A stretch of 64,000 bases of DNA from Saccoglossus kowalevskii (Eukaryota > Hemichordata > Enteropneusta > Harrimaniidae): the NCBI RefSeq assembly GCF_000003605.2, contig NW_003137821.1, forward strand, positions 492,586-556,585, read 5' to 3'. Position numbers and translations under genes: made by a program. Each line of letters opens with the position of its first letter. The stretch's first letter is position 1. This document shows, one piece after another, positions 1 through 64,000 of this stretch. Under the pieces are notes generated by a model. That model saw nothing but the letters and a program-made list of their open reading frames with translations, was not told where the DNA came from and searched no databases.

Positions 1-371
1 TCTCGATCATGAGATGGAATTTGTTGAACCTCTGTATATACATTATGGGACTTTGATGCACTTATTATTTTTTTCAGATTGGATTCAAAATCATGACTGA
101 CTGGCCATGACCGATCATGTTCAAATGTCATATGTAAATCATAGATCATGTTGCACATATGCACATGTATTTATTTTACAATCCAATTCATTAGTTCTAA
201 TGACCAATATATTTCTTAAACTTGATGCAATTACTTGACAATGTGTAATTAGGAAATTTTCACTGTGATTTTCAGTGACCCAAGAAATTTGCATTTACAT
301 AACTTTACATTTGTATTTGTTCAATTTCTTTAATTATTTCATAATTTGAATTATTCCATTTTTCAATGCAG
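1..371 (+). other. Intron of the ABCA gene, 3' part
   Basis: This is non-coding AT-rich sequence ending in a T-rich tract and the acceptor CAG at 369-371. The next exon opens at phase 0, so an upstream exon of the A type is expected outside the window. I see no repeat or other gene in it. Confidence 0.7.
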
Positions 372-2188
372 CTTGAAGACCTGTATTCTCCAAATGTAAC
401 ACTGGTTGAGGTGGATTGGTATGATTACTTCAAAACAATGGAAGAATACACCATGAACATAGAGAGGATGGCAAACTTCACAGGGCCATTCTTCCCATCG
501 TTACCAGTCATGTCCGTCAATGATACGTTGTGGATGCAAGATTTAATGGCAGGATTACAACTATCATCCATCAACCAGTAGGTGTTACACTATAATATAC
601 TGAGTATATACGATATGTTAAGTGTTTACTGATGGTATAAATGTTGTTAAATGATCTTACTTAAGATTAGACCTGTAGTTCAAATCACTTGGCTATGTAA
701 GTTCCAAACAATTAGATCTGTTTTTGGTCTGCATGCACATCAGTTTAAGAGTTTATTTTGCATATTTGAAAAAAAAATAAAAGAAAACAAAACAAACCAA
801 AACAAAAGATAGAAAGAAAGACGCCGCCTGGTGGTGTACAACTCTATTTTGCATGCCTGGAATGTAGGAATGAAATATTCTCAATGACGTACGCAGGTTA
901 ACTATTGAAATGCTAAGTTCAAAAATTATATCTTCATTTGGCTTTGTTGGTGTATTGCCCACTTCAACGTTACTACAAGCGTTTGGTGGCCTCGCATTCA
1001 TAAGGTGCTGGAGATCATTAGAACTTTGCGTTGAGAAAAAAAAAAACATCATCATTTTTCAAGATCTTTGGAGCACAGATGCATCTTTTTTTTTACATTA
1101 TATGTAAACTTGTGATATAAAAATTGTTAATATTATACACATATTGTATTTGTAGAATTCCAGAAATGTTGACAGTGATTGATTACATGCTTAGCAACTC
1201 AACATGGTGGCAGGAGCTCTCAAAATACATGGAAATCAGTAATATTATTGTTGAATCATTGAATGAACATTTGATGAAACTGAATGGTAAGTCAAATACA
1301 AATCGTGACATCAATAATGTTGCGAACCATCACTGCATGTTCTTGAAATTGTTGAGTTAAAACACCTTTCTGTTTTTGTTTTTGCACTTTCTACAGGCTC
1401 TTCAGTGGTTTATCCCAAAGTTGAAAACCTGTTTGCGGATAGGGAGGAAGTCATCAAAGTTCTAGAAAGTAATAATATGACCCCCGAGCTCATGGAGTTT
1501 TTCATGAATCTACTTGTGTACCCTGAAAAGGTAAATTGCTGATGAGTTCTTAAGCTGGGAATTCTTCAGATGCGTACGACTATGAGGTTATTACGAAAAT
1601 ATGAGTGAAGGCAGTACGGTGATTGAGCCACTGACATGTAGCAGATGTTGATGCAGGACTGTACTGCCTAAGTACTTATTTTGCGATACTCTCATGATTA
1701 GCTTTGATTCTTTGGTTTGCTTTATGAAGAAAGTTTGCTCGGTGATCTGGGTTGAAAAGTGCAATGTATTTTTGAACATATTACTGCACGTTTGATAGGC
1801 AGGGCAGACTGAAATGCTGATTTATACAGTTGACTCCGGGAATTGAACCCACAACTTTGGAGTCTTTGGATGCGAGGCAAATACACAAATCACTATATCT
1901 GGTTACTGTGCTGTCACTTCTCGTATCTCAAGTCACAGAAAATAAAATTCAAAGATTGGACAAATTGTAAGACATTATAATTCTATCTTTCAGCTGATCC
2001 AATTACTTGTTATACCCGATCCGTTTGTCACAATATGCAAGAGTGGTATGTTCCAGGAATTCTTTACCCTCCCTCCAGAATCAGACCTTAATATAACCGT
2101 CGTGGAAGACTACATATGTGACATCAATTTCACAGTTGTTGCCATGGAGCTCGGCCAGATGTTTGAAAGTGATAGAATCATGAATGAG
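372..2188 (+). CDS. Ectodomain module 1: exons B1, C1, D1, A1
   Basis: The exons are B1 372-577 (phase 0 to 2), C1 1156-1286 (2 to 1), D1 1397-1530 (1 to 0) and A1 1994-2188 (0 to 0). The B1 donor must be GTAGGT at 578, because reading four bases further meets TAG. C1 reads [12 protein letters not shown] and ends in a single G that is completed by D1. D1 ends NLLVYPEK. A1 holds the module's cysteine pair, in ICKSGMF and YICDINF, with LPPE and the sequon NIT between them. The protein is mostly helical-looking, with acidic and hydrophobic residues alternating and no membrane segment. This is the first module visible; others may lie upstream. Confidence 0.88.
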
Positions 2189-5100
2189 GTAATGTGAGAT
2201 CTCAATATGTGTTAGTTTGCATATTAGTTTGTTTTGCACTTATGTCTTGTTTGGCAGTCATTTGTTTTGTGTTCTTGGACTTGTAGTTTATTCCCTATTC
2301 ACGTTACACAATGTGGATAACGATTGGGTATGGAATTATTTCTACTTTTCATGAAATAACTGTTGAAATGTTTTTGATAATTTTCTTTTATTTTTTTGTA
2401 AATTCTTTGTAATTTTGGACTGAATGAGCTTTAATAATATACAAGTCTGAATGCAATATGGTTGAGAACATGTAATTTTCAGTATTACTAGTATTGTTGT
2501 TATGTACTGTATGTTGATAAATACATTGCATTCTGATTTATGATGCTTTAAACACTTTCTTGTTGCGCATAACATAACATGATTATTTGTTTGATAAAAC
2601 AATGTGGTTGATTTTTAGCTCCGCTGTTGACTTTGTCAAGTGGAGCTTATCATATCAGTGATTGTCCGTTGTCGTCAGGTGACGACCATCGTCTGTGTCA
2701 ACTTTTTACTTTTTCGACTTCTTCTTGAAAACTACAATTCTTATTGCCTTGATACTTAGTAAATATGTACCTTGGGCAGACTGGCTCTCTTAGATTTGTT
2801 CATTTTGTGATGATATCTTTGATTCTCTAATTTTGAGGAATATTTTTGTCTTTTTTGGTAAACGTGATATTTTCGACTTCTTGTTAAAACCGCAAGTTTG
2901 ATTGCTTTGATACTATACATATAGGTACCTAAGGTAGACCTCTCTCAGATTTGTTTATTTCGTGATATCTTCAGTTCTTTAATTGAAATGTGCATTTCTA
3001 ACAGCGGAACTATCTTAGCCGAGAGGCTGCTTGTTTTGGTATGTACAATATGAGGTTATTACGCGTATACTGATATGTTTGTAAATTGCACAGTTTCTTA
3101 AGTGTACTAACATAGTAAATACAGTGATACAATTTGGTCATCAAGATGCAGTTTCAAGCAACAATTATGAATAATAACAAATATGTGATTTTGTTCATAT
3201 TACATTTTTAGTATTTTTGTCATGAATAAAATATAAAAATTGCTATGGATTTATTTTGTGAAATCTGAATATAGTGTTGAAATATTAAATATTAATTAAT
3301 TCAATTTTGATACTAATGTGTTTCAGATACAAGATATCTTGGAGTCACCGTATAAAACATTTAACTGGACAGAGTATTTCATCAATAACTACAAACTACA
3401 AGAAACCATCCAGAATTTGTTTGATTTCCCGCCAACTTTCACCTTTGACCCTGCATGGATGAACGCAACATTTCCTCGATTGGAAGAAGTGTTAGGTAGT
3501 TTCATGGAGACGATGAACAACAACCAGACTGCCCCGATAAACTATTACTTGTAAGTTAAAGATGTTGTACGTACACTCTTCAGTGGTATTTATGTGGTTC
3601 ATTACGTAGCGTTAAAAAGCGGTTGCCCAAGTGTTCAAGCACTTCCTTATTGCAGCAATTTTTTCAGGTTACATATCTAGTAGCACTGTAGTCAGCATCA
3701 ACTTTACATTTTTGACTTTTTCAAAATGAAAAGTCCGCTCACTATGATGCTTTTTATATATTTACTTTTGAATGGACCTCTCTCAGATTTGTTTATTTCA
3801 GAATGATATCTTTAAATCTCTAATTTCGATGAATTGGTAAAAAGTGCTGTTTGTTACTTTTTCTTGAAAATGGCTAGCCTGATTGCTTTTGATGATTTAT
3901 ATGTAGACACCTCAAGTGAACCTTAATCAGATTTGTTTAATTTGTAATACTTCAATTTTAGTGAATATTTTTGCTTGCACATTGTTGAGAAAGTCAAAAA
4001 TATTGTGTAAACTTAGACCAGCACATATTGTTGGACTAGCAAGAATTTTCTAAATGTCAAGAGTTGTCACTCATTGTTGTACAATACATTGTGCCTTTAA
4101 TTTCATCATTTCATCAATAACATTATGCTCGCTTGGTACAAGTACAATGTTCAGTATCTAATTGCTACTCTGTTTTGTTTACATCACTCAGGGCTGCTAA
4201 GATGTTGGATGAAATGGGACCGATGCTACAAAATTCCAGTGTCTGGGAAAGCATCAGACCTATGCTGGTGACGCTGAACTGGTTGGCGGAATACATGAAT
4301 GAGAAGTTAGACAACATGCCAGGTGTGTAAATAAGTATCAATAAATTGTTGACTTAGCGACAAAAACTTACTCTGAGATGAAATTGTATGATGTGTGGTC
4401 GGCAGATATACACTGTATAATAAATGACACATAATCATGGTAAGTGTGATGTCAGAATGACGAAAATGGGTCATAGAAGTTTGTCTTGCTGGTGCTTCAG
4501 AAAATTACTCACATCGTCTGTTGTCATGGCAACTTATAATCATTGTTTGATTATAACATATATTGATTGTTTGATATTTCATGCCTCCACTCTACTAGAC
4601 AATGTATTTTTATAACACGTCCGTCATCTACTTTTTGATTTGCAGATGGCAATCTCACATTCGCCGATATTTTGCCGGGTAGTATTGCTGAGTATGTGGT
4701 TAATGGTATGAATGTCCCTCCACATCTCGTACAGAGTGTTTTAGAGTCAACCGTAAATCCTGATATGGTTAGTGTCTTGATATATACATGTGCTGACAGA
4801 ATCACTTTAACTTCCCATGGAAGTGCAGTGTTCATGCCAATTTGACATTGAGTGATTTTCTATTTTGCTCTGGGAAAGTCAAGTAAAATATTAATATTGT
4901 TTAACTTAAAGTTGCATTGTTGAAAGCCTTTTCAATTTTGAGTAATTTAGATAAAAATTGAATCTGAAATATTCATTATTCCTGATTTACAAACCTGACG
5001 CATTTTTATTTATTGTCTTCACTGCAATGAATCCTATCATACATTACTTTTTAACAGGACTGATTTTGTAGGGGTCGTGACATAAAATTGAATTCCTCAA

Positions 5101-8100
5101 AGTCAAATTGAGCTTGTTGACTGCTGGGGAGGTCCTGATTTCCTTCATTTAAACTGATTTTGTTTACAAATTGTGAATTTCATTTTACCAAATTACAAAT
5201 AACTATATTGAGATGTTTTTTAGGATTTCAATAACACACTAGTGAATTAGCATGACAAGTTGCATCACCGAAAATCAGTGTGCCTCAGTGGCTCATCGTT
5301 TCGGCTTAAAAGGCCTTTATGCAATTTTACCAATCTCTGTTAAATTCAGCAATTCAACTTATATGTAACACTTGTTCTTTTGTTCTCAGTTGCTTGCCTT
5401 GGTAATGGATGATGATCTATTTCAAACACTTTGTGGCAACGAAACAGTATTAGATAACTTGTTTGAATTTCCAGAAGAGGTCAATGTGACTGTCTTACGA
5501 GAGGCTCTTTGTGCCATCAATGAAACCGTTTGGGAAGCTGAATTAACTAATGATCTTAAAATACAAGAGTTGATGGCCTTGGTAAGTATGTTTCTCTGGT
5601 AATCTTTGATTTGTTCAGTCACGCACAATGTAGCATGTTTCAGTGGCATCAATATTAATTGCGTAAGTTGAGAGGTGAACTCTCTCTCACTCTGACCATG
5701 GCTGTCCGAATGTGAAGGACATACTTAAAAATGTCTCATAGTTTGGCATGCAATCAATCATAAAATTTATGACTATGAACTTGACTTGTAGATCAGTGTT
5801 GTGTTTTTTATACTTAATAAACAAAGTGAACGATGAACCATTGCTGATTCGACCATGCACAACCATTTGCGTACAACAATTGTGACCATTTGCCATGGCC
5901 ACAACAGTCATCATGGCTCCTGTTTGATATCTTACTCTCCCCTTATAAGATAAGAAAAGATAATTCTTTATTACAACCATATTGAAAGAAATTTAATTTA
6001 GGTGAATACAAATGTAATAAAGTAATACAAATGTAATACAAATGTAATACAAATGTAACAAATGTAACAAACTATTCTTAAAACTATACTTATCATAAAG
6101 ATACAGTAAAGAAATATTACTGGTACTTGAAGATAAAAATTAAAATATTACATTTCCACGAGTTTTTGTTTAACATTGACAATATTGTTTTCTTGTCCTA
6201 TATGATGTTTTTATGTGTATTTAATTAATTCTTTTATCAATGGTCTGTTCTCAGCATTTAAAAACTAAACAAGTTTTTCTGTATTATTTGCTTGAATAAT
6301 ACAGATAATCTTATTCTGGCCTCAGTATAAAGACTACATGATGTGAAAAAGTTTAGTATATACTTATTTAATGAATTATTCTCATTGAATAGCTAGAGCC
6401 TGGGAACCAGACTCCTTTCAACTGGACAGTAATGTTCTTCAATCTTGTTGAACTTGCTCAAAATATTGGAGAGGTCATGCAAGAGCAGAAAACCTTTTTC
6501 ATTGGTGAAGAATGGTTTCAAGACAATGTTGGTATTTTAGGAGAGATGTTTTTGTCTCTGGATATGACTGCACTTAGTGCACACATGGGCAGGTAAGTCC
6601 ATCCAATATATGAATTCCGTGTTACCTGGCTGCTCATCTTCTGTGTATACAAGAGGTTCGATTGCGTAAACGGAAATGAATAAGTACTGCATTCAAAATA
6701 GCAACTCCATGGAGTACAGTATGGTACACTACGAATGAAAATATGCAAGGACACTAGAAAAAAACATTCTGAGGTGTAAACTCATACTTATTATTAATAT
6801 TTCTAGAAATGTTCATTTCTCATGTGACATTCTGATCATGATCTTGCAATTTGCATGATTTATCTCTCATCAGTAACCATGGTGATGTTAGCAGTATACA
6901 CACTCATGCATACTGAGTTAAAAACTGTACTTGTAACATTTGTTGTTGTTGTTGTTGTTGTCTGAATAATTTGATATATTTACAACTTTGTAGCAATGGA
7001 ATTCTGGACACCCTAATGATGATGATTAATGGTAACGACACTGCAATAGTTGAAGATATTCTCAGAAACATACATATGCAAAGTAGTGTTTTGAATTTTG
7101 TGAATAACAAGCTGGACGACCTCACTGGTATGATATACAAGTTTGTTTTACTTGCGATTTGATCTCCCATGCTCAAAGATTGGGAAATTCAAATATATTG
7201 ACATACTGATATTTTCAATAGTTTTCGTCTTGATTGCAAGATCTGAAAACGTAACTTTAGAATTTTGTACCATGTGTGAAAACAGTTGAAATATGAAATA
7301 AGTGAACAGGTAATTTCCCAATCCCAACTGCGTTGCTTTTCAGTGATTTGTGGTAAATCCTGATAACCAATATTGCCTGAAAAAATTAGATTATATCCAG
7401 ACTATAATATTTTTAAATAAATTCATCGCTATTCTTGTTTTATTTTATTTTTAATCAAATGAATATTTAATCACAATATTTTTTTATTTTATTTATTATT
7501 AAATACTATAGATCAGTTGCCTTCAGGTATAATACAAAATTACATGTTTCAGAGGCCATACTCTAAATGACCTGTGAAATGAAAATATTACTAATCTTGT
7601 TATTAATAATGTGCTAGTTTTATGTTTATATCAAGGTGTTTCATCTCTTACATTATTTTTATTTCAGTGAATGATGGTACCTTGAATCTTGCAAAACTTT
7701 TCCCAAATTCAACCGTATTTGTGGAGTATCTCGAACGACAAATGTCCTTTGGAGAGGATTTTGTGAATGCAATGTTATTCACACAAGTTAAACCTGAGAA
7801 GGTAGATCAGTTATTATACTTACAAAAATCTATAGAAGCTCTGAATAATCTTTTTTTTAAGACATTGTAAAAATTATATCTACAGAATGTAGAGACTGAT
7901 GACATGGCAGGTATGCACACATGCAGAGTGTTGTGCATCAACACAATCTTACATGCCTTCACTTTTTATGCAATTTTGATTTATGATTCAGAATTATAAT
8001 TTGCAGTCCAGTGAAGTTTGTATTGACCATTGTTATTTGTACTCATTCAAAATGGCGGTTATCTCCAAATATACCGATGTATTTGAGAGTAAAAATGGTG

Positions 8101-11100
8101 TGTATCAGTTGAGAGCATGTACTGGTGATACAAATCTTAAAACCCAAATATGGACATTTGTATGTGTGCACAAAGAGAGCAATTTGTCTTTCTAACGTTA
8201 GGCAAATTTTTGACCTGCACTTGAACGCAAATGTTCATATTTGATCAGTGTAACAATTGTAATGAATGCCATCATTTCTCCCACCAAAATGGTTCAAAAT
8301 TTTGCATATATTTATGTATTTTTTCAGTTAATTTTAGACTAAATGGGCATAATTTATAATTGACTGTAGATTATAATTGAAATTTTTGAGAAAAAATTTG
8401 AAAAAACAAATTTAATGGTTTATTTTGGAAAAAGTGACACTGGCTGATTTTTGCGGCTGAATAGGTTAAAGGTCAAACGGTAATAATTATATGTTATTTG
8501 TCATCAGTTTCTGGAGTTAATGGAAATGACCGACATGGAGAGGAATGAGATGTTCTGTGAGCCTGACCTCTACAACGATTATTTCATTGTTCCAGAATTT
8601 GTAAATATAACAGTTGTTATGGAAACAATGTGTGGAATCAATGAAACTGTCTTGTTTATGGATCTATTCAAGGATATGGACATCGCTAGACTTGTTACAG
8701 AGGTAAGAAAAGTCTACACTAGTATAACTCACAGTGTTAAATTCCTATCCATCCCTGGTAAGTTCATAATCATTTCAAAGTCAGGTTGGAATCTTTTTTT
8801 TTTTTTTCACTAAAAATGTAAGAACCACGATAATACTACATGTATATGTATGATTTCTGTATTCATTTTATGGGTATCCAAATAGGCAACTGCTTTTCAT
8901 ATTTGGTGACCCCGGACAAAACTGGTTTTCTAGAGCCCCTAACCTTATGGTTATTCTCACCTGCATTGCAGACAGGATCTTCCCAAACAGTTTGGAAGAT
9001 TTTTGTATTATGATCTACCGGTATTTTGTTTATTTCTCTTAACAGCTAACAAGGTATACTGAGGGACTCATCGATTTACAAGATTTCAATATAGCAGAAG
9101 TTTTGGCAGAGAATAATAACTTTTACACGGTTATATCAGACAAAATTATGAAGCTTATTAATTCTACCGATGATGTTTACTTTGGAGAGGCCGACTTGTT
9201 AAATACTGAACCCTGGAATGTGACAGCCTTGCTTGCCAACTTACAGCGAATGTCAGAGGGTAGTTCTGGAATGCAAATTGATATGTGAGTTGAGTTTACA
9301 ATTTTCACTGTCAAATTTCTAAGATAAGTGTTTACAGTTTGAATATCCATGTACAGTTATATGCGATGAAGTTTCTATTCTACACAAGTCAAGTTTCATG
9401 ACAATCAAACATATTTGACATTGCAGAACATACAATGTATATATCAAATGCTTGGAAAACTTTGATTCTGTAAGCAGTACATGTATATGTTGGAGGTTAT
9501 TGTCATTTTCATGAAGGACAAAAACTTGTAATACTTTGGGAACAGCGTTGAGCACTAACCAGTTTTTTCACAGACTTGCCTATTTGCATTTAATAGTAAA
9601 TGTATACATTAGTGAACAATTTGCATGATTTCACATTGTGATCTTCGTATATGGCTACACTCATTTTATAAATTTCTGTGTGTGTGTGTGTGTGCGTACT
9701 TGCCTACAGCAGCTCCTGGCATCTCATTTTTGAGCAATTTTTCTATCACATCATGAATGTAGCCATACTTTGACACAACTGCTTGAGGGGCCTGCTACCT
9801 AGACGCGCCAACCCATAATTGTGTATGAGAGTTTTGGGTTATGTGAGAAGGAAATGTTAGAGTCACACTCTATTTATTCTGAAGGCATACACTGCTCAGT
9901 GGTTCTTGTGCTTTGTACCAGTTGTACATGATACCTCATATACATTGTGCTCTTGAACTATCAAGTAATACATCCCTGTGATTTTTGTCTTCTCTACTAG
10001 GATTGGCGACATCATGAATATGGTTGGACAAGAACTTGGGAACAATTCCGTATGGCTGGAAGTACTACGAAACATTCATATTATGGAGTACTTCCTGGAT
10101 CTTACAGACAGGGGCCTCGATGCCATGACAGGCAAGTCCAGTTGAATACAATGATTCAAATTTATATTGTAATATTAACTCTTGGTGTTGATAGCGCAAT
10201 CAACAAATTGTCTAATTTAATGGTGGCAAACAAAACTTGAAGAATTTGAATTGGTGTTGATAGCGCAATCAACAAATTGCCTACTTTTATATGTAAGTTT
10301 TCTACCCTCCTTGCAGATGGAGAGTTGGTGTTTGGGAAATTGCTTGAAAACCAAACAAAGTTAGTCTCATTGATGGAAAATTCACTCGGCCTGTCTCCCG
10401 AGAGTGCAATGGATCTTCTATCTGCATCACTGAATCCCGAAAAGGTAACTAAATTTTACAATTTTGCTGATTTTCGAAAATCTTGAACATTTGTCTTTTG
10501 AGAAATAACATAATTGTGTTTTTATTCAATCATGCAGCTGTTTGAACTGATGGATCCAGTCATGTGGGACACCATGGCATGTGATGCCGATTTACTTTCT
10601 GAAGTATTTAAATTTCCACCAACTGTAAACACAACGGCTTTAGTCAACGCTTTGTGTGGCGCGAACTTCACAGGTCTCGCTAATGCACTTGCCGAGGATT
10701 TGAATGTACATCGGTTGTTGAAGCTGGTAAGTAAACATTTCTTGTATATCTAATTAATTACAGTGAATACATAAAGATTCAATCAATACTTCATGTGTAA
10801 TAATTGTAATTAACATTTGATTAATTATCGATTGCCCTAATCATTAGAAATTATACGGGCAAATTGCCCCTTAACCACATCTTCTTACTCGATCTGATTC
10901 TATCATTTCAGGTGAGTAAAATTAGGTACCGGTTGTTAATTAAAACTGCAGCCAACTCATGGTTATAGCTGCTCAGCAGATTATGTACAGTCTCTGTACT
11001 TTTACCTATTATTTGAAAACAAAGATTATCATGTGTTCAGACCCTCATAGAAGATTTCAACGCTTAGGGAGTAAATTAATGCTCCATAGGTTGTTGTAAA

Positions 11101-14100
11101 TTTTTCAGTTTTACAAGTATATCAGTATTCATATTTGATTTTATTAGATAAGTGTAAAATTCTTCTTTCCAAGAATTGTGGGAGTTCATTTGCCTAACAA
11201 TAAAACCTAATTTATCTAATCATATTTGGAACAATAGCTTCATTAACATAAGAATGATTATTGTGTTCTTTGAGCTTACAACCACCATGCTCAAAGATTC
11301 CCTGGGAGAACCCTGGTATAATGACAGGTATATAATTATAGGCATGATTTTCAACTGAAGAAAGAAAAACGATATCTTAATTTCATAAATTATATAATAT
11401 AAAGTATAAATAATTTGGTATAATGTTTGTATCAGACCATAGTTAATTGCATTCACCATATATTAGGTTTCTCAAATATTATTTACTATATTTGTTTTCA
11501 GCTTGATCCAGCTACAATGGAGTACCCAATGCCACCAGTTGATTGGGTGGATGTAATCTACAAGATGCTTGGTGTGTATGAAAAATTGATGAATACAATG
11601 AACTCAACAATGCCCATCGCAGTACCACCAATGTTTGGAGACATGTCGCTGTTCAATTTCAACTCTTCAGATATATGGGCTGACCTCAGTCGTCTGCTGG
11701 GTGATAATATGACAATGGTAGACCCTATGAGGTAAATATATTATGCTTGTTTTAAGTGACTGTATAAGTGACGTTGTTGAATATTATTTTCTTACATGTG
11801 ATGGAGTTTGCTATACAGCTTGTGTCATTCATGAACTCTTTGGGAAACATCTACCAATTTTCATCACTTGTACACTTTATTCAGTATGTATAATACATGC
11901 TATTTTTCGATACAGAGTACAGTTACGCAATCATATCGTTGTTAATTCTCTATAGACATGTTTATGTTATGTATATGTTAGTTCAATTGCACTAAAAAAT
12001 ACCTGTGTAATATATCTAGACATTGCTCATCTAAGAGGTTTGCTCTTGCTCATCTAAGAGGTTTGCCCTTGCTCATCTAAGAGGTTTGCTCTTGCTCATC
12101 TAAGAGGTTAGCTCTTGCTGATCTAAGAGGTTTGCTCTTGCTCATCCAAGAGGTTTGCTCTTGCTGATCTAAGGGGTTTGCTCTTGCTGATCTAAGAGGT
12201 TTGCTCTTGCTCATCCAAGAGGTTTGCTCTTGCTGATCTAAGAGGTTTGTTCTTGCTCATCTAAGAGGTTTGCTCTTGCTCATCTAAGAGGTTTGCTCTT
12301 GCTCATCTAAGAGGTTAGCTCTTGCTCATCTAAGAGGTTTGCTCTTGCTCATCTAAGAGGTTTGTTCTTGGTGATCTAAGAGGTTTTCTTCTGATGATCT
12401 AAGAGGTTTGCTCTTGCTCATCCAAGAGGTTTGCTTTTGGTGATCTAAGAGGTTTGCTCTTGCTCATCCAAGAGGTTTGCTCTTGCTCATCTAAGAGGTT
12501 TGCTCTTGCTCATCTAAGAGGTTTTCTCCTGATGATCTAAGAGCTTTGCTTTTGCTCATCTAAGAGGTTTGCTCTTGCTGATCTAAGAGGTTTGATCTTG
12601 CTCATCCAAGAGGTTTGCTCTTGCTGATCTAAGAGGTTTGTTCTTGCTGATCTAAGAGGTTTGCTCTTGCTCATCTAAGAGGATTGTTCTTGCTCATCTA
12701 AGAGGTTTGTTCTTGCTCATCTAAAGTTCCAAGCATTGAAATGACTAGTGTACATAATTATCAAGGGATGACTAGAAACACCTTTAAGAGAAGGCTCTGT
12801 GAAGGATAAATGCAAATGAATACAGTGTACAAACTTTTTATATTATTATTACTTTTGTGTTTGTAGCTTTGGTCCAATACTGGATGAACTAATAGCAATA
12901 TTCAGTGTAAACGATACCGTCTCAGAGTACATTGAATCGATTAGCCAATTGAGTGAATGGATAACCAGTGAATTAGAAGGTATATCAAGCAAACCAATGA
13001 CTCTGGGTAACTTGTTTATGAACACAAGTGCATTGTCTAATGTGTTAGAGGAGAGTTTCTCCCTCACACCAGATCTGATAGACTCGCTGTTTGAAATGGA
13101 ATTATCACCAGCACAGGTATGTTACAAATAATGCAATATTAATTGCCAGGGTTTTTAGAGAGGTAACTGACCAAATTAACTTTAGTGTCAACATTTTTCA
13201 ACAGAAAGCTCAAACACAGGAAAACCTGTGTATAGCGACTGTTCAAGCTACTTAAAGAATTGTCTTTATAGACAAGTGTTTTTATACAGGGGTTGATTAA
13301 TTAATTTGTGAATGAAAATCTGATAGTATCTCGGTTTAAGGGGGCGATTTATCGATGGATGATTGAAGTGGTGAATAAATAATGAGAATAAATAATTTAC
13401 CATATTTGCTCTATTAGTAGCACATGTACATGTATTTCTATTGTCAAAATATGCTTGTTTTGATTAAATTGAGAAAGACAATGTTAAACACTTAATGAAA
13501 TTACCTTTCATATTTTTGGTCTTTATACACAGGTATACATTTGACCAAACCATTGCCAAAAAGGCAGTCAGTGTTCACATTAGACAGTTCACTTGTACAT
13601 GCATTGCATTGGGCTGCATAAAGGTGGTCACTCTCGCAAGTGGTCTTTATATAAATGTGGCCAGTAAAACAAGTTTGACTGTTTACAAGTGACTAACATC
13701 ATGCTAATTGTATAATGTCCAGACCTACTCTCAATCATTTCAAATTTTCATTAGCATAATGTACTTTTACTTTGTTTTAACATATGAAAACATTGTATAC
13801 TTTCTATTTTAGTTGACACAACTTCTTACTAGTGAGTCAGAACAACTTGCAGCTCAGTTATGCAACCACACAATACCTGATATGTCAATGATGTACATGG
13901 CGGAAGAGATACCTGAAGACCTTCGAGCGGCTTTATGCGATACCAACACTACTCAACTATTGGAAGAACTGATTGGGCAATTGGACATGATGAACATTTT
14001 GACTGAGGTAGGTTGCAATACTTGTATGCTCTGCTTGGTGTCTGTTGTTTTGTGCTATTTCAATTCAGTGTCGGATTTCTCAACTTGGTGTAAATTTAAA

Positions 14101-17100
14101 TGGTTTGCTTCCTTATCTGAAATTTAAAGTAAACCTACTTTTAATTGTATTGAAGGTTTTTTATATTTAATTACCAGTAAAAACATTTGGAACACTGAAA
14201 AGTATGTTTAAAGTATTTAATGAGCATTAAACGTATACATATTAAAAGGGCAGTTGTCGTTGCGCTGTGCTTACATTTCATGTAAACAAACAATGTGATT
14301 TACACGTACATGTAGCTATCACTCCCATAGTGAAGTGGATGCTGCGCAATGACCATTGCCATATAACCAAAAGTGCTCGTGAATACAGGGACGGGCAACT
14401 GCCTTGTGTTGTATTAAATAAACATATCTGCCATTTCATACTTTTCCACTAGTTTTTGTATTCTGCTTTTAAAAATATGCTGTGTCAAATATGTTTACAT
14501 TAGACTAGTTAAATACTGCATGTCCTGTGGTGCAGACTTGTTTTTGTTGAAAATCAATGTAGTGAGCACTCATCTTTTGTTGCTCTACAGATGTATCAAT
14601 TAAAATAATATTAATTAACATAGAATGGCAAATCATTAAACACTAAAACATGCAACACTACTAATATGACTCTGACCCAACCTTTATAGTTCTGGGGACT
14701 GTGGAACGTAACCAAGGACGAGTTTGATAACACAAGATCAAACCTGACGAATGAGATCGATAAGATATTACGATTGTTGAATGGATTCGAAACGCTACTG
14801 ACCGACCCACTGGCGATCAATGAAGAGTTTTTGAAGATGTTCAATGTATCAACACTTGACGAATTAGTAGGACAATTTGAAGACTACATCAATGGTGTGA
14901 TGAGTAACCAAAGCATACCAAGGTAAATTACTTTTTACTAAGTATATACTTTAAATCGTTTTAATTTCACAATTTCCTAGCCGGTGAAAATTGGGAAATT
15001 TTGTAGCCGTGAAAATTCCTCTAGGGTTATACAATACAGACTTTTGTGTAATTTTGTCAAAACGAATGCCATAACTTCATCAAATCGCACAAATTAAAGG
15101 CAGTTTTGGTCGCAAGCATTCAGATTTTGTGGGAATAAACAACATAGTGGCCCATATGCATAGGACCCACTTCAAATGCAGACATACCGATAACTTTAAT
15201 TAAGGAACTTTTACTGTACATTTATGTTGTATGTCAACGTGCACATTTTCTCATTCTGCTGTTCATTCATTCTGTTTTATACCTACATTGTACGATATTC
15301 GCAGTTCAAAACATAAACATTACTTACAGTGGTAACTACCGAGGTAGTACTTCATCCCTACAAAACAACTTCAACTGTAACCATACATGACAATTGTTTG
15401 GATTTACTACGTTACTTGTAAATATGCAATGGACTTTTACTAGTAATATTTCTCTAAAAAGTGGTCGCTATAAAGATATGAACATACATTGTTGTGTGAG
15501 TCTGATAACAGAGCTACTTTGAGTAACTGATTCATGTGTAAATAGAAACGCATTGTCTTGTCCATCTTGGTGTTTACTATCGGTAGTTATTGTGTAGTAT
15601 ATCTTTTTAAATCCAGGCTATTCTATTATTTTAGAACGTCAATTGTAAAGTCATTACCACTCTGGTAATTCTTTTCACTGTCTTTTTCGTTTCAGCGTGG
15701 TTGATATGCTACAACAAATTGAAAATGGTCTAAAGTACACGGAAATCTGGGGATTAATCCAGCCGCAGTTGGAAGTGTTTAATCTAATTATTGAGGGCAT
15801 GGTGGAACAGCTACAAGCTGGTAAGAAAATCATACTAAACAATAAACATGTTTTGAGTTCCTGTGGCATGTGCCATTGTTGCTATGTTACTGAGTGACCT
15901 TGCAAAAAATTGGGGGAGTTATTTTTTCAACCAGTCATTCATATGCCTGTTTGCCTCAGTTTTTCACAAGTTCAATAGAAATTTGTCCCCCAGAAATATG
16001 AAATGTACATACAAATACAAAGATGTTATAAATTATATTTTGTCTAACTTCACTGGGGGTGTATAAATGGAAAACATGTTTTTAGTATTTTAGGATAATT
16101 TTGTAAACTTTCAAAGGTATCATGGATGCCTTACTTTGAACGAAACTGAAACTGGTGTGGTAGTAAAACATCTTCTTAACTGAATCAATATCATTGAGTT
16201 CGTCAGAATTTTCTAACAAATTGGAATAATAATGTCCGCTATTGAGAAAAATTTGGAGGTATGAAAAAAACCTTGTTATTTTCATTTTCATGGTAAATGT
16301 CTCAAAGATCGCTATTTTCATGGGTGTTTGACACATTTTTAGTGCAAAAAGTAACCATACTTATCTGTCTGGTTTTGTGACCAAAATGAAGCTATATGGT
16401 AAAAATCAAGGAAATCTGGTGATTTGTTTTAATGATCACTTAATACCACAATACAATATTATTTTTTCTCACAGACTTTGATTCCCAGATGTTGATAGGG
16501 GAATTCCACTTTGCTATGGCAGTATATCGAAGACGCATTGGATGCAAGTCAATACCCAATGGATCAGACATTGCTTGCAAATTTGTTTGATGTTTGGAAG
16601 GTAAGTTAAAATCATATTATTTTGTTTTGGCTCAACAAACAGTAATAGCTTTTCAAGACTATAAATTTATTTCACTTTCTTAGCAAATATTTGGGATCAT
16701 TTCTTCTCAAAAACCCAAAGCAGATTGTTTTTATATGTACATGTACCAGACACACACCTCTATTTTAGTCCTCATTTAGGAACTATTGAATTGTGCACAT
16801 GTGCGTATTCAGAGCCATTTCACAGACATTCTTTGTCCGATCACATTCAAGCTTAACACACAGACCGTGTATGATGAAAAACATATGCAAGTTGGTTTTC
16901 ATTACCAGTTGATAGTATATGGCCGACTGTGGCCATTTTGGTGTTCAAAATTGCTAAATTACATTCTGATACTTTATATGTGTCTGTGTTATATTGGGAT
17001 TCAATCAAACATTGAATTGACTGCCTTTAGTTGACTGGCAATCATTTGGTACCATGCTAATGGTAGTTTATCAGTATGTGCAATTATTATCACCGCATTT

Positions 17101-20100
17101 TTTAACGGAACCATAATTAAATTCTAATTTATCTATTCATGTTACAGCTGGCTGATATATACAACACGGGACGATGGAATGAGGTGTTCTGTGACCTTGA
17201 TGCGTTTGTTGATTTTTTTCCTTATACTGAACCATTCAACGTTACTGCTATTCAAACTAAAATGTGCACCCTCAATGTAACGCAGTTCTTTGACTTGGTC
17301 GGGAGTGATGTAGGAATTGATGTCTTAGAGATGGAAAAATGGGTGAGTATGCGTTATTTCAGTGATGACTGGCAGCGTAGTGATCGCAGACCATGAGGTC
17401 ACGAAGTCACGAGTGCAAATCCCACCTAGGGTTGAGCATAAAAATGCTATCAACATCATTACTCTTGTCGAGTATGCGAGAGTCATTCATTTTTATGTGA
17501 TTGTAATTTAGCAAGTTTCTTGGGTGAGGGTAAAACTAACCTGTCTCACAATGGCCTAATTCTAAATAATTCCAGTTTTCAACCAGGTTCGGTTGATGCC
17601 AGGATAGTATTTTAAAAAAAATGGTATATTCATACACACTTATTTGTTTCTAGATGTCCCGACTACTCGCTCCTAACGTCAGTTTTGCAAATTTACCAAA
17701 ATTTGACTGGGCCGACATGGTCGAAAATATCGAACAACTTCTGTATCTCTTTGAAGAACTAATGACATTTACTCCAGCTCATGACTATATAGGACACTGG
17801 AAATATGACGGAAATGATGGATCTATTAAAACGATACAATGAGGCACTACAGAACTATAATGTTGATATGTGAGTATACCTCCAAAAGCAATTTGTCTTA
17901 GTTTTATTGAAATTTTAACTGGTGTGATCATTAAACGTCATTAAATGTGTAAAACAGATGAAATGTGAATAATGTGATATCTGACATTACTGTCAATTTC
18001 AAATGCATTACTGTTGTGGCTTTCAGTGATTTTTTCTGAATCTCACAGTGATGAATTATCTGAACAAAGCCTACACCACAGTAGATATGAATATTTGTTT
18101 TGTAAGTGATCACATGATGTAATGCTTCATAATTAGTTACAACTGTATATCATTTGAAATAAATGCTGCCACAAGAATTTTCAATGGTGATAAAAACGTT
18201 CAGTTTATTGAAATTAGAAATGGATTATGTGAATTGGTCTCAACCGTTTGAGCACCATTGTCAACTTTTGGTACATATACAAAAATGATTGTGTACAATC
18301 TGCTCCACCTCACATGAAATATTGATGAAAGTTGGCAACATTTTTGATCAAAAACTAAAAAGGAATAACTGAACTCAGCTGTATGGTCCAAAATGTGGGA
18401 AATGTAGCCAAAATTTTACAAAATGTGAAAATTTTGACACTGAATCTTGTATGGAAATCAGTTTATCATGGATATCCATACTTTCACATTTAGAGAGATA
18501 TTTTATCGTAAACCTCACAACTATGAATGATATGCATGTGTGACATTTTTCATATATTATATACCAATTAAAAAATAAATACTGTGAAATACTTTATTTT
18601 AGCTGGAAGTAATTTTCGCTGAAAAGACTTTTTGGATGTTTTGTACGGAATTTATTTTCACTGATTTTTGACAAGTTGAATAAAAAATATAGGAAAAAAA
18701 GTATATTTATTTGCACTGAATCATTTCTTCAGCGAAAATTAATTCCAACCGAAAATAAAGTATTTTACAGTATTGTATTTTGAGAGAATTATTATTTTCA
18801 CCTCTATCTATCTTTTTTGTAGGATGATTGAGTTGTTTAGCAGTTTAGATTCTATGCTTAGTAATGATGGTATGTGGGGAAACTTTAAAGGTTACATGGA
18901 CTCCATTGCAACTATAGCAGAATGGTTCAACAATAGAGTGGACGAGCTTGAAGGTAATTTATTTTCAAAACATATTGTACATTGGGGTGCGTTGATGAGC
19001 ATGCATAGTCATTCAATAATTTAATATTTTCAAAATAACTGTTTAAGTTCTAGTTATATATACAGGGGTTTCACAAATGCATTTAATAATAATAATAATA
19101 ATAATAATTTATTTACCTAGAAAATATTTCATACAATACTCAAAATTGTACATGCAGTCTAGGTGAAATGGAATCTGAAATAGCTTAAAAGCTAGTCGAG
19201 TCAGATCAGGCCATTATCCTGTAACAACAGGCCAAAATAAATAAATAAAAAGGCTCTCGGCAGTGCGAACCGCTGCAGCGAAGCTGGCGTAGGCGATCAG
19301 GGGGCAGAGAGTAGGCAGCCAATTTGGACTTGCAGCAGGCTATATGGCAGGTGGCCTGCTCTTAATGAATCCCCTGTATATACTGGTAGTTAATAAAATT
19401 ATTATTATTTTGGTTATTCAATAAAATTATTATTACTTCAGTGACATCATTATATGATACTGCAGTCGTGTGTGCGAGTGCATGAATAAATTGAATATCA
19501 TAACTGTATGAATTGTGAAGAAATATTTTTTTTTTTCACTATGTTTTGCAGGGTTTAATTTCAACTTGACAAACCTGTTGAAAAACAAAACTGCTACGTT
19601 TGAGACTCTAACAAGTATGATGTCCCCAGAGACAGCTGAGGTGTTCAGAAAAGCTTTGATTAATCCTTCCAATGTAAGTATTAGTGGTGTACTCTTTTAA
19701 TTAATACAGTATGACCATTGCATACAAGTCAGTGATCGCACCACATGGCATCAGTATGTCTGTGTCTGTGTGTGTGTGTGTGTGTCTCAATCAATCTCTG
19801 TCTAGTTTCCAATGTGAGTGCAATGAATGCATGCATGTGATATTACCGTGTGTCTATTGTACCGGTATATAAGCCAATCATCATACCATATGACATTGAT
19901 GAATCTCTGTACTACAGTACTACAGTACTGCCAATAGTATATTAATGTATCAGCGGCTGGAACTGAGACTTAAAATGAAGCTCCCAGCAGTCTTCCATGA
20001 AATAAATACGCAATATAAAACTTTTTTTTATTTTCAGTTTATGCAATTTATGAATATAAATCAGTTCCAAGCTAATGTGTGTGATCAACAATGGTTCAAC

Positions 20101-23100
20101 TACGTTCTCCAATTCCCGTCTGACGTGAGTGAGGATGAGATTGCCTCACTACAGGAGACTTTGTGCAATATTGCAAAGAATGAAACTGCATTTAATGAGC
20201 TAACGTATGCATTCTTTGAGCAGTTTGATCTGTTGTCGTTTTATAATGAGGTGAGAAACTTTGACCACACACACAATATGCTATAGCAGGGGTTTTTCTA
20301 GAAAAAAAAACTGCAAGAGAGAGCACTGCAATTTAGCGGCGCCACCAAGTGGGGGAGATAGGGCTCTCCCTACCAAGGTGTGGGAGTTTTTGATAATTCT
20401 CAGTTAAAATGGAGCATTCTATGGCTTCCTTGGGGCCAAAATTACTATCAGACAGGTCACAGTTGAAGACTGTGGCCACATGTGATCCCTGGTCAATCAG
20501 AATTTTATGGTTGCCAGAGGATCTGCTCCCCAGGGTAAGGGGGTGCATGGCCATGGCATGAGGGCGCTGCACCCCTGTTCCCTTGTTTAAAGAAAATCCC
20601 TGCTATAGTGCAGCCATGGATGAATGTACTGTGTACAATGTGATGTTTCATCTTCTAATCAACACATACACAGGAATGGTGGGTCTTTATATTATAAAGC
20701 CAGATGTGTACCATAATGTTTAGGGTGTCCATGTATGAAGCATCATGCAGGGAGATGACGGGTTAGACTTCCATTGTTAGTCAGCCACTCAGCAAAGATG
20801 GCAATAGAACTATCTGCCCACTTACCATAATCACAAAAATAATGTGCATTTGGATTGGATGTAAAGCTGTGTATCCCAGCGTCCTTGTCACAAGATGATT
20901 GATTGGAATTTACCCCAATGAGGGTGCTGTGGGAGATTAGACTGGCTGGCTTCGATCAATTTAATCTGAATACAAAATATAATTATATAACTGAAGGTAT
21001 AACAAGTGCATTTTTGCATTACGCTAAATATGTCTATTTCTTATAAAATTGATAAATGTACCAGTTTTCGAAGGTGTCAAAATGCAATTTTTAAGACATG
21101 GTCTATAATTACCATTGCACAAATGCACCAGCACAGTTGATGCAAATAATGTTATTCTATTCTACAGATTGCAGCTATGATGAGTGGTAATATAGGCACT
21201 GATTTCATCGCATGGACAGCATTGGTAGAAGAACTACAGGAAGCAATGGACAAGATCAACATGATTCTTGAAAAGGATTTATTCAAGTATGGTAACCATT
21301 CAAATCCTTGGGATATGAACACATCCTTTATGGATAACTTTGTGCGTTCACTGAGAGAAATTCTTGTATTTATGTCTCCGGATGGGTAAGTTAATTATCT
21401 ACTCGAAAAACACACTTGTATGAAGTGTGCATAATTAGTGTTCATTTAACAGACTTTGGTAGATTTCAGTTATCATTCAACATATTAAATGCATTAACAC
21501 ATATATACTAGCCATCAGTGATAACAGATCTACCAGTAATCACTATTAGCATGGTGGTTTTTGTTTTGAGGCCATAAATCAGGGTTGAACAACCTGGGCA
21601 AGTGGGACTCAAAATTCAATGGCTTAGAGTTGTTCACTTATGGATTTAAATTGGGGGGGGGGGGACTTGGTTAAGGTTCACATTGCTTGTGTTTAAGCTG
21701 GTTGACACTATGATAGTGCATTAAACTGCCATTTGATAAATGGCTGCAGGTGGCTGCACAGTCCTGTCATAGATAAAAGCCGCACCCACTTTTTTTGAAC
21801 AATTGAGATCCAAAAATTCACCATTTCTCATATGAGTAGATGTTTTAATAGAGGTCACATCCCCTCTGTATCATTGTACTACTGTAAAAGGATTAATCAT
21901 TCACTGGGTTTTAATTTTGCTTATTTCGCTGACTGGAAAATGCGCTAAATTGAAACCCAGTGAATATGTAAAATTTAGCATAGAACACATTATCTAAATG
22001 ATAAAACCGTGAATTTAAACCCCATGGAATATGCCTAAAATGGTAAATCAGCAAATTTAAACACAATGAAAATTAGTCATTTTACAGCATTTTAATATTA
22101 CAGATTAAAGTATACATTTTTGGTATACTGTATCATTTAACTAATTATGCACTACTAATTGAGTAAATACGCTATTTTTAGTGTGTTACATGTAGCACCA
22201 TTTTACAATACTTCTATTTTCTTTTTTTCTTATAGATTCCAGAACGCTACCTCCCCTATGTGCAATATGGTGATGCCTTGGATCGGCAATACTACTATGT
22301 GGATGGAATATGTGGAGCCAAAACTGATTCGTGATGCACACTTCATGCGAATAATAAATGAGAACATTGTAACAATGGAAGGTAATGAATATAGCTTTCT
22401 ATGGAATGAATGAATAAATAAATGAATGAATCTAAAAAAATGCATTGATTGATAAATAAATGAATGAATAAATAAATAAAAAAATCAACACAAAATGAAT
22501 GAAATACATACGTGTATGAATGACACTGAATAAGTAAACATAAATCAATGGATAGAAGAAATAATAAACAAATGAATGAATGAATGAATGAATGAATGAA
22601 TGCAACAAAATTAAAAAATTGATTAAATTTAGTATTTTAGAATGAACTAATATATTCTGTTTATTTTTTTTAGAGAACATTTTAGAATCAATTGCTCTAC
22701 AAGACAATATGACAATGACGATTCAGTTTGCAATGGAAACGGTCATCGTGCTGCCGGGAATGATTGACGCATCTATCCAGATTATGAGTGATCCAAGGAT
22801 GTTACAGCTGGCAAGTTTCAATTATGACCATTTTTTTGTAAATTTGAATCCGATGAAAAAAAAAAATTACATAAATGAAGAGTTGCCATCTCTACAAATA
22901 GTTTGAATGAGTTCGCATTTTTAATTGTATACTGTAAAATATTTTATTTTCGATTGTAATTAATTCTTGCTGAACGAATGATTCAGTGAAAATAAAATCC
23001 AGTAAATATGTCTTTTTTCTTATATTTTACATTCAACTCATCACAAATCAGTGAAAATAAATTCCATACAAAACACCCAAAAAAAAACTTTCAGCGAAAA

Positions 23101-26100
23101 TTAATTCCAGCTAAAATAAAGTATTTTATAGCATGCATTATATTATGTCTGCCGATAGATGAGTTATAATATTTTATTTTATTGAGGCGATTAAAGTCAC
23201 GCCTGTAACTTTCACATTGTAACTTGTTCCCCCAGGTTAGTGGGGTATATTTCTTTAGAGAAATGGAAATAAAATAATAATAATAAATTATTGCAAAGTT
23301 TTTAAATACTAAAAATATATTAATAATAATTTTTACATAATTTTAGTATATGAATGCCAGTATGCAGCTCATTGATATGGGAGAGGATGCTGCAGCATTA
23401 ATTGTGTGTGACAAACTAAGTCTGAATATGATGATAGGAGCCCCCAGTAATCTTAATGTGTCTGCCATCTCAACTGTATTATGTGGCATGCAGAGAATTC
23501 GTTCCACTGAGTTGATGAAACAATCAATGGAGATAATGGGTATACAGTCAATGTTTGAGGAGGTAAGCATCTATCTATGGTACAGTAAATTTGTTGCAAC
23601 ATTTTTCAATTTAAAATTTGTTATGGTGTATTTTATCCTTCCATGGTATATATTTCATACTCTGTGGTATATGTTATACTCTTGTGGTATATGTTATACT
23701 CTGTGGTATATGTTATACTGCTGTGGTATAATTTATACTCCCATGGTGTATTTGATACTCCCACTATATGGTATACTGTATATTTCCATGGTATATATTT
23801 CATACTCTGTGGTATATTTCATACTCTGTTGTATATGTTATACTCCTGTGGTATATGTTATACTCCTGTGGTATAATTTATACCCCCATGGTGTATTTGA
23901 CACTCCCTCTATATGATATACTGTATATTTCCATGGTATATATTTCATACTCTGTGGTATATTTTCTATTCTGTGGTATATTTTTTATCCTGCAATGTCA
24001 TATGTAATGATATTGAAGACTTTGGAGGTGAGAGGGCATCCATTATCAAGGTCAAAATGTATAAAATGTCCGTAACATAGCAATAACGTAGATTCCATGG
24101 TTATCCGGGTAAGCGCCCATGCCCGGCCAAACATACATGTAGCAATAACATGGATAATATCAAAGGGTAGAAAAGCAAACTCGTTGGGCATCTCGGCAAT
24201 TGCCTTTAATGTCTTGGTCTATGTTATGATCTTCCCACGCTTACATATACAGGGCATGCCATGTATAGTTTAACTAGGATTTACTGCAGACCTGCAGTAT
24301 AACTTATACTCACATGATATATTTTATTTACAGATGATGTACATCTCCTTTGCACCAATAGAAGAGCTTGGATCGTTTAACTGCGAAGAATATGCAAATA
24401 GTATGCTTGAAATGCAAATCAATATGAATGATTTTGTTACTAGCATTATGAGTGGGAACCTTACCAGTGCCGTTTTCAATATGCCTCTACTGAATTTGGT
24501 TGATATAGCAACAGACCTCATGACTAAAGTTTCGCCAGATGAATTGCAGAGGTATGTAAACTTATATGATTGTATTACGAAAAAAAAACAAAAAAAAACA
24601 AGATTATAAATTTTTATTGGTGTATGTGATTTGACATTTTTCATTTTTCTTTTCTCAGTGTTGCCGAAATGTTGACGCTTTTTGCCCCGTTATTTGACAA
24701 CGAAACCCTGGCTTTGTTAGAAAACATGGATGCAATCATGCCTTATATGGGTATGATACAGAGGTGGATGGATGAGAGGATCAGGAACCAAAGTAGGTGT
24801 TTGCAAACTTAACTATAAAATAACTTTCATGAATTGTATTACTTTTAATAAATTTGAAATAAATTGAATAAATTTTTCTATTGTGTAACATTAAATGTTT
24901 ACATTCATTTTTCAAAATAAAGTATAAATGACTTTTGGATTCGATTGAGTTCTTTCATGTGTATTTAGAATTACCGGTAACTAATTTTCATGTATATGTA
25001 TACCTTTGTAGCTGTATCGAGCCTTCCTATTAGTTTCAAAGACGTATTTATTAACTCCAGTGCAGTGGAGCAGTACCTGAGGGAGGTACTGGAGTTGGAC
25101 ACATATTTGTTAAAAGTTATCATGAATTCATCCCTGAATACCGACGCTGTGAGTAATTATTTCACTTAAAGCGAGAGGGTCGCCACCTGCACACGTGTTG
25201 GAATTGAGTCTCAAGTGACGATAACAACACACGCTAAAAACGCAAAGGCTCATGGGTGGATGTTTGTTTGTAAACTATGACACGCTATGGCCATCTGACG
25301 CATGCGCAGGTGACGACTCCCTCGCTTTAAAACAAATTATATTATATTATAACCGAATTAAATTCGGATTTAAAATTTAAATGCCATTAATTCTTTATAT
25401 AATGCAAAATTGCCTTAACTTTGTAAAGGTAATAATGACATCATCGAATTAATCGTTTTTTGTTTTTTTTCTAGTTACTGAATATGATTGGCTATGATCT
25501 CATGGAATATGAAGAGTACACATGTCAAAGCGCACTGGATGATCTAATCCTCTTCCCACCTGCAGTCAATGTTACAAGGGCCCTTAATGACCTCTGTATG
25601 CTGAATATATCGTCTGTGATGTTTGATTTGAGAACGTATATCGACTGCCACAGCTTGTACTCGAGGTTTGTGCAATGAACTTTTATGAAGTCAAGAATGC
25701 ATCAATAATTGTTGCCGTCAATAACAAAATCTGTTTTTTGGGGTAGAAATTTGCTATATTTTGAATGCTTAACTAGAAGATGGATGTAATGGATGGAATT
25801 ATGATCGTCGTCAATAAAAAAAAAAAATTTTTGTTGGTAGAAATTTGCTATAATTTAAACGACTGATTTGGGCATTTCATCATTAGAGGGCGCTTTATTA
25901 CATTTTTTCTGGGAATTCACATACTTCCACAACCTATAGAGTAATTAAAACCTATCTATAACTTGTTGAAATGCTTTTTCTTGTTTCCATTTTACTCGTA
26001 GCTCGTTGAGCTCAAACCTGATCGCAGCGACGTTGACTATTCAGCTTTACTTGATGAACTACAAGAATTCATCAACGATGTTCGTCCAAGCGACGAATTC

Positions 26101-29100
26101 CTTTCCGATGTTGAGGAGATGTGGAGTGATCTACAAGGTGCTTTAGAGGAAGAAGAGGATGCTGCTAAGTTGATGTTACTTACTGATCAAAAAACCATAG
26201 ATGTTATCATGCAGTACGTATACAGATGCCGCTTCTATCATATTTGTATTTTTAATATCAATGTTATTAGAAGTGCCTTCCTTTTAACCTTTTCACCACT
26301 AGACTTTCTCGCCTAAATTTTTCTGCACTTTTTTTTGTATTCTCCAATATTTCTGAAAAAGAACCCAAATTTTTCAGCCAACAGACAGAATTTGAGTCAA
26401 TTTTCAGTTTTTACTAAAAAGATTTGGCTATTTTTGTCCCAATCTTCTGAAGGAAAATGCAGACTATAAATGGGACTATTTTGTGAATTTGTGATGAAAA
26501 GAGGGAACTGGTGGTGAAAAGGTTAACATATTTACTTGTGCCAAAATGCTTAGAACTTTTGTATGGTTTGTTTTGTTTGTTTTCTTTTGTATCTTCTTTT
26601 CTTGACTTTTTCTTCTAGTTTCTTCACATGACAGTGTGCATGGAAGTTTTAGGTGCTCTATAGTTGTTTAGTTACCATGGTACCATGCATGCGAAACATT
26701 GACCAACGTTGCCTCATTTCCTGTACCTGAATATGTTTTAGGCAGCTATACCAGCTTAATTTTGTACTGAACATATTGATTTTGTAATTGTTAATTTGAG
26801 TTAAGTTTACAGAATGTTTGTAAAATACAAAAAATGTATTTTTCATTCTCAGACACACAAAGAATCATGATAAATCATAATTTATAACACTTAGTTTCTA
26901 AACGTATATTGTAAAATATTTCCGGGGACATCAGAGGATTCAATGTGAGGCAAATGTGCTCACAACTGATTGTAAAATCAACATCCCTTTTTTTTAGTCG
27001 TCCCGTGCTTAGTCACCCATCTATACAGAACCGTATGACCCATGTATTACGAGTGTATCCATTTTTCGTTAATTTCTAGATTGGGAGATCTTCTGGAAAA
27101 GTTGGAACCCTTCCTGTATGACAACCCAGCCTACCAACAACTCCAAGAATTCTTCAACGCTTTCAAGACTCTACCATTTTTACGCGACTTGCTTGGCATT
27201 ATTCCAGGTAATATCAGCAACATCATTTGGGGGGGGGGGGGGCATCACTGTGAAAATTGTTTGCAAGTATTCTGGGAGTTCTGGCAACTTAACAATTTCT
27301 TGATACTCATATTAATGAAGAACACTGCCTGATGACTCAGACTAGAGTTGGTTGATAAGTTTTGAGATCACTCTGTTTTACTCAACACATTTAATACTAA
27401 CAAAACACCTACGCATGTACATGAAAGTGTATGTAACATTAATTGACTCAAAAAATATCTGTACATTTTTCTCAATAGATGTTAAGATGTCCGATTTAGT
27501 AATTGCTCCAAACAATTTCAAGGATTTCCTTGTGAAAGAACTAGGATTCTCCGAGAAGGTTGCAGAAGACTTACTCAACGCTAAAATCCGGTTTGATGAG
27601 GTTATTTTTTTATTTATTTTTAATATGGTTCATTGATTGTCTTAATCTAATCATGGAGGTAAAAAAAGAAGGAGCACCGATGCCTATTGTTTCCTTTGTG
27701 TACTATGATAGTTGGCGATTGTTTGCCAAGCAAACAATGCGCTGTCTGTTTTCCTGTTATCTGCATAATCCCTTAATGAGGATTACGTGGTTCGGAGTCT
27801 TCAGACAAACTTTGACAATCATCCGAATGAACTGCGCATGTGCAGAACCAGAGAAACAAACATGGCATCAGGCGTCGGGCATAACACGAGTTCCTATCGA
27901 AATTTCCGATATAGATTTTTCTGCGGAAGAATGGGCAGACTTGGCCGTAGTTGGGAATGAACTGGCTATTTTTCACCAGTCATTTTGTATATGTGGTGTT
28001 GAAGAGACAGAAAGCATGATTGCATGTGACGACAACGACTGCACAGTGACATGGTTTCATTGCCAGTGTGCAGGGTTGACAGCAAAAACTAACCGATGCA
28101 CTGTTCAGCGTCCTACCATCGCACCAATTGTCGCGATTTTTGACAACTGCTCGCCGTCGCTCGCCAGATTTGACAGTGGTTTTCAAAAGCTGAGGATGCA
28201 AAGATTTTATAAAAAGTTAAATATTTTTGCGGAATTCTGTGGATCATATAAATAAAGTGTTCAAAAGCTGACTCGTCAGAGAGAATAAAATAGAGTCAAT
28301 CTTCAACTACAAACGGGATTAAATGTCCAAGTGTCTAGTTTCCGGTGTGTAGTGTGAATGGTGACCTCTTGTTTTCAACAAAGGTCACTGCGCATGAGTA
28401 ACGACCTCATTTATGGTCTGCGCAACTGATTTAATATTTCATCGGAAAATTGTTTCTGTGTAATCTGAATATTACCGTCAGTACACTAGTTTAAACAATC
28501 GCCAACTATCAATGAGTTCAAAGACCTGGAGCACAAAGGGATAAGGAGATTAACTTAGCAATAAACAATTGAATTTAATAGGCTTATTTTCCATCAGTGC
28601 TCCTTCTTTTTTTACCTCCATGATCTAATCATATGGAGTTGGAAGTTTATATTAAATGTTGTGATTACTTTGTGTGTCTGATTGCTGTTATTTTTATTTT
28701 GTAGTTTTTCAGCCCCAACAGCACTAAAATATCGGACATTGTTTGCACAGAAGAGGAGCTTTCTCAGCTGCTTGCGTTCCCGCCAGGTTATAACGTAACC
28801 GATGTTATTGACAATATTTGTATCGGAGATCAGAACTTGCTTATTAACATAACAACGGAAATTATAAGACAATTAAACATTGGGACTCTCATACAAGAGG
28901 TAGGGATAATTGTGCAGTATTTCAGAGGTGAAAAATTGTATATTTATGTACTTTAAATCACAGATGGATATATTCACAGATGTGTTTGATAATTAATTAC
29001 TTTCTTGGATTGCCGATCGCTTTGTTTGTGAAGACAATTCTGAGAAAGTTTACTCGTTCAGATTATACTACATGCGTCTAAAGTTGAATTCACACTTAAA

Positions 29101-32100
29101 TTTTCAAGTAAAACAGTTAAAAACATAAAATGTGTATAAAATAATATTGTTTTTTGCTAAAAAATATGAAATATTAAAAGTAGATGTCCAGCCATGATCT
29201 CCAAACACATTTCATTTTTGAATTACTGGAGGGTATTATGAATTAGAACATACATACGTACACCTATAATGAAATCATCAAGGACAAACAAATTCTTTGG
29301 TCTCGGTGAAGTGTAATTGTTTACAAACTTTATTTTGCTTTATTCTGGAGGCCTGCTTAGAATTCATTTATTCCAACCACAATTATGAAATTTGATTGTA
29401 TATATATATATATATTGGTCGGGGGGGGGGGGTACCTTGCAGATTTGCAAAACAAGCTTAGAATGCAACTTTAACGATGATGACTGTATATTTTAAATTC
29501 TGAACCTCAATTGTATCATATTTTACTATGTGTTTCCATTCAGCAGTTATGTCACTGATAAATGTTGTGATTTCACTTTGTGGTGTTGTTTGAATATTAA
29601 TTGCATACAAATTAAAATAAATATTTCTTGCAATGTCTAATTCCACTGGCAAAATCTTTTCAAAAAAAGGCTTAGGAAAAAAATGGACATCCAAGTAGGA
29701 TGAGGGAAATTCATAGTCATTGTTTCCATGGAAACAAATTGTAATTAATTCACTCTGACAGCAAATTATCATTGTTATGCTTTTGTCACATTTTATAAAA
29801 ATGAGCTGCATAATTTATTTCCTATTTTTTCACACTTTTTATCAAAATCTATAGTGAGTAGAAAATCATGTCCATTTGGTCAAAAATTAACCTACAAACA
29901 GGGATTGAAATAGAATTTTTCCCCTGCATGCACAGTGTGCACGTTGAATTTGAAATTTATCTGCACTAACTTGTTGTGAAATGCATGGCCACCAATTTTA
30001 AAGTTTTAATAAAATTTACAGGTTCTCGATCTATGCGATCATGAAAGAATTTGTATTTTTTGAGTTATCTTACAATATTGGTTGAACTTAATTTAGGCTT
30101 AGTGAATATAATGAGAAAATGTGTTAATTTCTACATGCACTGCATGCACATTATATTTTGAGTTTACTTGCACTAGCTAATAATCTATGTGCATAGTGCA
30201 GTGTGCACCAGAGTATTTCGACCCCTGCCTACAAAATATGTAAATACATAAAGATTTGCAAAATTGAATTTTGTACCAAAATTTGAGCAGGAACCATAAA
30301 GTTTTATAATTTTTAATTTTACAGCTGGTGACAGTTAATATCAACGACTTGATTAACTCCACGAAAGGATCCCTAGCAAATATAGCAGATATCGTAGAAC
30401 AATTGCAGCCACTTGAGGCAAAAATGCCAGAAATCATTGCAGCCATGGCAAATCTAAGTATTTCTGATAAGTTTCCTGATGGATTGGGTGAGGGATCGCT
30501 TATTGGTTCCGCAGCACGCCAGACCATGGATGCCATGACTGAGGTTGTTTGCGGTGAGTCTTCCAGTGACTCCAACGTTAATGTGCTGGAGAGAACATTT
30601 GGTTCTATGCTTAATGGTATTGTGCAATCAGACAATGGTGGAGCAAGAAAAAAGAGGGATATAAAAAAATCAAAGTCCAGCGACAAAATCCATGAACACC
30701 GTGTTAAAAGGGAAGATTCTTCTGAGGATACTGATGATATGCCAAGTGAACTGCGTGATGCAAAAAGTGAGTCAAAGCTGTTTGTAATTTTCTTTTTCAT
30801 GTTTGTAAATCCTCTCTTTAATTCCTTCCCCATAATGCATTGCAGTAACAATGTCATTGTAAAGGTGCACAGGAAATTCTAAACATCCTTCTGATAGCAT
30901 GTATAATACAGTCAACCATGCGTTAGTGACTACCTCTACATAAAGACCACCTTCCTTTAGTGAACAATTGGACAGTCAAACCTGTGTTAGTGAACACCTT
31001 TATATAAAGACTACTTGCCTATAGTGACCAACTTTGGACAATCAAACCTATGATAGTGATCACCTTCATATAAAGACCACCTGCTTATGGTGACCAACTT
31101 TGGACAGTTGAACCTATGTTAGTGTCCACCTTTATATAAAGACTACTTGCCTATAGTGACCAACTTTGGACAATCAAACCTATGATAGTGACCACCTTCA
31201 TATAAAGACCACCTGCCTATAGTGACCAACTTTGGACAGTCAAACCTGTGTCAGTGACCAACTTCATATAAAGACCACCTGCCTATAGTGACCAACTTTG
31301 GACAGTCAAACCTATGTTAGTGACAACATTTATATAAAGACCACCTGCCTATAGTGACCAATTGAACAGTCAAACCTGTGTTAGTGGTCACCTTCATACA
31401 AAGACCACATGCCTTTAGTGACCAGCTTTGTACCGCCAACCCTATGATAGTGACCACCTTCATATAAAGACCACCTGCCTATAGTGACCAACTTTGGACA
31501 GTCAAACCTATGTTAGTGACCACCTTCATATAAAGACGACCTGCCTATAGTGACCAACTTTGGACAGTCAAACCTGTGTTAGTGACCACCTTCATATAAA
31601 GACCACCTGCCTATAGTGACCAACTTTGGACAGTCAAACCTGTGTTAGTGACCACCTTCATATAAAGACCACCTGCCTATAGTGACCAACTTTGGACAGT
31701 CAAACCTATGTTAGTGACCACCTTCATATAAAGACCACCTGCCTATAGTGACCAACTTTGGACAGTCAAACCTGTGTTAGTGACGACCTTCATATAAAGA
31801 CCACCTGCCTATAGTGACCAACTTTATATAAAGACCACATGCCTTTAGTGACCAACTTAAGACAGTCAAATCACTTTCAAGCAGTTCCAAGGCATAACGT
31901 ACAATGTATGAGCAACCTGTGTATAATCCAGTCTCCATATAAAGACCACCTGTCTAGAAAGACCATTTTAATGAAGGCCCTAGACACAGATAATACAATT
32001 TTACAGCTTGGTGTATAAAACATAAGATTCTAGTATTCAAATGATTGAAATGATTTTTTTGTATTTTCGTTGTATACAATTACTATGTAGAATATAATTT

Positions 32101-35100
32101 TGTTGTAAGTTTACTAGTTCAGCAAAATCTTGGCATAATTGTTGATGAAAAGGCATGTTTTAAACAGCCATAATTTTCAAAATGTCAGTCGTACATGTAG
32201 GTTTAATCATATTATTAGGCAGTACATCTTTTCAAAGAAGACAGTGATGTATGGAATACATTAGGAAAAGGTTTATCGCATATTAGGGAGTGTTGGTATA
32301 CATAGTGGGATAATGGGCATGAAAATAAAATATCTCATAACAATCCCAGATATTGCAGAGAAACACTTTTTATATGTTATTTGATTTATTTTTTATTCTG
32401 CTCTTTCTGAAGTGCATATATTTTATATGTGTTATATGCATTTTGTACTGATGCTGATACTAGTGTTGGGGAATACTAAATTTGACAGTTTTCTTGCTTA
32501 AAATAAATAAATAATTATCAATTTAACTTTTTTGTGTACAGGCAGCTTTTGTCGTAGTCTATACCAGCAAATTCATAACGGTGAAAACGGCATATTTGTT
32601 TGGGCCTACGTGAAGCCGATATTGCTGGGCAAGATACCTTACGCACCGGACACACCAGCTGCAAGAGAAGTTATAGCTGCGGTATGTACTATGCACATAT
32701 AGCGTAGATATTCTCGGTGCTTAAATGCATGAACGCTCCGATCCATGGTTATATGCAATCAGTTAACCATGTGTGCTTTATATTCCAGGCCAACAGTACT
32801 TTTGAAGATATTATCGAAATACAGTCGTTTGCCCTCGCATGGTTGGAAAGTTCTGAAATTCTGTCAGATCTCTTTGGAAACACAGAGGAACTGGAAGACC
32901 TGAAGGTAGATGAGTTATATGATTTGCATATTAGTTTGACACTAGACATATTGCTTAGTTGATTTGAATTTAATATAAATTGGCATCCCCATCATGTTCA
33001 TGTTGATACAAAAAAGATCTCACACACTCTGTTTAGTAGCACCTCAACCTACAAATGTGTTTAATAGACCATATATTCTTGGTGTTAGATATATAGCCCC
33101 AAATGACCATGTTTTCACCAGCAAGTCCTGTATATTGCTTGTCAGATTCTTAGCTATTTCATACTAAGAGGAAGTTCCATTATAGCTATTATATAGCGGT
33201 CCTACTAATTAACGCATGGGCACCTGTGGGACTGTCCAGACATGCATGGGAAGGAACGGGGGGAAATAAGTTACATGTGGGGCAGCGACAGGAATCCTTG
33301 TACTGTATATAAAATGTTTGTTTATGCTCAAAATTTAAAACAGAGTATATAGGTATATAGGTATACAAACTTGCAAGTACTGAATTGTCATTTGATGCAA
33401 GCTTGAAATAAGGTGTAGGACTGTAGAATGGGATTCTATAGCAATGTAATTATATAATGTCAACAGAAACCTGCTTCAATGCTGGCTTAATTTGAAAGAG
33501 TACATGCAATATGCATAAATTATATAAATATACTAGAAGTGCATGTAACAGTTGCTTGTATTATTTATTGGATCATTCAAAATATAATTTATTCTCACTA
33601 TAGACACACCTTGGTTATTTAAAGCGAAAGGATCGTCACCCAAGCAACGATAACAACACACGCTAAAAACGCAAAGGCTCATGGGAAGACGCTTTGTAAA
33701 TGCATTGTTTGTAAACAATGACACGCTATGGCCATATGGCACACGCGCAGGTGACGACTCCCACGCTTTAATGTGAATGCCTATGGTGAAACTAAGTTGT
33801 AGTTTGATGATCAACTATTCAGTAAAATGCAATTTTTACTTTTATTGACAGCGCGTTTGAAATAGAGCAAATATGCTACTTACATGTATCTTGATTATTT
33901 TATTATTCAGGCTACGCTTCAGAATCCTTTTGTTAGCAATCTTCTTGAAAACCAAGCCGGTTTGGCAATCGATACCCTCTTAGATGCGTTGGATTCTGGA
34001 TTAGTTGACGTATTCAGTGGTGACGTCAGAAAGGAAATTGATACTTTGGCCAGCGCTGTGGTGGATTTCTCTGAATGTATTGAGCTGGACAGATTTGAGC
34101 CTTACGCCACGGAAGAAGAGTTAGAAGCTCGGGCTCGAGAACTCGATAGTGAAAACAAGATGCTGGCCAGTAAGTGGAGCATGTGACTAATTTTGTAAAT
34201 TAGCATATTTTGATTTTACTTTATATTGGTGAAAATAACCAAATTAAAAACCAGCAAATAATGTGTTTACAGTTACGGTACTTTTTGTTATATATTATAC
34301 AGCTTCAATCGTCTATTGCATTTTTACTGTTTTATATTCATAGAAATAAAATGCATACCTCCCTGGTTACTGTTCTGAGAAATTAAAGTTAACTTTCTCA
34401 CCACCAGACTTTCTCGCCAAATTATTCTGCACTTTTTTCTTAAATTCTTCAATCTTACTGGAAATGAACTCTAATTTTGGAGTCAACAGACAAATCTGAG
34501 TCAATTTTCAGTTTTTACTCAAAAACATTTTCTATTTTTGTCCTAATCTTCTGGAAGAAAGTGCAGACTATAAATAGGACTATTTTGTGAATTTGTGGTG
34601 AAAAGGTTAAAAAAACTGAAAATTTGTATATTCTTTCGAAATTAACACTTATTGATTTGTAGTAAATCCTGCACATGCAAACTGTCAAATGTTTTTAATA
34701 AATACAGAATTACAATAATTCATTAGAAGGGTAATAACACTATTTTCATCTGAACAACTTTAGGTATAGTTTTCACCAACCTTGAAGACCAAGATACGTT
34801 GCCACCTCATATCAAATACAAAATAAGAATGGATATTGACAATACTCCAAAGACAGATAGAGTAAAAGAACAAATATGGCGTCCAGGACCCAGTGACGAT
34901 TTTATCAATGATCAGAGATATCTACGTGGGTTTGTATATTTACAAGACATGGTTGACAGAGCAATTATTAAATTACAGAGCGGTGAAGAATCGGGTGACA
35001 TTGGTGTTTACTTCCAACATGTACCGTATCCATGTTACACCTTTGACTTGTAAGTAATAATTCAGTCATTAGTATTTAATTGCATTAATTACATTAATTT

Positions 35101-38100
35101 TCTAATTGAGTTGGAGTCCTGAAATTACCTGGTGATTTTTGGCAGCACACTAGCACTTAATATTTTTATGATGACTATAAATGTTTTTTCTTGATCAGCT
35201 TCACGCATTACGCAGCATACCTGTTACCGCTTTTCCTGACTCTGAGCTTTGTTGCTAATATAGCTATTATGACGTTCAGTCTCGTTTATGACAAAGAACA
35301 TGGTCTAGAAGAGGTAGGTTTGTTTTTCTGGTTGTTCATTCTGCAGTGTATTATAACTTTATACTTGAAATGATGACATGGTACACATTACAAATTAACA
35401 CTCATAAATTGATGACATGGTACACATTACAAATTCACACTCATAAATTGATGACATGGTACACATTACAAATTCACACTCATAAATTGATGACATGGTA
35501 CACATTACAAATTCACACTCATAAATTGATGACATGGTACACATTACAAATTCACACTCATAAATTGATGACATGGTACACATTGAAAATTCATACTCAT
35601 AAATGGATGACATGTACACATTGAAAATCCATACTCATAAATTGATGACATGGTACACATTCACAATTCATACTCATAAATTGATGACATGGTGCACATT
35701 CACAATTCATACTCATAAATTGATAACATGGTAGATATTGAAAATCCATACTCATAAATTGATGACATGGTACACATTCACAATTAATACTCATAAATTG
35801 ATGACATGGTACACATTCACAATTAATACTCATAAATTGATGACATGGTACATGTTCACAATGCATACTCATAAATTGATTACATGTACACATTCACAAT
35901 TCATATTCATAAATTGATGACATAGTACACCTTTAGAATTCAGACATTCTTATTCTTATTTCTGACTGGTATCTTTGTTTCTTGACAGCTGATGAAAGTG
36001 ATGGGTCTCCGCGGAGGAATAAACTGGTGGGCATGGTTTATCAACAACTTCCTACTCATTATATTTTCCGAACTCATGCTGGTTCTTATTTTTAAAGTTG
36101 GCAGGATTCTCATCCACTCAGATGCCATTATACTCATATTATTCCTTCTGTGTTTTGGATTCTCTTTAATGTGCTTGTGGTAAGTATAAGTGCCAAAGTC
36201 AATTTTTGTCACCATTCACCAAAATTAAACCCATCATTTTTTTAAAAACATTTTGATCAAGACATAAAATTATCTCTATGGTCCAAAATTAACAAAGAAG
36301 TTCTAGAAAAAAATCGTAAAATTTTGCAAAATTGGGAGAATTTGTGGCATTCAAAGGGGATCGTCACCTGCACACACGCAGGAATTGAGTCTGAAATGCA
36401 AAGGCCAATGGGTAGATTTGTAAACAAGGATATATGTCTTAAATGTGATTTACATTGTCTGGTTTGTAACAGCTTAATACTGTTTAAATCAGGCTTTAAA
36501 GCAAGGGAGTCATCACCTACGCATGCGTCAGATGGCCATAGCATGTCATTGTTTACAAACAAGCGTCTACCCACGAGTCTTTGCGTTTTTAGCATGCGTT
36601 GTTATCATCGCTTGGGACTCAATTCCCGAGCATGCTCAGGTGACGACCCTCTCCCCTTTAAAGTTGCATTCTCGCTCTGTATGGTCTGCAGTAAACATCA
36701 TAAAAGCTTTGGATTTTGCACAGTTTCTGACAAATGTTATTCAACAAAACCCTGAAATCATGTTTTCGAAACCCCTCCAGCAATTATATACAAATAGCTT
36801 CTTACAAATAACAACACCAACAATTATTTGGTCATTAGACACTTAGTTTCAATACTCCAATATTTCAGGATTCATTACCATTCGACAGATTTTATCACTT
36901 CCCATGGTGATCACAATGTCAGGGGTATGTCTTCTGCTTATAGTACAAAGAGGGAATGCAACTTTAATATTATTAGTCAATGACATAGACATTTACACAC
37001 AAATCTTTTCATTTATTTCAGTTATTACATCAGTGCATTTTTCCAGCGAGCGACAATGGCTGGCTTATCAGCCATACTGATATATCTGCTCACTTACCTG
37101 CCATATGTATTGGTTGTCGCTTTGGAGGGTCAACTCAACTTCTGGCAGTCAACACTGATTGTAAGTAGGTCACCGAGTGGTGCAAATGTAAAATTAGCCA
37201 CTATATCTTTGAATAATAATGTTCGTAAATTACATGTATTTACAATGCACCGTATAGGTTATGAGACCAGTATTACAGCCTAGTTACTATCAACACCCAC
37301 CCATCAACATACATCCGACCCATGCACATCTCGACCACCATCACACTCTAAATTAAATTGAATAGTTGTTGCAGTTCGGGACATTACGGAAAGAGCATCA
37401 AATATCTGCTCAATCGTTTTCAACCAATTCCCAATCAAAGAATGTACATACATTCTGGATTTACATGTAACTTCCCCATCTGCCTTCACAATGAAAACAT
37501 TGAGAAATGATTGTGAAAGGAATAAGACATTCAACAGGAATGGCAGAACAGATTTTATAATGTCTTCTCCAACTGCAATGAAGTGTCATATTGTACTATG
37601 ACCTGCAGCAATAACTGTATATGGCTTTTAACACTCCCCTGTCTTTGCATAGTGTCTGTCGACCACCACCTCGCTGTGTTATGGATGCAGCTTACTGGCC
37701 ATCCTAGAAGAACAGGGTTATGGAATACAGTGGAGCAATATCGACCAAACGCCGATTGAAAGCGGCGTAATCACGTTTTATTGGACCTGTGTCATGATGC
37801 TCATTGATGGCGTTATCTACCTCATCATTGGTTGGTATGTCAAGAATATTAATCCCGGTAAGTTATGTGTGACCAGTTGAACACCATAGTTTAGTGTTAT
37901 GTAGTGACAAAATTCATTTTGCTTTCATTTGAAAACAAACTAAATTGACTGGTTTGTCTCATGATAATAGCATAGTGCTTGCCAGTGTATGATATACAGT
38001 GAACTATTTCATTTTCTCTGCGAGGAATTTTGAAGATTTCAAGTTTTTATGGCATTCGAAAGTCGGTGACATTCGGTGTCATAATATTCCAGAAAATGTT

Positions 38101-39093
38101 CACTGTGTCAAAATTATGTGTTTTGACTTGTGATTTGCCTCATGTACGCCGTCTGTGGTCTCTATTAAAATAACACTGTGCTCTATTCACTGAGCTCAAT
38201 TGAGTAGAAGAGTTCCTTACGATGAATATTTGACGGATTTAAAATTATTAATACAGTAGCTGATCGTTTTATTTAGTGATATCGAACCAAACATAAACAT
38301 GGCCTTGTATGGAAAATCCTTGATTTAGCCGTTTTTGTGCATCCACCCAGCTGTTAAGACACAGAATGTTATGTTTTTATTATAGGACGTTATGGAGTGC
38401 CTCGTCCATTCTACTTCCCATTGATGCCATCATACTGGTGCAGCTGCTGCATTGGGAGTAGCGGAAGTAGTCACGACAAGTACAGACCAAGTGACCCCGC
38501 GGTGCAAGCCCACTCAAACCCAATTTATGACCTTGAAGGAGTGGAAGGTATAAAATTCATTAATATTATTTTGTTATTATTATTGTATGTGTTTCTTTGA
38601 CTTCAACTATAATTTTTTTTGCGCGATTATGGCTATGCTATGAGATGTTGTTTAGTACTGATCCTATATAATATATATCTTGTGTAGTTACATTAAGAAT
38701 TTTCAAGCCAAAGATTATCATTATTATGCTCTCATCATTATGGGTTAAAATCATTTGGGATACCAAAAAATAGAGGAAAAAATGGGGTCAGCACGCACAA
38801 GTCAGAAATGTCATAGAAAGTGGTCAAAATTTGCATTTTTATGCTGGATTCTATGATGAAATGATAGTTCTACCCAGGACAATATATAAACCTGTGGTAC
38901 TATCATTGTCAACTTGCATGTTAATTTGCCGATGTACATGTGTGAATTTCATGTACTTTTAAAAATAAAAAATGATGCCAAGTTTAGATAAAACTAATTA
39001 TGCTAATTTGTATGCAAATTAGCCACAGTGCTTAAATTTTGGGGGACCAGGAATTATTTCCATTTTTTATATCAATTCGTGAAATTTTGCTCA

Positions 39094-39130
<37 letters not shown>

Positions 39131-42100
39131 ATATATATATAATAATTTCCTATTATATACAGTGGGAAGGTCTCTCATAATGCATTGCATATACATTTAT
39201 GTGCAGTAATATGCTCAGTAATCTAAAATATGAAGTTATCTCCCATAATGCATTGCATATATGTGCAGTAACATTCTCAGTAGTACAAAATTTTAATTTG
39301 TCTCAAAGTGTTTCAAGACTTACTTACCATACATCAGATATTTATATTAGTTAAGCACACGTACATGTCGCCCCATATTTACTAATTAACACTTTATTAC
39401 CTCATTCAGATGGGGAAGGAATCGAACAACCACCTGTTGGGTTAAATGTCGGAATATCGGTGGATGGGTTAACAAAGAAATATTCCAAGACCAAAAGTCT
39501 CAATGACTTGAGCTTAGACTTTTATGAAGGACAGATTACGTCATTCCTAGGACATAACGGAGCAGGCAAGACAACCACAATGTAAGTCTGTATTTTACAT
39601 AAAGAAACACTGTTAACATGATTCTGTGGTGAATTGTCTTTTCTCACATACCTCACTTTTTGGTTTATTTGTACTATAGATCAATCATGACAGGAATCAT
39701 TCCACCATCGTCTGGCACTGTTTACCACTACGGTGTTAACGTCAGACATGTTGACAAGGTGCGAAAGAATCTCGGAATGTGTCCTCAACATGACGCCCTC
39801 TATGATGAGTAAGTATACGTACTGGATATATATGCCTCGCTTACTCTAATACTTTGTCGTCACAAAATAAATTCATATACCATATGTGCATATTAATTAG
39901 GTAATTTGCATATCATTAACCCTTTGAGCACCAAAGCCAACTTTTGTCACCATTCACAAAATAAATCTATTTATGCTTTTCCATATTTATTTTCAAAAAT
40001 TTTCATCAAGATCTGTAGACGTTTAATAAAAAATTAAGTCCAATTTTTGAAAAAATTAAAATGGTGCACACAAATTTTGCTGGGAAACTTTGTGGCATGC
40101 AAATAGTTGAAATAATTTGAGACAAGACAGACCAATTTTGTTTTTTTGTAAATTTATTTGGATGTTTTTTCAAACAGTATGATATAACCAATGAAATAGC
40201 ATGGGTAAAATTCATGCGATCAAGAAACAATTTAATCAATCGATTTCAAATCCTAAAACATTAAAAACTGTATTCACTCGTATTCACTAATCAATTGGGT
40301 GGCTAATCATTGACTACTGATGGAAATTTGAAGAAACCTAGCTCAAGTCGACTGGTGTGTGTGTTCGACAAGGCCTTGTTGATACTGGGATAGCGAATTT
40401 AAGCTGCCATTTTGATTGAGAGACTGCCGCAGATTTTATTCTAAAGTTGTCATTGGGGTCTACTATGTTTTATATCAGCGAAATGTGTATCACAATATGT
40501 TCTTTGTGTTGTGTCTGATTTCAGCCTGACCGTGGCAGAGCATCTAAAGCTATATGGCAGAATAAAAGGATTCAGTAAATTAAAGATCAAAGAAGATACA
40601 GAGGAGTAAGTTTAAATAAATTATGTATTAGAAGTATGTATGAATGCAGTATGGCGGTCATATTGAAGGACACGTTGTGGAGGTCAATGTGATCTCTGTA
40701 CTGCGTGATTTAATAGTTTGATACGAGATAATAGTCAAAAATGCCTTCGAAAAATGTTTTGTGCTGTGTGCACATCTGATTCTATTTACATTACACGTTA
40801 AAGCACTTCTGTGTTTAAAGTTAACAAGGAAAATCTTTGATTATGATATAAACTGGATCATACCTTTATTTATAATAATTTATTCATCTGTTTGCTTATT
40901 ATATGATGACATATTCCCTGTCAACTTTTTTTCATTTCATCCCAGGATTCTTGAATCTGTTGGTCTACTCTCCCATATTAATAAAAAAGCAGGACACCTT
41001 TCTGGCGGCATGAAGCGTAAGTTGTCGGTGGCCATAGCATTCTTTGCCGGTTCACGCACTGTGATTCTTGATGAGCCTACCAGTGGGGTGGACCCAATGG
41101 CGAGACGTGGAATCTGGGACTTGATTCTGAAATATCGCCAAGGTAAGAGTTGGACCATTATTTCTGTGGGTTTTGTCAAGTGGGAGGGGCATGGGGGAGT
41201 TTACAACTGACACACAGTATCTAAATATACATCCCCCTAAGAAATAATAATTTAGTACAATTGTAATATTGGTATATGTAATATGTCTTCGAACAAATGT
41301 GGGATATTTGCATTTACATAAATGACCGAGTTGTGTCTATAATTGTCAAAGTGAGTCATAGTTTTACTTTGTCTGTACCATCATCATGGTTATCTTGCTG
41401 AACTATTATTTTTAGGAACTTTTGTGCAATTCAAGTTATATTATTCTATAAGAGACATTGAGATTAATACAGTACATGTAGTATAATGAATATTAATTAA
41501 TTTTTTTATGGAATTTCATGTTACTAGTATTTGATTTCGGTTCACACTGGACAAGGTTGTAATAGTTTTGCTATGTTAATTAGCCTGTATAAATACAATT
41601 ATAAATGATGAACACTTCTATTATGAAAATACGTCACCCTGATTCTATATCTTCACTTCAGCGTTCTTTCATTAAGTAGAGCGTTATGTTCGTTTTTACA
41701 TTAACAGATCGGACAATTATTCTCTGCACTCATCATATGGACGAAGCAGATTTCCTCGGCGACAGAATAGCCATCCTTGACCATGGTCAGCTCCGTGCTT
41801 GCGGTTCATCTCTGTACCTGAAGAGCAGGTACGGTCAGGGTTACAGACTCACATTGTCCAAGAGTGACAGTCTCAAGTCTACGCCAGAGAAAAAACGGAA
41901 GGACACAGTTCTTACCTTTGCAAAAGAGAATGAGTACGAATCACTGAAAGATGCAGCAAGCTCTACTGGATCTACAAGTGGAGTATCGACTGCAGGTAGG
42001 GTGAAATAGACATTAGTTATGTCTGGAGTTCATTATTTTGTTGGCCTGTGTAATCTAGAAAGTTACCTAATTTAAGAATGCTTTCTGTTCACCTCAAATT

Positions 42101-45100
42101 GACATAGTGACATAATTTGTAACTAATTAAATCCTGCATCCATTTTGGGATTCTCCTTGCTTATTCATCTATGATCCGCGGGGAGCTGAACACCATAGTT
42201 GGGAATCAAAATTTGAAAATTCAAACTAAACCTGTAGGTATTCGATAACAGATTCTATCATTATTACAGAAGTATCTTATCACTGGAAAATAAAAATCTT
42301 TTAAGATGCACAATCAGCTGACACCGACAGGATCAACTCTCATTGTTGACTTACAGACAACGTCATTAAAAAAATGAAACGTTCGATTGAAATGAAACTT
42401 TGAATATAAGTTAATAATTAATTTGATGTATGAAAACTTCTGATATATTTCCGTAAAAACTTCAAATTTGAGCCAAATAGTTGAATAAAAGCTGTCTGCT
42501 ATCTATCTGCATGTATCTGCAATCTCGCTTCTGTGTACGAGCTGTATTATGACGTAATAGACACACATAATTGGTATATAGATTTACAAGTATTTCATTG
42601 CAAGGGCATAGAAATACAAAAAAAATGTCCAAATTTTAAGCAAATATAGTTATAAATAAATTATTTCTTTGTTTCTTTTGCAGAAGGTAGCTGTGACACA
42701 AATATTGTTACTGATTTCATTCAAACAAGGATACCAGCCGCTAAACTGTCTGAAGACGTGGGTTCTGAGTTGACATATTCGCTTCCCACCACTGGAGGGC
42801 AGTTAGCAAAATTCGAACAACTATTCTGCGATTTGGACGAAAGTCTGGATTCATTACACCTGTCCGGATATGGAGTTTCTGAAACAACACTAGAGGAGGT
42901 AAGTTAACTATGCCTTTTAGAATGTTTATTTGGAGGGTGCAGATTTAATTTTTAAATTAATGGTATGGTGACTCTTACAACAAGATATGTTTGTATGTAT
43001 TTTTCATCACCAGTTCTCTATTTTCATCACAAACTCACAAAATAGTCCCGTTTATAGTCTGCACTTTCCTTCAAAAGATTAAGACAAAAATAGCCAAAAA
43101 ACTGAAAATTGACTCAAGTGTTGTATGTTGGCTCCAAAATTAGGGTTCATTTCCAGAAATATTGAAGAATATAAGATAAAAAGTGCCAGACAATTTGGGC
43201 AAGAAAGTCTGGTGGTGAAAAGGTTAAACCACAAATGATACTCAAATATTAAAATTGATAATAAACATTGTTGCCCCCTTGCTGCATTCCAAAAATTTAA
43301 TAAAAATTATTTATTTATCTTTTAGTATATTTTCACATTTATTTATTTGCCAATTCACCACTGATAGAAATTTGTATTTTTAAAGATGCATATATATTAT
43401 ATTATTATTCCTGCAGGTGTTCCTGAAACTTTCGGGTGTGCGAGGTGATGGAGACGATGTCAATGACTTGTCTAAACCTGATACGGCCGGTACTAAACCC
43501 AATGGGGACGAGGAAAAGGTAAAGGAAAATTGGAAACTAAGACGCTGGGACACAGACAACAGTGATATATCATATTCAAGTGCAAGTGAGAAAGAGAACA
43601 ACGAAATAGGTAACAAATAATAGTGTTTAAATATATGATTGTATTGTACAGCATGTGGTGAAATTAAATGCACAAGAAAACAGCAGTCACCCTATTAATA
43701 CATGGCATGCTGAGAGCCTGCAGTGATAGCTGAATGAATGAATGAATGAATGAATGAATGAATGAATGAATGAATGAATGGCATATAATGGCGTCAGTAG
43801 GTCAGTAGGCAATGTGCGCCTCTTGCAACATTCGCGGGAACATATTACCAGCAGTGTTTGTTTTGACGTTGCTTTCACTTGTTGAAAAATAATAACACTC
43901 TTTTGCATATCAAAAATCTTGATAAATGTAGACAGGAGTGTTCAAATTATGAAATGAAATTGATTTGTTCGTTATAATAATAATTCATGTTAAAATGTTC
44001 TTGCACGATTTTAAATATTTCATGCTTTTCACTCAAAATATGATTTTGTTTTTTAATTTGAAAATGGTTTGATTTTATACTCACTGTGCTTTTCTAGTTT
44101 TGTGAAAATTGTTTTGTCCAGAAGCATCAACTTGTTGGGATTAAAAGTGTCAAAGTTAAAACAAACAATGCTGACTGTTTTTCTAGGAATATTGCAGTTA
44201 CAAGTGAAACTGCAATGAGGATAGCAGCTTTTTCTGATCAGATTGTGTTGACATCTGCTATATGAATATTAGTATGTTTTCAAATGAATGGCCTTGGTAC
44301 TTGAAATAAAACATATTCACATCTTATGTCTTTTTGTTGTCTGTGTCTTTACAATTTTTTTTTTACCTCTGCTTATCATATGAGTGATCGTCCATCGTCC
44401 GTGTCAATGTTTTACTTTTTCGACTTCTTCTTGAAAACTACAAGCCGGAATGCTTTGATACTTGGTGTATATATACCTTGGGTAGACCTCTCTCAGATTT
44501 GTTCATTTTGTAATGATATCTTCAATTCTCTAATTTTGGTGAATATTTTTGTCATTTTTGGTAAAAAGTGATATTTTCGACTTCTTGTTAAAAACCGCAA
44601 GTCCAATTGCTTTGATACTACATATATAGGTACCACATGTGGACCTCTCTCAGATTTGTTAATTTCGTGGTGATATCTTCAATTAGCTAATTTTGATGAT
44701 TGTTTTTGTCATTTTTGGTGAAAAGTGATATTTTTAATTCTTGTTGAAAACAGCAAGTTCCATTGTTTTGATACTATACATATTGTTCATTTTCTAATGA
44801 TATCTTCTGTTCTTTAATTGAAATGTGCATTGCTAACAGCGGAGCTATCTCAGCCGACTGGCTGCTTGTTTAAAACACTCATTCTTTCATGTTATATAAT
44901 TATTGTAGGTGAGAAAAAGGGAAAGAAGAAGAAAGGTGCAAATGAACGTGTCTACATTGGTCCAGCCCTGGGATTAAGACAGATGCGTGCTATGCTTACA
45001 AAACGTTTCCATCATGTCAAACGAGATATCAAGGGATACTTCTGGACTCTTATCATGCCAGCCATCTTGATAGCCATTGCATTAATTTTCACAAAGATGA

Positions 45101-48100
45101 CTCCACCTGTAGATTATCCAGCACTTCAGCTGACACCGGCAATGTACCTCGATCCTAACCATGTCTTCTACAGGTATATGTAGTTGAGTTATAAATTGAA
45201 TCATTACAACTAAACTATCTAATTTAGCAGGCAACCATTAGAATTATCAGGTAGAGGTTGGCCTCTAAGCTGATATGATGTACCACTGATGCACACAGAT
45301 TTGCTGTGACACAACTAGTTGTCCCAATTCATTGGCGTGTAATCGACAAAACAGACAATCATACATTGTTACTATAGTAATCTTGAAAAAACAAAACAAA
45401 ACATTTTTTACATGTAGATATCAAATTTGTATTTTGGATAATTAGAGACCAGCGTGCCCTCAAAGCCATATGTCATGCCACTGACACACAATGATTTGTT
45501 GTGCTAATTAATTCACTGACGCGTCATTGACACAACAGAAAATTGTACATTGGTATAGTGAACTTCTAAAACTTCTGTAGTTATGGAATTTGAAATTTGA
45601 TAATATGAAACTCACTTTTTATAAACAGAATAAATGTAAAAACAAAGAAAATCAGGGACCACAAAATTTTTTGTGTGTGCCTCAATTCAATTTTGCAGTC
45701 ACATACAATTTTGTATTTTTTTCTTGAAGACTGCCCTCCCCAACAGTCAACGAGCTGACTAACTTGATTTTGGGGTTTTCTATTTTAACTCAATTCCCAC
45801 AAAATCAGTCCTGTTAGAGAGCACACAGATCGGGGTAGGGCAATTATTGAAAAACCACTCAGCACTAAGACAGTTTTGAGAAAACAAATCCAGCTGGAAT
45901 AATTAAAAAAACAAAAACAATACTTATAAAAAATACATAAAAACATGCCCATTGAATAGAAAAAAAAATCTTGCTCAAGTGGAGAGAAAATTTATTTTTA
46001 TTTTATCCCAGTTATTCTAATTGTCAAGAATTAAAGCTTTGTTAGATTGTGGACTAATGGTTTCACTCAAAGTAGAGCTATTATATTAACTCCTACCATC
46101 TTATTTTATGTATGAACATTTTAAACTAATGCAAAATTATTATTCAAATCACTTTCAGTAATTACAAACCAAACGATCCAGTGACACAGACTCTAGTGAA
46201 TTCATTCCTGAGTCCACCAGGTATCGGCACAACGTGTATGGCAGACGCTGATGAAAAGTAAGTGCATTAGCTTTGATAAAGCTTGACGCAATGTTGAATC
46301 AACGTGGATGTGACAACATGCACGACATGTAGGCGAATACTATACCACAGTACATGTGAAAACTTATGAAAACTGTTATTATTAATAATACTTTTTTAAA
46401 TATTAGTTTAAACATTAATTTACCCTTGAAAACTACTTTTAACTGACGGCATTATAATTTAATACACTGATCGGTCAAATTAAAATGAAACAAGAAAATT
46501 AAAGTATTTTTTATTTTTGGAAGAGTAATTTCTTATGCCTGTGAGTGCAGCAAAAACATAGCTTCTTTCTGAGTTCACCTGAAAGGCCTTTTCACAGGGA
46601 ACTGTGGGGGGCTCCAGACTTTAAAATGAAATGGGTCTATTGGCATATCTTCTTTAACTCAATAGTAATTTTTCACTACAGGTTAAATTTTTTTTTAGAG
46701 AATAATGAAAATTAATTATGCAAGGTTACTTGTGAAACTTGACAAAAGTGGACTTTGGCATTCCAAACGTTGAACTAGGTCAAACAATTTTTGCGTTTTA
46801 ATGGGGAATGTATCCACCTATGACAATGTGTCTTGTTGTACATTAGTTTGAGTTCCCTATTAAATGCTTCATCATTTCTCAGTTGTATTTATTATTGTTA
46901 TGTTACAGAGACAAGTACCCATGTGTTTTTACGGAACGTGGATTTGACATAAACGTGGCAAGCCTTACACCAACACAAATCCAGGCTATGCAGCTGAAAG
47001 ACCTCAACGCTCCAAACTGCACATGTGAAGGCGGAAAGCAGACATGCCCAGAAGGTTCTGAAGGCGCCGCTGTCCCCGAGTGGATCACGAACACATCATC
47101 AATACTGCAGGATTTGACCTTTAAGAAAGATATCAATGATTATTTATTGCGCACAAACGGCGATTACATCGATGCAAGATACGGCGGTCTAACCTTTGGT
47201 AACACACAAGAAGACAGTACTGAACCTCTGAATATTGAAAAGGTTAGTATGGATTACTGAGCTACCTAGCTAAGCACATAAAATATTATTATCTGACTTG
47301 TGCAATGACCCGAAACTGGAATCTTTCATCCTGGAAAGTCCTGGAAAATGAATAATCAACATGCATGAACAGCCATGTTGCAACGTGGTCTATCAAAATC
47401 ACTTTTCAAAGAAATAGGTCGTTTGGACAATCATTGTAAAAAAAAAGCCAGCTGTATTATTATGGGTCACTGTAATTCCAAGAACACAAAAAAAATATGT
47501 TGTAAATATAAAATAGTTCTGAAAAAGACTCCTGAAAACTGATGAAAAATGTCTGAGCATTCTATTTCAATTCAGGTGTATGAAAACTGATAATTTTAAC
47601 ATTTAATTCGTTTATTATCAAAATTCTTATAATTAGTGTTAACAGTTGTTGCTTGCATGAATGGCCGTTCTTTTAATTGGACACATTTACAAACTTGATA
47701 TCAGTGACATCATATGTTTTCCAAATGTTCACTTTGAGAGCTATGGCTCTGTCACACACAAGTCGGTAACTGTCGGGTCCAATAGTTTATTTACTCTTCA
47801 AGGCAAATATTGTATAATTCATTTTCACCTTTTAATCTTGACAAAACTTGAAGCCATTAATAACTACACTGTGACATAATTATTACTTTATGCATGTGAC
47901 TATTTACAGGTTTGGTACGATAACAAAGGTTTTCACTCGTTGCCCACATTCCTGAACGTGATGAACAACGTCGTACTTCGCTCTAAAGTAAAAGACAATG
48001 GTGGCGATCCGACCATATATGGTGAGTAGAAATGAAACTTATAAATTCGGTCATAAAATTATGGGATATGAAGGACAAAAATGATGAGATAAGACATAAT

Positions 48101-51100
48101 TCATGGGACTGTAACTATGTCAACCGTGCATAGGATTCTGCATTTCACAGTGTGACACCAGTAATGCATTGTGGGAATTATCCATTTAACACCATAAATG
48201 TTCCCGCTGAAATGCTGGTGTACATTTCTTTTGTACATTTCTCTGTATTTTCTACAATATCTTTGTTAATTTTAGAAAATTTTTGACAAAATATACATTT
48301 TCCATTATTTTAAAATTATTGATCAAATTAGTTCAGTTTTAATCAGTAAAAGATGATGTGTAGATATCCTTCAAAAAATTACAAATACACACCAAAGATG
48401 AAGAATGTGTAAACCTTATACCATATTTGCTCTATTAGTTGCGCATGCACTTACCTAAATGACAGAGGTGTGTCTGTAGTCAAAATAAATCATATTTCAA
48501 TGATCCAGTATGAATTTATTGTTCATTTACATGCGATTCTATTAAAGGCAAATATGGTATGTTAATGAATTGCTATGTTTTGGTATAAATATGAGCCTTT
48601 ATCCATATTTTAAAAAATTAATTTTAATAGCAGGTTTTTAAAGTAACAGTGATAAATATATAAATGTAAAGCATAATCTCAAAGTGCGTTATATCAAAGA
48701 CAATCTCTTTCTAATGTCTTTGGTTATATAGCAAATTGAGTATATTGAATACTAATGGTTGTTTTGTTTGTAATAGGTATTACCACGTACAACCATCCTC
48801 TCAGGATGACTAAAGAGCAACTCAGTGACGACGATATGTAAGTTTAGTTACATTTACATACATTTTAGTGTTGTACTTTTCTTTCTTGAATATTCTCGTG
48901 ATTAAATACAATTCTGGGTACCCTAGTAACTAAGTACCCAAGCCAGTGAAAAGGAGGGGGTGTCACGCAGATTTTGTATTTGTTGTATTTGTTGGAATTA
49001 ATAAAGAACAAGAATTTAATTATTAAATAATCCACTCTTTCTATCCTGGAATCTACACTGCATATTCTTAGAAACATAGCAGTCCGAAAACTCAAAACTC
49101 ATCACAAAAATGAGTGAATCTCGTGTTTTATTAAGTAGTGACCATTAGTTCTAAGGCCAATATTAGCATTTTTGTTGGTATACCTAGATTTTTCATGCTG
49201 ACCCTGTATCTTTTCATGGCCATTAGAGGAAGCAGATCACTTCCTGTTTTTATCTGCATGCTAGACAAACTTTTCACACGTAAATGTTGAGTCAAATGTG
49301 TATCATTATCATCTTTTATAAAAAATTCAATATAACAGTGCTCCTGTATATCAGTATGGTCCAATATGTCCAAGAGTCTCAATTGCAAGATTAATTAAAA
49401 TAAAAATATGAAAAAATGAAAGTTATACCTTGTGACCTACCAACCCTATTTTTCGGTGTTATCGGAAACATACTATTTCATTTGGCTTAATTGATTTCAG
49501 GTCCAATTATATAATATTTTCAGTGATAATTCTGACCATCAATGACAAAGTACTAGGAATAATTGATCTGTTTTTGTACTTACACAGACTTGAATTAGCC
49601 CGGGAATACGGTGTGATGATTGTCATTGTCTGTGCGTTCTGTCTTGTGCCGTCAAGTTTTGTTATGTACCTGGTGATGGAGAACATGCGTGGTATTAAAC
49701 GGCTGCACCTGGTCAGTGGAATGTCGCCGGGAATGTACTGGTTTGCTAGCTACATCTGGGATCTGGTGAGTACTGTAAAATATTTTTTAACTTTGCACTA
49801 GGCAAATTTGTCATGAGTTTTGTGACTAAGTGAAAATCATAAAATTTTTGTAGCAGGGAAAATTACTCTGCGTTATGTATTTTCATGTTCATTTCATTTC
49901 ATTTCATGTTGGATTTCTGTATAGTTTTTGAAAATTTAAAATTGTTTAATGTCAATTCTTTAGATCAACTATTTGCTGCCTACTATATTATGCATTATAC
50001 TTGTGTTAGCCTTCGATGTTAAGTCGTACTGTTCTGAAGATAACCTACCTGCGTTTGTTACCATTATACTGTTATTCGGGTAAGTAAGCAGGAGTTCAGT
50101 CATTGTTTGAACAAACGATTAGAGTGTATCTGTATATAGACATCAGGGCCAGAAAATATGCTAGCCTGATGACTGCGACAACTGAAAAAATTGCACGAAC
50201 AGTGGGCTGGCCACTAATTTAACACAGTTGTTTCAACCATGTTAATGGATGTACAGTATTATAAATTTGGCTCATTACATATATTGTATATTAATGTTTT
50301 GCTGTCAACTAATGGAAACTGACTCAACAGATTTATTCTTATTACTATTTTTATTATGTCAATCAAACAACATTCATTGTAAAAAAAATGTTTGTTTTTT
50401 TCTTTTTTAAATCTTTTGAAGGGAAGGATGTGATTTTCACCACCAGACTTTCTCGCTCAAATATTTCTGCACTTCTTTCTTATATTCTTAAATATTTCTG
50501 GAAATGAACCCTAATTTTGGAGCCAACTGACAATATCTGAGTCAATTTTCAGTTTTTTACACAAAAGATTTGCAAGTTTGCATGAAGGCAGTATAACAAT
50601 CAAATCAACAAAAGTGTTCAAATGTGACAGCAGTAATCTTAAATTGTTTTATCATTTCACAGATGGGCGATTATTCCACTCATGTATTTGTGTTCCCGTA
50701 TATTCAATGATGCGGCAACCGCATTCATTGTATTATTCTGTGCAAACTCACTCTTAGCAACACTGACGAATATATTTAAGCTGATCCCAACCTCAGATGT
50801 AAGTATAAATACTGTAGAATACTTTATTTTCGCTTGGAATTTATTTTCGCTATTTTCGCTGGAGGGATAATTCCGTGAAAATAAAATCCAGCGAATATAC
50901 TTTTTTTCCTATATTTCACATTAAACTCATCAAAAATCAGTGAAAATAAATTCAATACAAAACGCCCAAAAAGCCTTTTTTTAGCGAAAATTAATTCCAG
51001 CGAAAATAAAGTATTCTACAGTATTTTTTTGCATTTAAATCCACTTTGGGATATTCCTGTAAAGGAACAACAAACTAGGAATAAAGGAAAAAAAAAAAAG

Positions 51101-54100
51101 AATGAAACAAATATATTGTAAATGAATTAATGTTAACTCAATTAGTATTTTGTCGTATTAATTTTCCAGAATGAATATTACCGGTAGTTTTTCTTCATCT
51201 GTTTTGTTTTAAGCTTGTTTATGAAAAGTTTTCTTTCATGCTTGTAAAGATTGCATTCGAAAGAGTTGGTCTTTAATGTTTTGATTATTACAAATAGGTC
51301 ATTTTCTTTATGATAAATTTCATATTTCTGCCCAATTCAATTTATAAGACATCAATATGCAATGGCAGTTTCACAGTTCATGCTCAAATTTCATATAAAT
51401 ACTGTACTAGTAGATTACATGTGTTGTATACATGTACATCGATATGGGAACTTTATTAAACAGGATTTTTCATGAGAAGCACTGCCTTTAATGTAATGTA
51501 AAACATACATCTACACTCTATAATCCATAACATTTGTATTCATTTCAAAGTGATCTTACTTTTATGTTAGGATCGGAGGGATTAGGTCCCAGGCTTCATT
51601 CGTTCACACTCACTATGTTGAGAGAGTTGTAAATTCAGTGCTTTGTTGTATATACTGTCTGTGTACATGTGATTCTAGATTCTCTCTGTCATCGATTGTG
51701 TCTTTAAATTTTACTGGGTAATAAATACTAACTAACATTTTTCTTTGATGTTACAGAAAATGAACGAAACGCAAGCTTTATGCGAGACCATCTTCAAGAT
51801 CTTTCCCCAGTTTTGTTTTGCTAACAGCCTGATCCTATTGTCAGATAATCAGATGGTTGCTGATATCTACGCCAGGTTTGACGTGTATAAATACCAAGAT
51901 CCATTCAGTTATGAAATGTGTGGTTGGCACATGATAGCAATGGCCGTAGAGGGAGCCTTCTTTTTCATTATTGTCTTAATTGTTGAGTATGCAGGCAGGA
52001 AAGGTTCGGATGGGTAAGTGGTAACTAAGTGCATCCAAGAAAGGGAACTTCTAACTTGGGCACTATCCGTCAGTCTTTGTGTGTGTTTACATTATTTCTT
52101 TAGATGTTTTTCTGCAGATAATAATCAAACTTGGCATCTTGATTAAGAATGAGGTATTTGATCGGTGCCCCCAATTTTTCCCCATTTCTATTATTGGTCG
52201 TTTTCATGATTTTGACTGGTAATCACTTTTCACAGAACCCATTAACAAAAGCTGGAACCCATTATAATGTTGATTGCCTAAAAGTGATCTTGTATCTAGC
52301 ATTGAGTCAATATGGTGTTTCTTCATTTCAGACATAAACCAGGAAGCTATGTGACTGACAAAAGCACGGACAGTGACGTAAATGCAGAGAGAGAGCGTGT
52401 ATCACGTGGACTAGCGGGCAGAGATCTTGTTCAGCTGAAGAACCTTACAAAGGTATCATCAATATTATTCAAATTAAATAAACCGTTCATATCAGTTGTG
52501 CTGGCAATGAAGTGCATCAAATTAGTGTGTCTTTCTTGCGTAGTTATTGCTTCAATCTGTTCATCTATAAAATAAAAGCAGGGTTTTTCTAAACCGGGGA
52601 ACAGGGACGCAGCGCCCTGATATTCTCGGCTGGCCCCCTCTTACCGAAATTGCCGATTGAACTTTCAAGTCATAAATATATTTCATATGCCGTACAACAT
52701 GAAATCTTTCTCAAAGATATTTTTCTCTGTGAAAACTTCCCAGCAACAGCAGCTGACAATATGTCTGGACACCAAATACACTAAAATTACTCCAAAAATA
52801 TTTCAGTGGCCATAGATAAAATGGCGCAGAAACCTCCGATATGGCGTTTCCAGGTTGATCCGCCATGTTGTTTCTGTGCTAGCTACTCTCGCTCCTCTCT
52901 TTCGCCTATGTGTGCTCCCTGCTGTTCATTTTTTCTAGAAAAAACCCTGTAAAAGGATTGCTAGATTATGAATGTCAAAACGATCTCACAGAGTTGTTGC
53001 TTTTGGCCGAAGTTGCTTACACTCATTTTAATTTTGACGTCACAGAAGTGATTTGTCACAACTCATTGGGAAGATTTATTATCTGATCACTTTAATTTGT
53101 GTGTTATCATTTTAATTTAATATTTATAAATCCAAGTGCATTTATGAAATATGCAAATTATTCAAAATCTATCTTTCAGGTTTACCGCACAAGTGCCAAG
53201 AGAAATATTGCAGTTGACCATCTAGCCCTGGGTGTTCCTGGTGGAGAGGTAAGTATTAATCAATGGAAACAAGAATCATGTTTTTTTTCTAATTTCAAAG
53301 CAGTTAGAAGGTGATTATGAATAAACAGTGAACTTTGAATGTGCTGGGATCCACTTCAAACTCAACACAACACAACTGAACAATCATCGCTTTTCAATAT
53401 CAAGGATCAACTGAGACTGCATGCACGCAATACTATCTGTACTTTTATTTCTATATATGACAGAAGAATTGTTTTTGTTGCAGTGTTTTGGTTTACTCGG
53501 TGTGAATGGAGCGGGAAAAACCACAACATTCAAGATGTTGACTGGGGAGTTGAGTCCAACGGGAGGCAAAGCTATTGTCAACTGTGATAGGTGAGTTAAA
53601 GTGTGTAAGATGAGATATACACTATAGTGATGTTCTCACTAGACGAAATAAGCAGTTGTCACAACGCCTTTTATTTGAGAACCTTGTTAAACGTCGTTGT
53701 CTTCTTCTCTAGCGTAAAAACACATGGAGAAACAGAAACAAAGCAAATGCATTTACCAGAGGGGACGCCATGTTGTCGATTGATCTTTCCATTTGTTTAT
53801 TGACCTTCCGTGATATGATTCGTTGTGCGTGCAAAACACCGGTGTTTTTACTAAGTGAGAACGCGAGCAGACAATTCAGCAGATCAGCTAATATTTGCAC
53901 AACAAAAAAAACAGTGTCAACACCGGCATTTTTTAGACGTGTGAGAACGTAGCTTAAATCCAAGCATTGCACACATGTGGACAGAAATCTATGGTCATGT
54001 AAATCAAATATCAACAAGCATTGTTTAAATTGATATGGCATGTTTTATTGGTTACGTTACCATATACTCTCTTCTAGATGCAAGAACATAAACACCAAAA

Positions 54101-57100
54101 ATCACATATGTTCTATAGTAAATCATTAGACTATAGGAAAATTGTGTTAATTCAGTTCCTTGACTCCAAGAAAAACATGACATTCTCTATATCCTTTAGT
54201 TGCTCATAAGGCACATAACCTGCTGGTCCCCCTAAGTTTAATATCAAATCTTTACTCATGCCCGATTGGGAAATAATGCATATCCAAATTTAGGCTACCT
54301 GTTACCCCTAACCGCCTCAGCATACAACCACTCATAACAAGAGCATGTTAATTTAAGTACCATGCCAATTACAAATTTACTTCAGAATCAGTACTATAAT
54401 TAATTAATTCTAAAAACAATTCAGAACAATTGCAGCTTTTCTAGGTGTTGTATGTTACAGAAAATTGAATTTTGAATTACCAAAATGGTCTTACTGCCTT
54501 TTCACATGCATGGGAAATGGTTTCTCCATCAAAATTGTAATTTGTGCAAAAAAAATGTTGAGCAAGACAACAGTGAATTTTTTAAAATCTCGTATTTTTA
54601 GTGACATGAAATTAACCTCATCTCATTTGTATCCATATGCATTTAGTACCGGATATTGTCCGCAAGAAGATGCTCTTGACGGTCTGATGACCGGTGTGGA
54701 ACACATTTATTGCTATGCAAGAATCAGAGGGATCCAGGAATCACAAGTTAAACAGGTTGCAAAGTGGGCACTGGGGAAGATGCGACTCTCTGACGCTGGC
54801 AACAAGCTGGTTAAGAACTACAGTGGAGGAATGAAACGAAAACTATCAACTGCCATTTCTCTTATTGGGAAACCTGACGTTATTCTAATGGTAATGAACA
54901 TACATAATTTACATAACGACACAACGTAGCGCTAGATCACATGTGAACACTAAAACATAAATGATTATATATTGTGAATTACTTTATTTTAGCTGAAATT
55001 AATGTTTGCAGTAAAGACATATTGGCTGTTTTGTATGAATTTTATGAGTTGAATATAAAATATAGGAAAATAGATAATTTCACAGGTTCATCCCTTTAGC
55101 TAAAATAGCAAAAATATTGCATTGAGACAAAATTGATTGGCATCAAATGTGTATAGAACATTATTAAGCATGGAAATACCCCAAAAATACTTTCGCATTT
55201 ATTAAATCCCACAGTGTTTGACGTCACTATGATACTATGACCTTTGTTTGTCCTGATTTAGCGTTTGATTTTGTGCATAATGTGAAATCTTGCATTGAAT
55301 GGTAAAATGGTCTATAATCTCCCAAATGAATGATGTTAACATGTTTGTTGATTTTAGACTTGCGCAAACCCCTCCTACTACAACAATGCTCAACAATAGA
55401 GGCCCATGGCACCAATGTTGTACCTTGTAACTGAAGTGTATGATCAGCATTAAGTGGTTAACATCTGGTACTTACAGTACATGTATCATCAACATAACTA
55501 GAACTACTGAATGAACACAGTAGAATATCTGTATTAATCATGTATATATCAATTGCATTAAATAGGATGAGCCCACCACTGGCATGGATCCAAAATCGAG
55601 ACGAACTGTCTGGGCCAATGTCCTAAGTGTGATCAGAGATGGCAGATCAGTTGTCTACACTTCTCACAGGTAAATAGAACACTTTTAAATACAGAGATTT
55701 TTTTAAACAAGGGAACAGGGGCGCATGCCATGGTCATGCGCCCCCTTACCATGGGGAGCAGATCCTCTGGCAACCATAAAATTCTGATTGACCAGGGATC
55801 ACAGGTGCCACAGTCTTCAACTGTGACCTGTCTGATAGTAATTTTGGCCCCAAGGAAGCCATGGAATGCGCCATCTAACTTTGAATTATCAAAAACTCCA
55901 CACCCTGGTAGGGAGAACCCTATCTCCCTCACTTGGTGGCGCCGCTGAATTGCAGTGCTCCCTCTTGCAGATTTTTTCTAGAAAAACCCTGGAAATACGT
56001 ACCTGATAAAATTGAGCCTTTTATAAAACACTGCTTATCATTGCATTAATTTCAATGTTGTTTATATTGTTTACAACAAAAATGTGTCAAAATTAAATGT
56101 TAGAATTTGATACTGGAAATAGGAGTTAGTATTAAGGTTTTTTTTCTAACTATATTAAAAGATGTGTTTCACTTTTGTGTGGAATACCTGACCTTGCATC
56201 TTGTGTGTGCCACAAGGTCCATATAGCTCTGTCTCACTGATATAACTATGTGTGTGTATGCCTGTTTTGTCTGTTGTTTTGTGTTATAAGATCAAAGATT
56301 TTCCTGCAACTTGTTGATTTTTTTGTGTATGATGTTATTTCTACTACATTAACTTAAAGGAAGGGATATAACATATTCTGTATGATATCATTATCCATTC
56401 TATACAACATCGGATTACTGTAAAATACTTTATTTTAGCTGGAATTAATTTTTGTGTGTAATTTATTTTCACTGATTTCTGACGAGTTGAATGTAAAATA
56501 TAGGAAAAAAAGTATATTCACTGAATTCTATTTTCACTGAATCATTCCTTTTGCGGAAATTAATTTCAAGCGAAAATAATTTTACATTATTACTGATAAT
56601 ATCAATGATTGTTTGTCCTACAGCATGGAGGAATGTGAAGCACTTTGTACAAGACTAGCCATCATGGTAAACGGAAGGTTCAAATGTCTGGGAAGTCCCC
56701 AACATGTCAAGAATAAATACGGACAAGGTTACATGCTTACAGTAAAAGTTGGCGGTGAGAGCCCCGACCTCATACCTGCAAGGAATTTCCTGTCTACCTC
56801 CATCCCTGGCGCTGTTTTGAAGGTAAGATACAAAATGTCAAATTTCTAGAAATCTAGATAGATAATATTACCAGAATAGTGCGCACATATCATCAACAAA
56901 GCGGTTTTCCCAAAATGGAGACTATCTTCAAATTGAGAGAATTCACCAGATCGTAGTCTTGTCGGTTAGGAGACCATCACGAGATCAGAAGACAACCAAT
57001 TAATCCACAAGTTATCAAGTCTATACGCACTTAGAAGACACTTCACTCATCTTAAGAGTGGGTTATCAATGTTCAAAAAGTGAAGGCATGTATAAATGCA

Positions 57101-58226
57101 TACAGACTTTCAAATGAAGTTTCCACAATATCATATTTAACTATTTTTTTACATATTGTTCTCAGGAGAGTCATCACAATGTTCTCCAGTATCAAGTACC
57201 GAATAAAATCGGGACATTATCAAGAGTGTTCGGAGTTCTTGAAACAGAGAAGAGTCGTTATGATATAGAAGATTATTCCCTTACACAAACAACCCTCGAT
57301 CAGGTTAGTATTATTTGATTATCGTGAATCTCTGCAGGAATGAAGCCAGTAATAAACTTCTGGTTTTCGTTACCCGCAAAAAATAGTTCCGGTAAATAAA
57401 TTTAACTTGGGAGTACATTTGTCTGAAAATCTCTTTGGATAAGTAGAATCCAGGTCAAGTTAACTCTTTGAATGCCATCATTTTTTTCAAACAAGATTGT
57501 GGTGCAACATTTCGCCAGTTTTAATGTATTTTTTTATATTTCTTTTCATGATATGAACCAGATGGACATAATTTTTTTATTGGCTACAAATGTTGATCAA
57601 AATTTTGGAATAATCATGAAAAAAATATGTGCGTTTTAAGCTTGTGAATGGTGACTTAAAGTTGACTTTGACATTCAAAGGGTTAATGATATGCAAAATA
57701 CCTAATTAGTATGCACATACGATATATAGAACTATTTTATGAATGGTGACTTAAAGTTGACTTTGACATTCAAAGGGTTAATGATATGCAAAATACCTAA
57801 TTAGTATGCACATACGGTATATAGAACTATTTTGTGAATGGTGACTTAAAGTTGACTTTGACATTCAAAGGGTTAATGATATGCAAATTACCTAATTAAT
57901 ATGCACATATGGTATATAGAGCTATTTTGTGAATGTTAACAAAAGTTGACTTTGGTGCTCAAAGGGTTAAACTATTTTGATTTTTGTAGATGTGTTTTGG
58001 TCAATAAAATGTCAAATGAGTTGAAAGTCACTATGCTGGAGTTTTGGTGGTGGCATCTTTGATTACACCCACTTTCGTTCGTTTTTCTCATCTGTGTATT
58101 CTTGTGATCCCCACACAGGTATTTATTAACTTCTCGAAAAGCCAGAAAGACCCGATTGATGTTGAAGCAGGAAGAGACAATAATGGGTACCTTGGTGACG
58201 CTGAGGACGAAGCCCAGCTTGCATAA
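372..58226 (+). CDS. ABCA: Giant ABCA-subfamily lipid transporter (ABCA12/ABCA13-like), 3' part of gene, 73 exons
   Basis: This is a full ABC transporter of subfamily A, expected to use ATP to move or flip lipids across a membrane. Visible parts in order are ten ectodomain modules, a basic linker, conserved ectodomain 1, membrane domain 1, NBD1 ([34 protein letters not shown]), a charged linker, membrane domain 2 with ectodomain 2, NBD2 ([40 protein letters not shown]) and the VFINF tail, with a TAA stop at 58224-58226. The exons sum to about 4,250 residues; ABCA1 has about 2,260 and ABCA13 about 5,060. The N terminus is outside the window. All exon phases join except in D6 and B7. Introns not listed under repeats hold AT-rich sequence in which I recognise nothing. 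The ABCA assignment is certain; the ABCA12/13 affinity is inferred from NBD2 wording and size. Confidence 0.95.
1825..1910 (-). repeat. tRNA-derived SINE head (fragment)
   Basis: On the minus strand a Pol III B-box-like string GTGGGTTCAATTCCC follows TTTGCCTCGCATCC, a layout usual for tRNA-derived SINEs. The A-box side is degraded (ACAGCACAGTAACC). It lies in the intron between D1 and A1. It does not fold into a full tRNA as far as I can judge, so I call it a SINE remnant rather than a tRNA gene. Confidence 0.45.
2617..3036 (+). repeat. Dispersed repeat family R5, copy 1 (inverted ends)
   Basis: The stretch opens with AGCTCCGCTGTT and closes near AACAGCGGAACT, so its ends are inverted copies. 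Inside are lines such as TCGACTTCTTCTTGAAAAC and CCTCTCTCAGATTTGTT, which recur at 44366-44872. It fills the intron between A1 and B2. No coding capacity is seen, and the class is unknown. Confidence 0.75.
3327..5581 (+). CDS. Ectodomain module 2: exons B2, C2, D2, A2
   Basis: The exons are B2 3327-3550, C2 4192-4322, D2 4646-4767 and A2 5390-5581, with the same phase series 0-2-1-0 as module 1. B2 ends TT with donor GTAAGT, and the split Leu codon is completed by the first base of C2. D2 opens [10 protein letters not shown] and ends NPDM. A2 has the cysteine pair in LCGNET and ALCAINET with [10 protein letters not shown] between. Several N-x-T sites (GNET, NVT, INET) suggest heavy glycosylation. 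It aligns by eye with modules 1 and 3 along its whole length. Confidence 0.92.
3697..3990 (+). repeat. Diverged fragment of repeat family R5
   Basis: The intron between B2 and C2 carries CCTCTCTCAGATTTGTTTATTT followed by a GATATCTTTAAATCTCTAATTT-like line. These match the middle of the repeats at 2617-3036 and 44366-44872. Both ends are missing, so it is an older, truncated copy. Confidence 0.55.
6003..6070 (+). repeat. Short tandem repeat, AATACAAATGT-type unit
   Basis: Five or six copies of an 11- to 16-bp unit containing AATACAAATGTA lie in the intron between A2 and B3. This looks like ordinary slippage and no function is visible. Confidence 0.7.
6393..8702 (+). CDS. Ectodomain module 3: exons B3, C3, D3, A3
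   Basis: The exons are B3 6393-6592, C3 6994-7127, D3 7668-7801 and A3 8508-8702. B3 opens [12 protein letters not shown] and ends AG, completed by C of the next exon to Ser. C3 reads [17 protein letters not shown]3 reads [20 protein letters not shown] and ends KPEK. A3 holds the cysteine pair in FCEPDLY and TMCGINET, with VPEFVNIT between. Phases repeat those of modules 1 and 2 exactly. A TTG microsatellite (about 6942-6960) sits just before C3. Confidence 0.92.
9046..10726 (+). CDS. Ectodomain module 4: exons B4, C4, D4, A4 (GC donor after C4)
   Basis: The exons are B4 9046-9284, C4 10001-10131, D4 10317-10444 and A4 10538-10726. C4 must end at ACAG followed by GCAAGT at 10132: length (131 nt, equal to C1, C2 and C7) and phase both require it, so this intron uses a GC donor. 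D4 reads [20 protein letters not shown] and ends NPEK; it is the D exon that looks most like the single unit in human ABCA1. A4 has the cysteine pair in ACDADLL and ALCGANFT, with FPPTVNTT between. Confidence 0.92.
9679..9695 (+). repeat. GT microsatellite
   Basis: About eight GT units lie in the intron between B4 and C4. A similar GT run is at about 19764-19784. Confidence 0.8.
10184..10286 (+). repeat. Pair of direct repeats with a palindromic core
   Basis: TGTTGATAGCGCAATCAACA occurs twice, near 10187 and 10254, inside the 185-bp intron between C4 and D4. The core TTGAT-AGCGCA-ATCAA is an inverted repeat. Flanking bases (AAATTG) also match. It may be a recent local duplication; no role is visible. 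Confidence 0.75.
11502..14007 (+). CDS. Ectodomain module 5: exons B5, fused C5+D5, A5
   Basis: The exons are B5 11502-11731, a single exon 12867-13116 and A5 13813-14007. The middle exon enters at phase 2 and leaves at phase 0, and its 250 nt equal one C plus one D exon. It reads [13 protein letters not shown] (C-like), then [17 protein letters not shown] and ELSPAQ (D-like). The C-D intron present in all nine other modules is absent here. A5 has the cysteine pair in LCNHTIP and ALCDTNTT. B5 is rich in Met ([10 protein letters not shown]). Confidence 0.92.
12024..12725 (+). repeat. 23-bp minisatellite, about 30 copies
   Basis: The unit is GCTCATCTAAGAGGTTTGCT plus CTT, repeated head to tail without spacers. 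It varies at a few positions (CTCAT or CTGAT, TCTAA or TCCAA, GCTCTT or GTTCTT). It lies in the intron between B5 and the fused C5+D5 exon. Confidence 0.95.
14690..17342 (+). CDS. Ectodomain module 6: exons B6, C6, D6 (frame-broken), A6
   Basis: The exons are B6 14690-14922, C6 15696-15820, D6 16475-16600 and A6 17148-17342. B6, C6 and A6 have normal phases and lengths. D6 is 126 nt where the phase series needs a length of 3n+2. It starts in frame as [13 protein letters not shown], but its D-like end ([20 protein letters not shown]) is in another frame, and reading straight on meets TGA near its end. A one-base gain around 16520-16530 would explain this. It may be a true mutation, a polymorphism or an assembly error. 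A6 has the pair FCDLDAF and KMCTLNVT. Confidence 0.82.
17372..17470 (+). repeat. tRNA-derived SINE head (fragment)
   Basis: The string GGCAGCGTAGTGATCGCAGA is followed by GAGTGCAAATCCCACCTAGG, an A-box and B-box order typical of tRNA-derived SINEs. A tail resembling GAGCATAAAAATGCTATCAA follows. It lies in the intron between A6 and B7. Confidence 0.5.
17654..20250 (+). CDS. Ectodomain module 7: exons B7 (frame-broken), C7, D7, A7
   Basis: The exons are B7 17654-17869, C7 18823-18953, D7 19552-19673 and A7 20038-20250. B7 is 216 nt where 3n+2 is required. Its start reads [20 protein letters not shown] in frame, but its end ([20 protein letters not shown]) is shifted, and the first frame meets TGA at about 17840. 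A one-base gain near 17790-17805 would explain it. The other three exons are intact: C7 reads [19 protein letters not shown]7 [15 protein letters not shown], and A7 has the cysteine pair in VCDQQWF and [10 protein letters not shown]. Confidence 0.82.
18582..18770 (+). mobile_element. TA-flanked MITE, family M1, copy 1
   Basis: The element runs from CTGTGAAATACTTTATTTT to AAAATAAAGTATTTTACAG, inverted copies of each other, with TA on both sides. The arms pair over most of its 189 bp. A TA duplication with such ends suggests a Tc1/mariner-type non-autonomous element. It lies in the intron between B7 and C7. Further copies are at 22932, 50812, 54971 and 56418. Confidence 0.85.
19063..19376 (+). 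mobile_element. CAGGGG-ended MITE with 6-bp target duplication
   Basis: The 314-bp element starts CAGGGGTTTCA and ends ATTCCCCTG with TGAATCCCCTG as its inverse. Both flanks read TATATA. An AAT microsatellite lies near its left end. The ends and the 6-bp duplication resemble the elements at 20287, 52579 and 55692, though the interior is different. Confidence 0.75.
20287..20602 (+). mobile_element. CAGGG-ended MITE, family M2, copy 1
   Basis: The element starts CAGGGGTTTTTCTAGAAAAA and ends AAAGAAAATCCCTG, flanked on both sides by CTATAG. Its interior matches the element at 55692-55991 in reverse orientation over about 300 bp (for example GGTTGCCAGAGGATCTGCTC and GGCGCCACCAAGTG). No reading frame of interest is present. 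It lies in the intron between A7 and B8. Confidence 0.88.
21168..23562 (+). CDS. Ectodomain module 8: exons B8, C8, D8, A8 (GC donor after D8)
   Basis: The exons are B8 21168-21385, C8 22236-22381, D8 22674-22810 and A8 23347-23562. D8 must leave at phase 0, which places its end at CAGCTG followed by GCAAGT at 22811. The nearby GT alternatives lead to a stop early in A8, so this is the second GC donor in the gene. This module is the most diverged: C8 and D8 are longer (146 and 137 nt). A8 keeps the cysteine pair in IVCDKLS and VLCGMQR with LNVS between. Confidence 0.87.
22380..22600 (+). repeat. AATG/AATA tetranucleotide-rich tract
   Basis: Degenerate AATG and AATA repeats fill most of the intron between C8 and D8, with a clean AATG run at about 22571-22600. 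A separate AATG run is at 43732-43780, and an ATTG run at 59968-60000. Confidence 0.85.
22932..23131 (+). mobile_element. TA-flanked MITE, family M1, copy 2
   Basis: It starts CTGTAAAATATTTTATTTTC after TA and ends AAATAAAGTATTTTATAG, with inner arms AATTAATTCTTGCTGAA and TTCAGCGAAAATTAATT. The right TA is mutated. It lies in the intron between D8 and A8. Confidence 0.8.
23636..24000 (+). repeat. Degenerate tandem repeat, GTGGTATATGTTATACTC-type unit
   Basis: Units of about 20 to 24 bp built from CTGTGGTATATGTTATACTC and CCATGGTATATATTTCATAC repeat through the intron after A8, with a larger block of about 165 bp present twice. Long open frames occur in several frames only because the unit lacks stops. 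Confidence 0.85.
24334..25669 (+). CDS. Ectodomain module 9: exons B9, C9, D9, A9
   Basis: The exons are B9 24334-24551, C9 24659-24792, D9 25012-25148 and A9 25475-25669. The module is compact, with a 107-bp intron between B9 and C9. The A9 end is chosen by phase and by the usual 195-nt length. It uses a weak donor (TTT then GTGCAA), because the better-looking GTTTGT at 25666 would put B10 out of frame. A9 has the cysteine pair in YTCQSAL and DLCMLNIS with LFPPAVNVT between. D9 reads [20 protein letters not shown]. Confidence 0.88.
25165..25334 (+). mobile_element. TTAA-flanked MITE, family M4, copy 1
   Basis: TTAA, then AGCGAGAGGGTCGCCACCTG, and at the other end CAGGTGACGACTCCCTCGCT followed by TTAA. 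The TTAA duplication and palindromic ends suggest a piggyBac- or Kolobok-type non-autonomous element. It begins only 16 bp after the donor of exon D9. Other copies are near 33617 and 36494. Confidence 0.85.
26002..28899 (+). CDS. Ectodomain module 10: exons B10, C10, D10, A10
   Basis: The exons are B10 26002-26213, C10 27080-27207, D10 27479-27600 and A10 28705-28899. This is the last complete module before the gene passes into conserved ABCA sequence. B10 is strongly acidic ([10 protein letters not shown]). C10 reads [19 protein letters not shown]10 ends IRFDE with donor GTTATT. A10 is 195 nt like four other A exons and holds the cysteine pair in IVCTEEE and NICIGDQ with AFPPGYNVT between. 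The D10-A10 intron carries a 971-bp transposon. Confidence 0.93.
26284..26526 (+). mobile_element. TTAA-flanked MITE, family M3, copy 1
   Basis: TTAA, CCTTTTCACCACTAGACTTT at the left, and GGTGGTGAAAAGG then TTAA at the right. The interior includes TTGAGTCAATTTTCAGTTTT and GCAGACTATAAATGGGACTA. Related copies are at 34389, 43000 (inverted) and 50433 (partial). Confidence 0.85.
27652..28622 (+). mobile_element. 971-bp inverted-repeat DNA transposon with PHD-finger-like frame
   Basis: It has perfect 26-bp ends (CATGGAGGTAAAAAAAGAAG and on, inverted at the right end), flanked by the 7-bp duplication ATCTAAT at 27645-27651 and 28623-28629. A second inverted pair, GATAGTTGGCGATTGTTT, lies about 55 bp in on the left and about 110 bp in on the right. 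A + strand frame ending at 28255 encodes [19 protein letters not shown], then [14 protein letters not shown], which fits a PHD zinc finger without its last Cys pair. No transposase is seen, so it is probably a non-autonomous copy. The superfamily is not clear. Confidence 0.85.
27828..28255 (+). CDS. PHD-finger-like ORF inside the transposon
   Basis: The frame from ATG at 27828 ([13 protein letters not shown]) runs open to TAA at 28253-28255, 142 residues. Its middle has C-x-C, a Cys pair five residues apart (ACDDNDC) and WFHCQC, the usual layout of a PHD finger, which reads histone tails in host proteins. The expected final W-x-C-x-x-C is replaced by NRCTVQRPT, so the zinc site looks incomplete. 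The same frame is open further upstream into the left terminal repeat. Whether it is expressed is unknown; it is not part of the host transporter. Confidence 0.45.
29899..30227 (+). mobile_element. hAT-like MITE with 8-bp target duplication
   Basis: The element starts CAGGGATTGAAATAGAATTT and ends ATTTCGACCCCTG, with GTGCACACTGCAC-type inner inverted repeats. The 8-bp sequence CCTACAAA is intact on both sides (29891-29898 and 30228-30235). CAGGG ends and an 8-bp duplication are the hAT signature. The element is 329 bp, without coding capacity, in the intron between A10 and the linker exon. Confidence 0.9.
30325..30766 (+). CDS. Junction exon: half module, conserved VCG, basic linker with furin-type sites
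   Basis: This 442-nt exon (phase 0 to 1) opens like a B exon ([20 protein letters not shown]) and then reaches EVVCGES, matching the VCG that follows the single unit in ABCA1. After [11 protein letters not shown] come RKKRD (30646-30660) and HRVKRED (Arg to Arg 30700-30711), both fitting the furin rule R-x-K/R-R. A charged, low-complexity tail follows ([16 protein letters not shown]). It lies in ectodomain 1, outside or in the lumen, where furin acts. Cleavage here is inferred from motif only. Confidence 0.9.
30905..31875 (+). repeat. 66-bp minisatellite, about 14 copies
   Basis: The unit contains CATATAAAGACCACCTGCCT, ATAGTGACCAACTTTGGACA and GTCAAACCTGTGTTAGTGAC. Central copies (about 31440-31800) are nearly identical, and outer ones are diverged or shortened. 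A looser relative may lie at 13530-13660. It fills the first part of the intron after the linker exon. The remainder, about 31880-32541, shows nothing I recognise. Confidence 0.95.
32542..34169 (+). CDS. Conserved membrane-proximal part of ectodomain 1
   Basis: The exons are 32542-32681, 32789-32905 and 33911-34169. The first reads [12 protein letters not shown], then [16 protein letters not shown], which is the ABCA hallmark (LKPLLxGKILYTPDTP in ABCA1). The second continues [11 protein letters not shown]. The third includes [19 protein letters not shown] and [16 protein letters not shown], matching the ECVNLNKLEPIATE region of ABCA1. The FC cysteine corresponds to the ABCA1 residue in YCNDL, which follows the VCG segment. 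Phases 1-0-0-1 are consistent. Confidence 0.95.
33617..33772 (+). mobile_element. TTAA-flanked MITE, family M4, copy 2
   Basis: TTAA, AGCGAAAGGATCGTCACC and at the other end GCAGGTGACGACTCCCACGCT with TTAA. It shares AACACACGCTAAAAACGCAA and GACACGCTATGGCCAT with the copy at 25165. It lies 140 bp before exon 33911. Confidence 0.85.
34389..34610 (+). mobile_element. TTAA-flanked MITE, family M3, copy 2
   Basis: TTAA, CTTTCTCACCACCAGACTTT at the left and TGGTGAAAAGG then TTAA at the right, with the same interior as the copy at 26284. Confidence 0.85.
34764..38547 (+). CDS. Membrane domain 1 (TM2 to TM6) and lead-in to NBD1
   Basis: The exons are 34764-35049, 35199-35313, 35989-36179, 37022-37160, 37653-37857 and 38386-38547. 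The first reads [15 protein letters not shown], then [20 protein letters not shown] and VPYPCY, all close to ABCA1. Hydrophobic helices follow: [75 protein letters not shown], a further weaker segment and [24 protein letters not shown] is the usual coupling-helix segment after TM2. The last exon gives [17 protein letters not shown] and a short cytosolic stretch. Confidence 0.95.
35369..35935 (+). repeat. 39-bp minisatellite, about 14 copies
   Basis: The unit is ACATGGTACACATTACAAAT followed by TCACACTCATAAATTGATG. Left copies are nearly perfect, and right copies vary (CATTCACAATTAATAC). Because 39 is a multiple of three and the unit has stop-free frames, false open frames appear on both strands. 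It fills the intron between exons 35199-35313 and 35989-36179, ending about 50 bp before the acceptor. Confidence 0.95.
36352..36664 (+). mobile_element. TTAA-flanked MITE, family M4, copy 3, plus a broken neighbour
   Basis: A full copy runs from the TTAA after 36494 (AGCAAGGGAGTCATCACC) to the TTAA at about 36659. Just upstream, 36352-36430, a partial copy in the opposite orientation begins GGGGATCGTCACCTGCACAC. The two may come from one insertion into another or from a rearranged copy. Confidence 0.7.
38548..39409 (+). other. Intron with TA microsatellite and a small duplication
   Basis: A TA run lies at about 39094-39140. After it, CTCATAATGCATTGCATATA and CCCATAATGCATTGCATATA form a direct duplication about 70 bp apart (39175-39265), each followed by TGTGCAGTAA. 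Otherwise I see only AT-rich sequence. Confidence 0.7.
39410..42898 (+). CDS. Nucleotide-binding domain 1 (NBD1)
   Basis: The exons are 39410-39581, 39680-39808, 40525-40605, 40946-41142, 41708-41995 and 42684-42898. They encode Walker [12 protein letters not shown] (split across the first two exons), Q-loop [25 protein letters not shown], signature [11 protein letters not shown], Walker B with catalytic Glu [12 protein letters not shown], and H-loop [28 protein letters not shown] closes the domain. All catalytic residues are present, so the site should hydrolyse ATP. An insert with KKRKD and a Ser-rich stretch follows the LTLSKSD strand in exon 41708. Confidence 0.97.
39915..40035 (-). repeat. 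Fragment of the TTAA-ended repeat seen at 57460 (inverted)
   Basis: ATTAACCCTTTGAGCACCAA, then TTTTGTCACCATTCACA, with CATATGTGCATATTAATTAG just before it. This is the reverse complement of the ends and repeat unit found at 57640-57967. It lies in the intron between exons 39680-39808 and 40525-40605. Confidence 0.7.
43000..43227 (-). mobile_element. TTAA-type MITE, family M3, copy 3 (inverted)
   Basis: The string GAAAGTCTGGTGGTGAAAAGG then TTAA closes the element, and reverse copies of GCAGACTATAAA and of TTTTTGGCTATTTTTGTC lie within. The left end is degraded (TTTTCATCACCAG near 43001). Confidence 0.75.
43417..43609 (+). CDS. Cytosolic linker after NBD1 (regulatory domain)
   Basis: This single 193-nt exon (phase 0 to 1) starts [14 protein letters not shown], completing the EEVFLK motif at the end of NBD1. 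It continues as a charged, Ser- and Asn-rich, probably disordered stretch ([15 protein letters not shown]). In ABCA proteins this region links NBD1 to TM7 and can be phosphorylated. The Ser cluster would allow that, but no specific site is claimed. Confidence 0.93.
43610..44908 (+). repeat. Intron with AATG run and repeat family R5, copy 2 (44366-44872)
   Basis: A clean AATG run is at 43732-43780. From 44366 the sequence follows the repeat at 2617-3036 (CATCGTCCGTGTCAATGTTT, CGACTTCTTCTTGAAAAC, ACCTCTCTCAGATTTGTT). It ends with AACAGCGGAGCTATCTCAGC near 44855, only about 36 bp before the acceptor of the next exon. Confidence 0.8.
44909..52013 (+). CDS. Membrane domain 2 with ectodomain 2
   Basis: The exons are 44909-45173, 46159-46257, 46909-47242, 47910-48021, 48777-48837, 49588-49765, 49964-50079, 50663-50798 and 51757-52013. 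TM7 is [14 protein letters not shown]. Ectodomain 2 has [14 protein letters not shown], then [20 protein letters not shown], the counterpart of the Cys-rich segment and ILQDLTGRNISDYL of ABCA1. [20 protein letters not shown] and [10 protein letters not shown] follow, as in ABCA1. TM8 to TM12 are in the last four exons, ending FAMAVEG-like [19 protein letters not shown]. Phases are consistent throughout. Confidence 0.95.
45236..45585 (+). repeat. Old tandem duplication, unit about 185 bp
   Basis: Two diverged copies lie in the intron after exon 44909. The first has TGTACCACTGATGCACACAG and CATACATTGTTACTATAGTA; the second has GTCATGCCACTGACACACAA and GTACATTGGTATAGTGA in the same order. No transposon ends are visible. 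Confidence 0.6.
50433..50575 (+). mobile_element. MITE family M3, copy 4 (5' part only)
   Basis: TTTTCACCACCAGACTTTCT, then GGAAATGAACCCTAATTTTG and TGAGTCAATTTTCAGTTTTT as in the other copies, after which the sequence diverges before the right end. Confidence 0.7.
50812..51021 (+). mobile_element. TA-flanked MITE, family M1, copy 3
   Basis: TA, then CTGTAGAATACTTTATTTTC and at the right GAAAATAAAGTATTCTACAG with TA. The ends match perfectly, so it may be among the youngest copies. It begins 13 bp after the donor of exon 50663-50798. Confidence 0.9.
52332..58226 (+). CDS. Nucleotide-binding domain 2 (NBD2) and C terminus
   Basis: The exons are 52332-52452, 53180-53248, 53484-53590, 54602-54890, 55566-55669, 56624-56822, 57166-57303 and 58119-58226. 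They give [20 protein letters not shown], Walker [27 protein letters not shown], signature [13 protein letters not shown], Walker [15 protein letters not shown]-loop [17 protein letters not shown], and [13 protein letters not shown] near the end. I start the fourth exon at 54602, because the nearer acceptor at 54647 would leave the loop before GYCPQ about 15 residues short. The C terminus is acidic (DAEDEAQLA), without the ABCA1 PDZ-type ending. Confidence 0.96.
52579..52949 (+). mobile_element. CAGGG-ended MITE with 6-bp target duplication
   Basis: It starts CAGGGTTTTTCTAAACCGGG and ends TTTTTTCTAGAAAAAACCCTG, flanked on both sides by TAAAAG. It shares its ends and GGAACAGGGACGCAGCGCCC-like sequence with family M2, but the interior is different, so it is a related subfamily. 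Confidence 0.88.
54971..55126 (+). mobile_element. Degraded MITE, family M1, copy 4
   Basis: ATTACTTTATTTTAGCTGAA, then GAGTTGAATATAAAATATAG matches the other M1 copies. The right arm is only partly recognisable. Confidence 0.6.
55692..55991 (-). mobile_element. CAGGG-ended MITE, family M2, copy 2 (inverted)
   Basis: This is the reverse complement of the element at 20287-20602 over its length (GAGCAGATCCTCTGGCAACC, CACTTGGTGGCGCCGCTGAA). It ends TTTCTAGAAAAACCCTG. The flanks TAAATA and GAAATA differ at one base. Confidence 0.85.
56418..56590 (+). mobile_element. TA-flanked MITE, family M1, copy 5
   Basis: TA, CTGTAAAATACTTTATTTTA at the left and GCGAAAATAATTTTACAT at the right, with the M1 interior (GAGTTGAATGTAAAATATAG). 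The right end has small changes. It ends about 30 bp before the acceptor of exon 56624. Confidence 0.8.
57460..57967 (+). repeat. TTAA-ended MITE whose right end is tandemly repeated (about 95-bp unit)
   Basis: A unit runs from TTAACTCTTTGAATGCCATC to TTGACATTCAAAGGGTTAA (57460-57686) with inverted ends. Its right end plus flank (GAATGGTGACTTAAAGTTGA to TATATAGAACTATTTT) then recurs at about 57645, 57740, 57834 and, shorter, 57930. It fills the intron between exons 57166-57303 and 58119-58226. Confidence 0.8.
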
Positions 58227-59967
58227 AAATCAGTTCCATTTTATAGTAAGTATACACTGTCTGATTTTTCAAATCACCGCCGTATTTTTATTTACTGGAA
58301 ATGGAATTTCTTGTATTGCTGCCAATCCAACTTCATTTTTGGAGTTTTCCCTTTATGTTCTCAATAGTCAATGCCATGATTACCAGACCTTACTAAAAGT
58401 TAAACTTACATAACCATAGCTAAGCTTTCTCCAAAGCAAACTCTAAATGAATTTTGTATAGATCTTTGTTTAGTGTGTAAAACCAATCAAAAGCGAGTGC
58501 AAGAGAATATGAACTGATGTGACTGCAGATTCTTGAATACTAAAGGTGTTTACCATCTTTAATTTAGTAGGATTTTTTATTGTGTGTCTGTTTCACAATA
58601 TGGAATGTGATAAATACTGTAGAACATGTTGAAATAGCTGCATGCAATTTTAGCGGATTTGACTTTTGGCATGAATTAACAGAATCTTAATTTAGCTAAA
58701 GTGTTGACTATCCCCCTGTGAGAATATACTTTCTGTTAAATTAGCTGCATCTTGAATTAGCGTAATTACAGATTAGCTAAAATAGCTAAAATAACATGCT
58801 AGCTAAAAAGACATGCTTTACGTCCAGTTAGCGTTTTTGTTTTAAATCAATTTATTCATTAATAAATTTTTTTTTTTAGATTCCTGCTAATGTAACAAAA
58901 GAAGAATATTCAGAAAAAATTGATCAATGCAAAAAAAGGAAAGCTTGTTTTTAATTGTAATATAAACCATTATGAAAGTGTTGTATAATTCACAAATGTG
59001 AATTTATTTTTTTAAACTTAAGAGCAATATTTTTTCATAATTTGTAGTATATAATTGAGAAATAAAAACAAAAAACACTGGACACTGATAACAGTAATTC
59101 CATCAAGCAGTGAGCATGTGTAGCACTTTTTAACAAATGCTATATAGATGCATGGTGCCCCTCTCAATTATGCAAATACCTACAATATTACAGTATTTTC
59201 TCTATTATAAGCACATGTTTAATACAAGTGCATATAAACCAAGAATTGCAATTAATGTATACTAAATCATAGAAATATGGTTTATTTGGCCCATAGAAAC
59301 GTATGGTATTTACCGGTAGTATGTATGTAAGCATACATGTATATGCTTTTAATAGGGAAAATACGATATATTTAATATACATCATTTTTCAAATAAGGAT
59401 ATGTTCAGAGTTTTCTCAGAATTAATCTTAACTAGATGCATTGGATTAAATTAATTCTGAGAATATCTTTGATATGGAAAAATTGGGGGTATATATATGA
59501 TATATTCAAAGAGGCAATTGTCCTATTCTGGTGAGCTAATTTTTTCAGTCAATGGGACTCAAAATGCCTGAAATGAACACGCAGTTACAGCTTAAAGAAC
59601 TGAGTAATTGTAATTTTGTTTCAGAACATGATCCACAGTACTGTAAATGCACTACCGGTAATTATTTACCAAGTTTTAATTTTGCGGATAAGTAAAATCT
59701 TGTTTGTGAACTCAAAACTTGGTGAATATGCTCACAATATCAAAGTAAGTGAAATTAAATGCCAGTGCATTTAAATGATTTTACAGTACACAATATACTT
59801 GCAGGTTTCAATGTATTATTTTTGAAATTGCGAATATAGATATATTATTCAGAGAATTTTACACAGTATTATATTCAATGACATTTTCATTTTCTGTCCA
59901 AGCATCCTCTTGAATATTTTTGGGGGGTATTTTCAAGAAGGAGAGGGAGTCTTGGGAGGGGTAAGCA

Positions 59968-60001
<34 letters not shown>

Positions 60002-60600
60002 ATCTTTATCAATTTGTATTCTACTTATTCTGATTGTTATTTCCTTGTATTTAAAAAATTCCTTTTAAACAGATTATGGTTGTTTTTCATCTTGACAATA
60101 TGTTCATATTTACACCTCTGATGCAATTATCAATGACGTTTTATCAAGAACTACTCATTTGTTACTATGGCAACATTACTTACTTTAGTATATTATTGAA
60201 TTTTTAAATTAATACATAAAATCTTTTATACAAAATTATTCTAATAAATATAATATATTGATACGATTACTCTGTAGCAATTATAAAACTAACATTTTTT
60301 GTACATGTGGTTAAAAACTTTCCAGGCCAGTTAATTTTTTTTTTTTAGCGACAATGTCTGGAAATGTTATTTTACGTGATTCTTATTAAAACTCAATTTT
60401 TGTACTTCGTTATTTACTACATCATGCTTTTGTTTTGTTTTTCAAATCAATATTTGTACAAATATATATGTATTTATCTTTACTATCAGCTATGTTACAA
60501 TTTTTATGTTTCATTAAAGTAAGCACTTGATCAATAACAAATGTGTTCTCTATTGATTTAGTATGTGCAAGTGTTTGGAAACAATTTGTCTGAATTAGTT
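58227..60600 (+). other. 3' untranslated and flanking sequence
   Basis: The sequence after the stop codon is AT-rich without coding signals. Candidate poly(A) signals on the + strand are AATAAA near 58859 and at 59061-59066 (followed by A-rich and then GT-containing sequence). I cannot tell which is used. An ATTG run is at 59968-60000. Nothing else is recognised. Confidence 0.4.
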
Positions 60601-61550
60601 TTGTAAACTCTTGTTGTCTTCAGGTACTTCATTAATTATTTGCTGGTTTTTAATTTTGCTATTCGCCATCTGGGTGGGCGTTGGTTTTCATTTTGTATGT
60701 GTGATTGTGTTACCATGGTTACAACCTAGAAATCAATTTTACTCTATTATCTCAGTTATTATGTATGATATTTTTCCTGTAATTGTGCAAGCCCTTCCAA
60801 GCGAAAACAAGGTGTAGTTTGTATTTTTAAAGACCAAATGTGCCTCAACCCAAAAGTTGGAATTTGCTTATATGTTTGGAACTGCGCATGCTCGGGCCTC
60901 TGCTTCAAAATATCCGCGTAGATGAGTTTATTCATATTGCTCGGGTGTTTCGATTTTCACAGGATTTAACCCGTTTTAGTTCGAATAAAGGTAATGTAAG
61001 TCGATCGATAGTTTCTACCGATATCATGCTTGAGTTGTGTGAAGCGGATCGAAATATAATTTGGAAAATCGTGTTATTTTCGGGAAGTTTCGATGTCATG
61101 GTGTCAACGCTTTCCTACCTTGTGTTCTTATATGAGTTGTAAGGGAATTTACCGGCGACTGACTAACTATGCCGATTACACTTCAGGTCATTTTTTATTA
61201 TCCAGGAAACGTTCCGAGCGTCTGTGCCGTATTATACAAGACCCGATCAGTCTTGCTTGTACCGGTAATTGTACTGGCTGACAATCCCCGGGCCAGCATT
61301 CATGGAAAGCTGTGCGCGTGCTCATTTTTCAGTCTTATACAACTAATACATTTTATTAGTTGTCTGAAGTTCTTTCCAAAAAATCACACCCTTAGTGCTT
61401 TACTCGGACTTAACCACTAAAAGTAGTCAGATCACTAACGAAAAGGGCTATAGCGACAAATCAAAGGATGTAAAAATGTTACTCAAACAGGCAACTCTGG
61501 ATGTGTAGTCGTCCTCATATGAAATAAAGCAAATCTCAATAAAAAATACC
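60601..61550. other. Intergenic stretch without recognised gene
   Basis: Several short open frames overlap here in different frames (for example 60611-60817 with a hydrophobic start). None shows a known domain, splice-site support or a repeated motif. I see no reason to call a gene. Confidence 0.4.
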
Positions 61551-64000
61551 TGGTTATTGAACGACTACAGCCGACGGTAAACATTCTGTGATGACGTCTC
61601 TTTCACCTGTTTACGTAATAGAATCTATAGAAGGCGCTATTATAAGAATGACACCCTATCATTACACGTGGTTCTGTGAATTAGTGAATGAATTAGTTTA
61701 GAATATTTGGACAGTGAAGGTAAACGTTTTATGAATAGAGCTATCCAAAAAACTAGTTAAGCATTTTACTATTAATAATTGATCAGGAAAGGGGGAGACA
61801 TACGTTCATCTAAGTCCATGGAACAACCGTCACGCACGTTGAGGTACGCGCCCTGTGTTCAACAGATTGATGTGATTCACAACCTCGGGTTCACACCTCA
61901 AAAAATAAATACCCGTTTCCAGGCCGGTCTAGGCTTGACATGAGTACAACAAATGTTTTCCGTAGACTCAACGTGACAAGCAAGTTCAGAAATTAAGTTA
62001 AAATCCTCAATCAACACATAAAGTATTAATTTCTGTCCACGAACTTTCGCATCTACATTTTTTGCCGGGAATATTATTGGTTGTAACCCAGAAGATGCCG
62101 CTACATAGCCTAACTAAGAATAATTGCTCGGAAATACAACTGAACACACAACGACATGGTAAATGATAGTTGCATCACAGTGGTTGGATGAAAACAAACA
62201 TGTGATGCGTGCGTAACTCGAACCGACTCTCTCGTACGTCACCAAATCTCTCTCAGATCTGGCTGTACAGATGGAGAAACTCTCGAATGTAATAGTTCGG
62301 CATAAATAATAGCTGATACATCTCTCCAATAAGTTGTAGCGCCCTCAAGTTGGCATTTTTCTAACAAAGATTTCTGTGAGTACCGTAGGTTACCCCTCCC
62401 CCCGTGCTGCGTTCAAACAGGTAATTCAGTCTGGTAGCGCATGCAGTAGTTTGGAGTATAGTAACACTTTGAACAAAGAGAGAAGTCAAACATTCTCAAC
62501 GATGTGGACGGAGATCATTTACAGGAGCATTTCATCGCAAGAGGGCGCAACTCATAGAAACGACGTAATTTACCGTAATGACGAGCTATTACGTAATACT
62601 CACAACGTCTTCTAATCAACGTTTTACAGAAATAACATGACGGCTTTGGTCACTAGAATTTAGCAATCGTTGTTGTTTTGATTCCGGGTGCCATTTGGAC
62701 TCCAACCTATTGACCAAATGAATTGTCTTATTAATGTTAGTGCTATTACTAAGACAATAAAAATATAATATTTTGAATTCACATAAACATTGCTTTAATC
62801 TAAAAACAGGACTGGTGTGTGAAAAATGGAGATCCTAAACTGTGTTCTCAAATATAGCCTGACAAGGTCGCGTGAATTGCGCCCTCCGTGGTGCTCCAAA
62901 CCCAAGCCGGCGAGGGCGCTAGTTACTAGTACTACTGAAGACAAATCCTAAATATACTTCAGCACCGTCAAAATATAATAACTTCAATAAAGTGAAAAAA
63001 CGGCACTAAAACGACCTAGTAGAAAAGTGCATTTATTCAAGTAACGTTTCCAAGTGTTTCCCCCCTTTTCAAACTACAAGCACTATAGCTGCAAGATAAA
63101 TAGAAAAAGAAATGTAAAAAATACAATCATCACATTAAAGCCTGTCGGCTATAGATATTACAAACAATCACACTGAACTTAAAGGTTACATACATATAGA
63201 ACAGATAGAAGCTCAGATGTGACCTGACAAAAACGCTTCACGAAATTAGTGAAATGTTCTATTTAATGTTTTAATTTTTTTTTTTTTTTTTTTTTTTTTA
63301 TCCAGGCGACAGTTCCGGACATTGAATGTCACTGTTGTCTCTTCTGACTTTTTTTTTTAATTGCTAGTGCTGACACATTTTTGCCACAGAAGTCATATTC
63401 ATATTTGGAACTACATGAAAAGGCTGTGCGGCCAACTCTCTATCAAATGACAATTCAATGCGCTATCCTGGCGTCAACCAGGCTCGGTCAAACACAAGCA
63501 CCTGCGGACCTTAACCAAGGTTCCCCCAAGGTCGCATTCGTTAGTGAATGAATCTCGGCCAGTGGAATTGGCCTTCCCATTGAGTCTGTAGTACACTCAC
63601 CCAGGGTATGGTTCTATCATAGACCTTAGAATATTTTATTTTATTTTATTGGGGTGTGGTTTTAATGTTTACTACAAAAAGTTCAATACAAACTTTGCTT
63701 CAAAACGCTTGCCATTTGTTTCTGGAACGCGAAAATAATAAAGACTTAATTAAACCGAACTACTGAAACAGGTAAAAAAGTCCACCGCTCGTTTGTTTTT
63801 TCTTTCGACCAGTCATGTAGAATATCTTCGTGAGAAGCGCCCTCTTGCGCTTAGCAGGTTACAGTAGATCGTATTGTCATTCTATTTCCTCCAGATTCGA
63901 TAAACTTATTAGACTACTAGTATAACAACTACTGGAGCATCATTGGTTGTTTAACCCAACCCGAAAATGTTTGTGTGATATAGAGAAGAATGCAACACCA
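61551..64000. promoter_or_regulatory. CpG-richer intergenic block with GAGGGCGC octamers
   Basis: Compared with the introns this block is richer in CG dinucleotides and in CRE-like strings (TGACGTCTC, GACGTAATTTACCGTAATGA). The octamer GAGGGCGC or its complement occurs at 62339, 62541, 62879, 62912 and 63837. A run of about 25 T lies at 63275-63299, followed by a non-repetitive block without open frames to about 63640. It could be a promoter or insulator between genes; no gene start is seen in the window. Confidence 0.3.

Follow-up and report, generated by a model that had tools for sequence, protein, structure and literature searches.

The window, a stretch of 64,000 nt of Saccoglossus kowalevskii (contig NW_003137821.1, positions 492,586 to 556,585, forward strand), is occupied by a gene model that starts at -28913 in window coordinates and ends at about 58.2 kb. 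A series of exons recurring in the order B-C-D-A with phases 0-2-1-0 fills positions 372-28899 (+), ten times over, as the preliminary description of this DNA had set out. That count holds for the window; the gene itself contains eighteen such modules. Following a proposal in the same description, 100 kb of upstream sequence on the same contig was examined, which revealed eight more modules and the start of the gene, and the array now begins about 26 kb upstream of the window. Upstream modules are named U1-U8, and window modules 1-10 are named U9-U18. A repeat rod of at least 2,200 residues had been predicted; the array is longer than that, spanning about 4,000 residues over 18 modules.

All window modules lie on the forward strand. 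U9 (372-2188) consists of exons B 372-577, C 1156-1286, D 1397-1530 and A 1994-2188; U10 (3327-5581) of B 3327-3550, C 4192-4322, D 4646-4767 and A 5390-5581; U11 (6393-8702) of B 6393-6592, C 6994-7127, D 7668-7801 and A 8508-8702; and U12 (9046-10726) of B 9046-9284, C 10001-10131 with a GC donor, D 10317-10444 and A 10538-10726. In U13 (11502-14007), B 11502-11731 and A 13813-14007 flank a single exon, 12867-13116, that holds both C and D. U14 (14690-17342) comprises B 14690-14922, C 15696-15820, D 16475-16600 with an apparent frameshift, and A 17148-17342; U15 (17654-20250) comprises B 17654-17869, again with an apparent frameshift, C 18823-18953, D 19552-19673 and A 20038-20250. These are followed by U16 (21168-23562; B 21168-21385, C 22236-22381, D 22674-22810 with the second GC donor, A 23347-23562), U17 (24334-25665; B 24334-24551, C 24659-24792, D 25012-25148, A 25475-25665 with the third apparent frameshift) and U18 (26002-28899; B 26002-26213, C 27080-27207, D 27479-27600, A 28705-28899). 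Exon lengths are 200-239 nt for B, 113-146 nt for C (the shortest being our own cut of the fused C-D exon), 122-137 nt for D and 189-216 nt for A. The four-exon regularity reported earlier is thus sound overall, while the fused exon, the GC donors and the frameshifts had gone unlisted.

Upstream, the gene model opens with equivalents of ABCA4 exons 1-6. The N-terminal exons (-28913 to -24609) correspond to the ABCA4 N-terminus with the first transmembrane segment (TM1), and together with U1, the lid of this part, they align from Met 1 to ABCA4 residues 1-240 (E 9e-28). After U1 there are seventeen units, each made of an exon B and equivalents of ABCA4 exons 4, 5 and 6. Predicted splicing of U1-U8 is open and in frame. 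Between its C and D parts, U3 carries an in-frame C-type lectin domain (Lectin_C, PF00059; E 2.5e-11, 44.7 bits against a cut-off of 22.6), encoded by a two-exon cassette whose outer borders are both in phase 1. Such 1-1 phase cassettes are typical of shuffled extracellular domains. The family match and the borders are those of other C-type lectin cassettes, whereas the placement here is inside the ectodomain of an ABC transporter. The usual motifs of calcium-dependent sugar sites, EPN/QPD and WND, are absent from the U3 translation on inspection by eye, which makes sugar binding doubtful.

Downstream of the array, a linker exon (30325-30766, +) encodes VCG and two furin-like sites (RKKR-D and RVKR-E). 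It has the phase and place of ABCA4 exons 7-8, may contain a 78-nt inner intron (30554-30631), and gave no match when its sequence was searched against the PDB. The rest of the first extracellular domain (ECD1) and the start of the next transmembrane segment follow at 32542-35313 (+; exons at 32542, 32789, 33911, 34764 and 35199), the first part matching ABCA4 residues 366-554 (E 1.2e-22). Further exons on the same strand encode transmembrane domain 1 (35989-38547), the first nucleotide-binding domain (NBD1, PF00005) and a following stretch (39410-42898), TM7, ECD2 and TM8-12 (PF12698; 44909-52013), and NBD2 (PF00005), an R1_ABCA1 domain (PF23321) and the C-terminal exon (52332-58186). NBD1, NBD2 and R1_ABCA1 are placed by Pfam; the exon model is rough in the TMD1 and ECD2 parts.

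ABC2_membrane_3 (PF12698) and ABC_tran (PF00005) score above cut-off in both halves, giving two TMD-NBD halves, and in the piece examined R1_ABCA1 follows NBD2 near the C-terminus (E 1.5e-22). The assignment to the ABCA-type transporters made from the window is thereby supported, as is a large ECD1 after TM1 homologous to that of ABCA1 and ABCA4 (residues 1-240 and 366-554 of ABCA4). In pairwise bits, ABCA1 is the top match of both core halves. The first half scores 728.8 with ABCA1, 674.4 with ABCA7, 667.5 with ABCA12 (thus above ABCA4), 656.1 with ABCA4, 615.1 with ABCA13 and 575.4 with ABCA3; the second scores 866.1 with ABCA1, 764.7 with ABCA4, 744.1 with ABCA7, 732.3 with ABCA13, 689.8 with ABCA12 and 590 with ABCA3, the ABCA12 and ABCA13 values being based on provisional sequences. 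The predicted protein is estimated at about 6,200 residues (6,090-6,390), compared with 5,058 for ABCA13; on this estimate no human ABC transporter would match it in size.

As the transporter core starts only after the array, the upstream array might be viewed as a separate gene, for example one encoding a secreted, lectin-containing protein, beside an ordinary ABCA gene. We regard this as extremely improbable, given that the ABCA4 N-terminus with TM1 precedes the array, that the next ABCA4 stretch (366-554) begins behind it at 32542, and that, apart from three sites, the intervening modules read through in a single frame.

Similarity between the modules was assessed by profiles from which the scored unit was left out. 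Searched across the window in all six frames, 23 of 40 single exons scored above the best non-module match, with one additional tie (all 10 A exons, 6 D, 4 C, and 3 B plus the tie); frame-shifted exons entered this test as their open piece only. These exon-level comparisons have little power for B and C; the test was therefore moved to the C-D-A core as a joined unit, and in 18/18 modules the left-out core scored above 200 of 200 shuffles, so that the resemblance postulated between modules goes beyond chance. Conservation of B is weak, with 11 of 17 B exons above shuffles in the module-level test (200 shuffles). An alignment mixing C and D exons was misaligned and was set aside. Exactly two cysteines are present in 15/18 modules, in agreement with the conserved pair described for exon A, and 113 N-glycosylation sequons occur in 4,027 residues, about six per module (both counts leaving out exons 1-3, the lectin exons and codons split between B and C). 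Searches of the ten window modules against Pfam gave no match for the first module and four stray families with one module of ten each (best E 0.081). NCBIfam matched one of the ten to TIGR01257 (rim ABC transporter, the ABCA4 model; E 9.6e-6) and likewise returned four stray families (best E 0.0086). In genome searches, whose counts are lower bounds, two A exons found matches on this contig only (at least 7 and at least 3), and an ECD1 exon yielded, among the matches listed, a single further place, itself doubtful (E 0.815); ABC_tran was found in at least 20 places, all on other contigs, the present gene being unscored in that search.

A blind PDB search with the profile built from U9-U18 gave human ABCA4 residues 124-233 as top matches (E 8.7e-6), about where a single such unit had been placed in ABCA1. 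By position and phase, exons C, D and A are the counterparts of ABCA4 exons 4, 5 and 6; in U1 they measure 140, 128 and 198 nt, identical to these exons, and exons 1 and 2 have 66 and 94 nt in both genes. The published ABCA4 borders 302/303, 442/443 (Gly148) and 570/571 (Phe191) coincide with exon borders in the alignment, and the match at 768/769 follows from the equal exon lengths. In a tree, U1 and U18, the two ends of the array, group with ABCA4 (support 0.96). Judged by sequence and exon borders, the C-D-A module is the ABCA4 lid, which is reported to be hollow (density at residues 138-271; PMC7932691). Both lids have two cysteines in the A part and a place between TM1 and the remainder of ECD1. 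ABCA4 has one lid, whereas eighteen are present here, with an extra exon B between lids and a lectin domain in one of them.

We propose that the ECD1 lid of an ABCA1-type lipid transporter was multiplied to eighteen tandem copies within one gene, by repeated copying of the same exons along ancestral exon borders. Every duplicated unit has phase 0 at its start and at its end, so that copying keeps the reading frame, which bears out the frame-neutral duplication of whole modules suggested earlier. Duplication continued recently, as judged from the pairs U5/U6 and B6/B7 (Ka 0.036, Ks 0.21). On the other hand, the near identity of the U5 and U6 proteins and the apparent frameshifts in three of 39 array exons of the window (D6, B7 and A9) could mean that the gene is decaying or that the assembly is in part wrong, with some modules broken or artificially repeated. 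We consider this unlikely: the substitution rates of these pairs indicate purifying selection, the C-D introns of U5 and U6 differ in length (132 versus 937 nt) and hence do not represent one stretch assembled twice, all 32 upstream array exons are open, Pfam detects both NBDs, and the N runs observed in the extended upstream stretch lie outside the gene. In our judgement the anatomy and origin proposed here, one ABCA1-type gene with eighteen lids, are very probably correct.

Human ABCA13 shares a giant ECD1 with the present protein, and the preliminary description had suggested that its giant exons might derive from such modules. For ABCA13 and ABCA12 provisional sequences were used; for ABCA13, the length of 5,058 and four of four published residue positions agree. 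Profile searches of ABCA13 detect one clear module at 3053-3172, near the end of the region and where ABCA4 has its own; residues 100-3050 contain none above shuffles (27 of 200 shuffles score at least as high as its best segment), so this derivation finds no support in the provisional sequence. In ABCA12 one faint module at 508-618 scores 4.0 bits, which 0 of 200 shuffles reach, and a profile of A alone finds nothing (16 of 200 shuffles reach its score). ABCA12 is therefore not called negative. Descent of the array and of the vertebrate ABCA13 region from one ancestral multi-module ectodomain would account for the very long ECD1 common to both and for the modules in ABCA13 and ABCA12; we rate it very unlikely in view of residues 100-3050 and of the core, which scores higher with ABCA1 than with ABCA13 in both halves. 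A very old divergence of the ABCA13 region from the modules is still conceivable. The dissimilarity of this long region to lids in the present test, made with the provisional sequence, suggests that giant ABCA ectodomains can arise in more than one way.

Going by titles and abstract openings, we found nothing describing the present arrangement in the literature on tandem exon duplication with ABCA1, ABC transporters with a C-type lectin domain, ABCA13 tandem repeats, the ABCA13/ABCA12 extracellular domain, invertebrate ABCA13, the largest invertebrate ABC protein, or the ABCA1 lid and lipid transfer.

With regard to function, the lids may be stacked on top of the ABCA tunnel, forming a long ectodomain that is glycosylated and pinned by disulfides and that places the lectin domain far out. 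Such an ectodomain would span the gap to a lipid acceptor or surface some way off, with lipid movement by the conserved core as in ABCA1. We advance this functional part tentatively, at somewhat less than an even chance; anatomy, origin and function taken as a whole are the best explanation we can offer, and a likely one. The array might instead be a passive stalk or adhesion rod that lifts the lectin domain above a glycan coat, with no passage of lipid, a possibility to be taken seriously while falling short of probable. Many long extracellular proteins act as stalks, and the Lectin_C domain in U3 and the density of sequons would suit such a role. However, the domain belongs to module 3 of the eighteen and lacks the usual sugar-binding motifs, the array is anchored to the core at either end, and what was copied is a lipid-tunnel lid, reported as hollow in ABCA4 (PMC7932691). 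Beyond the stacked-lid reading, eighteen hollow lids could form a continuous greasy channel, tens of nm long, through which lipid from the ABC pump would travel to a distant membrane or matrix, the lectin domain holding the channel in place; we consider this improbable. Bridge proteins such as VPS13 would be the intracellular counterpart of such a lipid bridge outside the cell.

ABCA4 structures reportedly show the lid at poor resolution (PMC7932691, PMC8219669), and the role of the extracellular domains in lipid hand-off is reportedly unsettled (PMC13161189). Because of this poor resolution, the series of lids may be useful: eighteen diverged copies preserve in their evolution a trace of which residues of the lid are important. 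The giant size of the predicted protein would have a clear origin, the lid, a known yet poorly understood part of ABCA transporters, having been copied again and again, and passage of lipid from lid to lid becomes a testable question.

Splice-site and frame scans recover ten B-C-D-A modules on the forward strand at 372–28899 of the window, where B, C, D and A denote the four exon types of the repeated ectodomain module. The exon phases of the preliminary description are borne out (start and end phases 0 and 2 for B, 2 and 1 for C, 1 and 0 for D, and 0 and 0 for A); its four-exon layout holds for the ten units except window module 5, in which C and D form a single exon (12867–13116). GC donors are used by exons C4 and D8 (numbered by window module), and apparent frameshifts are present in three array exons, namely D6 (16475–16600), B7 (17654–17869) and A9 (25475–25665), and in 0 of the 32 upstream array exons.

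The window covers positions 492586–556585 of a 1,564,211-base contig (genome size 572 Mb). Profiles of the window exons, searched against the 100 kb upstream, detected further A exons, and the annotation of this region lists eight extra modules (U1 to U8), every one open and in frame; the preliminary description had proposed to look there for more. The window modules are therefore U9 to U18. Upstream positions carry negative window coordinates. In the gene model, the ATG is at −28913, and exons 1, 2 and 3 occupy −28913 to −28848, −28142 to −28049 and −27385 to −27250. According to the annotation, these are followed by U1 (C-D-A only, −25757 to −24609), U2 (−23903 to −21250), U3 (−20574 to −17802), U4 (−17435 to −14187), U5 (−13208 to −11727), U6 (−11361 to −7861), U7 (−6513 to −3375) and U8 (−2470 to −280).

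The proposed mutual similarity of the modules clearly exceeds chance. With each module left out of the profile, along with any near-identical partner (U5/U6; for B, U6/U7 too), all 18 C-D-A cores beat all 200 of their own shuffles (range 29.8–114.4 bits, against 9.5 for the highest-scoring shuffle), as do 11 of 17 B exons. Tested as single exons, within the window only, 23 of 40 score above the best non-module match, with one further tie.

An unguided search of all PDB sequences with the profile of the ten window modules places human ABCA4, residues 124–233, in the top four rows (E 8.7e-6 to 9e-6); a designed protein comes fifth (E 0.013). The N-terminus plus U1 matches ABCA4 residues 1–240, beginning at Met 1 (E 9e-28). 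Published variants place ABCA4 exon borders at c.302/303, 442/443 (at Gly148), 570/571 (before Phe191) and 768/769 (after Val256) (PMC7544654). In the U1 alignment, ABCA4 codon 101 pairs with the codon that the exon 3|C border divides (99), Gly148 with the one divided at the C|D border (146), and Phe191 with the codon that opens A (189); hence C, D and A correspond to ABCA4 exons 4, 5 and 6. The lengths of C, D and A in U1 (140, 128 and 198 nt) are identical to those of the ABCA4 exons, and exons 1 and 2 (66 and 94 nt) also agree. In the ABCA4 structure, as described in PMC7932691, residues 138–271 are unassigned and represent a flexible, hollow lid atop the tunnel of the extracellular domain (ECD). 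Judged by sequence, the repeated module is this ABCA4 lid.

B starts in phase 0 here and ends in phase 2, the latter as in ABCA4 exon 3; the exon following the A equivalent in ABCA4, exon 7, starts in phase 0. As B-C-D-A starts and ends in phase 0, the reading frame survives copying. In a tree in which most other nodes are weak, U1 and U18, the modules at the two ends of the array, cluster with ABCA4 (support 0.96), the pattern to be expected if the inner modules arose by later copying. Recent copies are found in the C-D-A exons of U5/U6 and in B6/B7 (the B exons of U6 and U7), with DNA matches of 79.6–92.1% and a duplication spanning −12791 to −6218; Ka of 0.036 versus Ks of 0.21 over 233 codons points to selection at the protein level.

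Exons B and C of U3 are joined as one exon ending in phase 1, followed by two exons (−19719 to −19503 and −18656 to −18454; phase 1 in and out) and then D. The product of these two exons matches Pfam Lectin_C (E 2.5e-11, 44.7 bits, cut-off 22.6), and the predicted lectin domain lies in frame at the site expected for the phase-1 C|D intron. EPN/QPD and WND, the usual C-type lectin motifs, are not seen in this domain, rendering sugar binding uncertain.

The array introns hold other repeats as well: a minisatellite at 12023–12724 (69-nt step, copies about 90% alike), and dispersed repeats at −15953 to −15749 and 21880 to 22087, and also at 18579–18773 and 22929–23134, which are 81–91% alike, occur in both orientations and are perhaps a mobile element.

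The best PDB match of both core halves is ABCA1 (728.8 and 866.1 bits). ABCA13 (615.1 and 732.3 bits) and ABCA12 (667.5 and 689.8 bits), both represented by sequences other than database records, score below it, ABCA12 exceeding ABCA4 (656.1 bits) in half 1. These pairwise core scores suggest an ABCA1-type transporter, not an ABCA13. The human ABCA13 sequence used (length 5,058) agrees at H3609, T4031, T4550 and R4843 with residues named in PMC7948424, matches that do not check every letter of its middle part. With the module profile, a single module is detected in this ABCA13 sequence (3053–3172, 29.6 bits) and a faint one in the ABCA12 sequence (508–618, 4.0 bits), with 0 of 200 shuffles reaching the score in either case; in ABCA13 residues 100–3050 it finds none, the best score of 0.9 bits being reached by 27 of 200 shuffles. 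The comparison gives no support to fused modules as the origin of the giant exons of ABCA13, a sequence of this kind serving as a lead only. Old repeats in ABCA13 may have faded.

Downstream of the array, a linker exon (30325–30766) has no match in PDB, and ABCA4 residues 366–554 match from 32542 onward (E 1.2e-22). In a rough model the transmembrane domains, both nucleotide-binding domains and an R1_ABCA1 domain come next, extending as far as about 58.2 kb. Directly 3′ of the exon at 35199–35313 lies a tandem repeat (35292–35624) with an open frame, in which a 13-letter peptide is read several times; it is apparently mostly intronic. The N-terminus and U1 to U18 comprise 4,279 residues. The post-array part of the model adds 2,108, a figure that falls to about 1,810 without all 14 exons shorter than 85 nt, some of which are doubtful; the whole protein is accordingly estimated at about 6,200 residues (between 6,090 and 6,390). 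Exactly two Cys are present in 15 of the 18 modules, and 113 N-glycosylation sequons occur in 4,027 residues, a count that excludes exons 1–3, the two exons of the lectin domain and the codons divided between B and C. The linker carries an acidic, low-complexity stretch and two furin-like sites, RKKR-D and RVKR-E, that might permit cleavage past the array.

Judged by homology, the present core is expected to transport lipid as ABCA1 does. The most likely role of the array would be to extend the ectodomain towards an acceptor or a surface; it may offer a lipid path along the lids or be a mere stalk.
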